From: Ruminococcus sp.
Lineage (GTDB): Bacteria > Bacillota > Clostridia > Oscillospirales > Ruminococcaceae
Assembly: GCA_017462565.1 (NCBI GenBank)
Contig: JAFTQW010000063.1
Span: 124,001-188,000, forward strand
Reading direction: 5' to 3'
Length of the DNA: 64,000 nt
In this document: piece by piece, positions 1-64,000 of the stretch
Numbering within the stretch: position 1 is the first letter of the stretch
How the letters are laid out: the number at the start of each line of letters is the position of its first letter
Program-made: the position numbers and the translations under genes
The notes under the pieces: generated by a model
Databases searched by the model: none
What the model saw: the letters and a program-made list of their open reading frames with translations, nothing else
Told to the model about the DNA's origin: nothing

Positions 1-1
1 C

Positions 2-1276
2 GCCCGTATCAACGTTCCGACTATTTTCGTAAGCGGAGGTCCTATGCTTGCAGGACACGTCAAGGGAAAGAAAACAAGTCTTTCTTCCATGTTTGAAGCT
101 GTAGGAGCTTATACTGCCGGTAAAATGTCTGCTGAGGACGTTGAGGATTACGAAAACCACGCCTGTCCGACCTGCGGTTCATGTTCGGGTATGTACACTG
201 CAAACTCAATGAACTGCCTTACCGAAGTTCTCGGCATGGGACTTAAAGGCAACGGAACTATTCCCGCCGTATATTCAGAAAGAATCCAGCTTGCAAAAAT
301 GGCTGGTATGCAGGTTATGGAGCTTTACAGAAAGAATATCCGTCCGCTTGATATCATGACGGAAAAGGCATTCCGGAACGCTCTTACTGCCGATATGGCT
401 CTTGGATGCTCCACAAACAGTATGCTTCATCTTCCGGCTATTGCAAACGAGTGCGGAGTTAATATCAATCTCGATATCGCAAACGATATCAGCGCAAAAA
501 CTCCGAATCTCTGTCATCTTGCTCCTGCTGGTCACACTTATATGGAAGACCTTAACGAAGCCGGAGGCGTTTATGCGGTTCTTAACGAACTTGCCAAAAA
601 AGACCTTCTCAACCTCGACTGTATGACCGTTACAGGCAAGACCGTCGGCGAAAATATTGCAGGCCGTATAAATAAAGATCCCGAAACTATCCGTCCTATT
701 GACAATCCTTACAGTGAAACAGGCGGAATCGCAGTTCTCAAGGGAAATCTTGCTCCGGACAGATGTGTTGTCAAGAGAAGCGCAGTTGCTCCTGAAATGC
801 TCGTTCACAAAGGTCCTGCAAGAGTTTTCGACAGCGAGGAGGACGCTATCAAGGTGATCTATGAGGGCGGTATCAAAGCCGGAGACGTTGTTGTTATCCG
901 TTACGAAGGTCCTGCCGGCGGTCCGGGAATGAGAGAGATGCTCTCACCTACTTCCGCAATTCAGGGCGCAGGTCTTGGTTCGACTGTTGCACTCATAACA
1001 GACGGACGTTTCTCCGGTGCGACAAGAGGTGCGGCAATCGGTCACGTTTCTCCTGAGGCCGTTAACGGCGGTACTATCGCTTACGTTAAGGACGGCGATA
1101 TCATTTCGATTGATATCCCGAACTACAGCATTACTCTTGAAGTTTCCGACGAAGAGCTTGAAGAGCGTAAAAAGACCATGTCTATCAAGAAAAAGGAAAA
1201 CATCACAGGTTATCTCAAGCGTTATGCTTCTATGGTTTCTTCTGCTGATAAGGGAGCTATTATAAATAAAAAATGA
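2..1276 (+). CDS. ilvD: Dihydroxy-acid dehydratase, 5' end outside window
   Basis: This enzyme dehydrates 2,3-dihydroxy-isovalerate and 2,3-dihydroxy-3-methylvalerate to the 2-keto acids in valine and isoleucine synthesis. The reading frame is already open at base 2 and reads [15 protein letters not shown] before the first internal ATG at 44, so the N-terminus (roughly 130 residues in full-length family members) lies outside the window. Visible family motifs are [18 protein letters not shown], which carries iron-sulfur cysteines, [14 protein letters not shown], and the glycine-rich [11 protein letters not shown] followed by [11 protein letters not shown] near the C-terminus. It lies upstream of leuCDB, in keeping with a branched-chain amino acid locus. 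Identity is secure; only the start is missing. Confidence 0.97.
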
Positions 1277-1308
1277 AGCCGTTAGGATAGGTCAATTAAG
1301 GGATTATT

Positions 1309-1692
1309 ATGAATATCACTGAAAAAAAGGTAAAAGAAACAGAAGCCAAAACCTATGCGTATTTATCAAGCATTGTTACTGGATTCCTGATTACAGAGAT
1401 ACTATTGCTGATCTATTATTTGATGGAATACCTTACAGATCACACTAACGAAGAAACTTATGTTGAGGAATTACATCATAATGTTGATCTGAATGGACTT
1501 TTGGTATTCGGTTGTTTGGGAGTAATTTTAATATTAATGTCATTTTTCGTTCTGCGGTTTTGGATACGAAAAGTAAAACGCATTGAAAAAAGACTTCCTG
1601 TGATAATTATTTCAAGCGTTTTAACAATCTCTTTACTTCCCGTCTGGGGTTATCTTTCAATCCTGATCTTGTCAATAATAGATCTGTTATGA
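1309..1692 (+). CDS. Small three-helix membrane protein, unknown function
   Basis: This 127-residue protein is not recognised. It has a charged N-terminus (NITEKKVKETEAK) and three hydrophobic stretches at about residues 18-40, 66-88 and 98-124, so it is probably an integral membrane protein. It starts 32 bases after the ilvD stop with only a weak AAGGG-like ribosome binding site. It is more AT-rich and has more isoleucine and leucine than its neighbours, which suggests an unrelated insertion into the amino acid locus. No conserved catalytic motif is visible. It may be cotranscribed with ilvD by position alone. Confidence 0.6.
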   Translation: MNITEKKVKETEAKTYAYLSSIVTGFLITEILLLIYYLMEYLTDHTNEETYVEELHHNVDLNGLLVFGCLGVILILMSFFVLRFWIRKVKRIEKRLPVIIISSVLTISLLPVWGYLSILILSIIDLL

Positions 1693-1746
1693 TTTAAAAT
1701 AAATACAAGGCGATAATTAAATTTATATTTGAAAGGAATGATAAAC

Positions 1747-3015
1747 ATGGGTATGACAATGACTCAAAAAATTCTTGCGGCTCATGCAGGACTTGATTCG
1801 GTTCAGGCAGGACAGCTTATCCTCGCCAACCTTGATTTAGTCCTCGGCAACGATATCACATCACCCGTTGCTATAAAGGAGTTCGCAAAGCTGAATAAAG
1901 CCAGCGTTTTCGATAAGGATAAGGTGACCATGGTAATGGATCACTTCGCTCCTAACAAGGACATCAAAGCTGCTGAACAGTGCAAAATGTGCCGTGATTT
2001 CTGCGGTGAAAAGGAAGTAACTCACTTCTACGACGTAGGCGAAATGGGAATCGAACACGCTCTTCTCCCCGAAAAAGGACTTGTAACAGCCGGCAACGTT
2101 GTTATCGGAGCAGACTCCCACACCTGCACATACGGCGCTCTCGGAGCTTTCTCCACAGGCGTAGGTTCAACCGATATGGCTTGCGGAATGGCTATCGGCA
2201 AGGCATGGTTCAAGGTTCCGTCCGCAATCAAGTTCAATCTTACGGGAAAGCTTCAGAAATACGTTTCAGGTAAGGACGTTATTCTCCATATCATCGGAAA
2301 AATCGGCGTAGACGGAGCTCTTTACCGCTCCATGGAATTCACAGGCGAGGGGCTTTCTTCTCTCACTATGGCAGACCGTCTCTGCATTGCAAACATGGCT
2401 ATTGAAGCCGGAGCTAAAAACGGTATTTTCGAGGTTGACGATATCACTCTCGAATACATCAAGGAGCACGGCAATGCTGAACCTGCAATTTATAAGGCTG
2501 ACGAGGACGCTGTTTACGATGAAGTTATCGACATCGACCTCTCTTCTATTCAGCCGACAGTTTCTTTCCCGCATCTTCCTGAAAACGCCAAAACCTTCGA
2601 TCAGTTCGGCGATATCAAAATAGATCAGGTAGTTATCGGTTCATGCACCAACGGTAGACTTGAAGATCTTATCGCCGCCGCTGAAATAATGAAGGGCAAA
2701 AAGTGCGCTAAAAACGTTCGGGTTATCGTCATTCCGGCAACACAGCAGATCTATCTTGACGCTATGGAAATGGGACTTCTCAAAATCTTTATTGAAAGCG
2801 GAGCGATCGTTTCAACTCCGACCTGCGGTCCATGTCTCGGAGGATACATGGGAATTCTCGCAGCAGGAGAGCGTGCAGTCGCTACGACAAACCGCAACTT
2901 CGTAGGAAGAATGGGACACGTTGAATCAGAAGTTTACCTTGCAAGTCCGGCTGTTGCTGCTGCAAGCGCAATTACAGGAAAAATTTCAAGTCCATGGGAG
3001 GTAATGAGCAAATGA
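1747..3015 (+). CDS. leuC: 3-isopropylmalate dehydratase large subunit
   Basis: LeuC is the iron-sulfur subunit of isopropylmalate isomerase, which converts 2- to 3-isopropylmalate in leucine synthesis. The protein (422 residues) is of the shorter aconitase-type LeuC class. Cluster ligands are visible as C300 in GSCTNGR and C360 and C363 in TCGPCLGG. The ATG at 1747 is chosen because GAAAGGA at 1731-1737 lies 9 bases upstream; the TTG at 1729 and the ATG at 1738 are worse placed. The stop overlaps the leuD start by four bases, implying translational coupling of the two subunits. Confidence 0.97.
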
Positions 3016-3506
3016 AATATACAGGAAATGTTATAAAATACGGCGACAACGTTGATACCGACGTTATTATCCCCGCACGTTACCTTAATACAAGCGACCA
3101 CGCAGAGCTTGCTTCACACTGTATGGAAGACCTCGATAAAACTTTCGTAAGCCGTGTTCAGCCGGGCGATATCATTACTGCCGGACAGAATTTCGGCTGC
3201 GGTTCTTCCCGTGAACACGCTCCTATCGCTATCAAAGCAAGCGGAGTTTCTCTCGTTATCGCAAAGAGCTTCGCAAGAATCTTCTACAGAAACTCTATCA
3301 ATATCGGACTCGCTATCGTAGAGTGCCCCGAAGCCGTTGACGGTATCAGCGAGGGCGATAAGGTCGAAGCCGACATGGATAATGGTATCATCCGCAATCT
3401 TACTACAGGCAAGGAGTACAAAACTGCTCCATTTCCTGAATTCATCCAGAAAATCATCGAAAACGGCGGACTTATCCAGTCTATCGCCGACGGTATCATC
3501 AAGTAA
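3012..3506 (+). CDS. leuD: 3-isopropylmalate dehydratase small subunit
   Basis: LeuD is the swivel-domain subunit that partners LeuC. The 164-residue length matches the short archaeal/clostridial type. Typical motifs are [16 protein letters not shown] near the N-terminus and [14 protein letters not shown] in the substrate-binding loop, followed by [12 protein letters not shown]. The ATG at 3012 overlaps the leuC stop (ATGA), and the GGAGGT inside the leuC end supplies its ribosome binding site. An upstream in-frame ATG at 2994 would place the ribosome binding site inside the gene and is rejected. A structured repeat (3531-3703) separates it from leuB. Confidence 0.97.
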
Positions 3507-3530
3507 TTCTGTTTCTGCTGACGTTTATTC

Positions 3531-3703
3531 AAGGGGGACTCTGTCCCCCTCACCCCCTGCCAAAGGGTGAATCCACCCTTTGGAAACCCATTATTAGTTT
3601 ATTGGAAATACCCACAAGGGGTATTTACAATAAACTATGGCGAATGCCATAGAATGATAACTCTTGGCGGAGAATAAGGGAAATAAAATCCTCTTTAATA
3701 AAC
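3531..3703 (+). repeat. Multi-hairpin intergenic repeat, copy R1
   Basis: First + oriented copy of the repeat family described in the findings. In order it has a GGGGGAC/GTCCCCC hairpin, CCAAAGGGTG/CACCCTTTGG, a longer stem built on TTTATTG and CAATAAA around TACCCACAAGGGGTA, then CTATGGC-GAAT-GCCATAG, and a purine-rich tail ending AATAAAATCCTCTTT. It lies between leuD and leuB, genes that would otherwise be adjacent in one operon. Confidence 0.85.
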
Positions 3704-3747
3704 GCAGCCGAGCAGAATAATCAATAATACAAAGGAGATATTCTATA

Positions 3748-4821
3748 ATGGAATTTAATATAGCTTTGCTCAGAGGCGACGGTATCGGTCCTGAGATCGT
3801 AGACAGCGCCGTTGCAGTTCTTGAAAAGACCGCTGAAAAATTCGGTCATAAATTCAATTTTACACCCTATCTCATTGGAGGATGCGCTATCGACGCAACA
3901 GGTAAGCCGCTTCCGCAGGAAACCGTTGAAGGCTGTCTTGCCAGCGACAGCGTTCTTCTTGGAGCTGTAGGCGGCCCTAAGTGGGACGACCAGCCCGGCA
4001 ATAATCGTCCTGAAAAGGCTCTTCTCGGAATCCGTTCCGCACTTGAGCTTTTCACAAATCTTCGTCCGGCAACTCTTTATCCTGCGCTCAGAGCCGCTTC
4101 TCCGCTGAAAGATGAAATAGTCGGCGACGGCTTTGATATCATGATCGTCCGTGAGCTTACAGGCGGAATCTACTTCGGCGACAGAGGCTACAGACAGGGC
4201 AAATACGGCGAAGAAGCCTACGACACCGAGGCTTACAGCGTTATAGAGATCGAGCGTATCGGAAGAGTCGCTTTTGAAACTGCTATGAAGCGCAATAAGC
4301 GTGTTACAAGCATTGATAAGGCTAACGTTCTTGAATCCTCACGTCTCTGGAGAAAGACCATGCATAAGCTCGCCGAAGAATATCCGGAAGTTGAATACAG
4401 CGATATGTTCGTTGACAATGCCGCTATGCAGCTTGTAAGAAATCCTAAGCAGTTCGACGTTATCGTAACTTCAAATATGTTCGGAGATATCCTTTCCGAC
4501 GAGGCTTCTCAGATAACAGGTTCTATCGGAATGCTCGCTTCGGCTTCTCTCGGAGCAACAACAAGAGGTATGTACGAGCCTATTCACGGCAGCGCTCCTG
4601 ATATTGCCGGTCAGAACAAGGCTAATCCTATCGCTACTATTCTTTCAGCAGCAATGATGCTCCGCTATTCTTTCGGTCTTTCCGAGGAAGCAGACTGCAT
4701 TGAAAAAGCTGTTGACAAGGTTCTTAACGACGGCTGGAGAACTGCCGATCTTATGGGCAGCGCAGAGGGAACTCCTCTTACCTGCACCGAAATGACTGAA
4801 AAGGTATTAGAGGCGTTATAA
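3748..4821 (+). CDS. leuB: 3-isopropylmalate dehydrogenase
   Basis: LeuB oxidatively decarboxylates 3-isopropylmalate to 2-ketoisocaproate using NAD+ and a divalent metal. The 357-residue protein starts with the expected [12 protein letters not shown] motif. It also has [11 protein letters not shown], the catalytic region [10 protein letters not shown], the metal-binding [15 protein letters not shown], and [18 protein letters not shown] for NAD binding. The ATG is preceded by AAAGGAG 11 bases upstream. With leuCD upstream it completes the leucine branch apart from leuA, which is not in the window. Confidence 0.97.
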
Positions 4822-4824
4822 TAA

Positions 4825-6003
4825 ATGGATAAAAAATCACTGGAACGTAAAACATTTTCAATTGCAATTTTCATTAACGTTCTTCAGGATAAGACAATAA
4901 ACGATCTGTGCTGTCTTTTGTCGGATAAAGACGAAGCTTTTCTCAACTCCTATGGCTGGTTTATTTCAAGGCTTTATTCAGAAAATGTAAATCTCAGCGA
5001 ATATATCCTTAAAAAAGTTCTTGAAGATGAAAATTTTTATATTGCAGGAAAGGCTGCCGGAAAAGAATTTGATCCGCTTATTGAAGAAACCGTTGAAAAC
5101 GAACTGAAAATTTTTCAGGAACTTTCACAGGTTACCTCAGCTGAAATCAAGGCTGAAATCGGCTACGACGGCTTTCTTCCGGAATGGAGAACCTCTGACA
5201 TTGATTTTGTAAAAGAATACAAAAGCCGCATTGAAAATATCGGACGCTACGGTTATGGCAAGTTTGCTCAGAACAGAATGTTTATTCTCAGAAAAGGAGC
5301 GATAGTTCCTGTTAAGCATCCCGATCCGCAGCGGCTTTCCTCGCTTTTCGGCTACGAAAGAGAACGAAAGGCTGTTATCGACAACACCCTCGCTCTTCTT
5401 AGCGGAAAACCGGCGCAGAACGTTCTTCTTTACGGCGATGCAGGAACGGGAAAATCTTCAACGGTCAAAGCTGTTGTAAACGAATTTGCCGATAAAGGAC
5501 TCCGTCTTATCGAAATAACAAAGGAACAGCTTCGTGATATTCCCGATATTATCGAAAGCATAAGCGCCAATCCGCTGAAATTCATCATCTTTATCGACGA
5601 TCTTTCTTTCGTTTCGGGAGAGGATTGCTTCGGAGCGCTTAAAGCTACTCTCGAAGGCTCTGTTTCGGCAAGAACAGGCAATACTGCGATTTATGCCACA
5701 AGCAACCGCCGTCACCTTGTTAAAGAAAGCTTCTCCGACAGAGACGGCGACGACGTTCACCGCAACGATTCTATGCAGGAAACGCTTTCGCTTTCGGCAC
5801 GTTTCGGTTTAAGAGTTAATTTCAGCAAGCCTGATAAAAAATCATATGTACAGATAGCTCATGAGCTTGCGGCTCAGCACGGAATTGATATTGATTCCGA
5901 AACTCTCGCTCTTAAAGCGGAACAGTTCGCTATGCAGGGAAGCGGCAGATCGCCGAGAACTGCAAGACAGTTTGTAAATCAACTAATTAATGAACAAAAA
6001 TAA
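4825..6003 (+). CDS. AAA+ ATPase, DUF815-like
   Basis: This 392-residue protein has an N-terminal region of about 170 residues without recognised motifs, then an AAA+ core. The core has Walker A YGDAGTGKSS near residue 204, Walker B FIIFIDDLSF near 255, and a sensor-1-like ATSNRRHL. It matches the DUF815 family of predicted ATPases, whose cellular role is unknown. A C-terminal helical lid ends in SPRTARQFVNQLI. It starts 3 bases after leuB, so the two are very probably cotranscribed, but nothing in the sequence ties it to leucine synthesis. The family call is from recognised motifs; function is not assigned. Confidence 0.85.
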   Translation: MDKKSLERKTFSIAIFINVLQDKTINDLCCLLSDKDEAFLNSYGWFISRLYSENVNLSEYILKKVLEDENFYIAGKAAGKEFDPLIEETVENELKIFQELSQVTSAEIKAEIGYDGFLPEWRTSDIDFVKEYKSRIENIGRYGYGKFAQNRMFILRKGAIVPVKHPDPQRLSSLFGYERERKAVIDNTLALLSGKPAQNVLLYGDAGTGKSSTVKAVVNEFADKGLRLIEITKEQLRDIPDIIESISANPLKFIIFIDDLSFVSGEDCFGALKATLEGSVSARTGNTAIYATSNRRHLVKESFSDRDGDDVHRNDSMQETLSLSARFGLRVNFSKPDKKSYVQIAHELAAQHGIDIDSETLALKAEQFAMQGSGRSPRTARQFVNQLINEQK

Positions 6004-6019
6004 AAAGAAGGTAATTAAA

Positions 6020-7222
6020 ATGCTGACTCTTGATAAAATCTACAGCGCAAAATATATACTTAAACAGGTTATAAGAGAAACCGACGTTATCCGTGCGCCA
6101 AAAATAAATCCTGATTCCGATATTTACCTTAAAACCGAGAATCTTCAGATAACCGGCTCTTTCAAGGTCAGAGGAGCTTATTACCGTATGTCTCAGCTTT
6201 CGGATGAGGAAAAAGCTAAGGGAGTTATCGCCTGCTCTGCCGGAAATCACGCTCAGGGCGTGGCTCTTGCGGCTGCTAAAAACGGTATCAAGTCGATCAT
6301 CTGTCTGCCGGACGGAGCGCCTATTTCCAAGGTTGAAGCAACAAAAAGCTACGGCGCAGAGGTTTGCCTTGTCAAGGGAGTTTACGATGACGCTTATGCC
6401 GAAGCTCTCCGCCAGCGTGACGAATACGGCTACACTTTCATTCATCCCTTTGACGACGAAAACGTTATCGCCGGACAGGGTACGATAGGTCTTGAGCTTC
6501 TTGAACAGCTCCCCGATATCGAAGCTGTTATTGTTCCGGTCGGAGGCGGCGGACTTATTTCCGGAGTCGCTTTTGCGATAAAGAGTCTTAATCCGTCAAT
6601 AAAGGTTTACGGAGTTCAAGCTGCCGGCGCTCCAAGTATGGTCAACTCTATCAAGAACGGCAAAATTGAATGTCTGGACAACGTTTCAACCATTGCCGAC
6701 GGTATAGCCGTTAAGGAACCGGGGGAAAATACTTTCAGGCTTATTTCCGAATACGTTGACGATATCGTTACTGTCACCGACGACGAGATCTCAGCCGCTA
6801 TCCTTGCTCTTATGGAGCAGCAGAAACTTGTTACAGAGGGTGCTGGAGCTGTTTCCGTTGCAGCGGCAATGTTCAACAAAGTCCCTATAAAGGGAAAAAA
6901 GACGGTTTGTCTGCTTTCGGGAGGAAATATCGACGTTACTATCCTTTCAAGAGTTATCAAGCGTGGTCTGCTCATGTCCGGACGTTCCTACTCTATGATA
7001 ATAGAGCTTATCGACAAACCCGGTCAGCTTCTTGATGTTTCAAGAATCATCGCTGATCTTGGCGGAAACGTTACGTCTGTTCACCATGAACGTGCAAACG
7101 AAGGTTCGGCTGTCAACGGCTGCTACCTCAGACTGGTGCTTGAAACGAGAAATTACGAGCATATCGAACAGATAAAGAAAGCTCTTGCGGACAAAGGATT
7201 CAAGGTGCTCAATAACAATTAA
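6020..7222 (+). CDS. ilvA: Threonine ammonia-lyase
   Basis: This PLP enzyme deaminates threonine to 2-ketobutyrate, the first step toward isoleucine, through an unstable 2-aminocrotonate intermediate. The PLP lysine is K49 in GSFKVRGA; the phosphate-binding glycine loop is VPVGGGGLISG and the C-terminal catalytic-fold motif is LLSGGNID. A single ACT-like regulatory domain (about residues 325-400, beginning MIIELIDKPGQLLDV) follows. That makes it the roughly 400-residue class rather than the 500-residue two-ACT E. coli IlvA. The ATG at 6020 is chosen because AGAAGG lies 8 bases upstream; the ATG at 5990 would overlap the preceding gene. ridA follows. Confidence 0.95.
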   Translation: MLTLDKIYSAKYILKQVIRETDVIRAPKINPDSDIYLKTENLQITGSFKVRGAYYRMSQLSDEEKAKGVIACSAGNHAQGVALAAAKNGIKSIICLPDGAPISKVEATKSYGAEVCLVKGVYDDAYAEALRQRDEYGYTFIHPFDDENVIAGQGTIGLELLEQLPDIEAVIVPVGGGGLISGVAFAIKSLNPSIKVYGVQAAGAPSMVNSIKNGKIECLDNVSTIADGIAVKEPGENTFRLISEYVDDIVTVTDDEISAAILALMEQQKLVTEGAGAVSVAAAMFNKVPIKGKKTVCLLSGGNIDVTILSRVIKRGLLMSGRSYSMIIELIDKPGQLLDVSRIIADLGGNVTSVHHERANEGSAVNGCYLRLVLETRNYEHIEQIKKALADKGFKVLNNN

Positions 7223-7302
7223 ACAAAATCAATCGTGCTGCGCAGGGATACAAAGAGTCAACGTCCGCTTGCCTTTGCTGCGCTCGGCAAGGCGCTGCTC
7301 TT

Positions 7303-7395
7303 CAGGGAGGCTCTGCCTCTCTCATACACCCTCCGCTTAAGGGCGAATCCGCCCTTAAGAATTCCATTATTAAAGAATTTATTTTAAAATATTTT
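7303..7395 (+). repeat. Multi-hairpin intergenic repeat, copy R2 (degenerate)
   Basis: A shortened copy between ilvA and ridA. The first hairpin reads AGGGAGGC-TCT-GCCTCTCT and the second CTTAAGGGCG-AATC-CGCCCTTAAG. Both keep the pairing of other copies with different bases. The third stem is decayed into an AT-rich run and the fourth is missing. Confidence 0.65.
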
Positions 7396-7418
7396 TATTA
7401 TTTCTGGAGGAAAATATC

Positions 7419-7796
7419 ATGATAAAAATTCATACAGACAAAGCTCCGGCAGCAGTCGGACCGTATTCACAGGCAATGGTCTCTAACGGAATGGTTTACA
7501 CAAGCGGTCAGATCGCTATAAATCCAATGACCAACACTATCGAAGCCGCTACCATTCAGGAGCAGACCGAACAGGTTATGCGCAATCTCGGCGAGGTTTT
7601 AAGAACAGCAGGTTCTTCTTTTGAAAAAGCAGTCAAAACTACCTGCTTCCTTGCAGATATGAACGATTTCGCCGCTTTTAACGAGATCTACGGAAAATAT
7701 TTCACTTCACTTCCGGCAAGAAGCTGCGTTGCCGTTAAAACGCTTCCAAAGAACGTTCTTGTCGAGGTTGAGGTTATCGCCGAAAGCACTCTTTAA
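7419..7796 (+). CDS. ridA: RidA family enamine/imine deaminase
   Basis: RidA hydrolyses reactive enamine/imine intermediates such as the 2-aminocrotonate released by IlvA, which otherwise inactivates PLP enzymes. The 125-residue length is standard. Family signatures are DKAPAAVGPYSQA at the N-terminus, YTSGQIAI, and the C-terminal RSCVAVKTLPKNVLVEVEVIA, which holds the conserved substrate-binding arginine (SLPARSCV). GGAGG lies upstream of the ATG. Its position directly downstream of ilvA fits this role. RidA proteins form trimers in the cytoplasm. Confidence 0.95.
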   Translation: MIKIHTDKAPAAVGPYSQAMVSNGMVYTSGQIAINPMTNTIEAATIQEQTEQVMRNLGEVLRTAGSSFEKAVKTTCFLADMNDFAAFNEIYGKYFTSLPARSCVAVKTLPKNVLVEVEVIAESTL

Positions 7797-7845
7797 AATA
7801 CCGCAATACTGATATTCCTTGTCAGCTTGCCAATCATGTCAACTT

Positions 7846-8010
7846 AAGCGGGGACTCTGTCCCCGTACCCCTGCCAAAGGGTTATTCAACCCTTTGGAAA
7901 CCCAGTATTAATTATTTCAAATACCGATGGTATTTGAAATAATTATGGCTATCGCCAATGATAGAATATTCTTTACAGGTGTTCGAGAAACAAAATCCCT
8001 CAAAATGACA
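7846..8010 (+). repeat. Multi-hairpin intergenic repeat, copy R3
   Basis: A full copy between ridA and nadA. Stems: CGGGGAC/GTCCCCG, CCAAAGGGTT/AACCCTTTGG, and a long stem AATTATTTCAAATACC/GGTATTTGAAATAATT. These are followed by a short GGC/GCC hairpin and the tail AACAAAATCCCTC. The first stem has C:G at a position that is A:T in R1. Confidence 0.85.
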
Positions 8011-8062
8011 TTATTGCCAAAACTACCGATAAAGAATCAGTATCAAATAAAGGAGTTTTTAT

Positions 8063-8992
8063 ATGACAGTAAGGGAATTGCAGGACGCTGTCCTGAAACT
8101 GAAAAAAGAAACAAATACAGCCATTCTCGCCCACAGCTATCAGGCAAGGGAAATCGTTGAGATCGCCGATTTTACCGGAGACAGCTATAAACTCAGCGTT
8201 GACGCTAAAAACATCGATGCGGACAATATTCTTTTCTGCGGGGTTCATTTCATGGCTGAAACGGCAAAAATGCTCTCGCCGCAGAAACGGGTATTTCTCG
8301 CAAACGCTCAGGCAGGATGTCCCATGGCGGAGCAGATGGACGCTGAAATGATATCCGCTATAAAAAATCAGGAGCCTGACCGCACTGTTGTCGCTTATAT
8401 CAACACTACGGCTTCGCTTAAAACGGTCTGCGACGTCTGCGTTACATCCTCCAGCGCACTGAAAATAGTCAGAGCTATTGATAACGACAAGATTCTCTTT
8501 ATTCCGGACTGCAACCTCGGCGATTACGTTAAAAGAAACTGCCCCGAAAAGGATATAAAGCTGCTTCAGGGCGGATGTCCCACTCATGCGGCAGTAACGG
8601 TCAGGGATGTTGAAAGAGTAAAGTCCGAACATCCGAACGCTCTGTTTCTCGTTCATCCTGAATGCCAGCCTGCCGTGACCATGCTTGCCGATTACGTCGG
8701 TTCAACCTCCGGCATAATGGACTTTGCAAAAAAATCCGACGCAACGGAGTTTATTATCGGAACGGAAACCTCTATCGCAGAACACCTTCAATACGAATGT
8801 CCGGATAAGAAATTCATCCCCGTTACAAAAGATATCGTCTGCCGCAATATGAAGATAACAACTCTGCCCGATGTTTACAGCTCTCTTCTCGGAATAGGCG
8901 GAAAAGGCAGCGCTTTTGAAATTTTAATGGACGATGAACTTATCGCTCAGGCAAGAAAATGCATTGACGAAATGATAAGACTGGGCGGCTGA
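8063..8992 (+). CDS. nadA: Quinolinate synthase A
   Basis: NadA condenses iminoaspartate with dihydroxyacetone phosphate to quinolinate, the precursor of NAD, and carries a [4Fe-4S] cluster. The 309-residue protein shows ILAHSYQ, FCGVHFMAETAKML with the first cluster cysteine, CVTSSSALKIV with the second, IGTETSIAEHL and a C-terminal ECPDKKFIPV cysteine. These are the expected three ligands. No nadB or nadC is adjacent; instead hydE begins 2 bases after its stop, so the two are translationally linked. AAAGGAG lies upstream of the ATG. Confidence 0.96.
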   Translation: MTVRELQDAVLKLKKETNTAILAHSYQAREIVEIADFTGDSYKLSVDAKNIDADNILFCGVHFMAETAKMLSPQKRVFLANAQAGCPMAEQMDAEMISAIKNQEPDRTVVAYINTTASLKTVCDVCVTSSSALKIVRAIDNDKILFIPDCNLGDYVKRNCPEKDIKLLQGGCPTHAAVTVRDVERVKSEHPNALFLVHPECQPAVTMLADYVGSTSGIMDFAKKSDATEFIIGTETSIAEHLQYECPDKKFIPVTKDIVCRNMKITTLPDVYSSLLGIGGKGSAFEILMDDELIAQARKCIDEMIRLGG

Positions 8993-8994
8993 AT

Positions 8995-10056
8995 ATGACC
9001 GGACTTGTTGAAAAACTGTATCAGAACGGCGATTTATCTGACGAAGAACTTCTTTCGCTTATAAATTCAAATGACGAACAGACCTCGGAACTGCTGAAAA
9101 AGTATGCTGACGAAGTAAGACAGCGTGTTTACGGAAAAAAGGTTTTTTTGAGAGGTCTTATTGAAATATCGAGCTATTGCAGAAACGACTGCCTTTACTG
9201 CGGAATCAGACGCAGCAATAAAAATGCTCAGCGTTACCGTCTTAGCAGTGAGGAGATAATGAGCTGCTGCGAAAACGGTTACGAATTGGGATTCCGCACC
9301 TTTGTGCTTCAGGGCGGAGAGGACGCTTTTTTCAGCGACGAAGTCCTTGTTCCCATAATAAGAGCTATCCGTGAAAAATACTTCGACTGCGCTATTACGC
9401 TTTCGCTCGGAGAACGCTCTTATGAAAGCTATAAACGGCTAAGGGACGCCGGAGCGGACCGCTATCTTCTCCGCCACGAAGCGGCTTCGGAGGAGCTTTA
9501 CGCAAAGCTTCATCCGGAGAAAATGAGCCTTGAAAACCGCATGAACTGTCTGTTTACCCTCCGTGAGCTTGGCTATCAGGTTGGTGCGGGATTCATGGTG
9601 GGTGCTCCGTATCAGACAGCTTGGCATCTTGTTAAAGATCTGCGTTTTTTGCAGAAGCTCCAGCCGCAGATGATCGGCATCGGACCTTTCGTGCCGCATC
9701 ACGATACTCCGTTTGCAGATCATAACGGCGGAACGCTTGAGCTTACGCTGAAGCTGCTTGGCATTATCAGACTTATGTTCCCGAAGGTTCTGCTTCCGGC
9801 TACGACCGCTCTTGGAACTATTTCACCTGTCGGCAGAGAGCTTGGTCTGCATACAGGCTGCAATGTTGTAATGCCGAATCTTTCCCCTGTTAAAGTAAGA
9901 AAAAAATACGATCTTTACGATAATAAAATATGTATCGGAGAAGAAGCGGCTGAATGCCGCGGCTGCCTTGAAAAAAGAATCAACTCCGCCGGCTATATCG
10001 TTTCCGGCGAGCGTGGCGACCATTCCGATTTTACCGCTTCACAAGGAGAAAAATAA
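8995..10056 (+). CDS. hydE: [FeFe] hydrogenase maturase HydE (radical SAM)
   Basis: HydE is a radical SAM enzyme that works with HydG and HydF to build the 2Fe subcluster of [FeFe] hydrogenase. The radical SAM cluster motif is CRNDCLYC, with cysteines 62, 66 and 69. It is followed by GIRRSNKNAQRYRL, LQGGED, LSLGERSYESYKRLRDAGADRYLLRHE and ATTALGTISPVGRE, all typical of HydE. The length of 353 is normal. The stop and the next start share one base (TAATG), giving coupling to the downstream U32-like gene. hydF and hydG are not in the window. Confusion with BioB or PylB is possible for this superfamily but less likely given the RHE and GERSYE motifs. Confidence 0.9.
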   Translation: MTGLVEKLYQNGDLSDEELLSLINSNDEQTSELLKKYADEVRQRVYGKKVFLRGLIEISSYCRNDCLYCGIRRSNKNAQRYRLSSEEIMSCCENGYELGFRTFVLQGGEDAFFSDEVLVPIIRAIREKYFDCAITLSLGERSYESYKRLRDAGADRYLLRHEAASEELYAKLHPEKMSLENRMNCLFTLRELGYQVGAGFMVGAPYQTAWHLVKDLRFLQKLQPQMIGIGPFVPHHDTPFADHNGGTLELTLKLLGIIRLMFPKVLLPATTALGTISPVGRELGLHTGCNVVMPNLSPVKVRKKYDLYDNKICIGEEAAECRGCLEKRINSAGYIVSGERGDHSDFTASQGEK

Positions 10057-10994
10057 TGAGAGTACGATTTCATCTTCCCGATTTTTCGGGAAATTTCAAG
10101 CTTAATTTTTTATTTGCGGAAACGCTTAAGCATCGTCCGGAATTTTTCAGAGAGGGCGTTGAAATTGCTTCGTTTTACGGAGTTTTTCCGCCGTCTGTCT
10201 GGAACGGCGGCAGAACTCAGGGAGGAGTTGTCGATAAAGCGTTCGTGAAAAACGTAATCAAGGTTTTCAACGAGCGAGGTATTCCCCTTCGTTTCACTTT
10301 CACCAATCCGGCGCTGGAAAAGAAGCATCTCAGCGACAGCTTCTGTAATATGGTAATGAATCTTGCCAATAACGGCTTGAACGAGGCTATCGTTATGTCG
10401 CCGCTTCTTGAGGATTACATCCGAAGAACTTACCCAAAATACAAGCTCACAAGCTCTACCTGCAAAAGAATAACCGATCCCGACGCTTTAAAAGCCGAGC
10501 TTGAAAAGGACTACAGCATCGTTGTTGTCGATTATGATTTCAACAATAATTTCGAGGTTCTTGAAAAGCTTCCGAGAAAAGCCGACTGCGAGCTTCTTGT
10601 AAATGCCTGCTGCGAACCGGGATGTCCGAGAAGATCGGCGCATTATCATTCTATCGGAGTACAGCAGATCGCCTACAACGAGCATATCAAAAAGTACCCG
10701 AACGCTCCGTTCGACGCAAGCAAATACGATCCCGAGCATTTCCGTGAATGTCCTTATTCCAAAAGAGGAATTTTCGAGATACGCAATCTCAGAACGCATA
10801 TCTCGCCCGACGATATCTGGGAAAAATACGTTCCTATGGGATTTGAACAGTTCAAGATCGAGGGCAGAACCGCAAGTCCCCTTAATGTTCTTGAAACCTA
10901 TATGTATTACATGGCTAAGCCCGAATATCGTGACGAGGCAAGATTCACTATTCTGAAAGCTCTTGAAAATTCGCACGCTCTCATATTCAATTAA
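10056..10994 (+). CDS. U32-like protein, tandem paralogue 1
   Basis: This 312-residue protein resembles the peptidase U32 / UbiU-TrhP superfamily, whose characterised members act with an iron-sulfur cluster in hydroxylation or tRNA modification. The FKIEGRT segment near the C-terminus is like the U32 LKIEGR motif. Cysteines occur as SSTCKR, NACCEPGC and ECPYSK; all but part of the last are conserved in the adjacent paralogue and could bind a cluster. The start overlaps the hydE stop, with AAGGAG upstream. The specific substrate is unknown; the superfamily call is from motif resemblance only. Confidence 0.6.
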   Translation: MRVRFHLPDFSGNFKLNFLFAETLKHRPEFFREGVEIASFYGVFPPSVWNGGRTQGGVVDKAFVKNVIKVFNERGIPLRFTFTNPALEKKHLSDSFCNMVMNLANNGLNEAIVMSPLLEDYIRRTYPKYKLTSSTCKRITDPDALKAELEKDYSIVVVDYDFNNNFEVLEKLPRKADCELLVNACCEPGCPRRSAHYHSIGVQQIAYNEHIKKYPNAPFDASKYDPEHFRECPYSKRGIFEIRNLRTHISPDDIWEKYVPMGFEQFKIEGRTASPLNVLETYMYYMAKPEYRDEARFTILKALENSHALIFN

Positions 10995-11005
10995 GGAGAA
11001 AAATT

Positions 11006-11947
11006 ATGAAAGTAAAATTCCATCTGCCGGATTTCGCCCAGCATTTTAAATTAAATCTTGTTTTTGCGGCTATGGTTAAAAGCTGTCCCCAGTTTATGCG
11101 TGAGGGAGTTGAGATCGCTTCGGTTTACGGTGCGTTTCCGCAGTCTCTCTGGAACGGTGGACGAACAAACGGCGGAGTTTGTGATAAAGCCTTCGTCCGC
11201 AGTGTGCTTAAATCATTCAACAGCGAAGGTATTCCGCTCAGATTCACATTTACAAATCCTATGCTCAAAGAGGAGCATTTAAGCGATCCATTCTGCAATG
11301 CGGTGCTGAAAATGGCTAATAACGGTCTTAACGAGGTCATTGTCAATTCGCCTCTGCTTGAAGAATATATCCGCAAAAACTATCCTAAATACAAGCTTAC
11401 AAGCTCTACCTGCAAGCGTATCACAGATATTGAAAAGCTTAAAGAGGAACTCGAAAAGGATTACAGCATAGTGGTTCTCGACTACGATTTCAACAACAAA
11501 TTTGATCTTCTGGAACAAATTCCCCATAAGGAAAAATGCGAGATACTGGTAAACGCCTGCTGCGATCCCGGATGCAAAAGACGTACAAAGCATTATCAGG
11601 ATCTCGGAATGCAGCAAATTATTTACTGCGATCATCTGAAAAAGCATCCCAATAAGCCTCTTAATTTGAAAGATTATCCGGATATGCCCGAAACAGACTG
11701 CCGCTGCGCCGACAGAAGCATATTTGAGATAAAGAATCTGAGCACGCACGTTACTCCTGATGATATCTGGGAAAAATATGTGCCTATGGGCTTCAATCAG
11801 TTCAAAATAGAGGGAAGAACCTCAACAAAGCTTAATCTTATTGAAACCTATATGTACTATATGATAAAACCGGAATGCCGTGACGAAGCAAGATTCATGT
11901 TCCTTTACAATCTGGAAAATTACGGCGTTATCAAAATAAACGACTAA
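11006..11947 (+). CDS. U32-like protein, tandem paralogue 2
   Basis: A 313-residue paralogue of the preceding gene, starting 11 bases after it and clearly alignable end to end: both begin M-K/R-V-K/R-F-H-L-P-D-F. Shared segments include TSSTCKRITD, LEKDYSIVV, LVNACC-PGC and QFKIEGRT. The variable region lies around residues 215-245 before IFEIKNL. Retention of both copies suggests a heteromeric pair, as with UbiU/UbiV, or diverged substrates; this is inference. The nadA-hydE-U32-U32 run is compact enough to be one transcript. Confidence 0.6.
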   Translation: MKVKFHLPDFAQHFKLNLVFAAMVKSCPQFMREGVEIASVYGAFPQSLWNGGRTNGGVCDKAFVRSVLKSFNSEGIPLRFTFTNPMLKEEHLSDPFCNAVLKMANNGLNEVIVNSPLLEEYIRKNYPKYKLTSSTCKRITDIEKLKEELEKDYSIVVLDYDFNNKFDLLEQIPHKEKCEILVNACCDPGCKRRTKHYQDLGMQQIIYCDHLKKHPNKPLNLKDYPDMPETDCRCADRSIFEIKNLSTHVTPDDIWEKYVPMGFNQFKIEGRTSTKLNLIETYMYYMIKPECRDEARFMFLYNLENYGVIKIND

Positions 11948-11972
11948 CGAGTAACCTATCAATTCTGTCAAT

Positions 11973-12150
11973 TAAAGAGGACGCTGTCCCCTTTGACCCC
12001 TGCCAAAGAGTTATTCCTCACAACGGTCGCCTGTCCCCTTTGTCACTTCGTAACATTTCCCCACACTGTGGGGAATCACCCTTTGAAAACCCGGTATTAA
12101 TAGAATATCCTTTTACAGGATTCAAGAAATAAATTCCTTAAACCGACATA
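11973..12150 (+). repeat. Multi-hairpin intergenic repeat, copy R4 (variant)
   Basis: Variant copy after the U32 pair. It keeps the AGGAC/GTCCCC hairpin and the CCAAAGAGT ... ACCCTTTG pair. Between them is an inserted module with a TGTCACTTCGTAACA hairpin and CCCCACACTGTGGGG. The long third stem is lost and the tail AAATAAATTCCTTAAA is kept. Confidence 0.7.
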
Positions 12151-12197
12151 ATGAACAAATTGCAGGAAATTACCCGATATTTCCGAAAGGAGTTTTT

Positions 12198-13718
12198 ATG
12201 AAAACTGCACCGATTTTCAGCAATAATATGGTTCTTCAGCGTGAAAAACCGATCCGCATTTTCGGAGTATGCAAAAAAAATCATCAGCACAGCATAACGG
12301 CAAAAATTCCTGAGCTTGGCGTTTCCGCCGAGGCAATTATTTCCGGCGAAAAATGGATGGCTGTTCTTCCTCCGCTGAAAGCCTGTAAAAGCTGTACGGT
12401 CGAAATAAGCTCCGGCGAGGAAAAAATTATTTACAGCAATGTCGCCGTCGGAGAGGTCTGGCTCGCCGGAGGACAGTCCAACATGGAATTCGAGCTTCAG
12501 AATGATAAAAACGGCAAGGAAGCTCTTCAGGAATGCGAAAAGGAAAACGTTCGGTTTTATGCGGTTCCACGCTGCGAAATGGCTGACGAAAACCTGAAAA
12601 AGGCAGAGGAGCAAAGCTCATGGCAGACTGCTTCGCATAACAATTCTGCAAAATGGTCGGCAGTCGGATATTATTTTGCAAAGAAGCTCAGCCGTAAACT
12701 CGGAGTAACTGTCGGCATCATCGGCTGCAACTGGGGCGGAACCTCCGCATCGGCATGGATGAAACGTGAATATCTTGCTCAGGACAGCCGTATAAGCAAT
12801 TATATAGAAGATTACGATAAAGCGATATCGGGTAAAGCCGATGAACAGATGATAGCCGAATACGACGAATACGTAAACTATCACAGCAAGTGGGAGAAAA
12901 AGGTTCAGCAGTGCTATGCCGAAAATCCGGCTGTAAAATGGGACGAGATTTTAAAAATATGCGGCGAAAACCGCTATCCCGGACCTATGGGTATTAAAAA
13001 TCCAATGCGCCCATGCGGTCTTTATGAAACGATGATAAGCAGAACAACTCCTTATACGCTTGCCGGATTCCTCTATTATCAGGGCGAATCCGACGATCAT
13101 CTTCCGGAAACATACGATACGCTCCTAAAGGCTCTTATCGAAAACTGGCGAAGCGACTGGCTCGATGATGAACTGCCGTTTCTTCTTGTCCAGCTTCCGA
13201 TGCACAAATACGAATCAGACCCCGATTTCAAAAACTGGCCGATTATCCGTGAAGCTCAGATGAAGGTTTTCAAAACCGTTAAAAACACCGGAATAGCCGT
13301 CTGTCTTGACTGCGGCGAATTTAATAATATTCATCCTACAGACAAAAAAGAAGTTGGAAACAGACTTTATTTACAGGCTCTTTCCGAAGTTTATAATCTT
13401 GCGGACAGAACCGAAACTCTTCCTCCCATTTTCCGAAACGCCGTTTTGGAAAATGACAGGATCCGCCTGTTTTTCGATAATTGCAGCGGATTCAGTTCAG
13501 TCTCCGACAAGATAACGGGATTTGAGATTGCAGGCAGTGACGGTAAATTTATCCCCGCTGACGCTGAAATCGACGGAAACACAATTCTTTTGTGCGCCGA
13601 TTTTACAGCTCCTCTTACCGCAGTCCGCTATCAGTGGACAAATTATGCGGAAGTAGGTCTGTTCGGAAAAAACGGACTTCCCGTTCCGACTTTCAGAAGC
13701 AGTATTTACCTTTTCTGA
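12198..13718 (+). CDS. Sialate O-acetylesterase family SGNH esterase
   Basis: Proteins of this family remove O-acetyl groups from sialic acids or from plant polysaccharides. The 506-residue protein has an N-terminal beta-sandwich-like region, then the SGNH nucleophile motif GQSNMEF at about residues 92-98. YYQGESD (about 293-299) and the catalytic IHP (about 378-380) complete the triad region. No signal peptide is visible (start MKTAPIFSNNMVLQ), so it appears cytoplasmic and would act on imported oligosaccharides. In a fibre degrader an acetyl-xylan or acetyl-mannan oligomer role is as likely as sialate. AAAGGAG lies before the ATG. Confidence 0.85.
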   Translation: MKTAPIFSNNMVLQREKPIRIFGVCKKNHQHSITAKIPELGVSAEAIISGEKWMAVLPPLKACKSCTVEISSGEEKIIYSNVAVGEVWLAGGQSNMEFELQNDKNGKEALQECEKENVRFYAVPRCEMADENLKKAEEQSSWQTASHNNSAKWSAVGYYFAKKLSRKLGVTVGIIGCNWGGTSASAWMKREYLAQDSRISNYIEDYDKAISGKADEQMIAEYDEYVNYHSKWEKKVQQCYAENPAVKWDEILKICGENRYPGPMGIKNPMRPCGLYETMISRTTPYTLAGFLYYQGESDDHLPETYDTLLKALIENWRSDWLDDELPFLLVQLPMHKYESDPDFKNWPIIREAQMKVFKTVKNTGIAVCLDCGEFNNIHPTDKKEVGNRLYLQALSEVYNLADRTETLPPIFRNAVLENDRIRLFFDNCSGFSSVSDKITGFEIAGSDGKFIPADAEIDGNTILLCADFTAPLTAVRYQWTNYAEVGLFGKNGLPVPTFRSSIYLF

Positions 13719-13726
13719 TATTTATG

Positions 13727-13963
13727 AAGGGGACTCTGCTCCCAACGGTCGCCCGTACCCTCTGTCAGCAAGCTGACATCTCCCTACACTGTAGGGAGTC
13801 ACCCTTAAACCCCTGCCAAAGGGTGAATTCACCCTTTGGAAACCCACAATTAAATTATTACCGATACCCCGCAAAGGGGTATCGGTAATAATTTAGGCAG
13901 GATGCCCAGACGGAAACAACCTCTTTCAGCAAGGAATCAAGGAAAAAAGTCCGCTTGATAAAA
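13727..13963 (+). repeat. Multi-hairpin intergenic repeat, copy R5 (long variant)
   Basis: Longest + copy. It has the extra module as CTGTCAGC-AA-GCTGACA and CTCCCTACACTGTAGGGAG, then CCAAAGGGTG/CACCCTTTGG. A long stem follows, AAATTATTACCGATACCCC paired with GGGGTATCGGTAATAATTT. The extra-module stems differ from R4 and R7 but remain paired. The tail reads GGAAAAAAGTCCGCTTGATAAA. Confidence 0.85.
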
Positions 13964-14006
13964 ATAACAAAAAATAAATGCTGCTGTAATGCATTCAGCT
14001 TAACGC

Positions 14007-14036
14007 TTGACAAAAACTCTTCATACGGTATATAAT
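14007..14036 (+). promoter_or_regulatory. Sigma-A-type promoter for cysE-cysS
   Basis: TTGACA at 14007-14012 is followed after 18 bases by TATAAT at 14031-14036. A 16-base spacing to TATATA is the alternative. It lies about 145 bases upstream of the cysE ATG at 14181. The leader in between shows no T-box or riboswitch motif that I recognise. Confidence 0.75.
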
Positions 14037-14180
14037 AATAGTATTACAGATATAACAGACAATTTTTACGTTTCCTGAAACTATTGCTCCGACAATTAAA
14101 GCCTGCTAAAAGGCGCAGGATTCAGTTGGCTGAAAAATATGAACAAGGAACCGTTTTATCTATATTTTAAGGAGTTTACG

Positions 14181-14855
14181 ATGCTTTTTAAACAATTAAG
14201 AAGAGATATCAGGCTTATTAAGGAACGTGATCCGGCTGCAAGAAATTCTTTTGAAATTCTTTTGACGTATCCCAGTCTTGTTGCGATAAGAAATTACCGC
14301 ATTGCTCACTGGCTTTATAAGAAAAAAATGTTTACAGCCGCAAGAATTATTTCTCAGAATGCCAGAAGACGTACCGGAATTGAAATTCATCCGGGCGCTA
14401 CGATAGGCAAAGGACTTTTTATAGACCACGGAATGGGAGTTGTTATCGGCGAAACTGCTATTATCGGAGATAACTGCCTTATCTATCAGGGAGCGACTCT
14501 CGGAGGTACGGGTAAGGATAAAGGAAAAAGACATCCTACACTCGGCGATAACGTTCTTGTCGGCGCAGGAGCAAAGGTTCTTGGTCCTTTCAAGGTCGGA
14601 AACAACGTCAAAATCGCTGCAAACGCCGTTGTTCTAAACGAGATTCCCGATAACAGCACGGCTGTCGGAGTTCCTGCAAGAGTAGTCCGCAAAAACGGCG
14701 CAAAGGTCGGCAGAAAATGCGTTACGCAGGAAATAGATCAGGTTCACATCCCCGATCCTGTTTCTCTGGAATTCTGCCGTATGCAGCTTGAAATAGATGA
14801 ACTTAAAAACAAGATCTCAGCGCTTTCATCAGATTCAAAAAATAACAAGGAGTAA
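14181..14855 (+). CDS. cysE: Serine O-acetyltransferase
   Basis: CysE makes O-acetylserine from serine and acetyl-CoA, the first step of cysteine synthesis. The protein has an N-terminal helical part with ARNSFEILLTYPSLVAIRNYR. A left-handed beta-helix of hexapeptide repeats follows (IHPGATIGKGLFIDHGMGVVIGE in two pieces, GDNCLIYQGATLGGTGKDKGKRHP), with the catalytic histidine in IDHGMG. The ATG at 14181 is chosen because AAGGAG lies directly upstream; an ATG at 14139 lacks one. cysS starts 5 bases after its stop, linking cysteine supply to cysteinyl-tRNA synthesis. Confidence 0.95.
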   Translation: MLFKQLRRDIRLIKERDPAARNSFEILLTYPSLVAIRNYRIAHWLYKKKMFTAARIISQNARRRTGIEIHPGATIGKGLFIDHGMGVVIGETAIIGDNCLIYQGATLGGTGKDKGKRHPTLGDNVLVGAGAKVLGPFKVGNNVKIAANAVVLNEIPDNSTAVGVPARVVRKNGAKVGRKCVTQEIDQVHIPDPVSLEFCRMQLEIDELKNKISALSSDSKNNKE

Positions 14856-14860
14856 TCATT

Positions 14861-16282
14861 ATGCAGATATATAATTCACTTTCCCATAAAAAAGAGGAAT
14901 TCATCCCCAATGAAGCAGGCAAGGTAAGTATGTACACCTGCGGGCCTACCGTTTACCATTATGCGCATATCGGTAATCTGCGAAGCTATATCATGGAGGA
15001 TGTTCTCGAAAAATATCTGCGTTTTTCCGGTCTTGACGTTAAAAGAGTCATGAATATTACCGACGTCGGACACCTTACAAGCGACGGCGATACCGGTGAT
15101 GACAAGATGCTCAAAGGCGCAAAGCGTGAGCATAAAACCGTTATGGAAATAGCCAGATTTTATACCGACGCTTTCTTTGACGACTGCAAAAAGCTGAATA
15201 TAAAAACACCTGATGTTGTCGCTCCCGCAACGACTTATATTGACGAATTCATAAAAGTTATCTCGTCTCTTATGAAAAAAGGATTCGCTTACGAAGCCGG
15301 CGGAAACATCTATTTCGATACCTCAAAGCTCGAAAAATACTACGTTTTCAACGATTTTAAAGAGGAAGACCTCGCTGTCGGAGTCCGTGAAGGAGTTGAG
15401 GAGGATGGCAATAAACGCAATAAAGCCGATTTCGTTCTCTGGTTCACAAAGTCTAAATTCGACGATCAGGAGCTTAAATGGGACAGTCCATGGGGAATCG
15501 GTTATCCCGGCTGGCATATCGAATGTTCCTGTATAAGCATGAAAAATCTCGGCGAATATCTTGATATCCACTGCGGCGGCATCGACAACGCTTTCCCTCA
15601 TCATACGAACGAAATTGCTCAGAGCGAAGCTTACATCGGTCATAAATGGTGCAATTACTGGTTCCATGTTCATCATCTTAATACGAACAGCGGCAAGATG
15701 AGCAAATCAAGCGGAGAGTTCCTCACGGTTTCACTCCTCGAAGAAAAAGGCTATAATCCACTTGTTTACCGCTATTTCTGTCTGCTTTCACACTACAGAA
15801 AATCGCTCGTTTTCACTTGGGAAAATCTCGATAACGCCGTTACAACGTTCAACAAGCTCATCGCTAAGATCGCTCCGCTTACTCAGGAAACAGCCGGCGA
15901 GCTTGATTCTGCCGAATACGAAAGCCTTATGAAGAGCTTCACTGACGCTCTTGATAACGACCTTAACACGTCCCTTGCTATAACTGCGGTTTACGATGTT
16001 CTCAAATCAAAGACCAATGCGGCAACCAAGCTTGCTCTTATTGCGGAATTTGACAAGGTTCTCGGTCTTGATCTTATCGAAACGGCAAAAAAATCAGTTC
16101 AGGCTTCCGATTCCGCAGGCGAGGACGATATCCCTGCCGAGGTCATGGAACTCGCCGAGCAGAGAAAAGCTGCCCGTAAGGAGAAAAACTTCGCCCTTGC
16201 AGACGAGCTTCGCAATAAAATTGCTGAACTCGGCTACGAGATCAAAGAAACACGTCAGGGAACGGAAATAAATAAAATTTAG
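14861..16282 (+). CDS. cysS: Cysteinyl-tRNA synthetase
   Basis: This class I aminoacyl-tRNA synthetase charges tRNA-Cys. It shows the zinc-binding CGPTVY (first cysteine near residue 27), the HIGH-type AHIGNL, GWHIECS, HHTNEIAQSEA with zinc ligands, and KMSKSSGEF at about 279-287. The C-terminal helical DALR domain ends in ARKEKNFALADELRNKI. The length of 473 is standard. Its ribosome binding site AAGGAG overlaps the cysE stop. It completes the cysE-cysS pair common in Firmicutes. Confidence 0.97.
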   Translation: MQIYNSLSHKKEEFIPNEAGKVSMYTCGPTVYHYAHIGNLRSYIMEDVLEKYLRFSGLDVKRVMNITDVGHLTSDGDTGDDKMLKGAKREHKTVMEIARFYTDAFFDDCKKLNIKTPDVVAPATTYIDEFIKVISSLMKKGFAYEAGGNIYFDTSKLEKYYVFNDFKEEDLAVGVREGVEEDGNKRNKADFVLWFTKSKFDDQELKWDSPWGIGYPGWHIECSCISMKNLGEYLDIHCGGIDNAFPHHTNEIAQSEAYIGHKWCNYWFHVHHLNTNSGKMSKSSGEFLTVSLLEEKGYNPLVYRYFCLLSHYRKSLVFTWENLDNAVTTFNKLIAKIAPLTQETAGELDSAEYESLMKSFTDALDNDLNTSLAITAVYDVLKSKTNAATKLALIAEFDKVLGLDLIETAKKSVQASDSAGEDDIPAEVMELAEQRKAARKEKNFALADELRNKIAELGYEIKETRQGTEINKI

Positions 16283-16296
16283 GAATGATAAACTGA

Positions 16297-17082
16297 ATGG
16301 CAAGAATTTATCCCCTTTTCAGCTCCAGCAAGGCAAACTCCACTTTTATCGGCAACGAAAGAGCCGGAATCCTTATCGACTGCGGTGCAAGCTTTAAAAG
16401 GCTTTCTGCGGCGCTGGAATTAAATAACATCCCGCTTTCGGCTGTTCAGGCTGTGTTCATAACTCATGAACACAGCGATCACGTTGCCGGACTTTCAATG
16501 CTTACCAAAAAGACAGGTATTCCCGTCTACGGTCAGAAACGTACTCTTCAAAGACTGTACGACGCCGGAAAAATTGCTCCGGCTTCTCATGTCATCGACA
16601 TGGAAAAACTTTCGATAGAATGCGCAGGTTCGGAAATAAGCTGTTTCAACACACCCCATGATACTATCCAGAGCTGCGGCTACAGAATACATACAGCCGA
16701 CGATAAACTCTGCGCTGTCTGCACCGATCTCGGGCACATCACTCCCGAGGTAGACAATGCTCTCAGCGGATGCAGACTTGTTCTTATCGAGGCTAATTAC
16801 GACGAGAATATGCTACGTCAAGGACCTTATCCGCTTTATCTTAAAGAGCGCATCCTCTCGCCGAACGGTCATCTTTCAAACGACGACTGCGCTGTTCAGA
16901 TCGGAAAGCTTATCGAACGTGGGACAACTCATTTTATACTCGGTCATCTGAGCCAGGATAACAACCGTCCGCATATAGCCGAGCAGACCGTTAAAAGCAG
17001 TCTTTCTCAGTATGCCTTCGGAAAAGACTATCTTATGGGCGCTGCTCCTGTTGAAACTAAGGGAGGTGCTGTGATTTTCTGA
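16297..17082 (+). CDS. Metallo-beta-lactamase fold hydrolase, YycJ/WalJ-like
   Basis: A 261-residue metallo-beta-lactamase-fold protein with the metal motif THEHSDHVAG, a second histidine in FNTPHDT, an aspartate in CTDLGHIT, and a late histidine in ILGHLSQDNNRP. This arrangement is typical of YycJ (WalJ), which in many Firmicutes is encoded near the WalKR system and has been tied to cell division and DNA processing. Here it precedes rlmH, a known neighbour of yycJ, and its stop overlaps the rlmH start. The two-component genes are not adjacent. Confidence 0.85.
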   Translation: MARIYPLFSSSKANSTFIGNERAGILIDCGASFKRLSAALELNNIPLSAVQAVFITHEHSDHVAGLSMLTKKTGIPVYGQKRTLQRLYDAGKIAPASHVIDMEKLSIECAGSEISCFNTPHDTIQSCGYRIHTADDKLCAVCTDLGHITPEVDNALSGCRLVLIEANYDENMLRQGPYPLYLKERILSPNGHLSNDDCAVQIGKLIERGTTHFILGHLSQDNNRPHIAEQTVKSSLSQYAFGKDYLMGAAPVETKGGAVIF

Positions 17083-17555
17083 TGAACGTTAATCTTATCG
17101 TTATCGGCAGACTGAAAGAGGATTATCTCCGGAATGCCTGCGCCGAATACATCAAACGTCTTTCACGTTTCTGCACTTTCGAGCTTCATGAGCTTGATGA
17201 ATACCGTCTCAGCGATTCTCCATCGGAAAAGGAGATCGCCGCAGCACTGAAAAAAGAAGCGGAACAAATAAAAAAATATGCTAAGGGAATGATAATTCCT
17301 CTTTGTATCGAGGGAAAACAGCTCAGCAGCACCGAGCTTTCCGAGCGTATCTCCGATGCCGGAGTAAACGGCTTCAGCTCTGTTACATTCATTATCGGAA
17401 GCTCTTTCGGTCTTGATCCGGACATAAAGGCTATGGGACATCTCCGGCTGTCCATGTCGAAAATGACTTTCCCCCACCAGCTTGCAAGAGTCATGCTTCT
17501 GGAGCAGATATACCGTGCATTTCAGATCTCCGGAGGCGGAAAATACCATAAATAA
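17082..17555 (+). CDS. rlmH: 23S rRNA pseudouridine-1915 N3-methyltransferase
   Basis: RlmH is a SPOUT methyltransferase that modifies pseudouridine 1915 of helix 69 in 23S rRNA using SAM. The 157-residue protein begins with NLIVIGRLKEDYL. It has the SPOUT knot motif FIIGSSFGLDPDIK and ends MTFPHQLARVMLLEQIYRAFQISGGGKYHK (typical of the family in two parts: PHQLARVMLLEQIYRA and the C-terminal YHK). The start codon shares one base with the yycJ stop. Confidence 0.97.
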   Translation: MNVNLIVIGRLKEDYLRNACAEYIKRLSRFCTFELHELDEYRLSDSPSEKEIAAALKKEAEQIKKYAKGMIIPLCIEGKQLSSTELSERISDAGVNGFSSVTFIIGSSFGLDPDIKAMGHLRLSMSKMTFPHQLARVMLLEQIYRAFQISGGGKYHK

Positions 17556-17600
17556 AAACCTGTCAATTCATTGCGGCTGTATTTACTCATCTGGCATTAT

Positions 17601-17772
17601 AAGGGGGACTCTGTCCCCCTTTACCCCCTGCCAAAGGGATATTATCCCTTTGGAAACCCAGCATTAATAAATTCAAATCCCAATAAGGGATTTGAATTTA
17701 TTAGGACTGAACCCCCAGAAAGTATAAACACTTTTAGCAGAAATATAAAGGGAAACAAAATTCCGCTTTATA
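17601..17772 (+). repeat. Multi-hairpin intergenic repeat, copy R6
   Basis: A copy between rlmH and birA: GGGGGAC/GTCCCCC, CCAAAGGGAT/ATCCCTTTGG, and the long stem TAATAAATTCAAATCCC paired with GGGATTTGAATTTATTA. The fourth hairpin is decayed. The tail is AACAAAATTCCGCTTTATA. Confidence 0.85.
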
Positions 17773-17829
17773 TACAGATAAATAAATACTGTCGCATTGA
17801 ATCAATAGGTTACAAGAGAGGAAAATTTT

Positions 17830-18813
17830 ATGAAGGTTAAAGAATCGCTTCTTAAATCGCTTGCTGAAGCAAACGGCGAATACATTTCCGGAACAGCTCT
17901 TGCGGAAAAGCTCGGAGTAAGCCGGAATGCAGTCTGGAAAGCTGTCAAAGCTCTTGAATCAGAAGGATATAAAATTATTTCATCCCCCTCAAAGGGATAT
18001 GCTTTCGGTTATGACAACAATCGTCTTTGCGAGGAAATTATCCTTTCAAAGCTTGAAACAAAAGAGCTTGGAAGAAATCTTAAAATATACAAAGAGGTTG
18101 AATCGACCAACATCACTGCAAAAGAACTCGCCGCTGCCGGAGCTGTTCACGGAACGGCTGTTATCACCGACACTCAGACTATGGGCAAGGGCAGACTCGG
18201 CAGACAGTTCGTTTCCCCTGCCGGAACGGGAATGTATATGAGCGTTATCATCCGTCCGGAGCTTCCTATTGAATCGGTTTCTCTTATAACTCCGGCAGTC
18301 GCTGTTGCGGCGGCAGAAGCAACGGAAAAGCTTTGCGGACATGAGGTTCAGATAAAGTGGGTGAACGATCTTTATATGAACGGCAAAAAAATCTGCGGTA
18401 TACTTACGGAAGCGTCTCTTGGTCTTGAGATGAAAGCTCTTGATTACGCCGTTATAGGCATCGGGATAAATGTCCTCAGCGTTGCCGGCTTCTTTTCGGA
18501 TGAGCTTCGTCAGACCGCTACGTCGGTCGAGGATGAAACAGGCGTTAAAATTGACCGCAACGCCATTTGTGCCGCTGTACTCAACAGCCTTGAACAGCGT
18601 CTCGAAGAAGTCGAAAGCCGCAGCTATCTTTCGGAATACCGCCGCAGAGAGTATCTCACGGGCAAACGTATCACCGCTGTTGTCGACGGAAAGACTATTA
18701 CCGGAAGCGCAGTAGGCATCGACAACAATGCAAATCTTATGATAGAAATGCCGAACGGCGATATCAGATATCTGAATGCCGGAGAAGCTAATCTATGCCG
18801 CCTTAAACGATGA
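17830..18813 (+). CDS. birA: Bifunctional biotin ligase / biotin operon repressor
   Basis: BirA attaches biotin to carboxylase carrier proteins and, with its N-terminal helix-turn-helix, represses biotin genes. Residues 1-60 hold the winged helix (GTALAEKLGVSRNAVWKAVK). The catalytic domain has GKGRLGRQFVSPAGTGMYMS, with the biotinoyl-AMP-binding GRxGR-like loop, KWVNDLY and GIGINV. The C-terminal SH3-like domain runs from about residue 275. The length of 327 fits the bifunctional class. GAGAGGAAAA lies before the ATG. No biotin synthesis genes are nearby. Confidence 0.95.
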   Translation: MKVKESLLKSLAEANGEYISGTALAEKLGVSRNAVWKAVKALESEGYKIISSPSKGYAFGYDNNRLCEEIILSKLETKELGRNLKIYKEVESTNITAKELAAAGAVHGTAVITDTQTMGKGRLGRQFVSPAGTGMYMSVIIRPELPIESVSLITPAVAVAAAEATEKLCGHEVQIKWVNDLYMNGKKICGILTEASLGLEMKALDYAVIGIGINVLSVAGFFSDELRQTATSVEDETGVKIDRNAICAAVLNSLEQRLEEVESRSYLSEYRRREYLTGKRITAVVDGKTITGSAVGIDNNANLMIEMPNGDIRYLNAGEANLCRLKR

Positions 18814-18828
18814 AAGCGAGGGAAATTT

Positions 18829-19542
18829 ATGTCTACTCCGCATAATAATGCAGAAAAAAATGATATAGCAAAAACCGTCCTCATGCCCGGCGATCCTTTA
18901 AGAGCCAGATTTATTGCAGAAAATTATCTTGAAAATCCTGTCTGCTATAATGAAGTGAGAGGAATGCTCGGCTACACCGGAACATATAAGGGAGTTAAAG
19001 TCTCCGTTCAGGGAAGCGGCATGGGTATGCCGTCTATCGGGATATATTCACACGAACTTTTCAACGAATACGATGTTGAAAATATCATAAGAGTCGGAAC
19101 TGCGGGAGCAATTTCCGATAAGGCAAATCTTCGTGACCTGATTATCGGTATGAGCGCAAGCACTAATTCCTCTTATGCCTCGCAGTATCGTCTGCCCGGA
19201 ACTTACGCTCCGACAGCTTCGTGGAAGCTCCTCTCAGCCGCAGTTTCTTCCGCAGAAGAAAAAGGATGCGTTTACCACGTCGGAAATATTTTTTCAAGCG
19301 ATACTTTCTATGACGACGCAAACAGTCTTGCTGAGTGGCAGAAAATGGGCGTTATCGGAATTGAAATGGAAGCCGCCGCTCTTTACATGAATGCGGCAAG
19401 AGCCGGTAAAAACGCTCTTTGCATTTTAACCGTTTCCGACTGTCCCCTGAGAGGACTTTCAACGACCGCTCAGGAACGTCAGACGAGTTTCCGTGATATG
19501 ATGGAAGTTGCCCTTGAAACAGCTCTTAAAGCTTCAGAATAA
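18829..19542 (+). CDS. deoD: Purine nucleoside phosphorylase, DeoD type
   Basis: DeoD reversibly cleaves purine (deoxy)ribonucleosides with phosphate in salvage. The 237-residue protein shows the typical hexameric-type motifs: TVLMPGDPLRA, GSGMGMPSIGIYSHEL, RVGTAGAI, EMEAAALY and the catalytic aspartate in LTVSDCP. It follows birA by 15 bases. A strong hairpin terminator ends the transcript immediately afterwards. Confidence 0.96.
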   Translation: MSTPHNNAEKNDIAKTVLMPGDPLRARFIAENYLENPVCYNEVRGMLGYTGTYKGVKVSVQGSGMGMPSIGIYSHELFNEYDVENIIRVGTAGAISDKANLRDLIIGMSASTNSSYASQYRLPGTYAPTASWKLLSAAVSSAEEKGCVYHVGNIFSSDTFYDDANSLAEWQKMGVIGIEMEAAALYMNAARAGKNALCILTVSDCPLRGLSTTAQERQTSFRDMMEVALETALKASE

Positions 19543-19546
19543 AAAC

Positions 19547-19582
19547 AAAGAACGAACCAATAATGGTTCGTTCTTTTATTCT
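19547..19582 (+). terminator. Rho-independent terminator after deoD
   Basis: A perfect 13-bp stem AAAGAACGAACCA / TGGTTCGTTCTTT with loop ATAA, followed by TATTCT. It begins 4 bases after the deoD stop. Confidence 0.85.
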
Positions 19583-19745
19583 GTTGAAAAAGTTATTTTT
19601 TATTAATAATTGGATTTCAAAGGGACAATGTCCCTTTGGCAGAGTCCGGAGGCAGCGCCTCTTGTGGGGTGCGGTGGTAAAGCTCTGCATAGCACGCAGT
19701 GAGCCCTGTAAGAGGGGGCGTTCCCTTAGTTTTTCTATAAGTAAA
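19583..19745 (-). repeat. Multi-hairpin repeat, reverse-oriented relative R11
   Basis: The reverse complement of the family core appears here: ATTAATAATTGGATTTC then AAAGGGACA-ATG-TCCCTTT. GAGGCAGCGCCTC and GAGCCCTGTAAGAGGGGGC follow, ending TTAGTTTTTCTATAAG. It shares its left edge (TGAAAAAGT then TTTTTTATTAATAAT) and right edge with R12. It occupies the gap between deoD and the tetR gene. Confidence 0.65.
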
Positions 19746-19754
19746 AAAATTTGG

Positions 19755-20372
19755 CTAAATTGCTGAATCTTTCTTTTTCTGCTGGTTGATAATAAGTCTT
19801 ACCGTTTCAAAAATATAGGGTTTAAGCTCGGAAATATTACAGGGTTCGCCGTAAAGGATAGCGGAGTAGCAGGTTGACGAAACAAGCTCGACTATCATAA
19901 ACAGCATAATTTCCGGATTTTTGAATTCATACGGAGCTTCACTGAGCATGGAGTTATAAACATCCGAAAAATTAACGTCATCGTCCAGTGTTGGCGAAGT
20001 CAGAGCAGATTTAAAAATTCCCCAGCTAAGATTTTTTGAAATAAAAGTAAGAAGAGATTGATTTTCGTTAAGCTGATTGATTATATCATCAATTATAAAA
20101 ATAATTTTCTCCTCAAAATCAAGAGATTTGTCGTTTTTTTCAAGTTTATCGGCAGCATTGCGGAAAAGCTGACTTGATTTATGTGAAATAAGCTTATTGC
20201 GGATATCATATTTATCCTTAAAATAGAGGTAAAACGTTCCTTTGGCGACTCCGGCTTTGTTTACGATATCAGAAATAGAGGTTTTGCTGAAGCCTTTTGT
20301 TGTAAACGATTCAAAGGCAGTTTTAAGAAGAGAATTTTCCTTTTGCTTTTTGTTGGAATCAACCTTTCCCAT
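19755..20372 (-). CDS. TetR family transcriptional repressor
   Basis: A 205-residue regulator with an N-terminal TetR helix-turn-helix (SISDIVNKAGVAKGTFYLYFKDK) and a variable ligand-binding C-terminal domain rich in hydrophobic and acidic residues. It is divergent from the MMPL exporter gene. Four copies of a 13-bp palindrome TGACT-n3-GTCA-like site lie in the shared intergenic region, one on the exporter -35 box. It very probably represses the exporter operon until a ligand (drug, lipid or fatty acid) binds; the ligand is unknown. AAGGAG precedes the ATG. Confidence 0.88.
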   Translation of the reverse strand: MGKVDSNKKQKENSLLKTAFESFTTKGFSKTSISDIVNKAGVAKGTFYLYFKDKYDIRNKLISHKSSQLFRNAADKLEKNDKSLDFEEKIIFIIDDIINQLNENQSLLTFISKNLSWGIFKSALTSPTLDDDVNFSDVYNSMLSEAPYEFKNPEIMLFMIVELVSSTCYSAILYGEPCNISELKPYIFETVRLIINQQKKKDSAI

Positions 20373-20419
20373 TTTTATACGCTCCTTAAAATTTAATTTG
20401 ACAAATAACTGCTCATTCT

Positions 20420-20449
20420 ATTATAATCCAAATCGACAAGAATTGTCAA
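20420..20449 (-). promoter_or_regulatory. Promoter for tetR
   Basis: On the - strand TTGACA (complement of 20444-20449) and TATAAT (complement of 20420-20425) are spaced by 18 bases, about 50 bases upstream of the tetR ATG. The inverted copies TGCTCATTC (20410-20418) and GAATGAGCA (20481-20489) surround it and could be an additional control site. Confidence 0.7.
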
Positions 20450-20460
20450 GACGGATAAAT

Positions 20461-20602
20461 TGACTAATAGTCATTAATTGGAATGAGCAATTTTGTGCAG
20501 TCGGACGAAATTTATGACTTTAGGTCATTTTTTCTTCAAAGCATATTGACTAACGGTCATTTTTGTAATATACTATCAATAAAGACAAATGACTTACGGT
20601 CA
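20461..20602. promoter_or_regulatory. Four palindromic operators for the TetR regulator
   Basis: Four 13-bp palindromes share TGACT-n3-(A/G)GTCA: TGACTAATAGTCA at 20461-20473, TGACTTTAGGTCA at 20515-20527, TGACTAACGGTCA at 20547-20559 and TGACTTACGGTCA at 20590-20602. The third overlaps the exporter -35 box and the fourth lies just after the start of transcription. This is the layout expected for repression by the adjacent TetR protein. Binding is inferred, not shown. Confidence 0.8.
20546..20574 (+). promoter_or_regulatory. Promoter of the MMPL exporter operon
   Basis: TTGACT at 20546-20551 and TATACT at 20569-20574 are separated by exactly 17 bases. The -35 box lies inside the third operator palindrome. 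Transcription would begin near 20581, giving a leader of about 265 bases that includes the palindromic element at 20617-20773. Confidence 0.8.
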
Positions 20603-20616
20603 GTTGTTGATTCTTG

Positions 20617-20773
20617 GAGCCTGTTCAGTATCTTTTTATGTGCGGATTTTCGAGTCTTTTGGCGGTGACAAGGAAAAAATCCGCAGGAACACTGACGTAT
20701 TGCAAGGATTTATGACGCAGTCAACAGCAAAATTTGCCGAAAAGACGTGCAAAAAAAGATAATGAACAGGCTC
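20617..20773 (+). repeat. Long palindrome element, family III copy 1
   Basis: A 157-bp element whose ends pair: GAGCCTGTTCA and TGAACAGGCTC, extended by an AT-rich stem. It shares inner sequence with the element at 40026-40189 (GATTTTCGAG on the left; AAAATTTGCCGAAAAGA on the right) while the terminal stems differ. It lies in the leader of the MMPL gene. A further hairpin GGTACGCCGG/CCGGCGTGCC follows at about 20788-20819. Confidence 0.8.
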
Positions 20774-20845
20774 TTAATCTCCATAAAAGGTACGCCGGTT
20801 CAGCGTTTTTCCGGCGTGCCAATTTCAAACGAAAGGAACGATATT

Positions 20846-22954
20846 ATGCTTAAATTCGGAGAATGGATCGCAAAGCACAGGATTCTGATTCTTATTATCA
20901 GCGTTCTTCTGATAATTCCGTGTGCAATAGGATTCATTAACACAAGAGTAAATTACGATATTCTTTCATATCTGCCCAAGGATATCGCCACTATGGAAGG
21001 GCAGGATATTCTTATCGACAAATTCGGTCAGGGCGGATTTTCTTTCGTTATGGTCGAGGGAATGAGCGATAAAGATGTTGCGGAAACTGCCGATAAAATT
21101 GCGGAGGTAGATCATGTTTCAAATGTTGTATGCTATCAGTCGATGGTAGGTCTTGACATTCCGAAAGAGGTTCTTCCGGACAACATCTACGATTTCTTCA
21201 ATAAAGACGATACGACCATGATGGCTGTTTTCTTCGATGATACGACCTCAGCCGACGGAACTATGGACGCTGTTGAAGAAATGAGAGATATAACCTCTGA
21301 ACAATGCTTCATAAGCGGTATGTCGGCGATCACTCTCGATATGAAAAAGCTTTCGCAGAGCGAGACTATTATATACGCAATTATAGCGGTTATTCTTACA
21401 AGCATCGTCCTTATGGTCGCTATGGATTCTTTCCTGATCCCTGTTTTCTTCATGCTCAGTATCGGAATCGCTATTGTATGGAATCTGGGAACAAACTTCG
21501 TATTCGGCGAGATATCGTTTTTAACTCAGGCTCTTGCGCTTGTTTTGCAGCTTGGAGTTACAATGGACTACTCAATTTTCCTCTGGCACAGCTATAAGGA
21601 ACAGCTCCAGCGCTATCCCGATAACAAGCAGGAGGCTATGGCTCACGCTATTGCAAATACGATAACATCCGTTGTCAGCAGCTCGTTTACTACGGTTGCC
21701 GGATTCCTTGCAATGTGCTTCATGAGCTTCACTCTCGGACTCGATCTCGGAATAGTTATGGCAAAGGGAGTTGTCTGCGGAGTAATTGCCTGCGTAACGG
21801 TTCTTCCGTCATTGATACTTATTTTTGAAAAGGCTATCTCAAAAACTTCACACAGAGATTTTCTTCCTTCTTTCAAGAGAACGTCATCGTTTATTATAAA
21901 GCACTGCGGACTTTTCCTTACGGCAGCTATAGTTCTTCTTATCCCGGCAGTGTACGGCAATAATAATTACGATGTTTACTATAAGCTCGACAGTACTCTT
22001 CCAGCCGATCTCGACAGCATGATCGCAAATTCAAAGCTTGAAGAAGAGTTTGGCATGAACAGCACTCATATTCTGCTTGCCGATTCCTCCCTTGACGCAA
22101 AACAGGCAGACCGTATGATCAGCGAAATTGAAAATACTGACGGAGTTCAGATGGCTCTTGGATTTAATTCGCTGGTAGGACCTGCGATCCCTGAAGAAAT
22201 TATTCCCGATTCCGTCAAGGAAATTCTGAAAAATGACGAATGGCAGCTTATGCTTATCGGTTCGGAATATAAAGTCGCTTCCGACGAGGTAAACGCTCAG
22301 ATAAATCAGATAAACGATATCATCGGAAAATATGACAGCAAGGCAATGCTTATCGGAGAAGCTCCGGCAACAAAAGATCTTATTGAAATAACCGACAAGG
22401 ATTTCAAGGTTGTAAGCATACTTTCAATAGCGGTAATTTTCCTTATCGTTGCAATAACTTTCAGATCGATAACTCTGCCGATAATTCTTGTTTCGGTAAT
22501 CGAGCTGGCTATCATGATAAATCTTGGAATAGCCTTTTTCACCGGAACGGAGCTTCCTTTTATCGCCTCCGTAGTTATCGGAACGATACAGCTCGGAGCA
22601 ACTGTCGATTACGCTATTCTTATGACGACAAGATACAAAACCGAACGAAGCAGCGGAAAGGATAAAAAAGAATCCGTTCATATCGCTTTAAGCACGTCTA
22701 TCAAATCTATAATAACATCCGCTCTCGGATTTTTTGCAGCAACTATCGGCGTTGCAGTTTACTCGGATATCGGACTTATTTCGTCGCTGTGTATGCTTCT
22801 TGCAAGAGGAGCTATAATCTCGATGGTAATAGTTATCTGCGTTCTTCCGTCAATGTTTATGGTATTTGACAAGGTCATCTGCAAAACGAGCGCAGGATTT
22901 CTTCCAAAGAAAAATAAAGCTAACTTAAATAAACAAACCGTTGAAATCAATTAA
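20846..22954 (+). CDS. MMPL/RND-type membrane exporter
   Basis: A 702-residue transporter of the MMPL branch of the RND superfamily, which export lipids, drugs or signalling molecules using the proton gradient. It has two homologous halves. Each has one N-terminal transmembrane helix, an extracytoplasmic domain (about residues 35-165 and 380-510) and a five-helix bundle. The repeated GVTMDYSIFLWHSYKE and GATVDYAILMTTRYKTE carry the conserved aspartates of proton transfer. The ATG at 20846 (AAAGGAA upstream) is used because earlier starts lie within the palindromic element. Its partner gene starts 15 bases downstream. Confidence 0.92.
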   Translation: MLKFGEWIAKHRILILIISVLLIIPCAIGFINTRVNYDILSYLPKDIATMEGQDILIDKFGQGGFSFVMVEGMSDKDVAETADKIAEVDHVSNVVCYQSMVGLDIPKEVLPDNIYDFFNKDDTTMMAVFFDDTTSADGTMDAVEEMRDITSEQCFISGMSAITLDMKKLSQSETIIYAIIAVILTSIVLMVAMDSFLIPVFFMLSIGIAIVWNLGTNFVFGEISFLTQALALVLQLGVTMDYSIFLWHSYKEQLQRYPDNKQEAMAHAIANTITSVVSSSFTTVAGFLAMCFMSFTLGLDLGIVMAKGVVCGVIACVTVLPSLILIFEKAISKTSHRDFLPSFKRTSSFIIKHCGLFLTAAIVLLIPAVYGNNNYDVYYKLDSTLPADLDSMIANSKLEEEFGMNSTHILLADSSLDAKQADRMISEIENTDGVQMALGFNSLVGPAIPEEIIPDSVKEILKNDEWQLMLIGSEYKVASDEVNAQINQINDIIGKYDSKAMLIGEAPATKDLIEITDKDFKVVSILSIAVIFLIVAITFRSITLPIILVSVIELAIMINLGIAFFTGTELPFIASVVIGTIQLGATVDYAILMTTRYKTERSSGKDKKESVHIALSTSIKSIITSALGFFAATIGVAVYSDIGLISSLCMLLARGAIISMVIVICVLPSMFMVFDKVICKTSAGFLPKKNKANLNKQTVEIN

Positions 22955-22969
22955 AGGAGAGAGAATTTT

Positions 22970-25612
22970 ATGAATACGAATAATTTCAGAAAAATAGCAG
23001 CCGGAGTGATCGCCGTTGCAATTTCTGCCGGAGCAACAGGTTCTATAGCATATGCAAAAAATAACGAGAAAACAGACTCCGCTCCTGAGAATTCAGAAAA
23101 GAAGAATACGGAAGCCTCTGAAACGGCAAGAAGTTCTTCCGGAAACTCCGCTTATAAGGACGAGACAGTTTATGTTCTCTGCAACAATAATTCTTCTATC
23201 AAAAATATTTTGGTAAGCGACTGGCTTAAAAATACTCCGGCGCTTGATTCGATAAGCGATATTTCCTCTTTAAGCGATATTGTGAACGTTAAGGGCGATG
23301 AAAGCTTCACGGTGAACGGTGAGGAGCTTAACTGGTCTGCGGACGGAAGTGATATTTACTATAAGGGCAACTCCGACAAACAGCTTCCTGTTGATGTTAC
23401 CATGACATATTTCCTTGACGGAAAAGAGGTTTCACCGGAGAGTATTGTCGGCAAGAGCGGTCATCTCGTTATCCGCTGGACATATAAGAACAATCAGAAG
23501 TCGGTTCAGCTTGTAAACGGAAAGAAAAAGGAGATAAACGTTCCTTTTCTTGCGGCAAGCGCCGCCGTTTTCGATACTGATAAATTTGTGAATGTTGAGG
23601 CAGAAAACGGAAAGGTCATCTCAGACGGCGAAAGACTTATCGTTGTCGGAATCGCTTTCCCGGGACTTACCGACAGCCTTGGTCTTGACGAGATAGAGGG
23701 ACTTGATGTCAGTCTGCCAGAAACGTTTGAGATATCAGCCGATGTTACTGATTTTGAAATGAGTTCGTCCGTAACTGCTGTTTCTAATGAAGCTTTTGCA
23801 GCTCTCGATCTCGATGATACATCCGATCTGAATGAGCTTAAAGAAAAGCTTAACGAATTGAGCGAAGGAGCAGAACAGCTCTGCGACGGAACTGCGGCTC
23901 TCTATGACGGAATAAAACAGCTTTCCGACAAGTCCGGAGATCTCACGGACGGCATTGATAAGCTTGCCTCCGGTTCTCTTCAATTGAAAAACGGAGCGGA
24001 CGAACTCAATTCAGGCTCGAAGGCTCTTGCCGACGGAGCAAAAACGCTCTCCGATTCTACAGGAACTTTTTCTTCCGGACTTAAAACGGCAAAGGACGGT
24101 TCTTCCGCAATCGTCGGCGGTATCGAACAGGTAAGCTCCGGCTCGTCAGAGCTTAACGCAGGACTTCAGTCTGCAAGCGCCGGAGCAGAAGCTCTCAGCA
24201 GCGGACTCAGCGACGCTAAAACGGGTTCAGACGCTCTCGTTGCCGGATTTACACAGGTAGACGACGGAGCTTCTGCTCTTAAAAACGGGGCTTCTCAGCT
24301 TACCGGAGGTATGGATTCCCTTACGGCAGGAAGTTCACAGGTGAAAAACGGTTCGTCCGAGCTTGCAAGCGGAGCAAAGGCTCTCAGCGACGGAGCATCT
24401 GCTCTCAGCAACTCCGCAAGTCAGGTTTCGGCAGGAATTTCAGAGGTTAAAACCGGAGCGGATTCCCTTTCAGCAGGTATCTCAACAGCAAAAACCGGAG
24501 CAGATTCGCTTGCTGCCGGAGCATCCGATCTCTCAGAGGGCGCAGCAGCTCTGTCCGGCGGACTCAGCACGGCAGGAACTTCTCTTAATGCTACTATTTC
24601 AGCCAACGAACAGGCTCTTGCCGCTTTACAGGGATTATATGAGCAGAATCCGTCTGACGAGATAGCCGTAGCTATAGGAACTCTCCAGCAGACAATAGAA
24701 GCTCAGAAGCAGATTGCGGCTTCAATGAGCGAGGGAGGAGCTCTTTACAGCGGTGCGGCAACAATTCAGTCCGGTTCACAACAGTTAAACGGCGGACTTG
24801 AAGAGCTTTCAGCAGGTCTTGCAACGGCTCAGAACGGCTCTGCGGCGCTCAGTCAGGGACTTGAATCTCTCGATAACGGCGGAAAAGCTCTTGCAGCCGG
24901 AGCTTCACAGCTTTCAGGTTCGTCCGCACAGCTTTCACAGGGCGCAGGAACACTCTCTCAGGGTGCGGCATCGCTTGATTCCGGCATAGGAACTCTTGCA
25001 AACGGCAGCACGGGGCTTATCGGCGGACTTGATTCGCTCTCGGCAGGAATTGATAAGCTTTCAGGCGGAGCTTATGAGCTTAACAGCGGAATTACTCGTC
25101 TTGCTGACGGAGCAGTTGACCTCAATAACGGTCTGTTCAGACTTTCAGACGGTGCGGCAGCTCTTGAAAGCGGTCTTAGAGAGCTTGACAATGGAGCATT
25201 GACGCTCGACGGCGGTCTTGCCCAGCTTTATAACGGCAGCTCGCAGCTGAACAGCGGTGCAAATACGCTCTATCAATCAATTCTCAAGCTTGGAAGCGGA
25301 ACTTCTTCACTTTCTTCCGGAGCATCAGAGCTTAATTCGGGAATCCTTACGCTGCAAAGCGGCAGCAAGGCTCTTATCGACGGCGTATCACAGCTTAAAG
25401 ACGGTGCAAAGGAGCTTAATGACGGCATGATAAAGTTCAATGATGAGGGAATTGCAGTTCTCACCGGAGCAATAAATGATAATCTTCCGAACATCATTGA
25501 CAATTTCAAGGCTGTTCAGAATGCGGCAAAGGAATACAACAGCTATTCCGGAATTTCCGAGGATATGGACGGAAACGTTAAATTCATTTATATGTTTGAC
25601 GGCACAAATTAA
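22970..25612 (+). CDS. Secreted YhgE/Pip-like glycine-heptad coiled-coil protein
   Basis: An 880-residue protein with a signal peptide (residues 1-29, ending SIAYAKN), a low-complexity Ser/Glu spacer, and an all-beta-looking domain to about residue 280. A very long region to about residue 835 follows, built of heptads with glycine in one position and leucine four later, for example GASALKN GASQLTG. One interruption falls near residues 540-580 (NEQALAALQGLYEQNP). It resembles the extracytoplasmic part of YhgE/Pip proteins, which accompany MMPL exporters, but I see no C-terminal membrane helices; it ends KFIYMFDGTN. It probably forms a periplasm-like or wall-spanning adaptor for the MMPL pump; that role is inference. 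Confidence 0.75.
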   Translation: MNTNNFRKIAAGVIAVAISAGATGSIAYAKNNEKTDSAPENSEKKNTEASETARSSSGNSAYKDETVYVLCNNNSSIKNILVSDWLKNTPALDSISDISSLSDIVNVKGDESFTVNGEELNWSADGSDIYYKGNSDKQLPVDVTMTYFLDGKEVSPESIVGKSGHLVIRWTYKNNQKSVQLVNGKKKEINVPFLAASAAVFDTDKFVNVEAENGKVISDGERLIVVGIAFPGLTDSLGLDEIEGLDVSLPETFEISADVTDFEMSSSVTAVSNEAFAALDLDDTSDLNELKEKLNELSEGAEQLCDGTAALYDGIKQLSDKSGDLTDGIDKLASGSLQLKNGADELNSGSKALADGAKTLSDSTGTFSSGLKTAKDGSSAIVGGIEQVSSGSSELNAGLQSASAGAEALSSGLSDAKTGSDALVAGFTQVDDGASALKNGASQLTGGMDSLTAGSSQVKNGSSELASGAKALSDGASALSNSASQVSAGISEVKTGADSLSAGISTAKTGADSLAAGASDLSEGAAALSGGLSTAGTSLNATISANEQALAALQGLYEQNPSDEIAVAIGTLQQTIEAQKQIAASMSEGGALYSGAATIQSGSQQLNGGLEELSAGLATAQNGSAALSQGLESLDNGGKALAAGASQLSGSSAQLSQGAGTLSQGAASLDSGIGTLANGSTGLIGGLDSLSAGIDKLSGGAYELNSGITRLADGAVDLNNGLFRLSDGAAALESGLRELDNGALTLDGGLAQLYNGSSQLNSGANTLYQSILKLGSGTSSLSSGASELNSGILTLQSGSKALIDGVSQLKDGAKELNDGMIKFNDEGIAVLTGAINDNLPNIIDNFKAVQNAAKEYNSYSGISEDMDGNVKFIYMFDGTN

Positions 25613-25630
25613 AAATGTTGTTAACTTAAG

Positions 25631-25812
25631 CGGGGGACGCTGTCGCCCGTCACCTTTGTCACTTCGTGACATTTTCCCACACTGTGGGGAATCACCCTTT
25701 GGAAACCCAGTATTAATTATTTCAAATACCGTTGGTATTTGAAATAATTATGGCTGCGCCAATGATAGAAATTCTTTTGAAAAGATACAAGAATAACAAA
25801 GTCCTGCAAGAG
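25631..25812 (+). repeat. Multi-hairpin intergenic repeat, copy R7
   Basis: A copy after the heptad protein. It has a GGGGGAC-GC-TGTCGCCC first hairpin, the extra module TGTCACTTCGTGACA and CCCACACTGTGGG, and ACCCTTTGG without its full left arm. The long stem is AATTATTTCAAATACC/GGTATTTGAAATAATT and the tail AATAACAAAGTCCTGC. Confidence 0.8.
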
Positions 25813-25843
25813 AGAATGTTCTTTTTTCTTTTTTAATAGACCG

Positions 25844-25873
25844 AAAGATTCAGCAATTTAGCTGAATCTTTTT
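25844..25873 (+). terminator. Terminator of the MMPL operon
   Basis: Stem AAAGATTCAGC / GCTGAATCTTT with loop AATTTA, followed by TTGCTTT. It lies 230 bases after the heptad protein stop, beyond repeat R7, so the repeat would be part of the transcript. Confidence 0.75.
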
Positions 25874-25934
25874 GCTTTGAAATGTGAGTTATTAACAAAA
25901 TATTTTTTGAGAAGTATAAATTTTACGTTTATTA

Positions 25935-25963
25935 TTGACATTTCGGTTTTTTTATGATAAATT
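25935..25963 (+). promoter_or_regulatory. Promoter of the GH5 gene
   Basis: TTGACA at 25935-25940 and TAAATT at 25958-25963 with 17-base spacing, in AT-rich sequence. AAAGGAG lies further down, 13 bases before the ATG at 25999. Confidence 0.65.
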
Positions 25964-25998
25964 TAAAGTAATAAATTTATAAAGGAGTTTGATTATCT

Positions 25999-28401
25999 AT
26001 GAAGATTCTCAAGAAAGCGCTGTCCGCTGTCTCTGCGGCTGCTGTAACATTTACGGTCGGCGCTTCAGGCATCGGTATCAGCGGCAGTTTAGGCTCTGCC
26101 GACGCTGCCGGAAGCACAACAGCTATCGACCTCGTAAACGATATGGGTCTTGGCTGGAACCTGGGCAACACATTCGACAGCTGGAATACTGCCAGCTATA
26201 AAACTCAGTCAGACGGCTATGTTGACAACGAAACCGGTTTCGGCAATGTTACAACAACCAAGGCTATGATCGACAAGATTCATGAATACGGCTTCAACAG
26301 CGTAAGAATCCCGATCACATGGTATGAAAATACCAATTCGTCTACATTCGATATCAACGACAAATACCTCGCCCGCATCAAAGAAGTTGTCGATTACTGC
26401 TATGCCAACGATATGTATGTAATCATCAATATGCACTGGGATTGGGAAAGCGGCGGCTCTCTTTGGCTCAACAAGGGCGAAGCTGCGCTCGATCAGTTCA
26501 ACACAATGTGGAAAGAGATCGCTACATACTTCAAGGACTACGATAATCACCTTGTTTTCGAGGATATGAACGAGGTTACTTTCGATTACAGCGTCCTTAA
26601 CAAGTTCAATCAAAGCTTTGTTGACAATGTCCGTGCAACAGGCGGAAACAACAAGGATCGTCTGCTTCTTCTCGCAGGAGCTAACGCCGATCTTACCAAA
26701 ACCTGTAATTCAAGCTATATCGTTCCCGATGACGATATGCTCGCTGTAGATATTCATTATTATACCCCTCCCACATTCTGCGTTATGAAGCAAAATGAGA
26801 ACTGGGGCGGAACTCTTCCCGCAACTACATGGGGCACAAACGCCGAAAAAACAGATCTTGCAAATAACTTTGCAAAGCTTAAAACAAATTTTGTCGATAA
26901 AGGCATTCCTGTAATTATCGGCGAATACGGCGTTCTCACTAACGAGGGCAAGGAACAGGAATCTATCAGAGATTTCGTTAAAACTGTTGCCGGAACTGCT
27001 CTCAGCATGAACGGTGTTGCAGGTTATCTCTGGGACGACAGCGATTCCGGCGGACATAAGTATTTCAGCAGAAAGAACCTTTCTTTCTTTGATGAAGAAA
27101 TCGGTAAATCGTTTATAGAGCTTTCCGGCAGCGGTTATAATCCCGGAACTATGGACTGGGTTTCAACCACTGTTGAACAGACAAAAGATAACTCGGGCAA
27201 TCCTGTGGCAGGTTCGTATCAGATCACTGTAGGTTCTTCATCAAAGGTTAAAATCGACCTCAGCTCCGATAAAACAAGAGTAGGCGGAACAGCTACCCTC
27301 AGCTACTGGGATAAAAATGCAAATTCAGGCAAAGGCTCGTGGGTTCAGAATGGACTTTACTGCAATATTTCTATCAATGAAGACGGTGTTGTTGAAGTAA
27401 ACCAGACCGATTCAAATTATGAAGAGGTTCTTAACTACGGCTATATCGAAATTCCTCCGGAGGTAGACACAGATACCGTTCAATTCCAGATCATGTATGC
27501 CGGATATGCAGACGCAGACGGAAACTGGTTCAATCTGGATTCAAGCGAATATCCTGCCGTTTCCAAGGCTTATATCGAAGGAATTGTCGATCCGGGTCAG
27601 ACAACAACAACTACTACCACCACCACAACAACCACTACTACAAAGGGCGGAGACACAACAACTACAACTACTTCGGCAGAAGGCGTTAACGGAAACGCTT
27701 ATATCGCCGGTATGCTCGGAGCTGAATCATGCTGGAGCATTGACGATGTTAACGATGAGTCTACAACTGCTGCTATAACTAAGGACGGTCAGTATACGGT
27801 TGAATGGGTTCTTACAGAGGGCGGTACTGATACTGTTCAGTTCCTCGCCGTTGTAATCAATCCTGCCGGAACCGTTGAAAACTTCACCACAGATACTCTT
27901 CCAAGCCTTGCAGTTACTCTTGACGAGGTCTGGGTAGACGGAGTTCAGCTTACTGATTACACCGCAAGCGAAAACGCCATAAATACACGTTACTACGAAG
28001 GCGCAAATAATCCCGGAGTTACGAGAATCTATCTCCGTGATGAATGGGGTTCAAAGATCGAAGACCTTCCGGGCGACACTGTAATTACTCAGAGCGTTAA
28101 GGTAGTTTTCACTGTTAAAGGCGTTGACGCCGGATATACAGAGGATGAAACTCTCTACGGAGACGCTAACTGCGACAAAAAAATAGATATGTCAGACGCT
28201 GTTCTTATTATGCAGTCACTTTCTAATCCTGATAAGTACGGTCTTAATGGTTCCGATGCAAGCCATATCACAGAACAAGGTATGCTTAATGCTGACGTTT
28301 ATGAAAACGGCTCCAGCGGCGTAACAAACGAAGACGCACTTATGATACAAAAATATAAACTTGAACTTGTTGATTCTCTTGAGCCAGCCGATGCTGCCTG
28401 A
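25999..28401 (+). CDS. Cellulosomal GH5 endoglucanase with dockerin
   Basis: A secreted 800-residue cellulase or mixed-linkage glucanase. Order: signal peptide (1-36), GH5 domain (about 40-365), a beta-sandwich module (about 385-530), a Thr-rich linker (about 534-560), a second beta-rich module (about 565-710), and a type I dockerin (about 718-795). The GH5 start NDMGLGWNLGNTFDSWN is typical of subfamily 4-like enzymes; the acid/base is E192 in EDMNEV and the nucleophile E309 in IIGEYG. The dockerin has calcium loop GDANCDKKIDMSD and a divergent second loop DVYENGSSGVTNED. It should dock onto a cellulosome scaffoldin. The gene is monocistronic, with its own promoter and terminator. Confidence 0.93.
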   Translation: MKILKKALSAVSAAAVTFTVGASGIGISGSLGSADAAGSTTAIDLVNDMGLGWNLGNTFDSWNTASYKTQSDGYVDNETGFGNVTTTKAMIDKIHEYGFNSVRIPITWYENTNSSTFDINDKYLARIKEVVDYCYANDMYVIINMHWDWESGGSLWLNKGEAALDQFNTMWKEIATYFKDYDNHLVFEDMNEVTFDYSVLNKFNQSFVDNVRATGGNNKDRLLLLAGANADLTKTCNSSYIVPDDDMLAVDIHYYTPPTFCVMKQNENWGGTLPATTWGTNAEKTDLANNFAKLKTNFVDKGIPVIIGEYGVLTNEGKEQESIRDFVKTVAGTALSMNGVAGYLWDDSDSGGHKYFSRKNLSFFDEEIGKSFIELSGSGYNPGTMDWVSTTVEQTKDNSGNPVAGSYQITVGSSSKVKIDLSSDKTRVGGTATLSYWDKNANSGKGSWVQNGLYCNISINEDGVVEVNQTDSNYEEVLNYGYIEIPPEVDTDTVQFQIMYAGYADADGNWFNLDSSEYPAVSKAYIEGIVDPGQTTTTTTTTTTTTTTKGGDTTTTTTSAEGVNGNAYIAGMLGAESCWSIDDVNDESTTAAITKDGQYTVEWVLTEGGTDTVQFLAVVINPAGTVENFTTDTLPSLAVTLDEVWVDGVQLTDYTASENAINTRYYEGANNPGVTRIYLRDEWGSKIEDLPGDTVITQSVKVVFTVKGVDAGYTEDETLYGDANCDKKIDMSDAVLIMQSLSNPDKYGLNGSDASHITEQGMLNADVYENGSSGVTNEDALMIQKYKLELVDSLEPADAA

Positions 28402-28414
28402 TCAAAAAATATCA

Positions 28415-28444
28415 CTGCCGGACTTTTCAGTCCGGCAGTTTTTT
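28415..28444 (+). terminator. Terminator after the GH5 gene
   Basis: A 10-bp stem CTGCCGGACT / AGTCCGGCAG with loop TTTC, followed by six Ts. Confidence 0.92.
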
Positions 28445-28493
28445 CATAGTCTGAATTAAGTCATATTCACATAAAATCTGTTTCCGACATATC

Positions 28494-28698
28494 TTAAGGA
28501 AGCACTGATTAAATCCAGTGTGCAGATTGCGCAGTCAGATTTTTCATCAGATTGTATAGAAATTTTGCAGGCAGGCTGTCGCCTGTCAAAAAAATTCTGT
28601 GTACCCCAAGGGAATTTCCTTCGGGCGCAGATGACGAAAAATATGCAAGCAAGGTGCGCTCCGAGCCGTCAGGCGCAATTTAATCAGTGATTCCTTAA
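28494..28698 (+). repeat. Long palindrome element, family II copy A
   Basis: A 205-bp element whose first and last 21 bases are inverted copies with one mismatch (TTAAGGAA...CACTGATTAAAT). It shares interior segments with 35151-35330, including TCAGATTGTA and GAAAAATATGCAAGCA-like sequence, while its terminal stems are different. It carries inner hairpins such as CAGGC-AGGCTGTC-GCCTG. It lies just upstream of feoB. Both elements begin and end with TTAA, which may be a target duplication. Confidence 0.8.
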
Positions 28699-28725
28699 TA
28701 CAGAACAATTTCAGGAGGTCGGAAT

Positions 28726-29859
28726 ATGTCGGAAAATCATCATCTTGTCGCTCTTGCCGGAAACCCAAACGTCGGAAAATCTACTGTTTTTAACGCTCTG
28801 ACCGGAATGAAGCAGCATACCGGAAACTGGGCAGGAAAAACTGTTGCCGGAGCGGAAGGACACTTCCAATATAACGGACTAAGCTTCACTATTGAAGATA
28901 TCGCCGGAACTTACTCGCTCAGAACAAATTCCGCCGAAGAGGAATCCGCCCGTGACTTTATCTGTTTTGGCGGAGCGGAGGCAGTTATCGTTATCTGCGA
29001 CGCAACTTGTCTTGAAAGAAATCTTAATCTTGCACTGCAAATAATTGAAGCAGCTCCGAAAACAATGATATGCGTTAATCTTCTTGATGAAGCAAAAATA
29101 AAAGGAATAGAAATTGATCTTGCACTTCTGGAAGGACTTCTCGGAGTTCCTGTTGTCGGAATGACGGCAAGAAGCGGAAAAGGTCTTGACGAAATGAAAA
29201 AACGTCTTTGCAGTCTTATCAGCGAACCTGCGGCGAACTCAGCGTTTCACAGCGCACTTCCGGAAGAGCTTGAAAGCGCTCTGACCAATGTTCAAAGGGA
29301 AATCAGCGGATGCGTGAAAAAAATGTCCCCAAGAACGATCGCACTGCGAATTCTTGAGGGCGATACCGAATTTCTTAAAAAGGCATCCGAATTTGAAGGT
29401 ACTGCTATTGAAATAAGTGAAAATGTCTCAGAAATTCTCTCGTCTCTTGCCGAAAGCGGCTATACTAAGGAAAAAATCTCTGACAGCATCATTACCGCCG
29501 ACGTTGAAAGAAGCCGTTCAATCACACGCAGGACTGTCAAAACAGGAAAGACCTCACCATATCTTCGTGACAGAAAGCTTGACAAAATTTTTCTCAGCCG
29601 CCGATTCGGAGTTCCGGCAATGCTCCTGCTTTTCGGACTGATTCTCTGGATCACAATTGCGGGAGCAAATTATCCGTCAGAGCTTCTCGGAAACGGTCTT
29701 TTCGCTCTTGGAGACAAAATTTCAGAAAGCATGATAAAATCAGGCACACCGGATTGGCTTGAGGGAGTACTTATCCAAGGCATCTACAAGGTTCTCGCAT
29801 GGGTAGTGTCCGTTATGCTTCCGCCTATAGCCGGATTCAAAATAAACCATAAAAAATAA
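28726..29859 (+). pseudogene. feoB: FeoB ferrous iron transporter, C-terminally truncated
   Basis: FeoB imports Fe2+ and has a G-protein domain, a spacer and a multi-helix permease. Here the G domain is intact: P-loop GNPNVGKST (about 13-21), switch region HTGNWAGKTV, and DIAGTYSL; VNLLDEAK stands where the NKxD-type motif is expected. The permease starts (FGVPAMLLLFGLILWI), but the frame ends after WVVSVMLPPIAGF with a short basic tail NHKK at residue 377. Full-length proteins continue for about 300 residues more. A terminator begins at the stop, and no downstream permease fragment is present. It is either a pseudogene or a stand-alone GTPase; iron transport is unlikely. Confidence 0.85.
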
Positions 29860-29895
29860 CCTGTATCAACAAATCGCTGATACAGGTTTATATTT
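29858..29895. terminator. Bidirectional terminator between truncated feoB and the Wzz-like gene
   Basis: An 11-bp stem AACCTGTATCA / TGATACAGGTT flanked by A-rich sequence on the left and T-rich sequence on the right, so it can serve both converging genes. It overlaps the feoB stop. Confidence 0.8.
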
Positions 29896-31465
29896 ATTTA
29901 TTTTTCTTTACAGAAGATTTTTTAGCGTTTGCTCCGGTTTCCGATTTATCGGTATCTCCTTCGCTTGTATCGTCATCCTCTTCATTTTCGTCATCATATG
30001 AAACCGATTCAACGGCAAGCTTCTTAGAATTCTCATTCTTTATAGCCATAATAAATGCAACAGCAAGGTAAACGATAAGAACAAGAGCCTCAACAATGAC
30101 CGCAGGCATCATTGAATTGTGTAAAACTGCCTTTATAGAAGCCTTATTAGGATTTGAAGCCGGTACAAGAATGTTATAAGCGTTTGCAAATTCTACAGCT
30201 TCAAAGTACTCTTCTGAAGTGATTCTTGTATCCTCGATCAGTTCATCAAGCTTCTGATTGAGCGCAGCGAGCTGCGCATCCGCATATTCCGCCATTTCAG
30301 CAGTGCTTGTAGCGGATTTGTCAAGACTTTCTTTTCTCTGTGTGTAGAATTTGATTTCCTGCTTTGTTTCAGCAAGCTCAGATGCGATAGAATCTCTTCT
30401 TTCAATAAGCTTGTCGTATTCCTCAGAAGCCTGAGTAAGCTCAGTATTTCCGTTTTCTACGCCCGCAACAACAAGAATTGAATCTTTCTTGTAGGAATCA
30501 ATAGTCTCTTTAAGGTTGTTAAGCTTTTCAGTAAGAGAATCCTTGTTTCTCGTGAGGGAATCTATTCTGTACTGATAGTATGCAATAGTCGATTCCTTAT
30601 TTTTAGTAACGTTATTAACGGTTACATAAGAAGAAATTCTGTCCAGATCTATCGTTTTTACAGAATTTATAGACTGATAAATATCATTGAATGTATGACC
30701 GCTCTGGCTTGAACGGAAGTATGTTGAATCATTCTTAGCAAGATCGTTTACATATCTTGCAAGAGTATCGAGGGTTGTTCTGAAAAGATCGACAGCTTCA
30801 GAATAATCGTAATCAGCATAATTAACAGCGGCAACAGCAGAACCAAGAGCCTGATTATAACCATATCGATTGAAGAAATAGGTTCTGAAATTATTCAGGA
30901 TACTGTTCAGAACAATAACTGCGTCCGATGAGCTGATGTCTGCTGCAGCATAGTTGAAGCTTATCGTATACTGAGTGGGATAATAATCAACATCAAGCAT
31001 AGCCTGTGCAGCAGCGAGATTACCGCTGTTTGCATTCTCATAAATACTCTTGTAAACGGTGATCCTGTCGATAGCGTCATCCGGCATAACGCCGCTGAAT
31101 CGGAGATTATCTCTTATATCTGAAACCTTTTCTATATCCATGTTATTTTCAACAAGAGCGTTTGTAATAACCTGTGGATTCTTGATCATGTTGATATCAA
31201 AAGTTTGTCCGGCAGGATCGAGTCCTTTTTCAATGCCGTCATAATTAAAGCTTACGAGCGCCGTAAGCGGAGTTTTGTTTTTTCTCACCTTTATTGCCGT
31301 AAAGCCCAACACTCCAACACCGGCAATTACAGCAATTATTATCCACGGCAAAAAATATTTTTTTAAGCATTTCCAAATTCCAGCCAGAGAAATAACAACA
31401 GAGTCTTTATCGTCCGGCTCATTTTTGATTGTAACATTAAGGTTACGTTCCTCAGATTTAGCCAT
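29894..31465 (-). CDS. Wzz-like chain-length/polysaccharide co-polymerase family protein
   Basis: A 523-residue protein with the Wzz topology: a short cytoplasmic N-terminus, a transmembrane helix at about 36-56 (LPWIIIAVIAGVGVLGFTAI), and a large outside domain with long coiled coils (about 315-425, for example SLTRNKDSLTEKLNNLKETI). A second helix lies at about 460-482, followed by a highly acidic C-terminal tail ending in lysines. No tyrosine-kinase domain is fused. It probably regulates assembly of a surface polysaccharide. No polymerase or glycosyltransferase is adjacent, so the polymer is unknown; the phosphonate genes nearby are a possible link (inference). Confidence 0.7.
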   Translation of the reverse strand: MAKSEERNLNVTIKNEPDDKDSVVISLAGIWKCLKKYFLPWIIIAVIAGVGVLGFTAIKVRKNKTPLTALVSFNYDGIEKGLDPAGQTFDINMIKNPQVITNALVENNMDIEKVSDIRDNLRFSGVMPDDAIDRITVYKSIYENANSGNLAAAQAMLDVDYYPTQYTISFNYAAADISSSDAVIVLNSILNNFRTYFFNRYGYNQALGSAVAAVNYADYDYSEAVDLFRTTLDTLARYVNDLAKNDSTYFRSSQSGHTFNDIYQSINSVKTIDLDRISSYVTVNNVTKNKESTIAYYQYRIDSLTRNKDSLTEKLNNLKETIDSYKKDSILVVAGVENGNTELTQASEEYDKLIERRDSIASELAETKQEIKFYTQRKESLDKSATSTAEMAEYADAQLAALNQKLDELIEDTRITSEEYFEAVEFANAYNILVPASNPNKASIKAVLHNSMMPAVIVEALVLIVYLAVAFIMAIKNENSKKLAVESVSYDDENEEDDDTSEGDTDKSETGANAKKSSVKKNK

Positions 31466-31511
31466 TTTGTCCTCCAGATTTTAAAATTGCGGATACTTCC
31501 GCCACCGATAT

Positions 31512-31541
31512 ATTATACCACTTTATATTCCGGATTGTCAA
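31512..31541 (-). promoter_or_regulatory. Promoter of the Wzz-like gene
   Basis: On the - strand TTGACA (complement of 31536-31541) and TATAAT (complement of 31512-31517) are separated by 18 bases, about 45 bases before the ATG at 31465. A ribosome binding site GGAGG lies close to the start. Confidence 0.75.
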
Positions 31542-31648
31542 TGTTTTTCGCTGTTTTCTGATATTTTCCAGCATTTATCCAAATGTTGCCGTAATATAAA
31601 TGAGTGATTTGCTTAATTTGACAATAAATGTGAAAAAGCAGTGAAAGA

Positions 31649-33139
31649 TCATGCAAAAATAATTTCTTTAAGTCCGATACAGCCGCATCCGCTGTAAACG
31701 AGGTATAACGGACTTTTTCCCTCTGGAAACGGAATTTCCGCAAAAATCTCAGTCCATTCTGCGCAGCCGGATGGAAGCGTTATTTCTGCCGAAGGCTTAT
31801 CTTTCGGCTCTGAGAAATAAACGAGCAGCTTTCCCATATCATCGCTGTTTTTTTCGCATCTGAAAACGATTCCGAGTTTTTCAGCTTTTCCGAACTCAAA
31901 ATACTTGAATCCGATAAGAGTTCCGCCGCATATCTCGCCGATATAACGTTCCTCGCCTGAATTTGTGACGTTAGGGAAGCTTTCGGTAAAAATTTTATTA
32001 GAGCCGTGAGGCATTCTGCCGTTCGTAATATTGCAGGCAATTACCGCCGGATATGTTCCCAAACCGATAAGGGGCTTTCCATTAAGTCCGCATGAGGTTA
32101 TTTCGACCTGCTTTATCGAACCGTCCTGTTCAATAGCGATTTTCTCTGCGCACGCCTGACGGCTGTAATCGGATTTATGAGTAAGTCTGTGGTAAAAAAC
32201 GTACCACTCTCCGTTTATCTCAATAATGCTTCCGTGAGTCGTTCCTGTCATATTAAGGCGTTTTTCATCGGTAATACCGTTTATTCCCACATCACCGTTG
32301 GAGACTATAGTTCCGCCGTAAACGAAATCACGATCCGGAAAATCGCTTACCGCATAGCAAAGCTCGTGATTTTTCTGTGAAGAGAACACAAAATAATACT
32401 TCCCGCCGACTTTTCTCATCGAGCTTGCTTCAAAAAATTCATGACCGCCGAAATCGGCTTCATACGGTATAATATGCTTCGGATTCTCCTTAACTGTAAG
32501 CATATCGCCCTCCAGAACGACCATGCAGGCTCCGTTTACGTTATCAACAGTTCCGAGAACTTCCTCCGGCGATTTATTGAATCTCTTGCAGACTTCGGCA
32601 AGCTTATCCGGATCAGAAGCAAGTATTTCATTGCTTTCGTTCATAAACTGCGTACCGTAGTAAATTCTGATAATTCCGTTATCGTTAAAAGCGCAAGGAT
32701 CGAAACAGACGTAATTGTTCATGGGAGATCCGTCCGGATAGCGCACAAAGCCAAGATATTCGTATTTTCCGGCAGGAGTATCGCAGACTGCAACGGATAT
32801 CGGTCCGAAATAGCCTCCCACTCCGTACTCGCCTGACATACAATAATAAAGATAATATCTGCCGTCATTGCCCTGAACAACGTCGGGAGCGTACATATAC
32901 GGTCTTTCAGCATAGTTCGGATCCTGCTGAGCACGATAGATAACGCCATCTTTTCTCCACTGTGAAAGATCGTTAATGGGAGCAGAGTAAACCGTATAAT
33001 CGTCCATGCAGAAAGTGTGACCGCCCTCCTTATCATGAGAACCGTAAAGATAAACTCTGTCTCCGAAAACGTGCGGTTCGCCGTCGGGAATGTATTCGCC
33101 AAGCGGAAGATATGGATTGTAAACCTGATTTTTATTCAT
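31649..33139 (-). CDS. GH43-type glycoside hydrolase with C-terminal sandwich domain
   Basis: A 496-residue protein with a five-bladed beta-propeller resembling GH43 arabinosidases/xylosidases. NPYLPLGEYIPDGEPHVFGDRVYLYGSHD near the start (in two parts: NPYLPLGEYIPDGEPHVF and RVYLYGSHD) carries the first acidic residue. Further residues are YMYAPDVVQGNDGRYYLYYC, CFDPCAFNDNGIIRIYYG, and FFEASSMRKVGGKYYFVFSS with the likely catalytic glutamate. A carbohydrate-binding-like sandwich occupies about 390-496. No signal peptide is visible, so it probably acts on imported oligosaccharides. The ATG at 33139 is used because ACGGAGG lies 7 bases upstream; an in-frame ATG at 33160 would place it inside the gene. 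Confidence 0.85.
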   Translation of the reverse strand: MNKNQVYNPYLPLGEYIPDGEPHVFGDRVYLYGSHDKEGGHTFCMDDYTVYSAPINDLSQWRKDGVIYRAQQDPNYAERPYMYAPDVVQGNDGRYYLYYCMSGEYGVGGYFGPISVAVCDTPAGKYEYLGFVRYPDGSPMNNYVCFDPCAFNDNGIIRIYYGTQFMNESNEILASDPDKLAEVCKRFNKSPEEVLGTVDNVNGACMVVLEGDMLTVKENPKHIIPYEADFGGHEFFEASSMRKVGGKYYFVFSSQKNHELCYAVSDFPDRDFVYGGTIVSNGDVGINGITDEKRLNMTGTTHGSIIEINGEWYVFYHRLTHKSDYSRQACAEKIAIEQDGSIKQVEITSCGLNGKPLIGLGTYPAVIACNITNGRMPHGSNKIFTESFPNVTNSGEERYIGEICGGTLIGFKYFEFGKAEKLGIVFRCEKNSDDMGKLLVYFSEPKDKPSAEITLPSGCAEWTEIFAEIPFPEGKSPLYLVYSGCGCIGLKEIIFA

Positions 33140-33166
33140 TTTAAACCTCCGTATATTCATTTTTCT

Positions 33167-33337
33167 AAGGGGGACTCTGTCCCCCTAACCCCCTGCCAAA
33201 GGGGAGTACATCCCCTTTGGAAACCCAATATTAATTACTTCAAATCCCAACAAGGGATTTGAAGTAATTAGGCTGCGCCAAAGAGAACAAACCGTTAACA
33301 GAAGGTAAAAGTGAAAACAAAGTCTCTTCAAAATGAA
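33167..33337 (+). repeat. Multi-hairpin intergenic repeat, copy R8
   Basis: A full + oriented copy located upstream of a - strand gene: GGGGGAC/GTCCCCC, CCAAAGGGGA/ATCCCCTTTGG-type stem, AATTACTTCAAATCCC/GGGATTTGAAGTAATT, GGC-TGC-GCC, and the tail GAAAACAAAGTCTCTTC. Confidence 0.85.
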
Positions 33338-33360
33338 GAAAAATGAACACCTTATAAACA

Positions 33361-33689
33361 CAGGGACGGAAAAGCCGTCCCTGACAGTCTGTCGAAAAAG
33401 TGATTTTTTATTAATAATGGGATTCCAAAGGGACAATGTCCCTTTGGCAGAGTCCAGAGGCAACGCCTCTGGTAGGGTGTGGGGCAAAGCCCTGCATACA
33501 GCCTTCGGGCGCTCCGTAAAGAGTGAATTTCAAAACAGTCCAATGGACTGTTTTGAAAGAGGTGACTCCCCACAGTGTGGGGAGATGTCACGAAGTGACA
33601 GAAGGGACGGCACGTAGTGAGCCCTGTAAGAGAGGGCGTTCCCTTAGTTTTTCTACAAGCTGACAGGGACGGAAAAGCCGTCCCTGATT
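33361..33689 (-). repeat. Composite reverse-oriented repeat R12 flanked by a duplicated hairpin
   Basis: A 23-bp hairpin (CAGGGACGG-AAAAG-CCGTCCCTG) occurs at 33361-33383 and again at 33664-33686. Between them is a - oriented relative of the multi-hairpin family: CCAAAGGGACAATGTCCCTTTGG, CCAGAGGCAACGCCTCTGG, CAAAACAGTCCA/TGGACTGTTTTG, CTCCCCACAGTGTGGGGAG and TGTCACGAAGTGACA. Ends related to CTGTC-GAAAAA face each other. The right hairpin is 9 bases beyond the glmM stop and may act as its terminator. The region 33140-33694 has no gene. Confidence 0.75.
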
Positions 33690-33694
33690 TTAAT

Positions 33695-35080
33695 TTATAA
33701 TGTATGGCCGTTAGCCTTGAGAACTTCCACAACCTCGCCGACATATCTGCGGCAGGTCTCTTCGTCCTCGGCTTCAACCATTACACGAACCAACGGCTCT
33801 GTTCCGCTTTCACGCACGAGGATTCTTCCCGATTCCCCAAGCTCGGCGGCAGCTTTTTCAACTGCGGCAATAACATCCTTATCAGACTGAGCGGCGGATT
33901 TATCCTTGACTTTTACATTTTCAAGCACCTGCGGATAAACCTTGAACGGAGCGGCAAGCTCGCTGAGATTTTTTCCTCTTGCCATAATAACTTCCATAAT
34001 TTTAAGACTTGTGAGGATACCGTCGCCCGTTGAAGCGTACTTCGAGAAGATGATATGTCCCGACTGCTCTCCGCCGAGACGGCAGCCGTTTTCCTTCATG
34101 TATTCGTAAACGTATTTGTCGCCGACGGATGTTTTAGCGTAGTTGATACCTATTTCATCGAAAGCCTTATAAAGACCGAAATTGGACATAATCGTCGTAA
34201 CAACAGTATTATTGACCAGCTTTTCACGTTCTTTCATATATCGTCCGTAGATATAAAGAATGTGATCGCCCGAAATAACTCCGCCCTTTTCGTCCACGCA
34301 GAGACAGCGGTCGGCATCGCCGTCATAGGCAAAACCTGCGTCAAGCTTGTTTTCCACAACGAATTTCTGCAAACCTTCAATATGAGTCGAACCGGCATTA
34401 TTGTTTATATTAGTGCCGTTCGGCTCGGCATTTATGACGTGGGTTTCAGCTCCGAGAGCGTCAAAAACAGCCTTTGCAACGTTCCACGCAGCTCCGTTAG
34501 CGCAGTCGAGACCGATCTTCTTTCCTCTGAACGAATATACCCCAAGCGAAATAAGATAACCGATATAGCGGTTTCTTCCGGAAACGTAATCGACCGTGCG
34601 TCCGATTTTATCGTCAAGAGCAAACGGAAGCTCGCTCCAGCTCTGACCGAAAATCTCCAGTTCACCGTCAAGATAAGCCTCAACGAGATTTATAACCTCG
34701 TCCTCCATTTTTTCGCCGTATCTGTTGATGAGCTTAAGACCGTTATCGTGATAGGGATTATGACTTGCCGAGATCATTATTGCGCAGTCGAAACCGTCTA
34801 CACGGGAAATATACGCAACCGAGGGAGTTGTTGTAACGTGAAGCAGATAAGCGTCTGCGCCGGAAGCGGTAAGTCCGCCTACGAGCGAATACTCAAACAT
34901 ATAGCTTGAAAGTCTTGTATCTTTTCCGATAAGTACACGAGGAGCGGTATTATCGCCGTTTCTTCTCTTTATTTCTCCGTAATACCAGCCGAGGAAGCGT
35001 CCAACCTTAAAGGCATGGTCGGCAGTTAAATTAACGTTGGCAGTTCCTCTGAAGCCGTCTGTTCCAAAATATTTTCCCAC
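33695..35080 (-). CDS. glmM: Phosphoglucosamine mutase
   Basis: GlmM converts glucosamine-6-phosphate to glucosamine-1-phosphate for peptidoglycan precursors. The 461-residue protein has FGTDGFRGTAN at the start, the phosphoserine loop ISASHNP (S106), the metal loop DGDADR and the sugar-binding GGEQSGH. The C-terminal phosphate-binding loop is RESGTEPLVRVMVEA. The start is GTG at 35080, with AAGGAG 10 bases upstream; no better ATG exists. Its promoter is at 35369-35397, so a palindromic element (35151-35330) lies in the leader. Confidence 0.95.
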   Translation of the reverse strand: MGKYFGTDGFRGTANVNLTADHAFKVGRFLGWYYGEIKRRNGDNTAPRVLIGKDTRLSSYMFEYSLVGGLTASGADAYLLHVTTTPSVAYISRVDGFDCAIMISASHNPYHDNGLKLINRYGEKMEDEVINLVEAYLDGELEIFGQSWSELPFALDDKIGRTVDYVSGRNRYIGYLISLGVYSFRGKKIGLDCANGAAWNVAKAVFDALGAETHVINAEPNGTNINNNAGSTHIEGLQKFVVENKLDAGFAYDGDADRCLCVDEKGGVISGDHILYIYGRYMKEREKLVNNTVVTTIMSNFGLYKAFDEIGINYAKTSVGDKYVYEYMKENGCRLGGEQSGHIIFSKYASTGDGILTSLKIMEVIMARGKNLSELAAPFKVYPQVLENVKVKDKSAAQSDKDVIAAVEKAAAELGESGRILVRESGTEPLVRVMVEAEDEETCRRYVGEVVEVLKANGHTL

Positions 35081-35150
35081 TTGAATGCTACTCCTTACAT
35101 TATATAATATTAAAAATATATTGTATTATCTATATATTTTATACTTCATA

Positions 35151-35330
35151 TTAAGGCAACACCGCGCAATTATTGCCGTGCAGATGCGCCGTCAGATTTT
35201 TTGTCAGATTGTACAGAAATTACGCAGAAATACTGTCGTATTTCAAGAAATTTCTGTGCAAGATGACGGAAAATATGCAAGCAGATGTGCGGCAAAGGCG
35301 TTTGCCGTTAATTGCGCGGTGTTGTCTTAA
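35151..35330 (+). repeat. Long palindrome element, family II copy B
   Basis: A 180-bp element with 22-base inverted ends differing at one position (core AACACCGCGCAATTA and TAATTGCGCGGTGTT). The interior shares GTCAGATT, TCAGATTGTA and AAAATATGCAAGCA with copy A. The terminal stem is GC-rich here and AT-rich in copy A, yet each is internally paired. It is located between the glmM promoter and its start codon. Confidence 0.8.
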
Positions 35331-35368
35331 GCAATCTGAACAAATAAATAATCAAACTGCTTAAAATT

Positions 35369-35397
35369 ATTATAACACTTTGTCAGCAGATAGTCAA
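35369..35397 (-). promoter_or_regulatory. Promoter of glmM
   Basis: On the - strand TTGACT (complement of 35392-35397) and TATAAT (complement of 35369-35374) are spaced by 17 bases. It sits just past the aepY 3' end and points to glmM, giving a leader of about 280 bases that contains the family II palindrome. Confidence 0.7.
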
Positions 35398-35404
35398 TAT
35401 TATT

Positions 35405-36526
35405 TTAAATTTCTTTCAGATAATCCATAAAATTCTGTTTATTTTCAAGAGCGGTAGTTGTTGGTCTGCCGAGATCGGCTCTTGCTCCGACGGCGCATTT
35501 CACCTCGATAAACGAGAGCTTTCCCCTTGATTTTGCTCTTTCAAGAGCCTCATCAAGCTCCTCGAAGCTTGAAGCGCACTCTGCGCTTTCATAACCGCAG
35601 GCTTCGGCAATACCGGTTAAATCTATCTCTGATGCAACGGTCGGCATACCTCCGACAGTTTCGTGAGAACCGTTGTTTATCACGATATGGATAAGATTAT
35701 CAGGGGAATTTGATCCGATAACAGCCATTGCTCCCATATGCATAAGAGCAGCTCCGTCGCCGTCTATGCACCAGATGCGGCTTTGCGGCTTATTTACAGC
35801 GATTCCGAGAGCGATCGAGGACGAATGTCCCATCGAGCCGACCGTAAGGAAATCATACTTGTGGCTCTGGGAATTGGCTTCACGGATCTCAAACAGCTCA
35901 CGGCTTGCCTTTCCTGTTGTAGAAACGACTGGGTCTTCTCCTGCGGCAGCGACAATATGCCGGATTATTTCTTCACGGAGCATCGTATTTTCATTTTTGT
36001 ATTCAACTTTTCCGTCATAGGATAACGCTCCCTTGCGAATCACGAATGCGACCTGTTTTCCCTTTGCAAGAACGCTGCGGAAATCCTCCATAGCAGCGGA
36101 AAGCTCCTCTTCGCTTGTATCTTTACTGATGACGAAAGTTTTTATATCCATATCTTCAAGAAGCTTTAACGTTACCTCTCCCTGATATATGTGCTGCGGT
36201 TCGTCGTGAATACCGGGTTCACCTCTCCAGCCAACAATAAAAACTGCCGGAATCGCATAAACCTTATCGTTAAGAAGCGATGCAACCGGATTTATTATAT
36301 TTCCCTCGCCGGAATTCTGCATATAAACGACCGGAACTTTTCCCGTTGCAAGATGATATCCGGCAGCAAGAGCAGTACAGCATCCCTCGTTTGCAGCGAT
36401 TATGTGATGATTTTTGTCAATTCCGTATGTATTCATAAGATAGTCGCAGAGCGGTTTAAGCTGCGAATCCGGAACTCCGGTAAAAAAATCCGCTCCTATA
36501 ATTTTAACAAGATTTTCGGCTTTCAT
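35405..36526 (-). CDS. aepY: Phosphonopyruvate decarboxylase
   Basis: AepY is a thiamine-diphosphate enzyme that decarboxylates phosphonopyruvate to phosphonoacetaldehyde, making the unfavourable PEP mutase step irreversible. The 373-residue protein shows the N-terminal FFTGVPDSQLKPLCDY, AANEGCCTALAAGYHLATG with the ThDP-activating glutamate, and YMQNSGEGNIINP. The C-terminal ThDP motif is IDGDGAALMHMG followed by NN. It starts 4 bases after the stop of the cytidylyltransferase gene, with GGAGGT as ribosome binding site, so the two are in one operon with phnW and aepX. Confidence 0.95.
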   Translation of the reverse strand: MKAENLVKIIGADFFTGVPDSQLKPLCDYLMNTYGIDKNHHIIAANEGCCTALAAGYHLATGKVPVVYMQNSGEGNIINPVASLLNDKVYAIPAVFIVGWRGEPGIHDEPQHIYQGEVTLKLLEDMDIKTFVISKDTSEEELSAAMEDFRSVLAKGKQVAFVIRKGALSYDGKVEYKNENTMLREEIIRHIVAAAGEDPVVSTTGKASRELFEIREANSQSHKYDFLTVGSMGHSSSIALGIAVNKPQSRIWCIDGDGAALMHMGAMAVIGSNSPDNLIHIVINNGSHETVGGMPTVASEIDLTGIAEACGYESAECASSFEELDEALERAKSRGKLSFIEVKCAVGARADLGRPTTTALENKQNFMDYLKEI

Positions 36527-36529
36527 AAA

Positions 36530-37219
36530 TTACCTCCCATTTATTTCTTCAAGCTCGGCAACTGTGTCTATTTCGGTTATCTGCTCATTTTTTATGGGAT
36601 GAACTTTCAGTCGGAGCGAATCAAGGTTCATATTCACAACGTCGTCCCAGAAGAGCGTTTCATAGCCAGACTTTCCATATGCATTTTCAATTGCTCCCGC
36701 AAGGAATTCAGCGTCGTTCTTTTTAAGAAAAGCGATTCCGGTCATGTTATACTGAGCCTTTCCGCCCTTGCCGACTCTGGTAATATAGCCGCTTTCATCC
36801 GTATCAAAAACCCAGTCGTCGGTTTTTTCCTCTTTATACTTGCCGAAATAGCACGAATTTTCAAGCCCGCAGCGAAACACTTCCGCATCCGGAATAAAAA
36901 GGTCGGCTTCGCAGATAAAGCAGTCGCCAAGACGAAGAACGTCCCTTGCATAGTAAACGGACGAAATATTGTTTATCGTTTCATAATCGGGATTTTCAAT
37001 TATTTCGGTCTGCGGATATTTTTCCGTAAGATAACAAAACTGTTCCCCCAGATAGCCTGTAACGATATAAATTTTATTGATATTGCGGCTGATAAGTCCT
37101 TCAATGACCGTTTCTATCATCGGTCTGCCTTTAACTTTTATAAGAGGCTTCGGAGTTGTTTCCGTAAGCGGGCGCATTCTCGTTCCCATTCCGGAAGCCA
37201 TAATTACTGCATTTTCCAT
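36530..37219 (-). CDS. LicC/PntC-like nucleotidyltransferase for phosphonate activation
   Basis: A 229-residue nucleotidyltransferase with the signature ASGMGTRMRPLTETTPKPL at the N-terminus, VTGYLGEQF, NPDYETINNISSVYYAR, and the metal-binding CEADLFIP. It resembles LicC (CTP:phosphocholine cytidylyltransferase). In this context it most likely makes CMP-2-aminoethylphosphonate, as shown for PntC enzymes. The ATG at 37219 is chosen for its AAGGAG; the upstream ATG at 37240 lacks one. Activity on phosphocholine cannot be excluded from sequence. Confidence 0.8.
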   Translation of the reverse strand: MENAVIMASGMGTRMRPLTETTPKPLIKVKGRPMIETVIEGLISRNINKIYIVTGYLGEQFCYLTEKYPQTEIIENPDYETINNISSVYYARDVLRLGDCFICEADLFIPDAEVFRCGLENSCYFGKYKEEKTDDWVFDTDESGYITRVGKGGKAQYNMTGIAFLKKNDAEFLAGAIENAYGKSGYETLFWDDVVNMNLDSLRLKVHPIKNEQITEIDTVAELEEINGR

Positions 37220-37251
37220 GAATATCTCCTTTGATTTCACTGAACATTTTT

Positions 37252-37425
37252 AAGGGAGACTCTGTCTCCCTTATACCCTCTGCCAAAGGGGAGTACATCC
37301 CCTTTGGAAACCCGGTATTAAGCTTATATTATCTCCATTCGGAGATAATATAAGCTTAGGGCTTCGCCCAATGGACAATCACTTCTTGTCAAAGAGTAAA
37401 AGAAAAACAAATTCCCCTTTAAAAT
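37252..37425 (+). repeat. Multi-hairpin intergenic repeat, copy R9
   Basis: A + oriented copy inside the - strand phosphonate operon, between phnW and the cytidylyltransferase. Stems: GGGAGAC/GTCTCCC (A:T where R1 has G:C), CCAAAGGGG/CCCCTTTGG, and AAGCTTATATTATCTCC/GGAGATAATATAAGCTT. The last is wholly different in sequence from other copies but perfectly paired. GGGC-TTC-GCCC follows, with tail AAAAACAAATTCCCCTTT. Confidence 0.87.
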
Positions 37426-37449
37426 ATACAAAAAGCAAATGTGATATTA

Positions 37450-38580
37450 TCAGTCATTATATTTCACGGGTACTGATATATTATTTGCTTTCAGAGCCTC
37501 TTCAAAAACCTTGAAGAAACCTGCTATATCCTCTTCGTCGATCGCACCGAGAGCGCAGAGACGGAATGTATTCGTTGTCGAAATTTTTCCGGGATAAATA
37601 GTGTAGCCACGTTCATAGCAGTAATCATGAACAGCTTCAAAGCTCCAATTCGGATCGTCGGGATAAACTGCCGAAGAAACAAGACCTGCCCTCAGCTCCG
37701 GCTTGATGACCTGACGGAAGCCGAGTCTGTCAAGACCTGCATTGATCGCATTGAAAACTCTCGTATGTCTTGCCCATTTATTCTGCTCGCCCTCTTCAAA
37801 ATATTCTTTAAGAGCCTGCTTTGCCGCATAAACGGTCTGAACCGGCGGAGTGAAGTGCATTTCTCCCGTTTTCTCAAAGAAATCATATTGCAGGAACAAA
37901 TTGCAGTAATACGATCTTTTCGGGTACTCTGCCGACGCCTCGATAATGTTTTTATTGCCGATAATAAACGAAAGTCCTGTCATAGCCATAAGACCCTTCT
38001 GTGCAGAAGCCATGCAGAAATCAATATTATCCTTTTCAATGTCGATAGGACGCATGGCAAGAGTCGAGGTCGTATCAACCGTAAAAACGACGTTGTACTT
38101 ATGAGCCAAAGCTCCTATTTCACGGATAGGATTAAGAATTCCTGTACCTGTTTCGTTGTGAGTCGTATGAACAAGAGCAATATCCGGATTATTTTTCAGA
38201 GTCTGCTCGACTTCATTCAAATCGGGAATTTCATCAACCGGATATTTCAGCTCGATAAACGGCAGACCGTAATATTGACAGATCTCAACCGCTCTTGTGC
38301 TGTAAGCTCCGTTATTGACAACGAGTATCTTTTTTTCCGCAGGAAGAAGCGAATTAAGGCATACGTCAATGTTTATCGTTCCCGAACCGCAGAAAAGTAC
38401 GGACGTATATTTTTCGGGATCGCCGTGAACTATTTTAACGAGATCGGTTCTTAGCTCTCTCATCATCTCGGCAAATTCCTTTTCTCTCGGACAAATATCC
38501 GGTACGACCTGAGCCATTTTAACGGTATCGGTAGTAGTTGAAGGTCCGGGATTGAGAAGAATATTTCTTTTGATTTCCAT
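37450..38580 (-). CDS. phnW: 2-aminoethylphosphonate aminotransferase
   Basis: A PLP-dependent aminotransferase interconverting phosphonoacetaldehyde and 2-aminoethylphosphonate. The 376-residue protein has NILLNPGPSTTTDTVK at the start, FCGSGTIN, THNETGTGILNP, DTTSTLAMRP and the PLP lysine K195 in SAQKGL. Near the C-terminus is the TNTFRLCALG substrate region. PhnW is often catabolic, but with PEP mutase and phosphonopyruvate decarboxylase beside it the biosynthetic direction is favoured. A ribosome binding site AAGGAG lies at the aepX 3' end, 14 bases after the neighbour's stop. Confidence 0.93.
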   Translation of the reverse strand: MEIKRNILLNPGPSTTTDTVKMAQVVPDICPREKEFAEMMRELRTDLVKIVHGDPEKYTSVLFCGSGTINIDVCLNSLLPAEKKILVVNNGAYSTRAVEICQYYGLPFIELKYPVDEIPDLNEVEQTLKNNPDIALVHTTHNETGTGILNPIREIGALAHKYNVVFTVDTTSTLAMRPIDIEKDNIDFCMASAQKGLMAMTGLSFIIGNKNIIEASAEYPKRSYYCNLFLQYDFFEKTGEMHFTPPVQTVYAAKQALKEYFEEGEQNKWARHTRVFNAINAGLDRLGFRQVIKPELRAGLVSSAVYPDDPNWSFEAVHDYCYERGYTIYPGKISTTNTFRLCALGAIDEEDIAGFFKVFEEALKANNISVPVKYND

Positions 38581-38594
38581 AAATTTAACACTCC

Positions 38595-39890
38595 TTAAAG
38601 TTCGTCAATAAGCGTTATGATATTTTTTATAGGCATAAGACGTTCGTCAACTTCCTTTGCACGATGATATCTGAGAATATCCTTAGCGGTCTGCTCCATA
38701 GCAGGAAAAGCGCTTCTGGTAAGCTGGTTTGCGTAGATAACTATATTTACCCCGTGTGCCGCAAGCTCGCTCTCGGTTATCTGATTGAACGACGTCGGAA
38801 CGACTACTATTGGAGTACGGCTGTTTTTCTCTCTGAATTTATCGCAGAATTCAAGTATTTCCGCCGGATCTTTTTTTCGGCTGTGGATCATAATGCCGTC
38901 CGCACCGGCTTCAACGTAAGCAAAGGCACGTTCAAGAGCGTCGTCCATGCCCTGTTCGAGGATAAGACTTTCGATTCTTGCAATTATCATAAAGTCGTCT
39001 GTAAGCTGGATTTTCTTGCCCGACTTTATTTTCTCGCAGAAATGCTCAATGGAATCCTGAGTCTGCTCGACTTCCGTTCCAAAAAGCGAATTCTTTTTAA
39101 GACCTGTTTTATCCTCGATAATGATAGCTGAAACGCCCATTCTTTCAAGAGTTCTGACCGTATAGACGAAATGCTCGATAAGACCTCCCGTATCGCCGTC
39201 AAAAATGATAGGCTTTGTTGTAACCTCCATAACGTCGTCAATTGTGCGGAAGCGTGAGGTCATGTCAACAAGCTCGATATCCGGCTTGCCCTTGGCAGTT
39301 GAATCGCAGAGCGAGCTTATCCACATAGCGTCGAACTGATCGAGTTCGCCGTCGGTTTCAACGATAGTTTTCTCCGCAATAAGTCCGGTAAGACCGCTGT
39401 GGACTTCGAGGGTTTTCACGATCGGACATATCTCGATAAGTTGTCTGAGCCGTTTTCTGCGGTATTCCGGCATCGCAAGCTTTTCCCGAATGCGGCGGTC
39501 GATTCTTTTCACGTTTTCGTTGTATGTATACGGAACGTCGATAATGCTTCCGCCGTAGGCTTCAAGGAGCTTCTCGGCGTTGTCCCTTATGGCTTTCTCC
39601 GGACCGTTTTTCCAGTTATCGCCGTGAATGACGTAATCGGGATGAATTTCAGCGACCACCTTATCGTACATTATATCGTCCTGAGTTATAATTTTATCGG
39701 CAATGCCCAGCTCTTCAACAATGCGGACTCTTTCGGCAAAATCGACAGTCGGGAAGCGATTATAGCGAATCATAGCGGAATCGCTTAAAATTCCGACAAT
39801 AAGCTTTCCGTATTTTTTAGCTTCTGTAAGTATATTTATGTGACCTTCATGGATAACGTCCGTGCAGAAGCAGGTGTAAACGATTTTCAT
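38595..39890 (-). CDS. aepX: PEP mutase fused to N-terminal nucleotidyltransferase domain
   Basis: PEP mutase makes the C-P bond of phosphonopyruvate, the entry step of nearly all natural phosphonates. Residues 1 to about 135 form a cytidylyltransferase-like domain with GHINIL (HxGH-type) and the loop RNRFPTVDFAERV-like region. The PEP mutase domain runs from about 145 to 431 with FDGDTGG (230-236) and the diagnostic EDKTGLKKNS (259-268). Together with aepY, phnW and the LicC-like enzyme this is a complete path to activated AEP. The ATG at 39890 follows GGAGG; an earlier ATG at 39902 would contain it. Confidence 0.95.
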   Translation of the reverse strand: MKIVYTCFCTDVIHEGHINILTEAKKYGKLIVGILSDSAMIRYNRFPTVDFAERVRIVEELGIADKIITQDDIMYDKVVAEIHPDYVIHGDNWKNGPEKAIRDNAEKLLEAYGGSIIDVPYTYNENVKRIDRRIREKLAMPEYRRKRLRQLIEICPIVKTLEVHSGLTGLIAEKTIVETDGELDQFDAMWISSLCDSTAKGKPDIELVDMTSRFRTIDDVMEVTTKPIIFDGDTGGLIEHFVYTVRTLERMGVSAIIIEDKTGLKKNSLFGTEVEQTQDSIEHFCEKIKSGKKIQLTDDFMIIARIESLILEQGMDDALERAFAYVEAGADGIMIHSRKKDPAEILEFCDKFREKNSRTPIVVVPTSFNQITESELAAHGVNIVIYANQLTRSAFPAMEQTAKDILRYHRAKEVDERLMPIKNIITLIDEL

Positions 39891-39926
39891 TTTATCCTCC
39901 ATTTAATTGTAATAGGTATTTTATTT

Positions 39927-39955
39927 ATTATAGCACGCTTTCGGTAATTATTCAA
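39927..39955 (-). promoter_or_regulatory. Promoter of the phosphonate operon
   Basis: On the - strand TTGAAT (complement of 39950-39955) and TATAAT (complement of 39927-39932) with 17-base spacing, about 35 bases before the aepX ATG. Confidence 0.65.
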
Positions 39956-39983
39956 TATAAATTTCGGTTTTGTAATTTTTTAG

Positions 39984-40012
39984 TTGATTTTTTATTGACT
40001 ATGTGCTATAAT
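39984..40012 (+). promoter_or_regulatory. Promoter of the yeiH-like gene
   Basis: TTGATT at 39984-39989 and TATAAT at 40007-40012 with 17-base spacing. A leader of about 190 bases follows, consisting almost wholly of the palindromic element at 40026-40189. Confidence 0.7.
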
Positions 40013-40025
40013 TTTATCCGGATTT

Positions 40026-40189
40026 AGAACTTGTTCTCATAGGATTTGTGCGTAGATTTTCGAGCATAATTTTACTGAGTGCAAGACAAAAAAGTGAAAG
40101 CATACTATTTGTATGGTAAGCTTTTTTAACGCAGCAATCGGTAAAATTTGCCGAAAAGATGCGTGCAATATCCTATGAGAACAAGTTCT
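40026..40189 (+). repeat. Long palindrome element, family III copy 2
   Basis: A 164-bp element with perfect 20-bp inverted ends (AGAACTTGTTCTCATAGGAT and its complement). It shares GATTTTCGAG and AAAATTTGCCGAAAAGA with the copy at 20617-20773 in the same order and orientation, while the terminal stems differ. It lies between the promoter and the ribosome binding site of the yeiH-like gene. Confidence 0.85.
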
Positions 40190-40214
40190 TTTTATAGTAA
40201 AGGAGAAATACACA

Positions 40215-41300
40215 ATGGAATGGACAAAGAAAAACGGTCTTGGAATTATTCTATGCATCGTCATATCGGCGGCTGCGACCTTTTTAGCCTCGCTCAGCAT
40301 AGGAAGCTTTTCGCTTGAAATTATCGGCGCCCCTGTGTTTGCGATAATTTTCGGAATGCTTATAAGCCTTGCTGTTCCGTCGCTTGCAGGAAAAGATTCC
40401 TTAAAGCACGGAATCAAATTCACTTCAAAGAAAATTCTTCAATGGGCAGTAATTATCCTCGGATTTTCGCTCGACCTCAATACGATACTTAAAGTCGGCG
40501 GAAAAAGCCTGCCTGTTATAATTTCAACTATTTCGATATCTCTTATAACTGCTCTGGTTCTTATGCGTGTTATGAAGATAAACAAAAAGGTCGCCTGTCT
40601 TATCGGAGTCGGCTCGTCAATCTGCGGAGGCTCGGCTATCGCCGCAACTGCTCCGGTAATCGACGCTGACGATGACGAGGTTGCTCAGTCGATATCGGTA
40701 ATATTTCTGTTCAACGTCATTGCTGCGCTGATCTTCCCTGCGTTCGGACACGCTATTGGCTTAGGTTCAGAGGGATTTGCAGTTTTCGCCGGAACAGCGG
40801 TAAACGATACTTCTTCAGTTACGGCCGCCGCTTCTACTGCGGAGGGAATTTACGGCGTTGACGGTATTCTTTCATCGGCAATAACAGTCAAGCTTACAAG
40901 AACTCTTGCAATAATTCCTATAACGCTTATCCTTGCGGTTTACAGAACAAGAAAGGCAAAAAAATCCGGCACAGAAACGAATAATTTCTCGCTGAAAAAA
41001 ATTTTCCCGTTCTTCATTCTCTTTTTCATAGCCGCTTCCGTTATAACGACTGTGGTCGGACTTCTTCCGTCAAACGGATTCACAGCCTTTTATGACGAAC
41101 ACTTTGTTCCGGCAGCAAAATGGACAGCTAAATTCTTTATCGCAATGGCAATGTGCGCTATCGGACTTAACACCGATATAGTCGGACTTATCAAAAACGG
41201 CAAAAAACCGATCATCCTCGGACTCTGCTGCTGGGCGGCGATAACGGCAGTTTCTATCGGAGTTCAGATGCTCACGGGAATTTATTACACTAATCTGTAA
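40215..41300 (+). CDS. YeiH family putative sulfate-type exporter
   Basis: A 361-residue polytopic membrane protein with about ten hydrophobic helices, matching the YeiH family (PF03601), annotated as putative sulfate or sulfur-compound exporters. Conserved segments are KFTSKKILQWAVIILGFSLDL, split by a helix start, GVGSSICGGSAIAATAPVI, AGTAVNDTSSVTAAAS and AMCAIGLNTDI. Substrate specificity is not settled for the family. The ATG follows AAAGGAG. Its 5' leader contains a long palindrome element. Confidence 0.85.
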   Translation: MEWTKKNGLGIILCIVISAAATFLASLSIGSFSLEIIGAPVFAIIFGMLISLAVPSLAGKDSLKHGIKFTSKKILQWAVIILGFSLDLNTILKVGGKSLPVIISTISISLITALVLMRVMKINKKVACLIGVGSSICGGSAIAATAPVIDADDDEVAQSISVIFLFNVIAALIFPAFGHAIGLGSEGFAVFAGTAVNDTSSVTAAASTAEGIYGVDGILSSAITVKLTRTLAIIPITLILAVYRTRKAKKSGTETNNFSLKKIFPFFILFFIAASVITTVVGLLPSNGFTAFYDEHFVPAAKWTAKFFIAMAMCAIGLNTDIVGLIKNGKKPIILGLCCWAAITAVSIGVQMLTGIYYTNL

Positions 41301-41308
41301 GGGTGACT

Positions 41309-41470
41309 AAGGGGGACGCTGTCCCCCTTTTCCCCCCTGCCAAAGGGTTATTCAACCCTTTGGAATCCCGGTATTAATTATTTCAAATACCGATGGTATT
41401 TGAAATAATTATGGCAGACGCCATAGCACAAATACCCTTTGGCAAAGAAATAAGAGCACATATTCCCACA
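41309..41470 (+). repeat. Multi-hairpin intergenic repeat, copy R10
   Basis: Full copy after the yeiH-like gene: GGGGGAC-GCT-GTCCCCC, CCAAAGGGTT/AACCCTTTGG, AATTATTTCAAATACC/GGTATTTGAAATAATT, ATGGC-AGAC-GCCAT. It is the last copy before the ICE junction. Confidence 0.85.
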
Positions 41471-41487
41471 TAACCAATTAAAAATAC

Positions 41488-41540
41488 AAAATCCGCATAC
41501 CTTATCTTGAGCTATCACAAGTAGGTATGCGGATTTTATT
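41488..41540. terminator. Bidirectional terminator, yeiH-like gene and aldo/keto reductase gene
   Basis: A 15-bp perfect stem AAAATCCGCATACCT / AGGTATGCGGATTTT with a 20-base loop. The stem ends themselves provide the A and T tracts for the two converging genes. It ends at the stop of the aldo/keto reductase gene. Confidence 0.85.
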
Positions 41541-42534
41541 ATCCTTTAAGAATTGATTCGATTGATTCTGTTTCCGATTCATTGAAACCGAGATTTTCTA
41601 TACATTTTGTATTTTCGATTATCTGCTCCGGACTGCTTGCCCCGATAAGAACCGTTGTTACCGCCTTATTATTCAGAACCCATGAAAGAGCCATCTGAGA
41701 AAGAGTCTGACCTCTTGAAACGGCAATATCATTAAGCCGGTTAAGCCTTTTCAGCATAGCATCGTCCAGCTGCTCCGAAAGCGATGAATTTCCTTTGCCG
41801 GCTCTGGAATCGGCAGGAATCCCTTTAAGGTATCTGCACGTTAAAAATCCCTGATAAAGCGGCGAAAAAACTGCAAGACCGATGCCGTTTTCGCTTGCAT
41901 ATTCATCAAGACCGTCATCTTCTATCCAGCGGTTCAGCATGGAATATGAAGGCTGATTCACGATAAACGGAGTTCTTAATTCCTTGAAGATCTTTGTTAT
42001 CTCCTCTGTCTGAGCCGTGTTGTAATTGGATATTCCGACATAAAGAGCTTTTCCCTGTTTAACGGCATTATCGAGTGCAAGAGCCGTTTCCTCCGGCGGA
42101 GTTTCAGGATCGAACACATGATGATAAAATATATCGACATAATCAAGCTTCATGCGTTTAAGACTCTGGTCAAGCGAAGCCGTAAGGTATTTGCGTGAAC
42201 CGTTTTTATCGCCGTAAGGACCGTCCCACATTTCGTAGCCTGCTTTTGTGGAAATACAAAGTTCATCACGAAAAGCCCTCATTCCGTTATCAAGAATCCT
42301 GCCGAAGTTCTCCTCAGCGCTTCCGTTATAGGGATTTCCGTAATTATTCGCAAGGTCGAAATGAGTAATTCCAAGGTCAAAAGCCGTGTGGATCATTTTC
42401 TCCATGTTTTCAAATTTTCCGGTATAGCCGAAATTCTGCCACAATCCAAGCGATACTGCCGGAAGCTTCAGTCCGCTTTTTCCGCAGCGGTTGTATTTCA
42501 TTTTTTCGTATCTGCATTCATTTGGCGTATACAT
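41539..42534 (-). CDS. Aldo/keto reductase, YghZ-like
   Basis: A 331-residue NADPH-dependent oxidoreductase of the aldo/keto reductase family, closest in motifs to YghZ (L-glyceraldehyde 3-phosphate reductase). It has the catalytic tetrad region FDLANNYGNPYNGSAEENFG, with D and Y, then STKAGYEMWDGPYG with K, and DIFYHHVFDPETP with H. The C-terminal cofactor loop is VLIGASSPEQIIEN. The ATG at 42534 is chosen because AAAGGAG lies upstream; longer starts run through a hairpin at 42568-42600. The physiological substrate is not clear from sequence. Confidence 0.92.
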   Translation of the reverse strand: MYTPNECRYEKMKYNRCGKSGLKLPAVSLGLWQNFGYTGKFENMEKMIHTAFDLGITHFDLANNYGNPYNGSAEENFGRILDNGMRAFRDELCISTKAGYEMWDGPYGDKNGSRKYLTASLDQSLKRMKLDYVDIFYHHVFDPETPPEETALALDNAVKQGKALYVGISNYNTAQTEEITKIFKELRTPFIVNQPSYSMLNRWIEDDGLDEYASENGIGLAVFSPLYQGFLTCRYLKGIPADSRAGKGNSSLSEQLDDAMLKRLNRLNDIAVSRGQTLSQMALSWVLNNKAVTTVLIGASSPEQIIENTKCIENLGFNESETESIESILKG

Positions 42535-42560
42535 AAAATCATCTCCTTTTAAATCATTAT

Positions 42561-42600
42561 AACAAAAAATCGTAAATTTCATATCAAGAAATTTACGATT
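42561..42600 (-). terminator. Terminator for the small gene next to the tRNA
   Basis: A perfect 13-bp stem AATCGTAAATTTC / GAAATTTACGATT. Read on the - strand it is followed by a T-run (TTTTTGTT), so it ends transcripts of the 42679-42897 gene and of the tRNA. Confidence 0.8.
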
Positions 42601-42678
42601 GAGGTGCGAAAGCTGTAATCTGAATGCGCACAATATTACTGAAACAGACGACTAAAGCCTAATATCTGCCATTTCATA

Positions 42679-42897
42679 TTACTCGTCATCTTCTTTTTCA
42701 AGTAAAACGAACGCAACAAAAGATTCTTTTTGTGCAGGGTTCTGGCTGGAATCAATTTCCAAAACATCATGGGTCAAATGTGAAACTTTCCAACCTTCTG
42801 CCAAAAGTTTGTTAACGTTAGTAAAATATTTATTTTCATTAATATTGCCCTGTTCCGTATAATCACGGCTGTTACTTAAATAAACTAACTTCTGCAT
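42679..42897 (-). CDS. Small hypothetical protein next to tRNA-Leu
   Basis: A 72-residue protein, not recognised. It has an alternating hydrophobic pattern (KLVYLSN, GWKVSHLTHDVLEI, FVAFVLLEKED), suggesting a small alpha/beta fold. The segment NKLLAEGWKVSHL is like small DUF4177-type proteins. It starts 25 bases after the 3' end of the tRNA-Leu fragment and has a weak ribosome binding site. In the uninterrupted chromosome it would be read from the tRNA promoter; the ICE now supplies the upstream sequence. Confidence 0.5.
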   Translation of the reverse strand: MQKLVYLSNSRDYTEQGNINENKYFTNVNKLLAEGWKVSHLTHDVLEIDSSQNPAQKESFVAFVLLEKEDDE

Positions 42898-42921
42898 TTT
42901 CTTTTTCCCACTTTATTTTTT

Positions 42922-42976
42922 TGGTGCCGCTGACCGGACTTGAACCGGTACGGATGTTACTCCGAGGGATTTTAAG
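42922..42976 (-). pseudogene. 3' half of tRNA-Leu(UAA): ICE left attachment site
   Basis: Read on the - strand, the 55 bases hold the anticodon loop CTTAAAA (anticodon UAA), the 3' anticodon stem TCCC, and a long class II variable arm CGGAGTAACATCCG. The T arm ACCGGTTCAAGTCCGGT and the acceptor strand with CCA (CAGCGGCACCA) follow. The 5' half, including the D arm, is absent and replaced by unrelated DNA. That is what a tyrosine-recombinase ICE leaves at one end after integrating in a tRNA gene. The intact gene should be restored at the far end, outside the window. Confidence 0.85.
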
Positions 42977-43260
42977 ATTTTAAATCGGTGAAGTGTTTTA
43001 ATTCCTTTTGTGGTCTTTTGTTCCCTTTTGTGCCCGATTTTCCGAGCTTTTTGAGTATCAAAAATTGAAAAACACCGAATTACCGAAGCTGTCAAGAATC
43101 ATAAAAAACCATGTTTTTTGGTAGATTTTTGGTAGATTTGTGGTAGACGAAAGCCGATAACTTGACTTGGTAGACCTATGGTAGACACACGAAATAAATT
43201 TAGTCCCCTGCGAAAAATGCCAATTTTGGTAGAAGAAATTGGCACAAGGAATAGGAAATG
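42977..43260. other. ICE end with phased short repeats (probable recombinase arm sites)
   Basis: The first 280 bases of the element carry no convincing gene. CTTTTG occurs at 43005, 43015 and 43025 (10-base steps). GGTAGA occurs at 43120, 43131, 43142, 43169, 43180 and 43228, with 11-base steps between the first three and between the fourth and fifth. Helical phasing beside an attachment site suggests binding of integrase or excisionase. The rest up to 43605 holds the hairpin listed next and AT-rich sequence in which I see nothing else. Confidence 0.6.
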
Positions 43261-43360
43261 TCTCGTGTATTTGCCACACAAGAAAATGATAATCTATTGT
43301 TACAGATAAAGCGGATTTGTGCTTTTGACCTCTAAAATCAAATCAAAAAATCAATCATTT

Positions 43361-43404
43361 GGCGGACGATGTTCCATATAATTGGAGCGTTGTCCGCTAT
43401 TTTT
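43361..43404 (+). terminator. Hairpin near the ICE left end
   Basis: An imperfect 15-bp inverted repeat, GGCGGACGATGTTCC with GGAGCGTTGTCCGCT, followed by ATTTTTA. It may insulate the ICE from host transcription. Confidence 0.55.
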
Positions 43405-43605
43405 ATGCCTGAAAACCGAATACAGAGATAACGCTCCTCAGCAATGGGGGGCATTTTTTATTGTCAAAACTTATGAATCCCAGAATCACCATAAATATCA
43501 GGCTTGATAATCATAGCTACGCATTATTTTGCTGATGTATCACTTTATTACATTATATCATGTCTGCTGTTTTAATTAAGCAAAATGAAAAATAGGAGGT
43601 TTTTT

Positions 43606-43860
43606 ATGTCTGAACGCCAGATCATCACGATCAGCGATGATAAGCTGTCCTGCGAAGCAACAGCTATACTGCTGAGAATGCTCAATTTTCCCGATACGGA
43701 CTATCATACCGCAGAGGAGCTTTGTCCTTTCTTTGAAAATGATTCTCTGAAAACTATCAGGAACGCTCTGAACGAACTTTACAATGCAGGCTACCTCCGA
43801 CGCAGCGGTAAGACCTATATGGTCAATAAGGTCAGGATCACACAAATGAAGCTCGCTTGA
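43606..43860 (+). CDS. Small winged-helix-like ICE protein
   Basis: An 84-residue protein with a winged-helix-like arrangement: ATAILLRMLNFPDTDYHTAEELC, then SLKTIRNALNELYNAGYLRRSGKTYMV as recognition helix and wing. It is probably a DNA-binding regulator or accessory replication factor of the ICE. The ATG at 43606 is chosen because AGGAGG lies directly upstream. It is followed after 24 bases by the initiator-like gene, which has a similar helix-turn-helix. Confidence 0.6.
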   Translation: MSERQIITISDDKLSCEATAILLRMLNFPDTDYHTAEELCPFFENDSLKTIRNALNELYNAGYLRRSGKTYMVNKVRITQMKLA

Positions 43861-43884
43861 GCTGAAAACAGGAGGAAAATGGAT

Positions 43885-44919
43885 ATGTCTGCTAAAAAAA
43901 TAAAAAAGGTCAAAACAACGCCATCATCGGTGTGCCGTGTCAATAAAAATGCAAACTATACAGTAATGAGCAACTATCATCTGCGGTCAACTAACCTCAG
44001 TCTGAAAGCAATCGGGCTTCTGAGTAAGGTTCTTTCTTTGCCGGAGAATTGGGATTACTCTATCTCAGGTCTGACAGCTATCTGCAAAGAGAAAGAAACA
44101 GCGATCAAGGCAGCATTGGACGAACTGAAGCATTGGGGTTACCTCACTGTGACTAAGCTGATGCCGAATGAAACGAAGAGCGGTCGTATAGAGTATGTCT
44201 ATGACTTCTATGAGTATTCAGAAAAGGATTCGCCTGATGCAGACCGGGACGATGATGATACATACGATGAGGACGAAGAAACATCCACTGCCGAAGTAAG
44301 CTCCATAAAAAAAGCTCCGCAAGGAGCAGAAAAACAAGGCATAGAAAATCTACCTCTTGAAATTCTACCCGTAGAAATTCAAGAGGTAGAAAATCAGGGA
44401 CAAATAAATACTAAGAAGATAATAAAGAAAAATCAAATACTGAGTGATCAAGTATCTATCAATCAGTCCCACTCCGTCAGCGGAAAAGCTGTTGAAAATG
44501 ATGAAAAACAGACAGACGGACGGATTGACGGATATATCTGCGAAAAAGAGATTTATACCGAAGTAGTGAAAAACAACATCGACTTTTCCTACTTTGCAGA
44601 ATGGCTCGGTGATGAGGAAGAAGCTGAGGAGATCGTTCAGATGATCGTTCGGCGGATATGTTCCCGAAAGAAAACGGAGCGTATCTGCGGACAGGACTTC
44701 CCCAGGGAAGTTGTCAAGTCCGCTATGCTAAAAGTTGATATAAACGTTCTTGAAAATGCTATTGAGCAGATGAAGCGTACAGACAATGTGCGGAACTATG
44801 AGAGTTATCTTATCAGCACTCTGTTCAACGAAGCCAACGGCAAGCGTTTCAAGGAAAATGCTGAGGGTCGATGGGCTGAGTATGCTGTCAAGAGAGATTT
44901 TGGCGGTTATGATGACTGA
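43885..44919 (+). CDS. Helix-turn-helix replication-initiator-like protein, DUF6017-type C-terminus
   Basis: A 344-residue protein with an N-terminal winged helix (YTVMSNYHLRSTNLSLKAIGLLS, then KEKETAIKAALDELKHWGYLTV) of the kind found in plasmid and ICE replication initiators. It has an acidic linker (about 110-180) and a C-terminal helical domain with EEAEEIVQMIVRRICSRK and NYESYLISTLFNEANG, as in proteins annotated with DUF6017. It may initiate autonomous replication of the excised circle. The ATG at 43885 is 9 bases from GGAGG, better than the one at 43879. Confidence 0.7.
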   Translation: MSAKKIKKVKTTPSSVCRVNKNANYTVMSNYHLRSTNLSLKAIGLLSKVLSLPENWDYSISGLTAICKEKETAIKAALDELKHWGYLTVTKLMPNETKSGRIEYVYDFYEYSEKDSPDADRDDDDTYDEDEETSTAEVSSIKKAPQGAEKQGIENLPLEILPVEIQEVENQGQINTKKIIKKNQILSDQVSINQSHSVSGKAVENDEKQTDGRIDGYICEKEIYTEVVKNNIDFSYFAEWLGDEEEAEEIVQMIVRRICSRKKTERICGQDFPREVVKSAMLKVDINVLENAIEQMKRTDNVRNYESYLISTLFNEANGKRFKENAEGRWAEYAVKRDFGGYDD

Positions 44920-44944
44920 ACGTTCCTGAGAGGAGGTGGTGGCT

Positions 44945-44980
44945 ATGGGAGCGGAGAAGAAACCGGACGTAGCTGCTTGA
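44945..44980 (+). CDS. Possible 11-codon leader peptide
   Basis: A strong GAGGAGG stands 8 bases before an ATG that opens only MGAEKKPDVAA before a stop. It may be a translated leader for the next gene or simply chance. There is no independent support. Confidence 0.2.
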   Translation: MGAEKKPDVAA

Positions 44981-45020
44981 AAGACGGCAAATGAGCTTTT
45001 TTGAAAGGAAGGTGAAGATC

Positions 45021-45299
45021 ATGGCTAAGTCTATTCTGACACCGGAGGGCGATCTCGTCAACTACGATAACCTGATTGCGGTCAGCGTCGAAGTGCGTCC
45101 TGTCGGTGTCGATGAGGAGCATTCGGAAGATGAATACTGTATCGTTGGCACAGATGTGACCAACAAGGAAAATCTGCTGTATCACTCGCCCGACTATGAC
45201 AAGGTGATGAGTGTCCAGCGTGACATTACCCGTTGGCTCCAGAGTGAAGCGTTTTCCACTTTTGAGATGCCGACCGCAGACGAAGGCGGTGATGCGTAA
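45021..45299 (+). CDS. Hypothetical ICE protein upstream of pcfB
   Basis: A 92-residue acidic protein, not recognised, with SILTPEGDLVNYDNLIAVSV and a C-terminal VQRDITRWLQSE helix. The start at 45021 follows GAAAGGAAGG. Its stop overlaps the next start (TAATG), placing it firmly in the conjugation operon. Genes of this size ahead of pcfB are usual in Tn1549-like elements; the function is unknown. Confidence 0.65.
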   Translation: MAKSILTPEGDLVNYDNLIAVSVEVRPVGVDEEHSEDEYCIVGTDVTNKENLLYHSPDYDKVMSVQRDITRWLQSEAFSTFEMPTADEGGDA

Positions 45300-45775
45300 T
45301 GCCGTCCGACTATGAGAACGGTGCGAAGAAAACCATTGACATTTCGATCAAGGCGGAGAAAATGACCGCTGATGTGCTGAAATCGGCATTGCAGGAGTTT
45401 ATGTCGGGCAAGGCAGAGAAAAAAGGGCGAATGACCTATAAGCAGTTGCAGGCTAAGTCGCCGTCAAAGCTCGACAGCATTGAGGTTTCAGACCGAAATA
45501 TCGGGGATTTCCTGAAAACCGCACGAAAATACGATGTGGATTTTGCTCTGAAAAGAGATAAAAGCACCTCGCCGCCTACCTATCATGTTTTCTTTTCCGC
45601 TGCTAAGACAGAGGATTTCAAGAGGGCATTTTCGGAGTATGTCGGCAAGGACCAGTGCAAGACACCGAAGCGTGGTGAGTTCACCCGTGAGAAGATGCAG
45701 CAGCAGGCTCAGAAACTCAGGAGCAAACCTCGAAAACAGAAACAGAGAGAAAAAACAAGGGAGAACAGACGATGA
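45299..45775 (+). CDS. PcfB family protein (DUF3801)
   Basis: A 158-residue basic protein of the PcfB/DUF3801 family, named from the pCF10 conjugation system, in which PcfB is encoded with the coupling protein PcfC. It shows TADVLKSALQEFMS, GRMTYKQLQAKS, FLKTARKYDVDFALKRD and YHVFFSAAKTEDFKRAFSEY, with a lysine/arginine-rich tail. It lies just upstream of the VirD4 gene, as expected. An accessory role at the relaxosome-coupling step is likely from context. Confidence 0.85.
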   Translation: MPSDYENGAKKTIDISIKAEKMTADVLKSALQEFMSGKAEKKGRMTYKQLQAKSPSKLDSIEVSDRNIGDFLKTARKYDVDFALKRDKSTSPPTYHVFFSAAKTEDFKRAFSEYVGKDQCKTPKRGEFTREKMQQQAQKLRSKPRKQKQREKTRENRR

Positions 45776-45912
45776 TCTACGGCTATTTCATGCCTGTGCC
45801 CGTTCCACGGGCAAGGGACGATGATGATTTTACGGCGGTTTTTGATGCCGATACCAACAGAAAGGAAAGGTCTGCGAATTGCAGATCGACACGAGAAAAC
45901 TCAAAAAGCTGA
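45772..45912 (+). CDS. Short overlapping ORF between pcfB and virD4
   Basis: This 46-codon frame starts at an ATG overlapping the pcfB stop (ATGA), with GGGAG 8 bases upstream. It runs 34 bases into the virD4 gene. The product begins MIYGYFMPVPVPRARDDDD and ends in a basic tail. The overlaps on both sides suggest real translation that couples pcfB to virD4, but no homologue is recognised. Confidence 0.4.
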   Translation: MIYGYFMPVPVPRARDDDDFTAVFDADTNRKERSANCRSTRENSKS

Positions 45913-47948
45913 TCATCAAGGCTATCCCCTATGTAGCTTTCTCTTATGTGGGTAACCTGATTGGCTTTGCGTACCGAACCGCTGAGGGCGACGGCTTTCA
46001 GGAAAAGCTCCTGCCCTTCATTAGCAATCTCGGTGTGGCATTTGCAAGAATCATTCCCAGTTTACACCCGTTTGATATTCTTTTCGGCTTGGTTCTTGCG
46101 GGTGTAATGAGGCTCGTCCTCTATGTCAAGTCGAAAAACAGGAAGAAATTTCGCCAGGGTGAGGAGTACGGCTCTGCCGTATGGGGCGGTGAAAAGGATA
46201 TTGAGCCGTATATGGACTTATCCTGCCCCGAAAACAATGTAATTCTCACAAAGACGGAATCTCTCACAATGGGCAAGCCCTCTGCACCGAAGTTTGCGAG
46301 AAATAAAAATATCCTCGTTATCGGTGGCTCAGGCTCAGGTAAGACACGATTTTTCGTAAAGCCGAACCTGATGCAGATGCACAGCAGCTACGTTGTTACC
46401 GATCCGAAAGGCACGGTGCTTGTGGAGTGCGGAAAGATGCTTGAACGGGGCCGCCCGAAACGTGTGAACGGAAAAATCGTGTATCAGAAAACACATGATG
46501 GCAAGTACAAAAAGGACGATAAGGGAAAATATATCCCTGTTTATGAGCCGTACAAGATCAAGGTATTCAATACCATTGATTTTGCGAAGTCGATGCACTA
46601 CAATCCGTTTGCATATATCAGCAGGAAGAACCGTGAGAAGGACATTCTGAAATTCGTGGAAGTGCTTATCAAAAACACTTCTTCCTCTCAGCAGCCGTCC
46701 GGCGATGATTTTTGGGTGAAAGCGGAGAAACTGCTCTATACTGCGTATATTTCCCTTATCTTTGCTATGTACCCCGAAGACGAATGGAACTTTGAAACGT
46801 TGATCGACATGATCAACAATTCGGAGTGCCGTGAGGACGATGAGGAGTTCAAAAACAGCATTGACCTTGAATTTGAGATCGTGGAGTGCTGGCTAAACCA
46901 TACAAACCACGATGATCCTGATGTAATGGCTGATTACGGTGATGTTTTTGAAGCTGAACCCGATGCCGAACAACGACGCTTGGGTGCATTTGCACTCAAA
47001 CAATACAAGGCATATAAGCTCGCTGCTGGAAAAACGGCTAAGTCTATTTTAATTAGCTGTTCGACACGACTTGCGCCTTTTGCAATAGATGAGGTTTTGG
47101 AGATCACCTCCTACGATGAGCTGCACCTTGACAAGCTCGGTGACGAGCTGAGTGCACTTTTTATAATCATCTCCGATACTGATGCCACTTTTAACTTCCT
47201 TGTGGCTATCATGTATTCCCAGCTATTCAACCTTTTGTGTACCAAAGCGGACAATTCAAAGGGCGGAAAGCTGACCTATCATGTACGCTGTTTGTTAGAT
47301 GAGTTTGCGAATATTGGCGAAATTCCGCAGTTTGAGAAGCTCATTGCGACGATCCGAAGCCGTGAAATCAGTGCGTCGATCATCTTGCAAGCTAAGAGCC
47401 AGCTAAAGGCTATTTATAAAGATAATGCAGATACGATTGAGGGCAACTGTGATACGATGCTGTTTTTGGGCGGTAAGGAGAAGTCCACGCTGAAAGAAAT
47501 ATCCGAAAGTCTCGGTAAGGAAACTATCGACAGTTTCAATACCTCTACCAACCGTGGACAATCGGAAAGCTACGGAATGAACTATCAGAAGCTCGGAAAA
47601 GAGCTGAAATCTCAGGATGAACTGGCGGTCATGGACGGCGGTAAATGTATCTTGCAGGTGCGAGGAGTGCGTCCGTTCTTCTCGGACAAGTTTGATATTA
47701 CCCGTCATAAGCAATACCATATGCTGTTAGATGATAATCCTGCGCAGGAGTTCAACATCGAAAACTATGTGAGTGACCGAAGAGAGATGCATTTGAAACT
47801 GCGCAGAGAAGAAAGTTTTATGGGATATGGTGTTGATATGACCAACGCCGGACAGGAAGTTACAACGGCATCAGCAACAGAAACAGATACCGCTGATACT
47901 GCAATATCTGAGGAAACCGAAGAAAAAGAGATATATGTCGGCTTTTAA
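45879..47948 (+). CDS. VirD4/TraG type IV coupling protein
   Basis: This ATPase links the relaxosome to the type IV channel. The 689-residue protein has two N-terminal membrane helices (about 10-28 and 48-85), Walker A GGSGSGKT with K155, the conserved YVVTDPKG and Walker B LLDEFANIG. SIILQAKSQLKAIY and the TraG-type C-terminus follow, ending in an acidic tail. The start is an uncommon TTG at 45879, 8 bases after GGAAAGG. An ATG start would lose the first membrane helix. It corresponds to PcfC of pCF10-type systems. Confidence 0.93.
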   Translation: MQIDTRKLKKLIIKAIPYVAFSYVGNLIGFAYRTAEGDGFQEKLLPFISNLGVAFARIIPSLHPFDILFGLVLAGVMRLVLYVKSKNRKKFRQGEEYGSAVWGGEKDIEPYMDLSCPENNVILTKTESLTMGKPSAPKFARNKNILVIGGSGSGKTRFFVKPNLMQMHSSYVVTDPKGTVLVECGKMLERGRPKRVNGKIVYQKTHDGKYKKDDKGKYIPVYEPYKIKVFNTIDFAKSMHYNPFAYISRKNREKDILKFVEVLIKNTSSSQQPSGDDFWVKAEKLLYTAYISLIFAMYPEDEWNFETLIDMINNSECREDDEEFKNSIDLEFEIVECWLNHTNHDDPDVMADYGDVFEAEPDAEQRRLGAFALKQYKAYKLAAGKTAKSILISCSTRLAPFAIDEVLEITSYDELHLDKLGDELSALFIIISDTDATFNFLVAIMYSQLFNLLCTKADNSKGGKLTYHVRCLLDEFANIGEIPQFEKLIATIRSREISASIILQAKSQLKAIYKDNADTIEGNCDTMLFLGGKEKSTLKEISESLGKETIDSFNTSTNRGQSESYGMNYQKLGKELKSQDELAVMDGGKCILQVRGVRPFFSDKFDITRHKQYHMLLDDNPAQEFNIENYVSDRREMHLKLRREESFMGYGVDMTNAGQEVTTASATETDTADTAISEETEEKEIYVGF

Positions 47949-48036
47949 CTCAGACAGTGAAGAAACCGAATAAAAAGAGAATCGGTTGAAGCTGCGGACA
48001 ATTTTTACTTTATTTTTTGAGGGAGACTTTTTACCT

Positions 48037-48459
48037 ATGAACGAACTGAATATTTCTGCGGTCGATGCAACCGCAATGGAGACAGCAGCCACTACCTCTG
48101 CACCGAAGCACAAGTGGCTCTCTAAGCTCACCCGTGGTGCAAAGAAGGCAACCATGTTCTGCACAATCGCAGGCGTTATGGCATCTGCCTGTGCAACTCA
48201 GGCATTCGCAGCAGGCACGGGTGCTGTTGATACTTCTTCTTTCATTTCTACTGCGTGTACCGTTCTCAAGAGCGTTATCTGCCTGATCGGTGCAGGCGTT
48301 GGTGTATGGGGCGTTGTAAACCTTCTTGAAGGTTACGGTAATGATAACCCCGGTGCTAAATCCCAGGGCATGAAGCAGCTCATGTCAGGTCTTGGTCTGA
48401 TTCTCCTTGCAATCGTCCTTGTTCCTGTTCTTGAAACAATGATGACGGGCGCAATTTAA
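48037..48459 (+). CDS. Maff2 family small membrane protein
   Basis: A 140-residue protein with a long N-terminal leader and a hydrophobic stretch ending ATQAFAAGTGA, like a cleavable signal. Two membrane helices follow (about 68-92 and 110-135) with GVWGVVNLLEGYGNDNPGAKSQGMKQL between them. This matches the Maff2 family found next to VirD4 in Firmicute ICEs. The two-helix pilin-like layout suggests a VirB2-like role, but this is inferred from topology and position. The ATG at 48037 follows GAGGGAG. Confidence 0.8.
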   Translation: MNELNISAVDATAMETAATTSAPKHKWLSKLTRGAKKATMFCTIAGVMASACATQAFAAGTGAVDTSSFISTACTVLKSVICLIGAGVGVWGVVNLLEGYGNDNPGAKSQGMKQLMSGLGLILLAIVLVPVLETMMTGAI

Positions 48460-48577
48460 GTGACGTTCTGACCTGAATATAAGCAGATTAGCTACATAGC
48501 GGTGGGTTTTGCATTGCAATAATGGGTTTTGGGTAAGCAATCTGCACTCTCAGATATGAAAGGGAGTGAAAATATAA

Positions 48578-49147
48578 ATGGCAATAAATATCGGATATTT
48601 AACTGCCAATAAAACAAGTGCAGGAGATGAAGTGTACACTCCATTCTATGCGGTAGAGCCGTTAATGGAATTTCTGCCGAAAGACAAGAAAATATGGTGC
48701 CCGTTCGATGAAGAATGGAGTGCGTTTTATCAGTATCTTACCGAACAGGGGTTTTATGTGGAACGAAGCAGCTTGAAAGATGACAAGGATTTTTTTCACT
48801 TTGAGCCTGACGAATGGGATATTCTCGTAAGCAATCCCCCATTTTCTAAGAAGAATGAAGTCCTGAAACGAGCTTTTGCTTTTCAGAAGCCTTTTGCTCT
48901 GCTCTTGCCCGTGAACAGTATTCAGGGTAAGGCACGATACAAGATATTCAACAATGAGATTCAGATGCTTTGCTTTGATAGTCGGGTTGACTATCACACA
49001 CAGCAGAATATGCTCTTTACAACAAAGGGCAATCATTTCGGATCTGCGTATTTTTGCAGAAACCTTCTCCCCACAAAACTGGAATTACGTCAGCTTGTGA
49101 AATATGACAGACCATTGATGAATTCCTCGGAGAGGGGTGATGAATAA
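48578..49147 (+). CDS. ICE adenine-methyltransferase-like protein with NPPF motif
   Basis: A 189-residue protein with VSNPPFSKKNEVLKRAF, which is motif IV of N6-adenine methyltransferases. No clear SAM-binding FxGxG is visible; the equivalent place reads IWCPFDEEWSAFYQYL. It lies inside the conjugation operon between the Maff2-type and TrbL-like genes. Such proteins are common in these ICEs and may protect element DNA or be inactive relatives. The next gene starts at the base after its stop. Confidence 0.65.
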   Translation: MAINIGYLTANKTSAGDEVYTPFYAVEPLMEFLPKDKKIWCPFDEEWSAFYQYLTEQGFYVERSSLKDDKDFFHFEPDEWDILVSNPPFSKKNEVLKRAFAFQKPFALLLPVNSIQGKARYKIFNNEIQMLCFDSRVDYHTQQNMLFTTKGNHFGSAYFCRNLLPTKLELRQLVKYDRPLMNSSERGDE

Positions 49148-50098
49148 ATGGGAGTAATCAGCGATGCGATTGATGCTTTGGAGGATTGGTGCTGTGACTT
49201 ATTCAAGGACGGCATAAAATCTCAGTTTGACGGAATTTCCGATCTTCTGACTGATACATTTGCTCAGACAACAGGTTCGGGAGCAAAGGGAAACCTTGTA
49301 TCAAACTTTCTAACAAAGCACCCTGCTCAGTTTACGGGTACTGCCGGAAGTGCGCCGACAGGCTACGGAATTTGGGCAACTATCGAAACGCTCTGTAACA
49401 ATGTTGTAGTCCCTATTGGAGGTTTCATTCTTACAGTCATCCTCTTGAATGAGCTTTGTCAAATGGTCATTCGGGGAAACAATTTCAAGGACTTCGACGA
49501 TTCGATCTTTATAAAATGGATCATCAAAGCCTTATGCGGTGTAATACTTGTAGCCAACACATATTACATCGCTTCCGCACTATTTTCGTTTGGCACAAAT
49601 GTATGCTCTAACGGACTTGCCACGCTGTTCGGCAGCGGTGACTATCTATCTAAAAGTCTTGCGATAAAGAAATCAGCTCTCAATAGCTTAGGCTTGGGAG
49701 AACTGATGACGGTGTGGTTCATATCCCTTATTGTTCATCTGGGAGTGATGATACTTATTGTTGCAATCGTAATTACACTTGCAAGCCGTATCATCGAGGT
49801 GTTTATGTATCTCAGCATTGCACCTATTCCTATGGCAACAATGATGGACAGCGGAGAATGGGCGAGCATCGGTAAAAACTGGATAAAGCAACTTTTAGCT
49901 CTTTCTTTCCAGGGTTTCTTTATCGTAGTCGCACTCGGTATCTTCAAAACGCTGTTTAGCAATATGATCGCTACGCTCAATTCAAGCAAGGACGGTGTGA
50001 TAATGCAAATGGCAATGCTAATGGGATACACGGCAGCACTTATCTTTACCATTCTGCGTACAGGAGCTATCAGCAAAAGTGTGTTTAACGCACATTGA
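49148..50098 (+). CDS. VirB6/TrbL-like channel protein
   Basis: A 316-residue polytopic membrane protein with about six helices: GGFILTVILLNELCQMVI, the segment around IIKALCGVILVANTYYIA, MTVWFISLIVHLGVMILIVA, and the C-terminal part. It has the VirB6-like region RIIEVFMYLSIAPIPMATM. It forms part of the inner-membrane translocation channel. The ATG directly abuts the preceding stop. Confidence 0.85.
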   Translation: MGVISDAIDALEDWCCDLFKDGIKSQFDGISDLLTDTFAQTTGSGAKGNLVSNFLTKHPAQFTGTAGSAPTGYGIWATIETLCNNVVVPIGGFILTVILLNELCQMVIRGNNFKDFDDSIFIKWIIKALCGVILVANTYYIASALFSFGTNVCSNGLATLFGSGDYLSKSLAIKKSALNSLGLGELMTVWFISLIVHLGVMILIVAIVITLASRIIEVFMYLSIAPIPMATMMDSGEWASIGKNWIKQLLALSFQGFFIVVALGIFKTLFSNMIATLNSSKDGVIMQMAMLMGYTAALIFTILRTGAISKSVFNAH

Positions 50099-50121
50099 CC
50101 TTGAACAAGATTGGAGGATTT

Positions 50122-50499
50122 ATGGCACATTATGTACAAATCCCTAAAGACCTGAACGACATCAAAGAGAAGTTCATTATGGGATTTACCAAAAGACAGG
50201 TAATATGCTTTGGTATCGGTCTTGTTCTCGGAGCGCCTGTTTTCTTTCTGACGAAAACAGCTATAGGAATGTCCGGGGCGATATTCGCTATGGGTGCAGT
50301 CGCTGCTCCTGCGATACTCTGTGGACTTTATAAGAAAAATGGTGTTTTCTTGGAAAAACAGGCAAAATATATGCGTGAATACTTTACAAGACCTCGAAAG
50401 CGGTATTACCGCACAACAAACATATTTGAGTGCTTTGAAAGGCATATCGAATACACAAGAATCAAGAAAAAGCTGAGAGATGCCGAAAGAAAAGGCTGA
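50122..50499 (+). CDS. PrgI family (VirB3-like) membrane protein
   Basis: A 125-residue protein with YVQIPKDLNDIKEKFIMGFTKRQ followed by two close hydrophobic helices (about 28-75). A basic tail, YMREYFTRPRKRYYRTTN, follows. This is the PrgI signature; PrgI is the VirB3 counterpart and is encoded directly before the VirB4 ATPase, as here. The ATG at 50122 follows TTGGAGG. Confidence 0.88.
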   Translation: MAHYVQIPKDLNDIKEKFIMGFTKRQVICFGIGLVLGAPVFFLTKTAIGMSGAIFAMGAVAAPAILCGLYKKNGVFLEKQAKYMREYFTRPRKRYYRTTNIFECFERHIEYTRIKKKLRDAERKG

Positions 50500-50561
50500 T
50501 ACGGCTTACTATATAGTACACTTTCGGTGTCTCCGCTTTTGAATACAAACGGAGGTTACCA

Positions 50562-53006
50562 ATGGGCTTTAGAAAGAGAAATGCCAATAAAAGTGATAAC
50601 CGCAGCAAAGCAAAGGTTGTCATGGGCAAGCCAGCCTCTCAGCTTACAAAAGAGGACAAAAAAATACTTTCCGCACGAATAGCGGAAATCAAGAGTGCTA
50701 ATGGCGGTAAGACTACGGTGCAGAACACGATTCCATATATGTGTATGTATAAGGACGGTGTTTGCCAGGTATCGGAGAACTTCTTCTCTATGACGGTACA
50801 GTTTTATGATGCCAATTACTCTATTTCGGAGTTTGAGGAACAGAACAATATTTTCAGTAAATACTGTGATGTTATCAATCTCTTTGACAATACGATCAAA
50901 TTCCAGCTTACCTTTGAAAATCAAAACAGATCAAAGGAAAAGCTCGTAAAAACGGTGCAGATACCCGAACAGGACGATGATTTCAATGCGATCCGCAAGG
51001 AGTACAGCGAAATGCTGACCGATAAGCTGATGAAAGGCTCTAACGGTCAGTCGGCAAGAAAGTTCCTGACATTCGGTATCGAGTCCACATCATACAAGGC
51101 AGCAAGGGCAAAGCTGATGAGCATAAAGAATGATATTATCAAAGGATTTAAGGCTTTTGGTGTTGAAGCTGAATTACTTGACGGCAAGCAAAGGCTCGAA
51201 GCCCTGTACTATGCTCTCAATCCCTACAGAAACTCCCCCTTCATTTTCAATTGGGACTCTATGCTTAAAGCTGGAATGGACACGAAGGACTTTATCAGTC
51301 CTCCATCACTAAAATTCAACAAGGCAGATTTTGAGATCGGCAATGCCTACGGTGCTGTATGGGGTATGAATATCCTTGCCGGAGAGCTGTCGGACGAGAT
51401 ATTAAAGGACTTCCTTGAAATGCAGAACCTTTTCTGCGTGAATATTCATGTTGATCCGCTGGACCAGATAGATGCCCTGAAATTCGTCAAAAAGAAGCTC
51501 ACCAATGTGGAGCAGATGAAAATCGACGAACAGAAAAAGGCTTCGCAATCGGGTTATGATCCCGATATTCTTCCTCCTGCGATCAAGATGTATATCGAGG
51601 ACATTGAAAAGCTCCTCGCTGATCTGAACAGCAAGAATGAGCGTCTTTTTCATATCAGTATTTCACTGAGAGCTTATGCAAAAAGTAAAAAGGAGCTGAA
51701 ACTTCTTTCTGAAATGCTGAAGCGTGTCTGCCAGAAGAATAACTGCACGATGTTTCCCTATGATTATCGACAGGAACAGACACTCGTTTCCACACTTCCG
51801 CTGTGCTATAACGAGATTCCTGTCCGCCGTGAGATGCACACAAGCGGTATCGCTATCTTCGTGCCGTTTACCACTAAAGAGCTGTTTCAGGACGGACAGG
51901 CTACCTATTACGGAATCAATACGCTGTCGGGAAATATGATCCGTGCCAACAGGTCAAGGCTCAAAAATCCGAATGGACTTATCCTCGGTACGCCGGGTGC
52001 AGGCAAGAGTTTCAGCGTAAAGCGTGAAATACTCGACTGCTTTCTTACAACAGTTGATGACATAATCATCTGCGACCCCGAAGGAGAGTATTTTCCGCTT
52101 GTTTCGGCTCTGCACGGACAGCTTATCAGAATTGCAAGCAATTCCGAACAGCATATCAACCCTATGGACATTACCATTGACGATTATCTGTTCAGCAATC
52201 CTATGGAAGTGATCGCAAATAAGTCCGACTTCCTGATTTCGCTTTGTGAGATCATTGTCGGAGGTCGCTACGGTCTTTCCGCTGAGGAACGCTCTGTTAT
52301 CGACAAATGTGTTCAGAGCATCTACAAGCATTTTATCGAAAATGAGCCGACGCCTGAAAAGATGCCGCTTCTCTCCGATTTGCAGCAGGAGCTTAATAAT
52401 GAAGGCGAAGTCGCTCTGCGTGTAGCAAATTCTCTTGAAATGTTCGTAAACGGCAGCCAGAATCTCTTTAATCACTGCACCAACATTGATATGAGTAATC
52501 GTATCATCTGCTTTGATATTAAGGAGCTTGGCAATCAGCTAAAAAAAGTAGGTATGCTGATCGTTCAGGATACGGTATGGAACAGAGTATCAGCTAACCG
52601 TGAAAAGAAAAAAATCACTCGCTACTACATTGATGAGTTCCACCTCCTTCTGAAAGAGGAACAGACAGCGAAGTACAGCGCAGAAATATGGAAGCGTTTC
52701 CGTAAGTGGGGCGGTGTGCCGACAGGCATCACGCAAAATGTCAAGGACTTGCTTTCTTCTCAGGAGGTTGAGAACATCTTTGATAACTCGGATTTTGTAT
52801 ATATGCTGAACCAGGCAGCCGGAGACAGAGACATTCTCGCTGAAAAGCTCCATATTTCAAAGGAGCAGATGAAGTTTGTAACAAACAGCGGTCCGGGCGA
52901 GGGACTTATCCGCTATGATAAAGTGCTTTTGCCGTTTACAGACCATTTTCCGATGGATACAGAGATGTATAAACTTATGACCACGAAACCTACTGAGGGT
53001 GCGTAA
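50562..53006 (+). CDS. VirB4-type conjugation ATPase
   Basis: An 814-residue ATPase powering assembly of, or transport through, the type IV channel. The N-terminal half is the VirB4-specific domain. The C-terminal half has Walker A LGTPGAGKSFSVKRE (K482), DPEGEYFPLV, Walker B YYIDEFHLLL and GVPTGITQNVKDLL. It starts after ACGGAGG. It is followed by the CD1108-type gene in the order typical of Tn1549-like elements. Confidence 0.95.
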   Translation: MGFRKRNANKSDNRSKAKVVMGKPASQLTKEDKKILSARIAEIKSANGGKTTVQNTIPYMCMYKDGVCQVSENFFSMTVQFYDANYSISEFEEQNNIFSKYCDVINLFDNTIKFQLTFENQNRSKEKLVKTVQIPEQDDDFNAIRKEYSEMLTDKLMKGSNGQSARKFLTFGIESTSYKAARAKLMSIKNDIIKGFKAFGVEAELLDGKQRLEALYYALNPYRNSPFIFNWDSMLKAGMDTKDFISPPSLKFNKADFEIGNAYGAVWGMNILAGELSDEILKDFLEMQNLFCVNIHVDPLDQIDALKFVKKKLTNVEQMKIDEQKKASQSGYDPDILPPAIKMYIEDIEKLLADLNSKNERLFHISISLRAYAKSKKELKLLSEMLKRVCQKNNCTMFPYDYRQEQTLVSTLPLCYNEIPVRREMHTSGIAIFVPFTTKELFQDGQATYYGINTLSGNMIRANRSRLKNPNGLILGTPGAGKSFSVKREILDCFLTTVDDIIICDPEGEYFPLVSALHGQLIRIASNSEQHINPMDITIDDYLFSNPMEVIANKSDFLISLCEIIVGGRYGLSAEERSVIDKCVQSIYKHFIENEPTPEKMPLLSDLQQELNNEGEVALRVANSLEMFVNGSQNLFNHCTNIDMSNRIICFDIKELGNQLKKVGMLIVQDTVWNRVSANREKKKITRYYIDEFHLLLKEEQTAKYSAEIWKRFRKWGGVPTGITQNVKDLLSSQEVENIFDNSDFVYMLNQAAGDRDILAEKLHISKEQMKFVTNSGPGEGLIRYDKVLLPFTDHFPMDTEMYKLMTTKPTEGA

Positions 53007-53027
53007 ACTGCGCAGATTGGAGGATTT

Positions 53028-55811
53028 ATGAGCTTACAGAGAGAAGAGAATAACCTCCGTAGAGCGCAGGCTCGTTTCGACAAAGTCAGCAGACGGTCGA
53101 AGCAGTTTCAGATAGACTTCCGCCGTGAAGCAAACAGCAGAGGTCGCTTTCATACCCGTGCATATATCGTCCGTGGTGAGAAAACGCATCACGGCGGTCG
53201 GGGTATCGTCCATAAGTTTGCAAATGCAAAATACCGCATACAGGGCGATAAACCGTCAGTCACACGGACGATCAAATCATGGCAGCCAAAGACATTCAAG
53301 GGAAAGCTGTTCAAGGCAAACGTCCGTGCTGTGAATTTCGCAGTACATGATGTTGCTCAGACGGCGGTCGATACCGGTCTCGCAGCGGAAACTGGCGGTA
53401 TCAAAACCGCCGACACCGCCCAGCGTGAAGTCCGCAACAAGCTCAAACAGAAATACACCCGTGAAGCGGTGGACGATTATCATCGTGGCGTATTTCTTGT
53501 GGGTCGCACGGCGGTCGATGCTGTCAAGGGTACGCACAATCACCTGAAAACAAAGAAGCAGTATAAGCTCGAAAAAGCGAAGTTACAGCTAAAGAAAGCT
53601 GATAACAAGCTCTATAAGGCGAAAACTCAGAAGCCGAAAATGGCTGCGACAAAAGCCGATTTGAAGAAAGCAAAGGCGGAGTATAAAGCCCGAATTGTAA
53701 AAGATAAGGGCAATACGCTCCGCAAGGCGATGAACAAGCGCCGATTGCAGGCATATAAGCAGACAAAGCGTGAGCTGAATTTTGAGCGTAAACAGCTAAA
53801 AACAGAACAGCAGTTCCGTGTTAAGGAACTGCGTAATCAGAAAAAAATCACCAGAAACTCCCGTCCCGGCTTGCTTGCATTAAAGCCTGCCTCATATTCG
53901 GTAAAGCGAATGAAGGCTTCTGCGTGGCAGAAAGCTGTCAATGAAGATCAGGATAACGATATGCTTCACGCCATTGACTCTGCAAAACGCAGAATAGCTG
54001 AACCTGTCAAAGATAAGATAAGTAAGCCTCAGTGGTTACAGCGAGAAGAAAAAAAGCGTGATCGCCTGTCCGATGAAAAGTCGAAATCCAATAAAAAACT
54101 CAATCGGCAGGAAAACAAGCTGAATGAAAATCACGATAAATACAAGCAGAGAAAGAAGCGTAAACCCAAAAATAAGAAAACTAAAAAAACGGTGGCTGAG
54201 AGATTCAAGTCGGCTTTCAAATTCGTGAAAAATGTCTATGAAAAGGAAGTCAAAAAGTTCTTTGCAGCAATAGCTGTTCCGATACTTATTATCTTTCTTG
54301 TGTTTGCTTTTATCATCATGATTTTCAGCTCCATAGTTTCAGGCGGTGGTTTTACTCTCGGCACTTATGCGGCGCAGGACTATGACCTTTCCGAAGCTGA
54401 AAAGTATTACACGGAGCTTGTTTATAACTTCAATCAGAAAATACTTAAAGTCAGCGATACTTCTGATTGGAAAAAAGGTCTGACTGCTTTTGGTGCTAAT
54501 AAAAAAGACCTTAAAGATAAACCCGACAACTGGTACTGGGGCAAATCTTCGATCTACGATTGGAAACCGCAATATGATTTCGATTGCTACAAACTGTGGG
54601 CTTTTCTGAGTGCGTATTACTATGATTTTGATGCCGATGATAACGGCGATATTAAGTATTGGAAATTCAAAAGCGATACAGAGGATTTGCTTGAGTACAT
54701 TTTCAATGCGGAGTATGAGTTCGTATATTGGTATGACAATAAATCCCGTTGGGAGGAGCTTGACACCTATGTATATTTCGGCGGTGGAAGCAGTACCGAC
54801 GGCAGTTACTATTATTGCGAGCAATCAGCAAGTAAAAGCAACGGAGCTTGGACTTACAAATTCAAGCCGACTTCTTATACCTCAGAGCTTGGTCAGTATC
54901 TTGACGGTGACGGCTATTGTTATATGAACAGCAATTATCGTGTACTGAACCCAAACGAAGATTATGCTCTCACGGGCTATTATGTTCTTGATAACCGCTA
55001 TTATGCAGACAGCGCACATACAAAGCCACCGTTCTATTGGATAGATGATAACGGCAAATTTTTCTTCCAAAATCATGACGGAGATAATCAGTACCGTTCG
55101 TTCTACGGTTGGGAGAACGATGATGCTTGGTTCATGATTACAGAATCCGATGCGAGATCGTGGACAGGCGACAGCAATTGTTCAGCTCTGTATGGTTATG
55201 TGCAGAAACAGTATTGGAAAACGGAGTGCAATCTCTACTACAACGTCAAGCAGAAAAAGACTTTTGATGAGGTCATAGAGGACAAGCTAAAATCAATGTC
55301 CCACAAGACAGAACGCTGGCAGTATTACAATCTGCTTGTCGGCAACGAGGACGGAAATACACTCTATGGCAATCATCAGACCTTGCATAATCTTCTGCCC
55401 GAGCCGTCTATCCGTGACTATTCCCTCAAAAGAGAGTTCGGATATGAAATGACAGGCTGGAATGAAGAAAGTGACGGTCTGTACCAGGGTATCAAGGTGT
55501 ATGCTGACAGCGGTACAAAGCTCAAAATGCCTTTCAGCGGTAAGATAACCGATGTTGATACCGATGACAACAAAATCACTATCCGCAAGGACGATGTACA
55601 GTATTGGTATGACGGCACGGGCGGTACTAAGCGTGATACGGAAGTCACCATTGCAAATGCGGTGCTTATAAATGACTACGAGGAGGGCGACAGTATCAAG
55701 GAAGGCAAGGAATTTGCCAAAACAACAGCCGGAAATGTTAATTTCCATATTTATATAGACACCGACGGCTACGGCTGGGACTATATTGATCCTCGGCTCG
55801 TGCTGTATTAA
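53028..55811 (+). CDS. CD1108 family wall-spanning protein with M23-like domain
   Basis: A 927-residue protein. Residues 1 to about 405 are highly basic and helical (cytoplasmic coiled coils), followed by a transmembrane helix at about 412-438 (AVPILIIFLVFAFIIMIFS). A large Tyr/Trp/Asp-rich outside domain leads to a C-terminal M23/LytM-like beta fold (about 800-927) with GIKVYADSGTKLKMPFSGKI and NFHIYIDTDGYGWDYIDP. In active M23 enzymes zinc-binding H and D occur in GxDxxA and HxH segments; here these places read QGIKVYAD and FHIYID, so the domain is probably non-catalytic. It likely bridges membrane and cell wall in the conjugation machine. Confidence 0.8.
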   Translation: MSLQREENNLRRAQARFDKVSRRSKQFQIDFRREANSRGRFHTRAYIVRGEKTHHGGRGIVHKFANAKYRIQGDKPSVTRTIKSWQPKTFKGKLFKANVRAVNFAVHDVAQTAVDTGLAAETGGIKTADTAQREVRNKLKQKYTREAVDDYHRGVFLVGRTAVDAVKGTHNHLKTKKQYKLEKAKLQLKKADNKLYKAKTQKPKMAATKADLKKAKAEYKARIVKDKGNTLRKAMNKRRLQAYKQTKRELNFERKQLKTEQQFRVKELRNQKKITRNSRPGLLALKPASYSVKRMKASAWQKAVNEDQDNDMLHAIDSAKRRIAEPVKDKISKPQWLQREEKKRDRLSDEKSKSNKKLNRQENKLNENHDKYKQRKKRKPKNKKTKKTVAERFKSAFKFVKNVYEKEVKKFFAAIAVPILIIFLVFAFIIMIFSSIVSGGGFTLGTYAAQDYDLSEAEKYYTELVYNFNQKILKVSDTSDWKKGLTAFGANKKDLKDKPDNWYWGKSSIYDWKPQYDFDCYKLWAFLSAYYYDFDADDNGDIKYWKFKSDTEDLLEYIFNAEYEFVYWYDNKSRWEELDTYVYFGGGSSTDGSYYYCEQSASKSNGAWTYKFKPTSYTSELGQYLDGDGYCYMNSNYRVLNPNEDYALTGYYVLDNRYYADSAHTKPPFYWIDDNGKFFFQNHDGDNQYRSFYGWENDDAWFMITESDARSWTGDSNCSALYGYVQKQYWKTECNLYYNVKQKKTFDEVIEDKLKSMSHKTERWQYYNLLVGNEDGNTLYGNHQTLHNLLPEPSIRDYSLKREFGYEMTGWNEESDGLYQGIKVYADSGTKLKMPFSGKITDVDTDDNKITIRKDDVQYWYDGTGGTKRDTEVTIANAVLINDYEEGDSIKEGKEFAKTTAGNVNFHIYIDTDGYGWDYIDPRLVLY

Positions 55812-55823
55812 CGGAGGTACATA

Positions 55824-56144
55824 ATGGCTTTATATGATGCAAAAATAGAGAAATTCAGCAAAAAGGCAGAGCAGCTTGAAAGAAATATCAAGCGGGATAC
55901 AGAGGAACGCAGACGGCTTCTCTCCGAAATCACAAGGCTGCGTTACCTCTCACTCTGCGAAAAGCTGAATTGTGATGGAGAGGAATTAGAAACCGTGCTT
56001 GCCAGAGAACATGAGCAGATTCAGAATATGAAGGCTCGTGGTCTGACCGATGATGAGATAGACGATCTCGGCAAAGGCGGCAAATATGAAGAACAAATGA
56101 GATTTTACTCTGAGGAGGACGATGATGAAAACAAGAATGATTAG
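55824..56144 (+). CDS. DUF4315 family protein
   Basis: A 106-residue coiled-coil protein of the DUF4315 family: IEKFSKKAEQLERNIKRD, then a leucine-rich LLSEITRLRYLSL helix and an acidic C-terminus. It is a standard member of Tn1549-like conjugation regions. Its end overlaps the next gene by 23 bases. ACGGAGG precedes the ATG. Function unknown. Confidence 0.85.
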   Translation: MALYDAKIEKFSKKAEQLERNIKRDTEERRRLLSEITRLRYLSLCEKLNCDGEELETVLAREHEQIQNMKARGLTDDEIDDLGKGGKYEEQMRFYSEEDDDENKND

Positions 56145-56937
56145 TGCTGTGATGGCTGCTTTCATGCTTGCAGCAGCAAGTGTTGGCGGTATTACCGCTT
56201 CTGCCGAAGAAGGAACAGCAGAGACTACGGAAACAACCGCTTCTGAGCCTGCGGACGAAAGCTCCGATGATATGGAAAAGTTCCGTGAGGTCATGAGTGA
56301 GCTTGCCGAGGCAGAGACAAACGATGTTGCCCCCGACTATGACGGTGATCCCTACTATGATACAGACGGCAACGCTACTCTTATCAAGTCAGAACAAATC
56401 ATTTACAACACAGAGGAAATGCAGTTCATCGCTGTGACCACAAAGGACGGTCACGTTTTCTATGTGCTTATAAATTACACGGCAGGCAATGGCGAGGACA
56501 ACGTGTATTTCCTGAACAAAGTTGACGATTATGACCTGTATGCTCTGCTTTACGCAGGAGATGAGGACGATGATGAAAAGGACAAGATCACTCCCGAACA
56601 GGCAGCTCAGGAAGCGGAAAAGGCTAACGGCAGAGTGCAGTCCGGCGACAGTAACGATGTTGACTATGCCGAAGATACCGCAGAGGACGGCGAGGAATCA
56701 TCTGAGTCAGCAGCTCAGGCAAAGTCTGTTCCTATGAACAAGAATAGTATGATTCTTGTTTTCGGTGTGGTTGCTCTGATCGGTGTCGGTGTCGCAGGCT
56801 TCTTCCTGATGAAGAAAAAGAAAGGCGGCAATAAGACAGCGGTTCAGTTTGAGCCTGAGTATGACGATGATACAGAGATCACCGAAGAATCTGAGGACGA
56901 TATGAGGTTCTACGATAATCAGGACGATGAAGAATAA
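56122..56937 (+). CDS. DUF4366 family exported membrane-anchored protein
   Basis: A 271-residue protein with a signal peptide (1-30, ending ITASAEE), an acidic Thr/Glu-rich outside part, a compact domain with ATLIKSEQIIYNTEEMQF and GHVFYVLINYT, a second acidic linker, one membrane helix at about 210-231, and an acidic cytoplasmic tail. This matches the DUF4366 family that follows DUF4315 in such elements. GAGGAGG within the upstream gene precedes the ATG pair at 56122/56125. Confidence 0.85.
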   Translation: MMKTRMISAVMAAFMLAAASVGGITASAEEGTAETTETTASEPADESSDDMEKFREVMSELAEAETNDVAPDYDGDPYYDTDGNATLIKSEQIIYNTEEMQFIAVTTKDGHVFYVLINYTAGNGEDNVYFLNKVDDYDLYALLYAGDEDDDEKDKITPEQAAQEAEKANGRVQSGDSNDVDYAEDTAEDGEESSESAAQAKSVPMNKNSMILVFGVVALIGVGVAGFFLMKKKKGGNKTAVQFEPEYDDDTEITEESEDDMRFYDNQDDEE

Positions 56938-56955
56938 GAAAGAGAGGGCAAAAGA

Positions 56956-57237
56956 ATGGAAAAGATGAAGAAGATCTGTTTATGTGCGGCAGCGGTGGCA
57001 GGGACCGCCGGAATTGCAGGCATTTCTGCTAAGGCAGTTGAGGGCGTGAGAAAGAAGTGGTTTCTCCGTGGCTTTGAAGCAGGACAGTTCATCGGCAATC
57101 TGACCGCTGCGGAGAACTTCGCTCAGGAAAAGACCGTAATCCAGCAGAAGTATGACAAGCTCTGCGAGGAGTTTGAGGAGCTTCAGGAGAACTACAACGA
57201 TCTTTTGAGGACTACTACGAAGAATAATCAACTTTGA
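56956..57237 (+). CDS. Small membrane-anchored coiled-coil ICE protein
   Basis: A 93-residue protein with an N-terminal helix (KICLCAAAVAGTAGIAGISA) and a C-terminal coiled coil (VIQQKYDKLCEEFEELQENYNDLL). It is not a recognised family. It resembles the N-terminus of the 60506 gene product in layout, a short membrane helix with a GxxxG-like pattern followed by a charged part. GAGAGGGC lies before the ATG. Confidence 0.65.
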   Translation: MEKMKKICLCAAAVAGTAGIAGISAKAVEGVRKKWFLRGFEAGQFIGNLTAAENFAQEKTVIQQKYDKLCEEFEELQENYNDLLRTTTKNNQL

Positions 57238-57311
57238 ACCCAGTGGATTCAAAGTTCCCGACAACAAAACAAACAACATAAGACAATGAGAAAAGAGAGA
57301 GAATTTGTCTA

Positions 57312-58496
57312 ATGAAGGTACTCAGCTTATTTGACGGTATCTCCTGCGGTATGCTGGCTCTGCAAAGGGCTGGCATTCCCGTGGAATGCTATGATGCGTT
57401 TGAGATCGACAAGTATGCCGTCACGGTCTCAAAGCGTAATTTCCCCGTAATCGTTCATCACGGGAATGTATATGACGGTGATTTCACGCAGTTCAAAGGA
57501 TATGACCTTTTGCTCGGCGGTTCGCCCTGCACCTATTGGTCTATCGCCAAAAAGGACAGAGAGGTAGACTGCAACGGTGAGGGATTCAGGCTCTTTAAGG
57601 AGTATGTGAGAGCCTTAGAGGAATCGGGCTGTAAGTATTTCCTCTACGAAAACAACTATTCCGTACATCAGAACATCAAGGACGAGATCACAAGGGTTCT
57701 CGGTGTAGAACCTATCATGATAAACTCTGCACTTGTATCGGCACAAAATAGAAAGCGCTGTTACTGGACGAATATACCTTTTACTTCTTTCCCGGAAGAT
57801 AAGGGCATTTTACTGAAAGATGTACTTGAAAGCGGTGTTGCGTGGCAGGACAAGTCCTACTGTATGACCGCTTCTTATGACGGTGCTGTGCTGTATAACA
57901 CCCTTGAACGTAAGCAGCGGACTATGGTCGCAGAACCTATACCGAACAATACATATCAGGGTACGGACAAGTCCCGTACCGTCATGGCAGGCTATCATAA
58001 GTACGGTGAAGCAACGATCATCAAAAATTCAGGCTTCAACGGCAGTACTACTTCGGTTGCTATGCCTATGGGAGCCGCCCAGCGTGGACGATATGTTGAC
58101 GGCGAAAAGACAGAACAGCATATCGAAGTGCGTGAGGACGGCAAGTCCAACTGCCTGACCACTGTTCAGAAAGATTCGCTTGTATGCTCTCCCGTTCGTA
58201 TCGGACAGTATGGCAAGGGCGGACAGGGACAACGTATTTACTCCGTTGTCGGCAAGTCTGTTACGCTCTCAGCCAATGGCGGCGGTCAGGGTGCAAAAAC
58301 AGGTCTGTATAAGATTGATCTCCCTGACGGTGACTACGTTATCCGCAAGCTCACCCCCATTGAAGCGGAGCGTTTGCAGACTCTTCCCGACAACTATACC
58401 GCAGGCATTTCCAATACCCAGCGGTACAAGTGTATTGGCAACGGGTGGACGGTCGATGTGATCACACACATCTTGGGAGGGCTTCACGATGCTTGA
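57312..58496 (+). CDS. DNA (cytosine-5) methyltransferase
   Basis: A 394-residue C5 methyltransferase with motif I LFDGISCGMLAL and the catalytic PC in GGSPCTYWS (C73). Motif VI reads ENN rather than ENV; motif VIII is QNRKRCYW, and motifs IX-X are LTPIEAERLQTLPDNYT and GNGWTVDVITHIL. The target recognition region spans about 190-330. No restriction enzyme is adjacent, so it is an orphan, probably for anti-restriction during transfer. It overlaps the PAPS-reductase-like gene by 8 bases, so the two are translated together. Confidence 0.92.
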   Translation: MKVLSLFDGISCGMLALQRAGIPVECYDAFEIDKYAVTVSKRNFPVIVHHGNVYDGDFTQFKGYDLLLGGSPCTYWSIAKKDREVDCNGEGFRLFKEYVRALEESGCKYFLYENNYSVHQNIKDEITRVLGVEPIMINSALVSAQNRKRCYWTNIPFTSFPEDKGILLKDVLESGVAWQDKSYCMTASYDGAVLYNTLERKQRTMVAEPIPNNTYQGTDKSRTVMAGYHKYGEATIIKNSGFNGSTTSVAMPMGAAQRGRYVDGEKTEQHIEVREDGKSNCLTTVQKDSLVCSPVRIGQYGKGGQGQRIYSVVGKSVTLSANGGGQGAKTGLYKIDLPDGDYVIRKLTPIEAERLQTLPDNYTAGISNTQRYKCIGNGWTVDVITHILGGLHDA

Positions 58497-59628
58497 TGAA
58501 GCCCTGACCAAGTGCGCCGATAACAATAACTACACCATTTACACAAGTATGTGCAAGGCACAACGCATACTGATGCGGTCTTATTATCCTGTGTGCAGTA
58601 TAAGCGGCGGTTCTGACAGCGATATTGTCCTTGACCTGATTCATAAGGTCGATGAGGACGGCAAGGTCAAGTATTTCTGGATAGATACGGGGCTTGAATA
58701 CTCCGCTACAAAGGAGCATTTAGACTATCTTGAACAGAAATACGGCATTACCATTGAGCGTGTCAAACCCGATAAGCCTATCCCTACCTGTGTGAAGCAG
58801 TATGGTGTTCCTTTTCTGTCGAAATATGTTTCCGAACAGATGATGCGTTTGCAGGCTCACGGATTTCAGTGGGAGGACGAACCGCTTGAAGTGCTGTTGC
58901 AAAGATACCCTCGGTGTAAGACGGCTCTGCAATGGTGGTGCGGAGAGCGATACTCTGACGAGGACGGTGTTCAGAAAATCAGCAGATTTTCAATTTACCG
59001 CAACCGTTTCCTAAAAGAGTTTATCATGCAGAATCCGCCGGATTTCCCCATATCCAACAAGTGCTGTGAATATGCGAAAAAGAAGCCTGCAAAGCGTATC
59101 GTCAAGGAACATGATGCAGACTTGGATATAACAGGTATCCGACAGGCTGAGGGCGGTATCCGTTCGGCAGCTTTCAAGACTTGTTTTTCTGAGTGCAAGT
59201 CTAAGGGGTGCAACACCTTCCGTCCGGTATTTTGGTACACGGACGGCGATAAAAAAGACTATGAGCAGATGTTCGATGTTCAGCACTCCCGATGCTATAC
59301 GGAATACGGGTTACGGCGAACCGGCTGTGTAGGCTGTCCATTCAGCAAACATATCAATGAGGAGCTTGCAATCATCGAGGAACATGAGCCGAATCTTTAC
59401 AAGGCAGCGGTAAATATCTTTGGCAAGTCCTATGAATATACAGCAAAATACCGTGCTTTCGTAAAAGAAATGAAGGCAAAGGAAAAGGAGCAAAAGAAGC
59501 GTGATAGACTACTTGGCATTAGCGGAATATCTGCCTGTGATACTGGCAGTAACGGCGGTACTGGCTCTGTTGATCGGTGTGCCGTATCTGCTGACACAAA
59601 CGCTCCTGAAATGCGAGAAGGAGCGTGA
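58489..59628 (+). CDS. PAPS reductase / DndC-like ATP-pyrophosphatase protein
   Basis: A 379-residue protein of the adenine-nucleotide alpha hydrolase fold, with the PP-loop SISGGSDSDIVLDLIH near residues 38-53. Cysteine groups include NKCCEYAKKKPAKR, CFSECKSKGCN and TGCVGCPF, which could hold an iron-sulfur cluster. Relatives act in sulfate reduction, or in DNA phosphorothioation (DndC). Coupling by overlap to a C5 methyltransferase suggests a nucleic-acid role (inference). The C-terminal 30 residues are low-complexity and overlap the small membrane protein gene at 59501, which may have shaped them. Confidence 0.75.
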   Translation: MLDEALTKCADNNNYTIYTSMCKAQRILMRSYYPVCSISGGSDSDIVLDLIHKVDEDGKVKYFWIDTGLEYSATKEHLDYLEQKYGITIERVKPDKPIPTCVKQYGVPFLSKYVSEQMMRLQAHGFQWEDEPLEVLLQRYPRCKTALQWWCGERYSDEDGVQKISRFSIYRNRFLKEFIMQNPPDFPISNKCCEYAKKKPAKRIVKEHDADLDITGIRQAEGGIRSAAFKTCFSECKSKGCNTFRPVFWYTDGDKKDYEQMFDVQHSRCYTEYGLRRTGCVGCPFSKHINEELAIIEEHEPNLYKAAVNIFGKSYEYTAKYRAFVKEMKAKEKEQKKRDRLLGISGISACDTGSNGGTGSVDRCAVSADTNAPEMREGA

Positions 59629-59641
59629 TGACGATGTTTGA
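59501..59641 (+). CDS. Overlapping 46-residue single-helix membrane protein
   Basis: This GTG-started frame has AAGGAG 10 bases upstream and lies out of frame within the 3' end of the PAPS-reductase-like gene. The product begins IDYLALAEYL and contains a continuous hydrophobic helix (PVILAVTAVLALLIGVPYLL), then a charged tail ending KERDDDV. The clean amphipathic design, ribosome binding site and location argue for a real gene. Its stop lies just inside the next gene, so three genes are overlapped in 140 bases. Function unknown. Confidence 0.6.
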   Translation: MIDYLALAEYLPVILAVTAVLALLIGVPYLLTQTLLKCEKERDDDV

Positions 59642-60485
59642 TCCTGACATACAGAGGAAAGCTCTAAGCCTGATTATGGGCTTTATTATTGAGTTTTCAG
59701 GAACACCAGCAGAACCAGAAGTGCAGGAGCTTTCGGTCAATGACCTGAATGTATCGACTATTTCTGTTTCCTGTCTGAAAGTATCATGGGATTCTGAGCC
59801 TGACCGTGACTATTCTGTGAGCTGCACGGCTCACGATGATAACTATGCTTTCAGCGATAATATGTACTTTGAGTTCAAAGGCAATGACCTCTGCTACATA
59901 ACAGGTCTGCGTGAGAATACTGAGTACACGGTGACGGTCGAACCTATACTTTCTAAGGAAGAAAAAGACGGATATTCCGTAAAATCTTCATCTGCTGACG
60001 GCAAGACCGAAACGGTTGAGGTCATATATGATTTTCCGTATGAGGACGGCTGGACAAACTGCTTTGCAGGCGAAAGAGCTTCGGGACTGACGGCTATGCC
60101 CAGCTCAGGAGCGATATACGGCTCTAAGGTCGATACCATAACAGGTACCGGAATACGCCGTGATGAGTACGGCGATTTCTGCTGTGCTATGGGCGTATGG
60201 TACGGATACTGCGGAGATCGTTTCCTGATTGAGCTTGAAAACGGTACGCAGTTTACTACAAAGATATGCGACAGCAAGGGTTATGCCGATGATGGTGAGG
60301 GTAAATATCACAACTTCGGCGGCAGCGGAAAGTGTATCGTTGAGTTTATCTATGACGATTATAACTTACCGTCCTGCGTGGCATTCTCAGGCTCTTGGGG
60401 CTATTACAACTGGAACGGTCTTGACCTCGGAGCGAATATCAAATCAATCAAGAAAATCAACTACGGTGAACCCGTAGAATACTGA
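59634..60485 (+). CDS. Fibronectin type III domain protein of the ICE
   Basis: A 283-residue protein with a probable fibronectin type III domain at about residues 28-125 (VSTISVSCLKVSWDSEPDRDYSV, then YITGLRENTEYTVTVEPI). A unique C-terminal beta-rich domain with many Gly, Tyr and Cys follows (YDFPYEDGWTNCFAGE; WGYYNWNGLDLG). There is no clear signal peptide, though residues 12-20 are hydrophobic. GAAGGAG lies 10 bases before the ATG at 59634. Role unknown; binding of a surface partner is a guess. Confidence 0.6.
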   Translation: MFDPDIQRKALSLIMGFIIEFSGTPAEPEVQELSVNDLNVSTISVSCLKVSWDSEPDRDYSVSCTAHDDNYAFSDNMYFEFKGNDLCYITGLRENTEYTVTVEPILSKEEKDGYSVKSSSADGKTETVEVIYDFPYEDGWTNCFAGERASGLTAMPSSGAIYGSKVDTITGTGIRRDEYGDFCCAMGVWYGYCGDRFLIELENGTQFTTKICDSKGYADDGEGKYHNFGGSGKCIVEFIYDDYNLPSCVAFSGSWGYYNWNGLDLGANIKSIKKINYGEPVEY

Positions 60486-60505
60486 AAAATGTGGAGGTTT
60501 CTATT

Positions 60506-61033
60506 ATGAACGTAAAGAAGATCATCAAGGGAATTGTCGGACTCGGTGCTATGGCAGGTGTTGCCTACGCTGCATATAAACTCGGTGAAAGCAAAGGCAA
60601 GATCAACGAGCGTTTCCGTGAGAAGTACGGCGATGACGGGGACGATATTGAGCTTGACGATGATGAGGACGAGTTCAGGTTCTATGATAATATGATCGAG
60701 CCTGACGATGAGTGCCTTGCGCCTAAGAAGGATAATAAGCCTTCTTTCTCTGTAAGCATACATAACTTTGCTCCGCTTGATTCCGTTAAGGTTGACGGCA
60801 TTTCGGAGAAAGATATGGATATACTTATCTATCATATCTCGCATGACAAATATACCTCGAACAAGCAGATTCGTGAGTGGCTTGAGGTAGACAAGGATAC
60901 CGCAGCAAAGGTTATCTCTGCTCTCAGAAAGGCAGGATATATCGGTGAGGAGTATTCCAACTATATAATTCCGGTCAACATCACAACTGAGGTGTATTTT
61001 CGACTCAGGTCGTACAACAATTCTAAAAAGTAA
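60506..61033 (+). CDS. Membrane-anchored protein with winged-helix-like C-terminus
   Basis: A 175-residue protein: membrane helix at about 3-27 (IIKGIVGLGAMAGVAYAAYKL), a very acidic segment (about 42-70), and a C-terminal part with EKDMDILIYHISHDKYTSNKQIREWL and DTAAKVISALRKAGYIG. The last resembles a winged helix like that of the 43606 product. The start at 60506 follows GTGGAGG. It may tether ICE DNA to the membrane; that is inference. Confidence 0.55.
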   Translation: MNVKKIIKGIVGLGAMAGVAYAAYKLGESKGKINERFREKYGDDGDDIELDDDEDEFRFYDNMIEPDDECLAPKKDNKPSFSVSIHNFAPLDSVKVDGISEKDMDILIYHISHDKYTSNKQIREWLEVDKDTAAKVISALRKAGYIGEEYSNYIIPVNITTEVYFRLRSYNNSKK

Positions 61034-61066
61034 AAGCACACTCCCACATATCAGGAAATGTGCTTT
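61033..61066 (+). terminator. Possible terminator after the 60506 gene
   Basis: AAAGCACA (61033-61040) pairs with TGTGCTTT (61059-61066) around an 18-base loop, at the stop codon. There is no long T-run, so termination is uncertain. Confidence 0.4.
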
Positions 61067-61080
61067 GATAATCAGATGCT

Positions 61081-61143
61081 TTTCTCCTATTTTTTCTCCT
61101 ACAAAAAAGGTTTCTCCTATTATGATATGAAATGTAGGAGAAA
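61081..61143. repeat. TTTCTCCTA repeat cluster
   Basis: TTTCTCCTA occurs directly at 61081-61089, 61093-61101 and 61111-61119, and inverted (TAGGAGAAA) at 61135-61143. Such a cluster of three direct and one inverted 9-mers in a non-coding gap suggests a protein binding array (origin, oriT-related or operator). Confidence 0.6.
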
Positions 61144-61155
61144 GGTGTTTGCTGT

Positions 61156-61196
61156 CTGTTTCCCGAACTTGTAAATTTATTGATTTTGGGAAACAG
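61156..61196. repeat. Dyad flanking the ATPase cassette, left copy
   Basis: CTGTTTCCC pairs with GGGAAACAG. Within it TTTCCCGAA and GATTTTGGGAAA are 14 bases apart, exactly as in the copy at 62563-62597. Confidence 0.75.
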
Positions 61197-61202
61197 AACG
61201 TG

Positions 61203-62396
61203 TTATGTGTTTGTGAGCCAGTCCGAAAAGTCGATGATCTTTATGCCTTCATACTGATAGGCATCGTGGCGTGTCCTTGCGATCAGCATCTTGGGATAAG
61301 CATCCTTAATGGACAGCAGCGGTGATACCTCACGCTGAAAAGTTTTTTCATCGGTGATACTATCCGAAACCTGAATATACAGCTTCTCATCACGCTTGAT
61401 CGCTACAAAGTCAACCTCTTTCTTGTAAAGGACACCGACATAAACCTCATAGCCACGGCGAAGCAGTTCAATAGCTACAATATTTTCAAGCACTCTGCCG
61501 TAGTCCATATTCTTCGTTCCGAGCTTTGCATAGCGGAAGGAATGATCGCTGAGGTAGTATTTCTCATTTGTCGAGAGATATTTCTTTCCCTTGATGTCAT
61601 ATCGGCGTACTTTATAAAATGCAAAGGCATTGCAGAGATACTGCATATATGAGCTGACAGTCTTATGGTTGATCTTGTCCTTATGGCTGTTAAAAGTATC
61701 AGCAATGGATCTGGCAGATGTGAGGTTCGAGATATTATCCATGAGAAAGTCAGCAAGTCTGTCCATAAGAATCGTATTGCGAATTTTATACTTTTTGCGA
61801 ATATCCCTGATGATCAGAGTATTAAAGACTTCTGCAATATAGTCATATTTCGCTTGGGCGTCCTTATACACATAAGAGCCAGCCATACCGCCTTCGCAGA
61901 CATATTTATCAAAGGCAGTGTAGAGGTCAGTATATGCAAAGTATTTTACATATTCAGCAAAGGAAAACGGATAGACCTTGATCTCGAAAGTTCTTCCTGT
62001 GAACAGTGTTGCAAGATCGGAGCTTAACAGAAACGCATTAGAGCCTGTGATATAAATATCGAATTTTTCTGATGCGTGTAAGCCATTTATTGCCTTTTCA
62101 AAATTATTGCACATCTGTATTTCATCTATCAGAACGAAATTATCAGCGCCTTCCTTGTAGGCTGCGTTGATATAGTCATACAACGGTCTATATTCTGTCA
62201 GATCATCAAAATCGGGCAAATTGAAGTTGATGTGTATGATATTGGCAGTCTCGATGTTAGCACTCACATGGCTTTTGAATGCTTCCAGCAGTTTGGACTT
62301 ACCGCTTCGGCGGACACCTGTTATGACCTTTATATCAGGAGTACCGATCACATTTATCACTTTTTCGAGATAGTCTTTTCGTTCAATCAGTTTCAT
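61203..62396 (-). CDS. AAA ATPase with C-terminal DUF4143
   Basis: A 397-residue protein of the AAA_14/DUF4143 type. It has P-loop TGVRRSGKSKLLEAF (about 26-40), Walker B NFVLIDEIQM (about 87-96) and sensor-like YITGSNAFLL. The C-terminal DUF4143 region has GRVLENIVAIELLRRGYEVY and VDFVAIKRDEKLYIQVS, a PD-(D/E)XK-like core with E, D and K present. The cellular role of the family is unknown. It is the only gene opposite to the ICE operon and is flanked by a repeated dyad, so it looks like inserted cargo. AAAGGAG precedes the ATG. Confidence 0.85.
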   Translation of the reverse strand: MKLIERKDYLEKVINVIGTPDIKVITGVRRSGKSKLLEAFKSHVSANIETANIIHINFNLPDFDDLTEYRPLYDYINAAYKEGADNFVLIDEIQMCNNFEKAINGLHASEKFDIYITGSNAFLLSSDLATLFTGRTFEIKVYPFSFAEYVKYFAYTDLYTAFDKYVCEGGMAGSYVYKDAQAKYDYIAEVFNTLIIRDIRKKYKIRNTILMDRLADFLMDNISNLTSARSIADTFNSHKDKINHKTVSSYMQYLCNAFAFYKVRRYDIKGKKYLSTNEKYYLSDHSFRYAKLGTKNMDYGRVLENIVAIELLRRGYEVYVGVLYKKEVDFVAIKRDEKLYIQVSDSITDEKTFQREVSPLLSIKDAYPKMLIARTRHDAYQYEGIKIIDFSDWLTNT

Positions 62397-62418
62397 AAGA
62401 ACTCACGCTCCTTTAACC

Positions 62419-62556
62419 TTATTATACCATGAAGCAAAAATGCTTGCTTGCAAGGGCATTTTTGCGAAGCCGTCAATAAGCACAGCGGACGAAAGTCCGC
62501 AAAGGGGCGCAAGCCCCTCGCCTTGCGTCAGCAAGGTGTATGTGTTTATTATACCA
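62419..62556 (+). repeat. Hairpin array bounded by TTATTATACCA repeats
   Basis: Between direct repeats TTATTATACCA (62419-62429 and 62546-62556) lie four hairpins. They are GCAAAAATGC/GCATTTTTGC (62434-62465), GCGGAC-GAAA-GTCCGC (62485-62500), AGGGGC-GCAA-GCCCCT (62503-62518) and CCTTGC-GTCA-GCAAGG (62521-62536). Two + strand loops are GNRA tetraloops. The - strand TATAAT inside the left repeat may serve the ATPase gene. Confidence 0.75.
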
Positions 62557-62562
62557 CATCTA

Positions 62563-62597
62563 TTTCCCGAAATCAAGTGATTTTCGATTTTGGGAAA
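62563..62597. repeat. Dyad flanking the ATPase cassette, right copy
   Basis: TTTCCCGAA and GATTTTGGGAAA with a 14-base interval, matching the left copy at 61159-61193. It lies 24 bases before the topB start and may be its operator. Confidence 0.75.
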
Positions 62598-62620
62598 TAA
62601 AAATGAAAGGAAGTCGATAT

Positions 62621-64000
62621 ATGGCAATTCTAATCGTGGGCGAAAAGCCCAGTGTAAGCCGTGCAATCAGTTCCGTAGTAGGTGCGGACGCTACAAAGAA
62701 AGGTTACACCGAAGGCAACGGATATATTGTATCGTGGTGTGTCGGTCATTTGGTAGGCTTGAAGTTTCCGAATGACTACGGCAACGGCTGGAATCAGAAA
62801 TGGAGCTTTTCTCAGCTTCCTATGATTCCCGACAACTGGCTGTTTCAGATTACGGACAGCACAAAGGCTCAGTACAATCTTCTGAAAAACCTTATGAATA
62901 AGGACGAGGTAACAGAGATCATCTGTGCGACCGATGCGGACAGAGAGGGAGAATGTATCTTCCGCTATGTGTATAACATGGCTCGGTGCCGCAAGCCTGT
63001 GAAGCGTTTATGGGTTTCTTCTCTTGAGGAATCCGCTATCCGCAAGGCACTTTCTAATATGAAGCCTATGTCCGCATACGATAACCTGTTCAATGCAGGC
63101 TATGCCCGTGCAAGAGCAGACTGGCTTGTGGGTATGAACGGCTCTCGGCTGTTTTCCGTTCGATATGGCGGTAAGCTCAATATCGGCAGAGTGCAGACAC
63201 CTACTCTTGCAATGATCGTTCAGCGTGATGCGGAGGTAAACGGCTTTGTAAAGCAGAAGTATTTTACAGCTGACCTCAACTGCGGTGCTTTTACGTTATC
63301 ATCTGCAAGGATTGATGATGAGAAGTCTGCCGATGCGCTTGTATCTGCCTGTGACGGCAGTACGGTCACTATCAGCTCTGTCAAGCGTGAGGTCAAGACC
63401 GATAAAGCACCAAAGCTCTACGATCTGACAACCTTACAGCGTGAAGCAAACAAGGCTTTTGGCTACACGGCGCAGCAGACACTTGACTATACTCAGTCAC
63501 TTTATGAGGGTAAGCTCGTCACTTATCCCCGCACCGACAGCCAGTATCTCAGCGATGATATGGCTCAGACAGCTCTTGAAGTGACGAAGCTCTGTGACAG
63601 CTATTTCGGGTTTGGTATTGCCCATACGCCTGACATACAGAAGGTTATCAATAACAGCAAAGTATCAGGGCATCATGCAATTATCCCCACAAGCGGTATC
63701 GCCACGGCTGATCTTTCTTCTCTGCCGACAGGTGAAAAGAATATCCTTACCCTGATCGCCACTAAGCTGATCTGTGCAACGGCTCCGGCTCATAAGTACG
63801 ATGCTGTCAAGTTGACGGGTATCTGCAACGGCACGGAGTTTACGGCAACAGGCAGAACCGTCCTTGATATGGGGTGGAAAGCCTTTGTAAAGCAGTCTGA
63901 CAAGAAAAATGAGGATAAGGCTCTGCCTGCGGTTTCTGAGGGGCAGACCTTTACGGCGCAGGCAAGTAAGGGCGAACACTTCACAAGTCCTCCGAAGCCC
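62621..64000 (+). CDS. topB: DNA topoisomerase III, 3' end outside window
   Basis: A type IA topoisomerase typical of Tn1549-like and related ICEs, thought to resolve DNA during transfer or replication. The 460 visible codons show the TOPRIM domain (ILIVGEKPSVSRAIS and ATDADREGE), ARARADWLVGMNGSRL, KLNIGRVQTPTL, and the active-site tyrosine Y302 in LVTYPRTDSQYLS. HHAIIPT follows. The frame is open at base 64000; about 230-260 residues are missing by comparison with the family. AAAGGAAG lies before the ATG at 62621. Confidence 0.95.
   Translation, partial: MAILIVGEKPSVSRAISSVVGADATKKGYTEGNGYIVSWCVGHLVGLKFPNDYGNGWNQKWSFSQLPMIPDNWLFQITDSTKAQYNLLKNLMNKDEVTEIICATDADREGECIFRYVYNMARCRKPVKRLWVSSLEESAIRKALSNMKPMSAYDNLFNAGYARARADWLVGMNGSRLFSVRYGGKLNIGRVQTPTLAMIVQRDAEVNGFVKQKYFTADLNCGAFTLSSARIDDEKSADALVSACDGSTVTISSVKREVKTDKAPKLYDLTTLQREANKAFGYTAQQTLDYTQSLYEGKLVTYPRTDSQYLSDDMAQTALEVTKLCDSYFGFGIAHTPDIQKVINNSKVSGHHAIIPTSGIATADLSSLPTGEKNILTLIATKLICATAPAHKYDAVKLTGICNGTEFTATGRTVLDMGWKAFVKQSDKKNEDKALPAVSEGQTFTAQASKGEHFTSPPKP

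Follow-up and report, generated by a model that had tools for sequence, protein, structure and literature searches.

Multi-hairpin repeats of a Ruminococcus genome are probably gene-free mobile elements whose palindromic cores may be renewed by template switching and gene conversion

A family of hairpin-rich repeats is represented by ten copies (R1 to R10) in the window, the whole stretch of 64,000 nucleotides of Ruminococcus sp. DNA that was analysed. The repeats are probably gene-free miniature inverted-repeat transposable elements (MITEs) that were moved by ISAs1 and IS4 transposases and whose cores were then reshaped by gene conversion and template switching; we assign this reading a probability of roughly 0.7. 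One hairpin core is found within two unrelated sets of ends, named B (as in insertion sequences (IS) of the ISAs1 family) and A (as in IS of the IS4 family). The sequence-only reading that had drawn attention to the repeats overlooked the target duplications as well as the inverted repeats at the termini, and also that two IS families end in the same way; the mobility of the family was therefore missed.

Architecture of the elements and copies in the window

The core is gene-free and about 110-170 bases long. Hairpins 1 and 2 are followed by stem 3, which is hypervariable and mostly 17-20 bp in length, and then by a GGC hairpin and a tail. A covariance model was built from R1, R3, R6, R8 and R10. 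It recovered all ten copies on the + strand, and every position listed in the sequence-only reading carries the element, with scores from 39.3 to 127.2 bits. The element is longer than the span given there, as terminal inverted repeats lie outside it in R3 (7831-8016), R5 (13698-13985) and R6 (about 17573-17795). A single architecture had been described for all ten copies. Judged by eye, however, a comparable stem 3 is missing from R2 and R4, and an additional hairpin cassette is seen within or next to hairpins 1 and 2 of R4, R5 and R7.

R1 (3517-3708, 114.1 bits) comprises both hairpins, stem 3 at 3595-3637 with one G.A mismatch and the GGC hairpin, and a diverged outer repeat (GCTGACGTTTATT / AATAAACGCAGC) lies within the same interval. 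R2 (7303-7412, 52.8 bits) has hairpins 1 and 2, the latter of the CTTAAGGG type. R3 (124.5 bits) is of type A with degenerate ends at 7831-7848 and 7999-8016, of which a single one scored above the threshold; its hairpin 1 is located at 7846-7866, hairpin 2 at 7874-7897 and the arms of stem 3 at 7909-7925 and 7929-7945. In R4 (11960-12127, 39.3 bits) the cassette (12017-12081) occupies the apex of hairpin 2, and in R5 (71.5 bits) it is found in hairpin 1 (13739-13804), together with B-like ends at 13698-13725 and 13966-13985 and stem 3 at 13851-13895. R6 (127.2 bits) has diverged B-like ends at 17573-17593 and 17775-17795 and stem 3 at 17665-17703. R7 (25631-25762, 63.3 bits) shows one A-like end, the cassette at 25654-25697 and stem 3 at 25714-25750. 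The R8 core (33167-33282, 125.5 bits) contains hairpin 1 at 33167-33186 and stem 3 at 33232-33270, the R9 core (37252-37370, 93.9 bits) hairpin 1 with the arms GGGAGAC/GTCTCCC at 37252-37272 and stem 3 at 37319-37358, and the R10 core (41309-41423, 126.1 bits) stem 3 at 41375-41411. The stem 3 arms quoted earlier for R3 (7909-7945), R9 and R5 are exact. On the - strand two weak matches represent related two-hairpin cores (33382-33473, 42.1 bits; 19582-19663, 31.2 bits), and the remaining - strand matches in the window overlap + copies. The predicted RNA folds of six copies (150 nt) were 5.9 to 9.4 standard deviations below dinucleotide shuffles.

Size of the family and genomic context

The sequence-only reading had proposed a genome search with a covariance model, and this search matched 147 places in the window's genome (G000). 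We used the 111 of these 147 matches with at least about 60 bits, of which 110 were extracted (the copy on C50 was omitted), and the best 67 of 97 matches in the genome of a sister species (G031), of which 66 were extracted (C70 omitted). Scores for stem 3 were obtained for 105 of the 110 and 54 of the 66 copies. Two cores face each other across one stem 3 at three sites in G000 and at two in G031; these five sites were counted twice in the tallies of mismatches, loops, covariation and end types, and the main counts were recomputed without them. When candidates were scored across several genomes, ten candidates per genome and stricter filters were applied. Most matches have conserved sequences in hairpins 1 and 2, in part by construction, since the model and the search patterns require both. 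Their conservation is not explained by template switching.

The + orientation claimed for all copies is true for the ten copies of the window but not for the genome, in which 61 of the 110 extracted matches lie on the + and 49 on the - strand. Neighboring genes in G000 were also close to evenly oriented (co-directional left gene in 54/99, right gene in 55/99 cases), and an orientation linked to replication strand or transcription, which the ten + copies had suggested, was dropped. In G031 the left gene showed a weak lean to co-direction (40/63, p = 0.043). Long open reading frames were overlapped by one copy in G000 and by two in G031, and for co-directional left genes in G000 the median distance from the stop codon to the copy was 32.5 bases.

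No named family had been recognized in the first reading, and Rfam likewise gave no match in the window and none at E ≤ 1 within 3400-8100, thus none above the gathering threshold of any family. Among the titles and abstract openings listed by searches of an open-access library, none dealt with such a family in Ruminococcus. A scan of viral contigs for one exact pattern, taken from a single sequence, was without match, and spread by phage is not supported by that pattern.

Ends of the elements and parent insertion sequences

Of the 106 G000 copies that had enough flanking sequence, 20 had A ends and 16 had B ends on both sides, while shuffled flank pairs gave 0/318; the corresponding numbers for G031 were 7 (A) and 2 (B) of 66 copies. 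Copies were also called with one end only, calls for which there was no null. Since neither end type was present in 45/106 copies of G000 and 46/66 copies of G031, many copies can only be presumed to be decayed members.

The B end, CA[CG]GGCAACAGCATTTAC[TA]TTTT, corresponds to that of full ISAs1-type elements. B ends are identical to those of an IS in which contigs break, as seen at 16 of the 16 contig ends that were fetched for carrying this end. Peptides encoded there showed 78% and 90% identity to the transposase of a full ISAs1 element of 1157 bp (L160), which matched NF033564 with 367.6 bits. The short IS fragments themselves had no match in NCBIfam and only a weak one in Pfam (PF13808, E = 0.022), and a search of four genomes for the PF13808 family gave one match just below the cut-off; the assignment of the fragments to ISAs1 was settled by the full open reading frame and by pairwise comparison. 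The A end, CAATGCCAACAACTTAAG, is that of an IS4-type element (L278) in the congener G450, which matched NF033592 with 161.7 bits and is flanked by GTATCCTGAC twice. Of 120 genomes from the genus, 9 contained the exact A end, the window's own among them. A full A-type IS was not recognized in G000, whose assembly gaps could hide one. The DDE domain PF01609 was found in both parent-type enzymes (on L278 and L119). Internal matches between element interiors and IS were at chance level by blastn, for related and unrelated IS alike. One allele of stem 3 is common to A and B elements.

Evidence for mobility

Clear target duplications were seen in a minority of copies, most old copies being without a clear one. 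Ten bases are duplicated at C39:97196 (ACAAGGACTG) and at C54:14891-15180 (AATATAAAAT). Three copies in Ruminococcus flavefaciens FD-1, whose B ends agree with the genus named in the sequence-only reading, are flanked by duplications of ten, ten and nine of ten bases; B-ended elements share duplications of 9-10 bases with the ISAs1 type. An empty site was found in G031 opposite about C39:55353-55780, where the duplication is degenerate; the other of the two loci tried showed no contiguous site in G031. A elements were also found inside hairpin 1 of B elements (at C39:55425 with the duplication GTCCCCTTAA, and at L276). Judged from these sequence comparisons, the duplications, the empty site and the FD-1 copies favor mobility and support the view that the family consists of MITEs.

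Covariation and mutation pattern of the stems

The observation that the stems change between copies yet stay paired was borne out. Against a tree-aware null, 20 pairs were significant (E ≤ 0.05), all of them drawn pairs and including 17/17 in stem 3; this test used the 96 of 159 rows with all features (86 distinct), and stem 3 was aligned by its pairing, which favors that stem. In 139 copies from the two genomes 98.1% of the cells were paired, and 624 cells were changed on both sides compared to 133 in shuffles. The covariation is therefore real, and the lack of significant covarying pairs that had been named as contrary to the first reading was not what we found.

On the + strand, mismatches in stem 3 were more often A.C (32) than G.U (15; p = 0.019), also without the five two-faced sites (30 versus 13, p = 0.014). 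Weak selection on an RNA of the minus strand could underlie this preponderance of A.C. Mismatches were clustered beside the loop (50/702) compared to positions further out (7/1394; p = 1e-17; 46/654 and 7/1287 without two-faced sites). C/G-rich composition there could account for part of this pattern. In addition, mismatches at either tip of a stem are trimmed by the stem finder. Parsimony on branches with 1-3 changed pairs counted 85 two-sided and 46 one-sided changes, on a single tree for elements that recombine. Some copies shared the same stem with an inverted loop (ATAAA/TTTAT, GTAAA/TTTAC, AAT/ATT); the AAT/ATT pair of G031 204291/204351 is a two-faced site and was excluded as evidence. 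The apex of hairpin 2 also occurs inverted (TTATTCAA in 28 versus TTGAATAA in 2 copies). Loop inversion is off balance, with ATAAA in 37 and TTTAT in 8 copies.

Loci shared with the sister species

At 18 loci both flanks and stem 3 were present in both genomes; two locus pairs (C32:107346 and 107584) were re-matched by hand. Stem 3 was the same at 10, intermediate at 2 and different at 6 of these loci. R5 has the same stem 3 at the matching G031 locus, of which one flank was matched, and R8 another stem 3 there (identity 0.65). The G031 orthologue of R9 keeps the hairpin 1 arms of R9, while stem 3 is wholly different. Single pairs that changed on both sides between the species were found for C32:107346 versus C11:332803 and for C3:99944 versus C22:117644.

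Because shared loci keep their outer parts while the middles are replaced, we infer that blocks of the core would be copied between copies by gene conversion after insertion. Insertion itself would be mediated in trans, by ISAs1-family transposases for B and by IS4-family transposases for A elements. Template switching during replication may copy one arm of a palindrome from the other and at times invert the loop. The mutation patterns suggest that arm complementarity is kept mainly in this way, and selection on an RNA fold would not be needed.

Origin of the covariation

The sequence-only reading had offered two alternatives, namely that the structure is under selection or that palindromes are recreated by a copying mechanism. 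Of the two, copying is favored by the missing excess of G.U on the + strand, by mismatches lying on the loop side, by the inversion of loops and by a gene orientation that is close to even in G000, and template switching together with gene conversion fits the stem covariation best. The covariation could instead result if a constant repertoire of old palindromic modules were only shuffled between copies, without ongoing correction of the arms. Wholesale replacement of stem 3 at shared loci, the allele common to A and B elements and the movable cassette agree with this, but the two-sided changes of single pairs at one locus, the prevalence of two-sided changes on branches with few changes and the loop inversions do not, and we regard shuffling alone as unlikely. 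Covariation is the usual proof of functional RNA structure, and a core acting as structured RNA, for example as an mRNA-stability or processing element with pairing kept by compensatory mutation, would account for the pairs beyond phylogeny, the very stable predicted folds, the conserved hairpins 1 and 2, the rare overlap with long open reading frames and the lean of left genes in G031. RNA-level roles are also described for other MITEs in the part of PMC2229807 used here. Such a function is nevertheless rather improbable in view of the scarcity of G.U relative to A.C on the + strand (the minus strand would fit), the even gene orientation in G000, the exchange of whole stems at many shared loci and the lack of an Rfam family.

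Selection of the stems as DNA hairpins, such as cruciform targets or transposition signals, appears quite unlikely. The lack of a G.U preference and the near-even orientation of genes in G000 agree with it, as do the A elements that sit in hairpin 1 of B elements. DDE enzymes act on the ends of elements, however, so that internal hairpins should be unneeded for transposition by either parent-type enzyme, and the mismatches are concentrated next to the loop, from which a cruciform would start to form. That the stems are unrelated intrinsic terminators is highly improbable, even though copies often lie close behind stop codons. Terminator-like sites were not enriched in 3400-18000, which covers R1-R6 (21 sites, compared to 17.0 after shuffling). 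Just one of them fell within a copy, on the minus strand at the small GGC hairpin of R1; for R1-R6, the copies scanned, terminators were thus rejected as a full explanation. The copies moreover have sequence, ends and duplications in common.

If template switching does keep the arms paired, the cores may be regarded as self-renewing palindromes, the sequence of which drifts while pairing persists, giving RNA-like covariation without RNA function. We put this forward tentatively, as somewhat less probable than not. Since pairing would outlast sequence change, the same core could ride as a shared passenger inside the ends of the unrelated ISAs1 and IS4 transposases.

Relation to known systems

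REP/BIME elements are palindromic, intergenic, modular and of high copy number. An origin of the present family from a REP/RAYT system was rejected, as no Y1_Tnp (PF01797) match was found in G000; G031 had two. The likeness to REP/BIME, as outlined in the part of PMC2817692 used here, lies in these four traits. Unlike REP/BIME with Y1 (RAYT) transposases, the present elements have ends and duplications of the DDE type. They resemble ISAs1-family IS and their non-autonomous derivatives in the B ends and the duplications of 9-10 bases, and IS4-family IS in the A ends and the ten-base duplication of the G450 element, but unlike IS they lack a transposase.

Bacterial MITEs that fold internally, among them ERIC/IRU/RU-1, Correia/NEMIS and RUP, as far as they are covered in that part of PMC2229807, are likewise short, gene-free, dispersed and mostly intergenic, with terminal inverted repeats, target duplications and stable predicted stem-loops. 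Compared to the MITEs presented there, our core differs in having several independent hairpins, in occurring between ends of unrelated IS families (ISAs1 and IS4), and in a stem 3 that varies freely yet stays paired. Homogenization of arms, paired changes of several bases and inversion of the spacer at perfect short-loop repeats are features of template switching at inverted repeats in the sections of PMC8794818 and PMC8604942 consulted, which deal with rRNA and microRNA genes and with coding genes of yeast. Unlike those cases, the process is inferred here for a bacterial mobile element present in many copies.

With more than 100 copies, the family thus passes a covariation test strongly, while its mismatches and inverted loops, together with an orientation that is not firm, point to a process at the DNA level. 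If the cores are indeed self-renewing palindromes, covariation by itself would be insufficient proof of a functional RNA in bacterial genomes. The copies form a natural dataset with loci matched in two species, in which template switching and compensatory selection can be measured against each other in bacteria. It is, to our knowledge, unusual that MITEs whose ends belong to two unrelated IS families have one hairpin core in common.

Copies and Their Distribution

All ten sites that the sequence-only reading had listed were present in the window as described, and scored 39.3–127.2 bits against a covariance model built from five window copies. The ten copies lie within ~38 kb, and the last 22 kb of the window has none. 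The window's own genome (G000) had 147 model matches. Rfam held nothing resembling the copies at the thresholds used. When six copies were folded as RNA, they were 5.9–9.4 sd below shuffles. In the sister species (G031), copies on contig C11 looked clustered, with many at 199–390 kb and 1.18–1.42 Mb and few elsewhere.

Within the genus, a first model matched 22 of 36 genomes, G000 among them, and it also matched 1 of 24 others. At E ≤ 1e-5 a second model matched 20 of 345 in the order, again counting G000. Hairpins 1 and 2 were kept in most matches, partly by construction, since the model requires them. Six of the second-model loci outside the genus (L288–L293) were read. Each had hairpins 1 and 2, after which came a third stem with a different sequence or none alike; the pair of hairpins 1 and 2 is therefore wider than the family. 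Hairpins of the GGGG[AG]C..GTCCCC type, succeeded by one resembling CCAAAGGG..CCCTTTGGAAACCC, recurred across the order (L288–L297, other genomes of order and genus); at L288 and L293 this arrangement stood directly after an apparent stop codon.

Terminal Ends and Mobility

Alignment of the 5' and 3' flanks of each copy revealed inverted repeats beyond the span of the sequence-only reading. Two end sets recurred: A, CAATGCCAACAACTTAAG, and B, CA[CG]GGCAACAGCATTTAC[TA]TTTT. Among 106 copies of G000, 20 had A and 16 had B on both sides, 25 had one recognisable end and 45 none; the respective numbers for 66 copies of G031 were 7, 2, 11 and 46. Sixteen contig ends were chosen for fetching because a B end was present, and 16 of 16 broke in multi-copy sequence starting with that end. 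Peptides from these breaks were 78% and 90% identical to the transposase of L160, which comes from an uncultured Ruminococcus. This complete IS of 1157 bp has B ends, encodes an ISAs1 transposase and shows a nine-base duplication (by eye). A congener (G450) carried a 2.3-kb element with A ends, which encodes an IS4-family transposase and has the same ten bases on both flanks; it encloses an IS5-like gene that scored under its cut-off, as well as nine single N.

Several copies were flanked by ten-base duplications. A elements were inserted in hairpin 1 of B elements, and the matching site in G031 did not contain the nested A-in-B insertion of ~C39:55353–55780 (contig:position in G000). Ruminococcus flavefaciens FD-1 had three copies, found at 33.7–37.1 bits in 3 of 80 loci. 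Their ends were B-type, and the duplications agreed at all ten bases in two copies and at nine of ten in the third. Their cores comprised hairpin 1 and a variant hairpin 2, while the position of stem 3 was taken by a short GCCGCC hairpin.

A second ISAs1-type transposase (L119, G000 C6:1–966; NF033564, 278.2 bits) is cut off by the end of its contig; with up to two mismatches allowed, neither A nor B ends were found near it. Long inverted repeats of ~70–100 alignment columns extended past the known ends into copy-specific flank at C28:107684 (98 columns), C39:33701 (74 columns) and C8:37148 of G000 (L060, L073 and L043). For 12 of 104 copies, no other partner matched an arm better than the copy's own second arm did.

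Covariation of the Stems

In an alignment of 139 copies (two genomes), 98.1% of cells were paired. Both sides had changed in 624 cells; shuffling gave 133 such cells, and sliding the partner gave 59–104. A home-made test similar to R-scape replayed the tree's 751 substitutions at random columns; with 86 distinct copies it yielded 20 column pairs at E ≤ 0.05, all 20 of them drawn pairs. Significance was reached by 17 of 17 pairs in stem 3, which the test favours as this stem was located through its own pairing, by 2 of 9 in hairpin 1 and by 1 of 9 in hairpin 2; most of the remaining pairs were nearly invariant. Real stem 3 had a mean of 17.9 bp (minimum 14), shuffled segments a mean of 6.1 (maximum 18).

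Selection on an RNA from the strand of the sequence-only reading predicts more G.U than A.C mismatches. The opposite was seen in 117 distinct stems (A.C 32, G.U 15; binomial p 0.019), and it persisted at 30 to 13 (p 0.014) once the five sites that had been read on both strands were dropped. Such an excess of A.C would be in keeping with an RNA from the minus strand. Neighbouring genes in G000 were co-directional in near even proportion (left 54/99, right 55/99). Where a branch had one to three changed pairs, parsimony gave 85 two-sided and 46 one-sided changes; among the one-sided ones, Watson–Crick pairs turned into A.C eight times and into G.U three times.

Two papers describe arm homogenisation and spacer inversion (PMC8604942) and also compensatory change (PMC8794818) as known products of replication template switching. 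In fold-back copying, inner pairs would act as primer and the outer arm would then be copied. Mismatches clustered at the loop side (50 of 702 up to six pairs from the loop, 7 of 1394 further out), as fold-back copying would predict because inner pairs prime. Both orientations of loops and apexes occurred on the same stems, in uneven numbers (ATAAA 37, TTTAT 8; GTAAA 15, TTTAC 2). The co-directional lean of left genes in G031 (40/63, p 0.043) counts against template switching.

Probable Exchange Between Copies

Through their flanks, 34 copy pairs were matched between G000 and G031 (flanks 79–97% identical; one pair doubles another). In 18 pairs both flanks matched and stem 3 was scored: it was the same in 10, intermediate in 2 and unrelated, with similarity at random-pair level, in 6. 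Of the pairs matched on one flank only, 2 had the same stem 3, 2 an intermediate and 6 a different one. Another five matched pairs lacked stem 3 in one copy or both. Window copy R9 and C65:48562 matched G031 in flank, hairpin 1 and 3' end, while the middle was replaced; the GGGAGAC/GTCTCCC arms of R9 are old, since they are present in both species. Replaced middles between matched loci are best read as gene conversion.

A movable hairpin cassette of 44–66 bases (GTCACTTCGTGAC plus TTCCCCACACTGTGGGGAA type) was located at the hairpin 2 apex or in hairpin 1 (window 12017–12081, 13739–13804 and 25654–25697), and inspection by eye placed it in L275 and several copies of G031 as well. Two opposed cores over one stem 3 formed a largely palindromic unit at C19:8731/8782, C19:26796/26849 and C52:47691/47747 of G000 and at C11:204291/204351 and 242270/242322 of G031. 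Another dispersed repeat lies on the minus strand of the window (19580–19741 and 33388–33659); its two segments are 91% and 94% identical between the two copies, and the second one is GCACG..GTTCCCTTAGTTTTTC.
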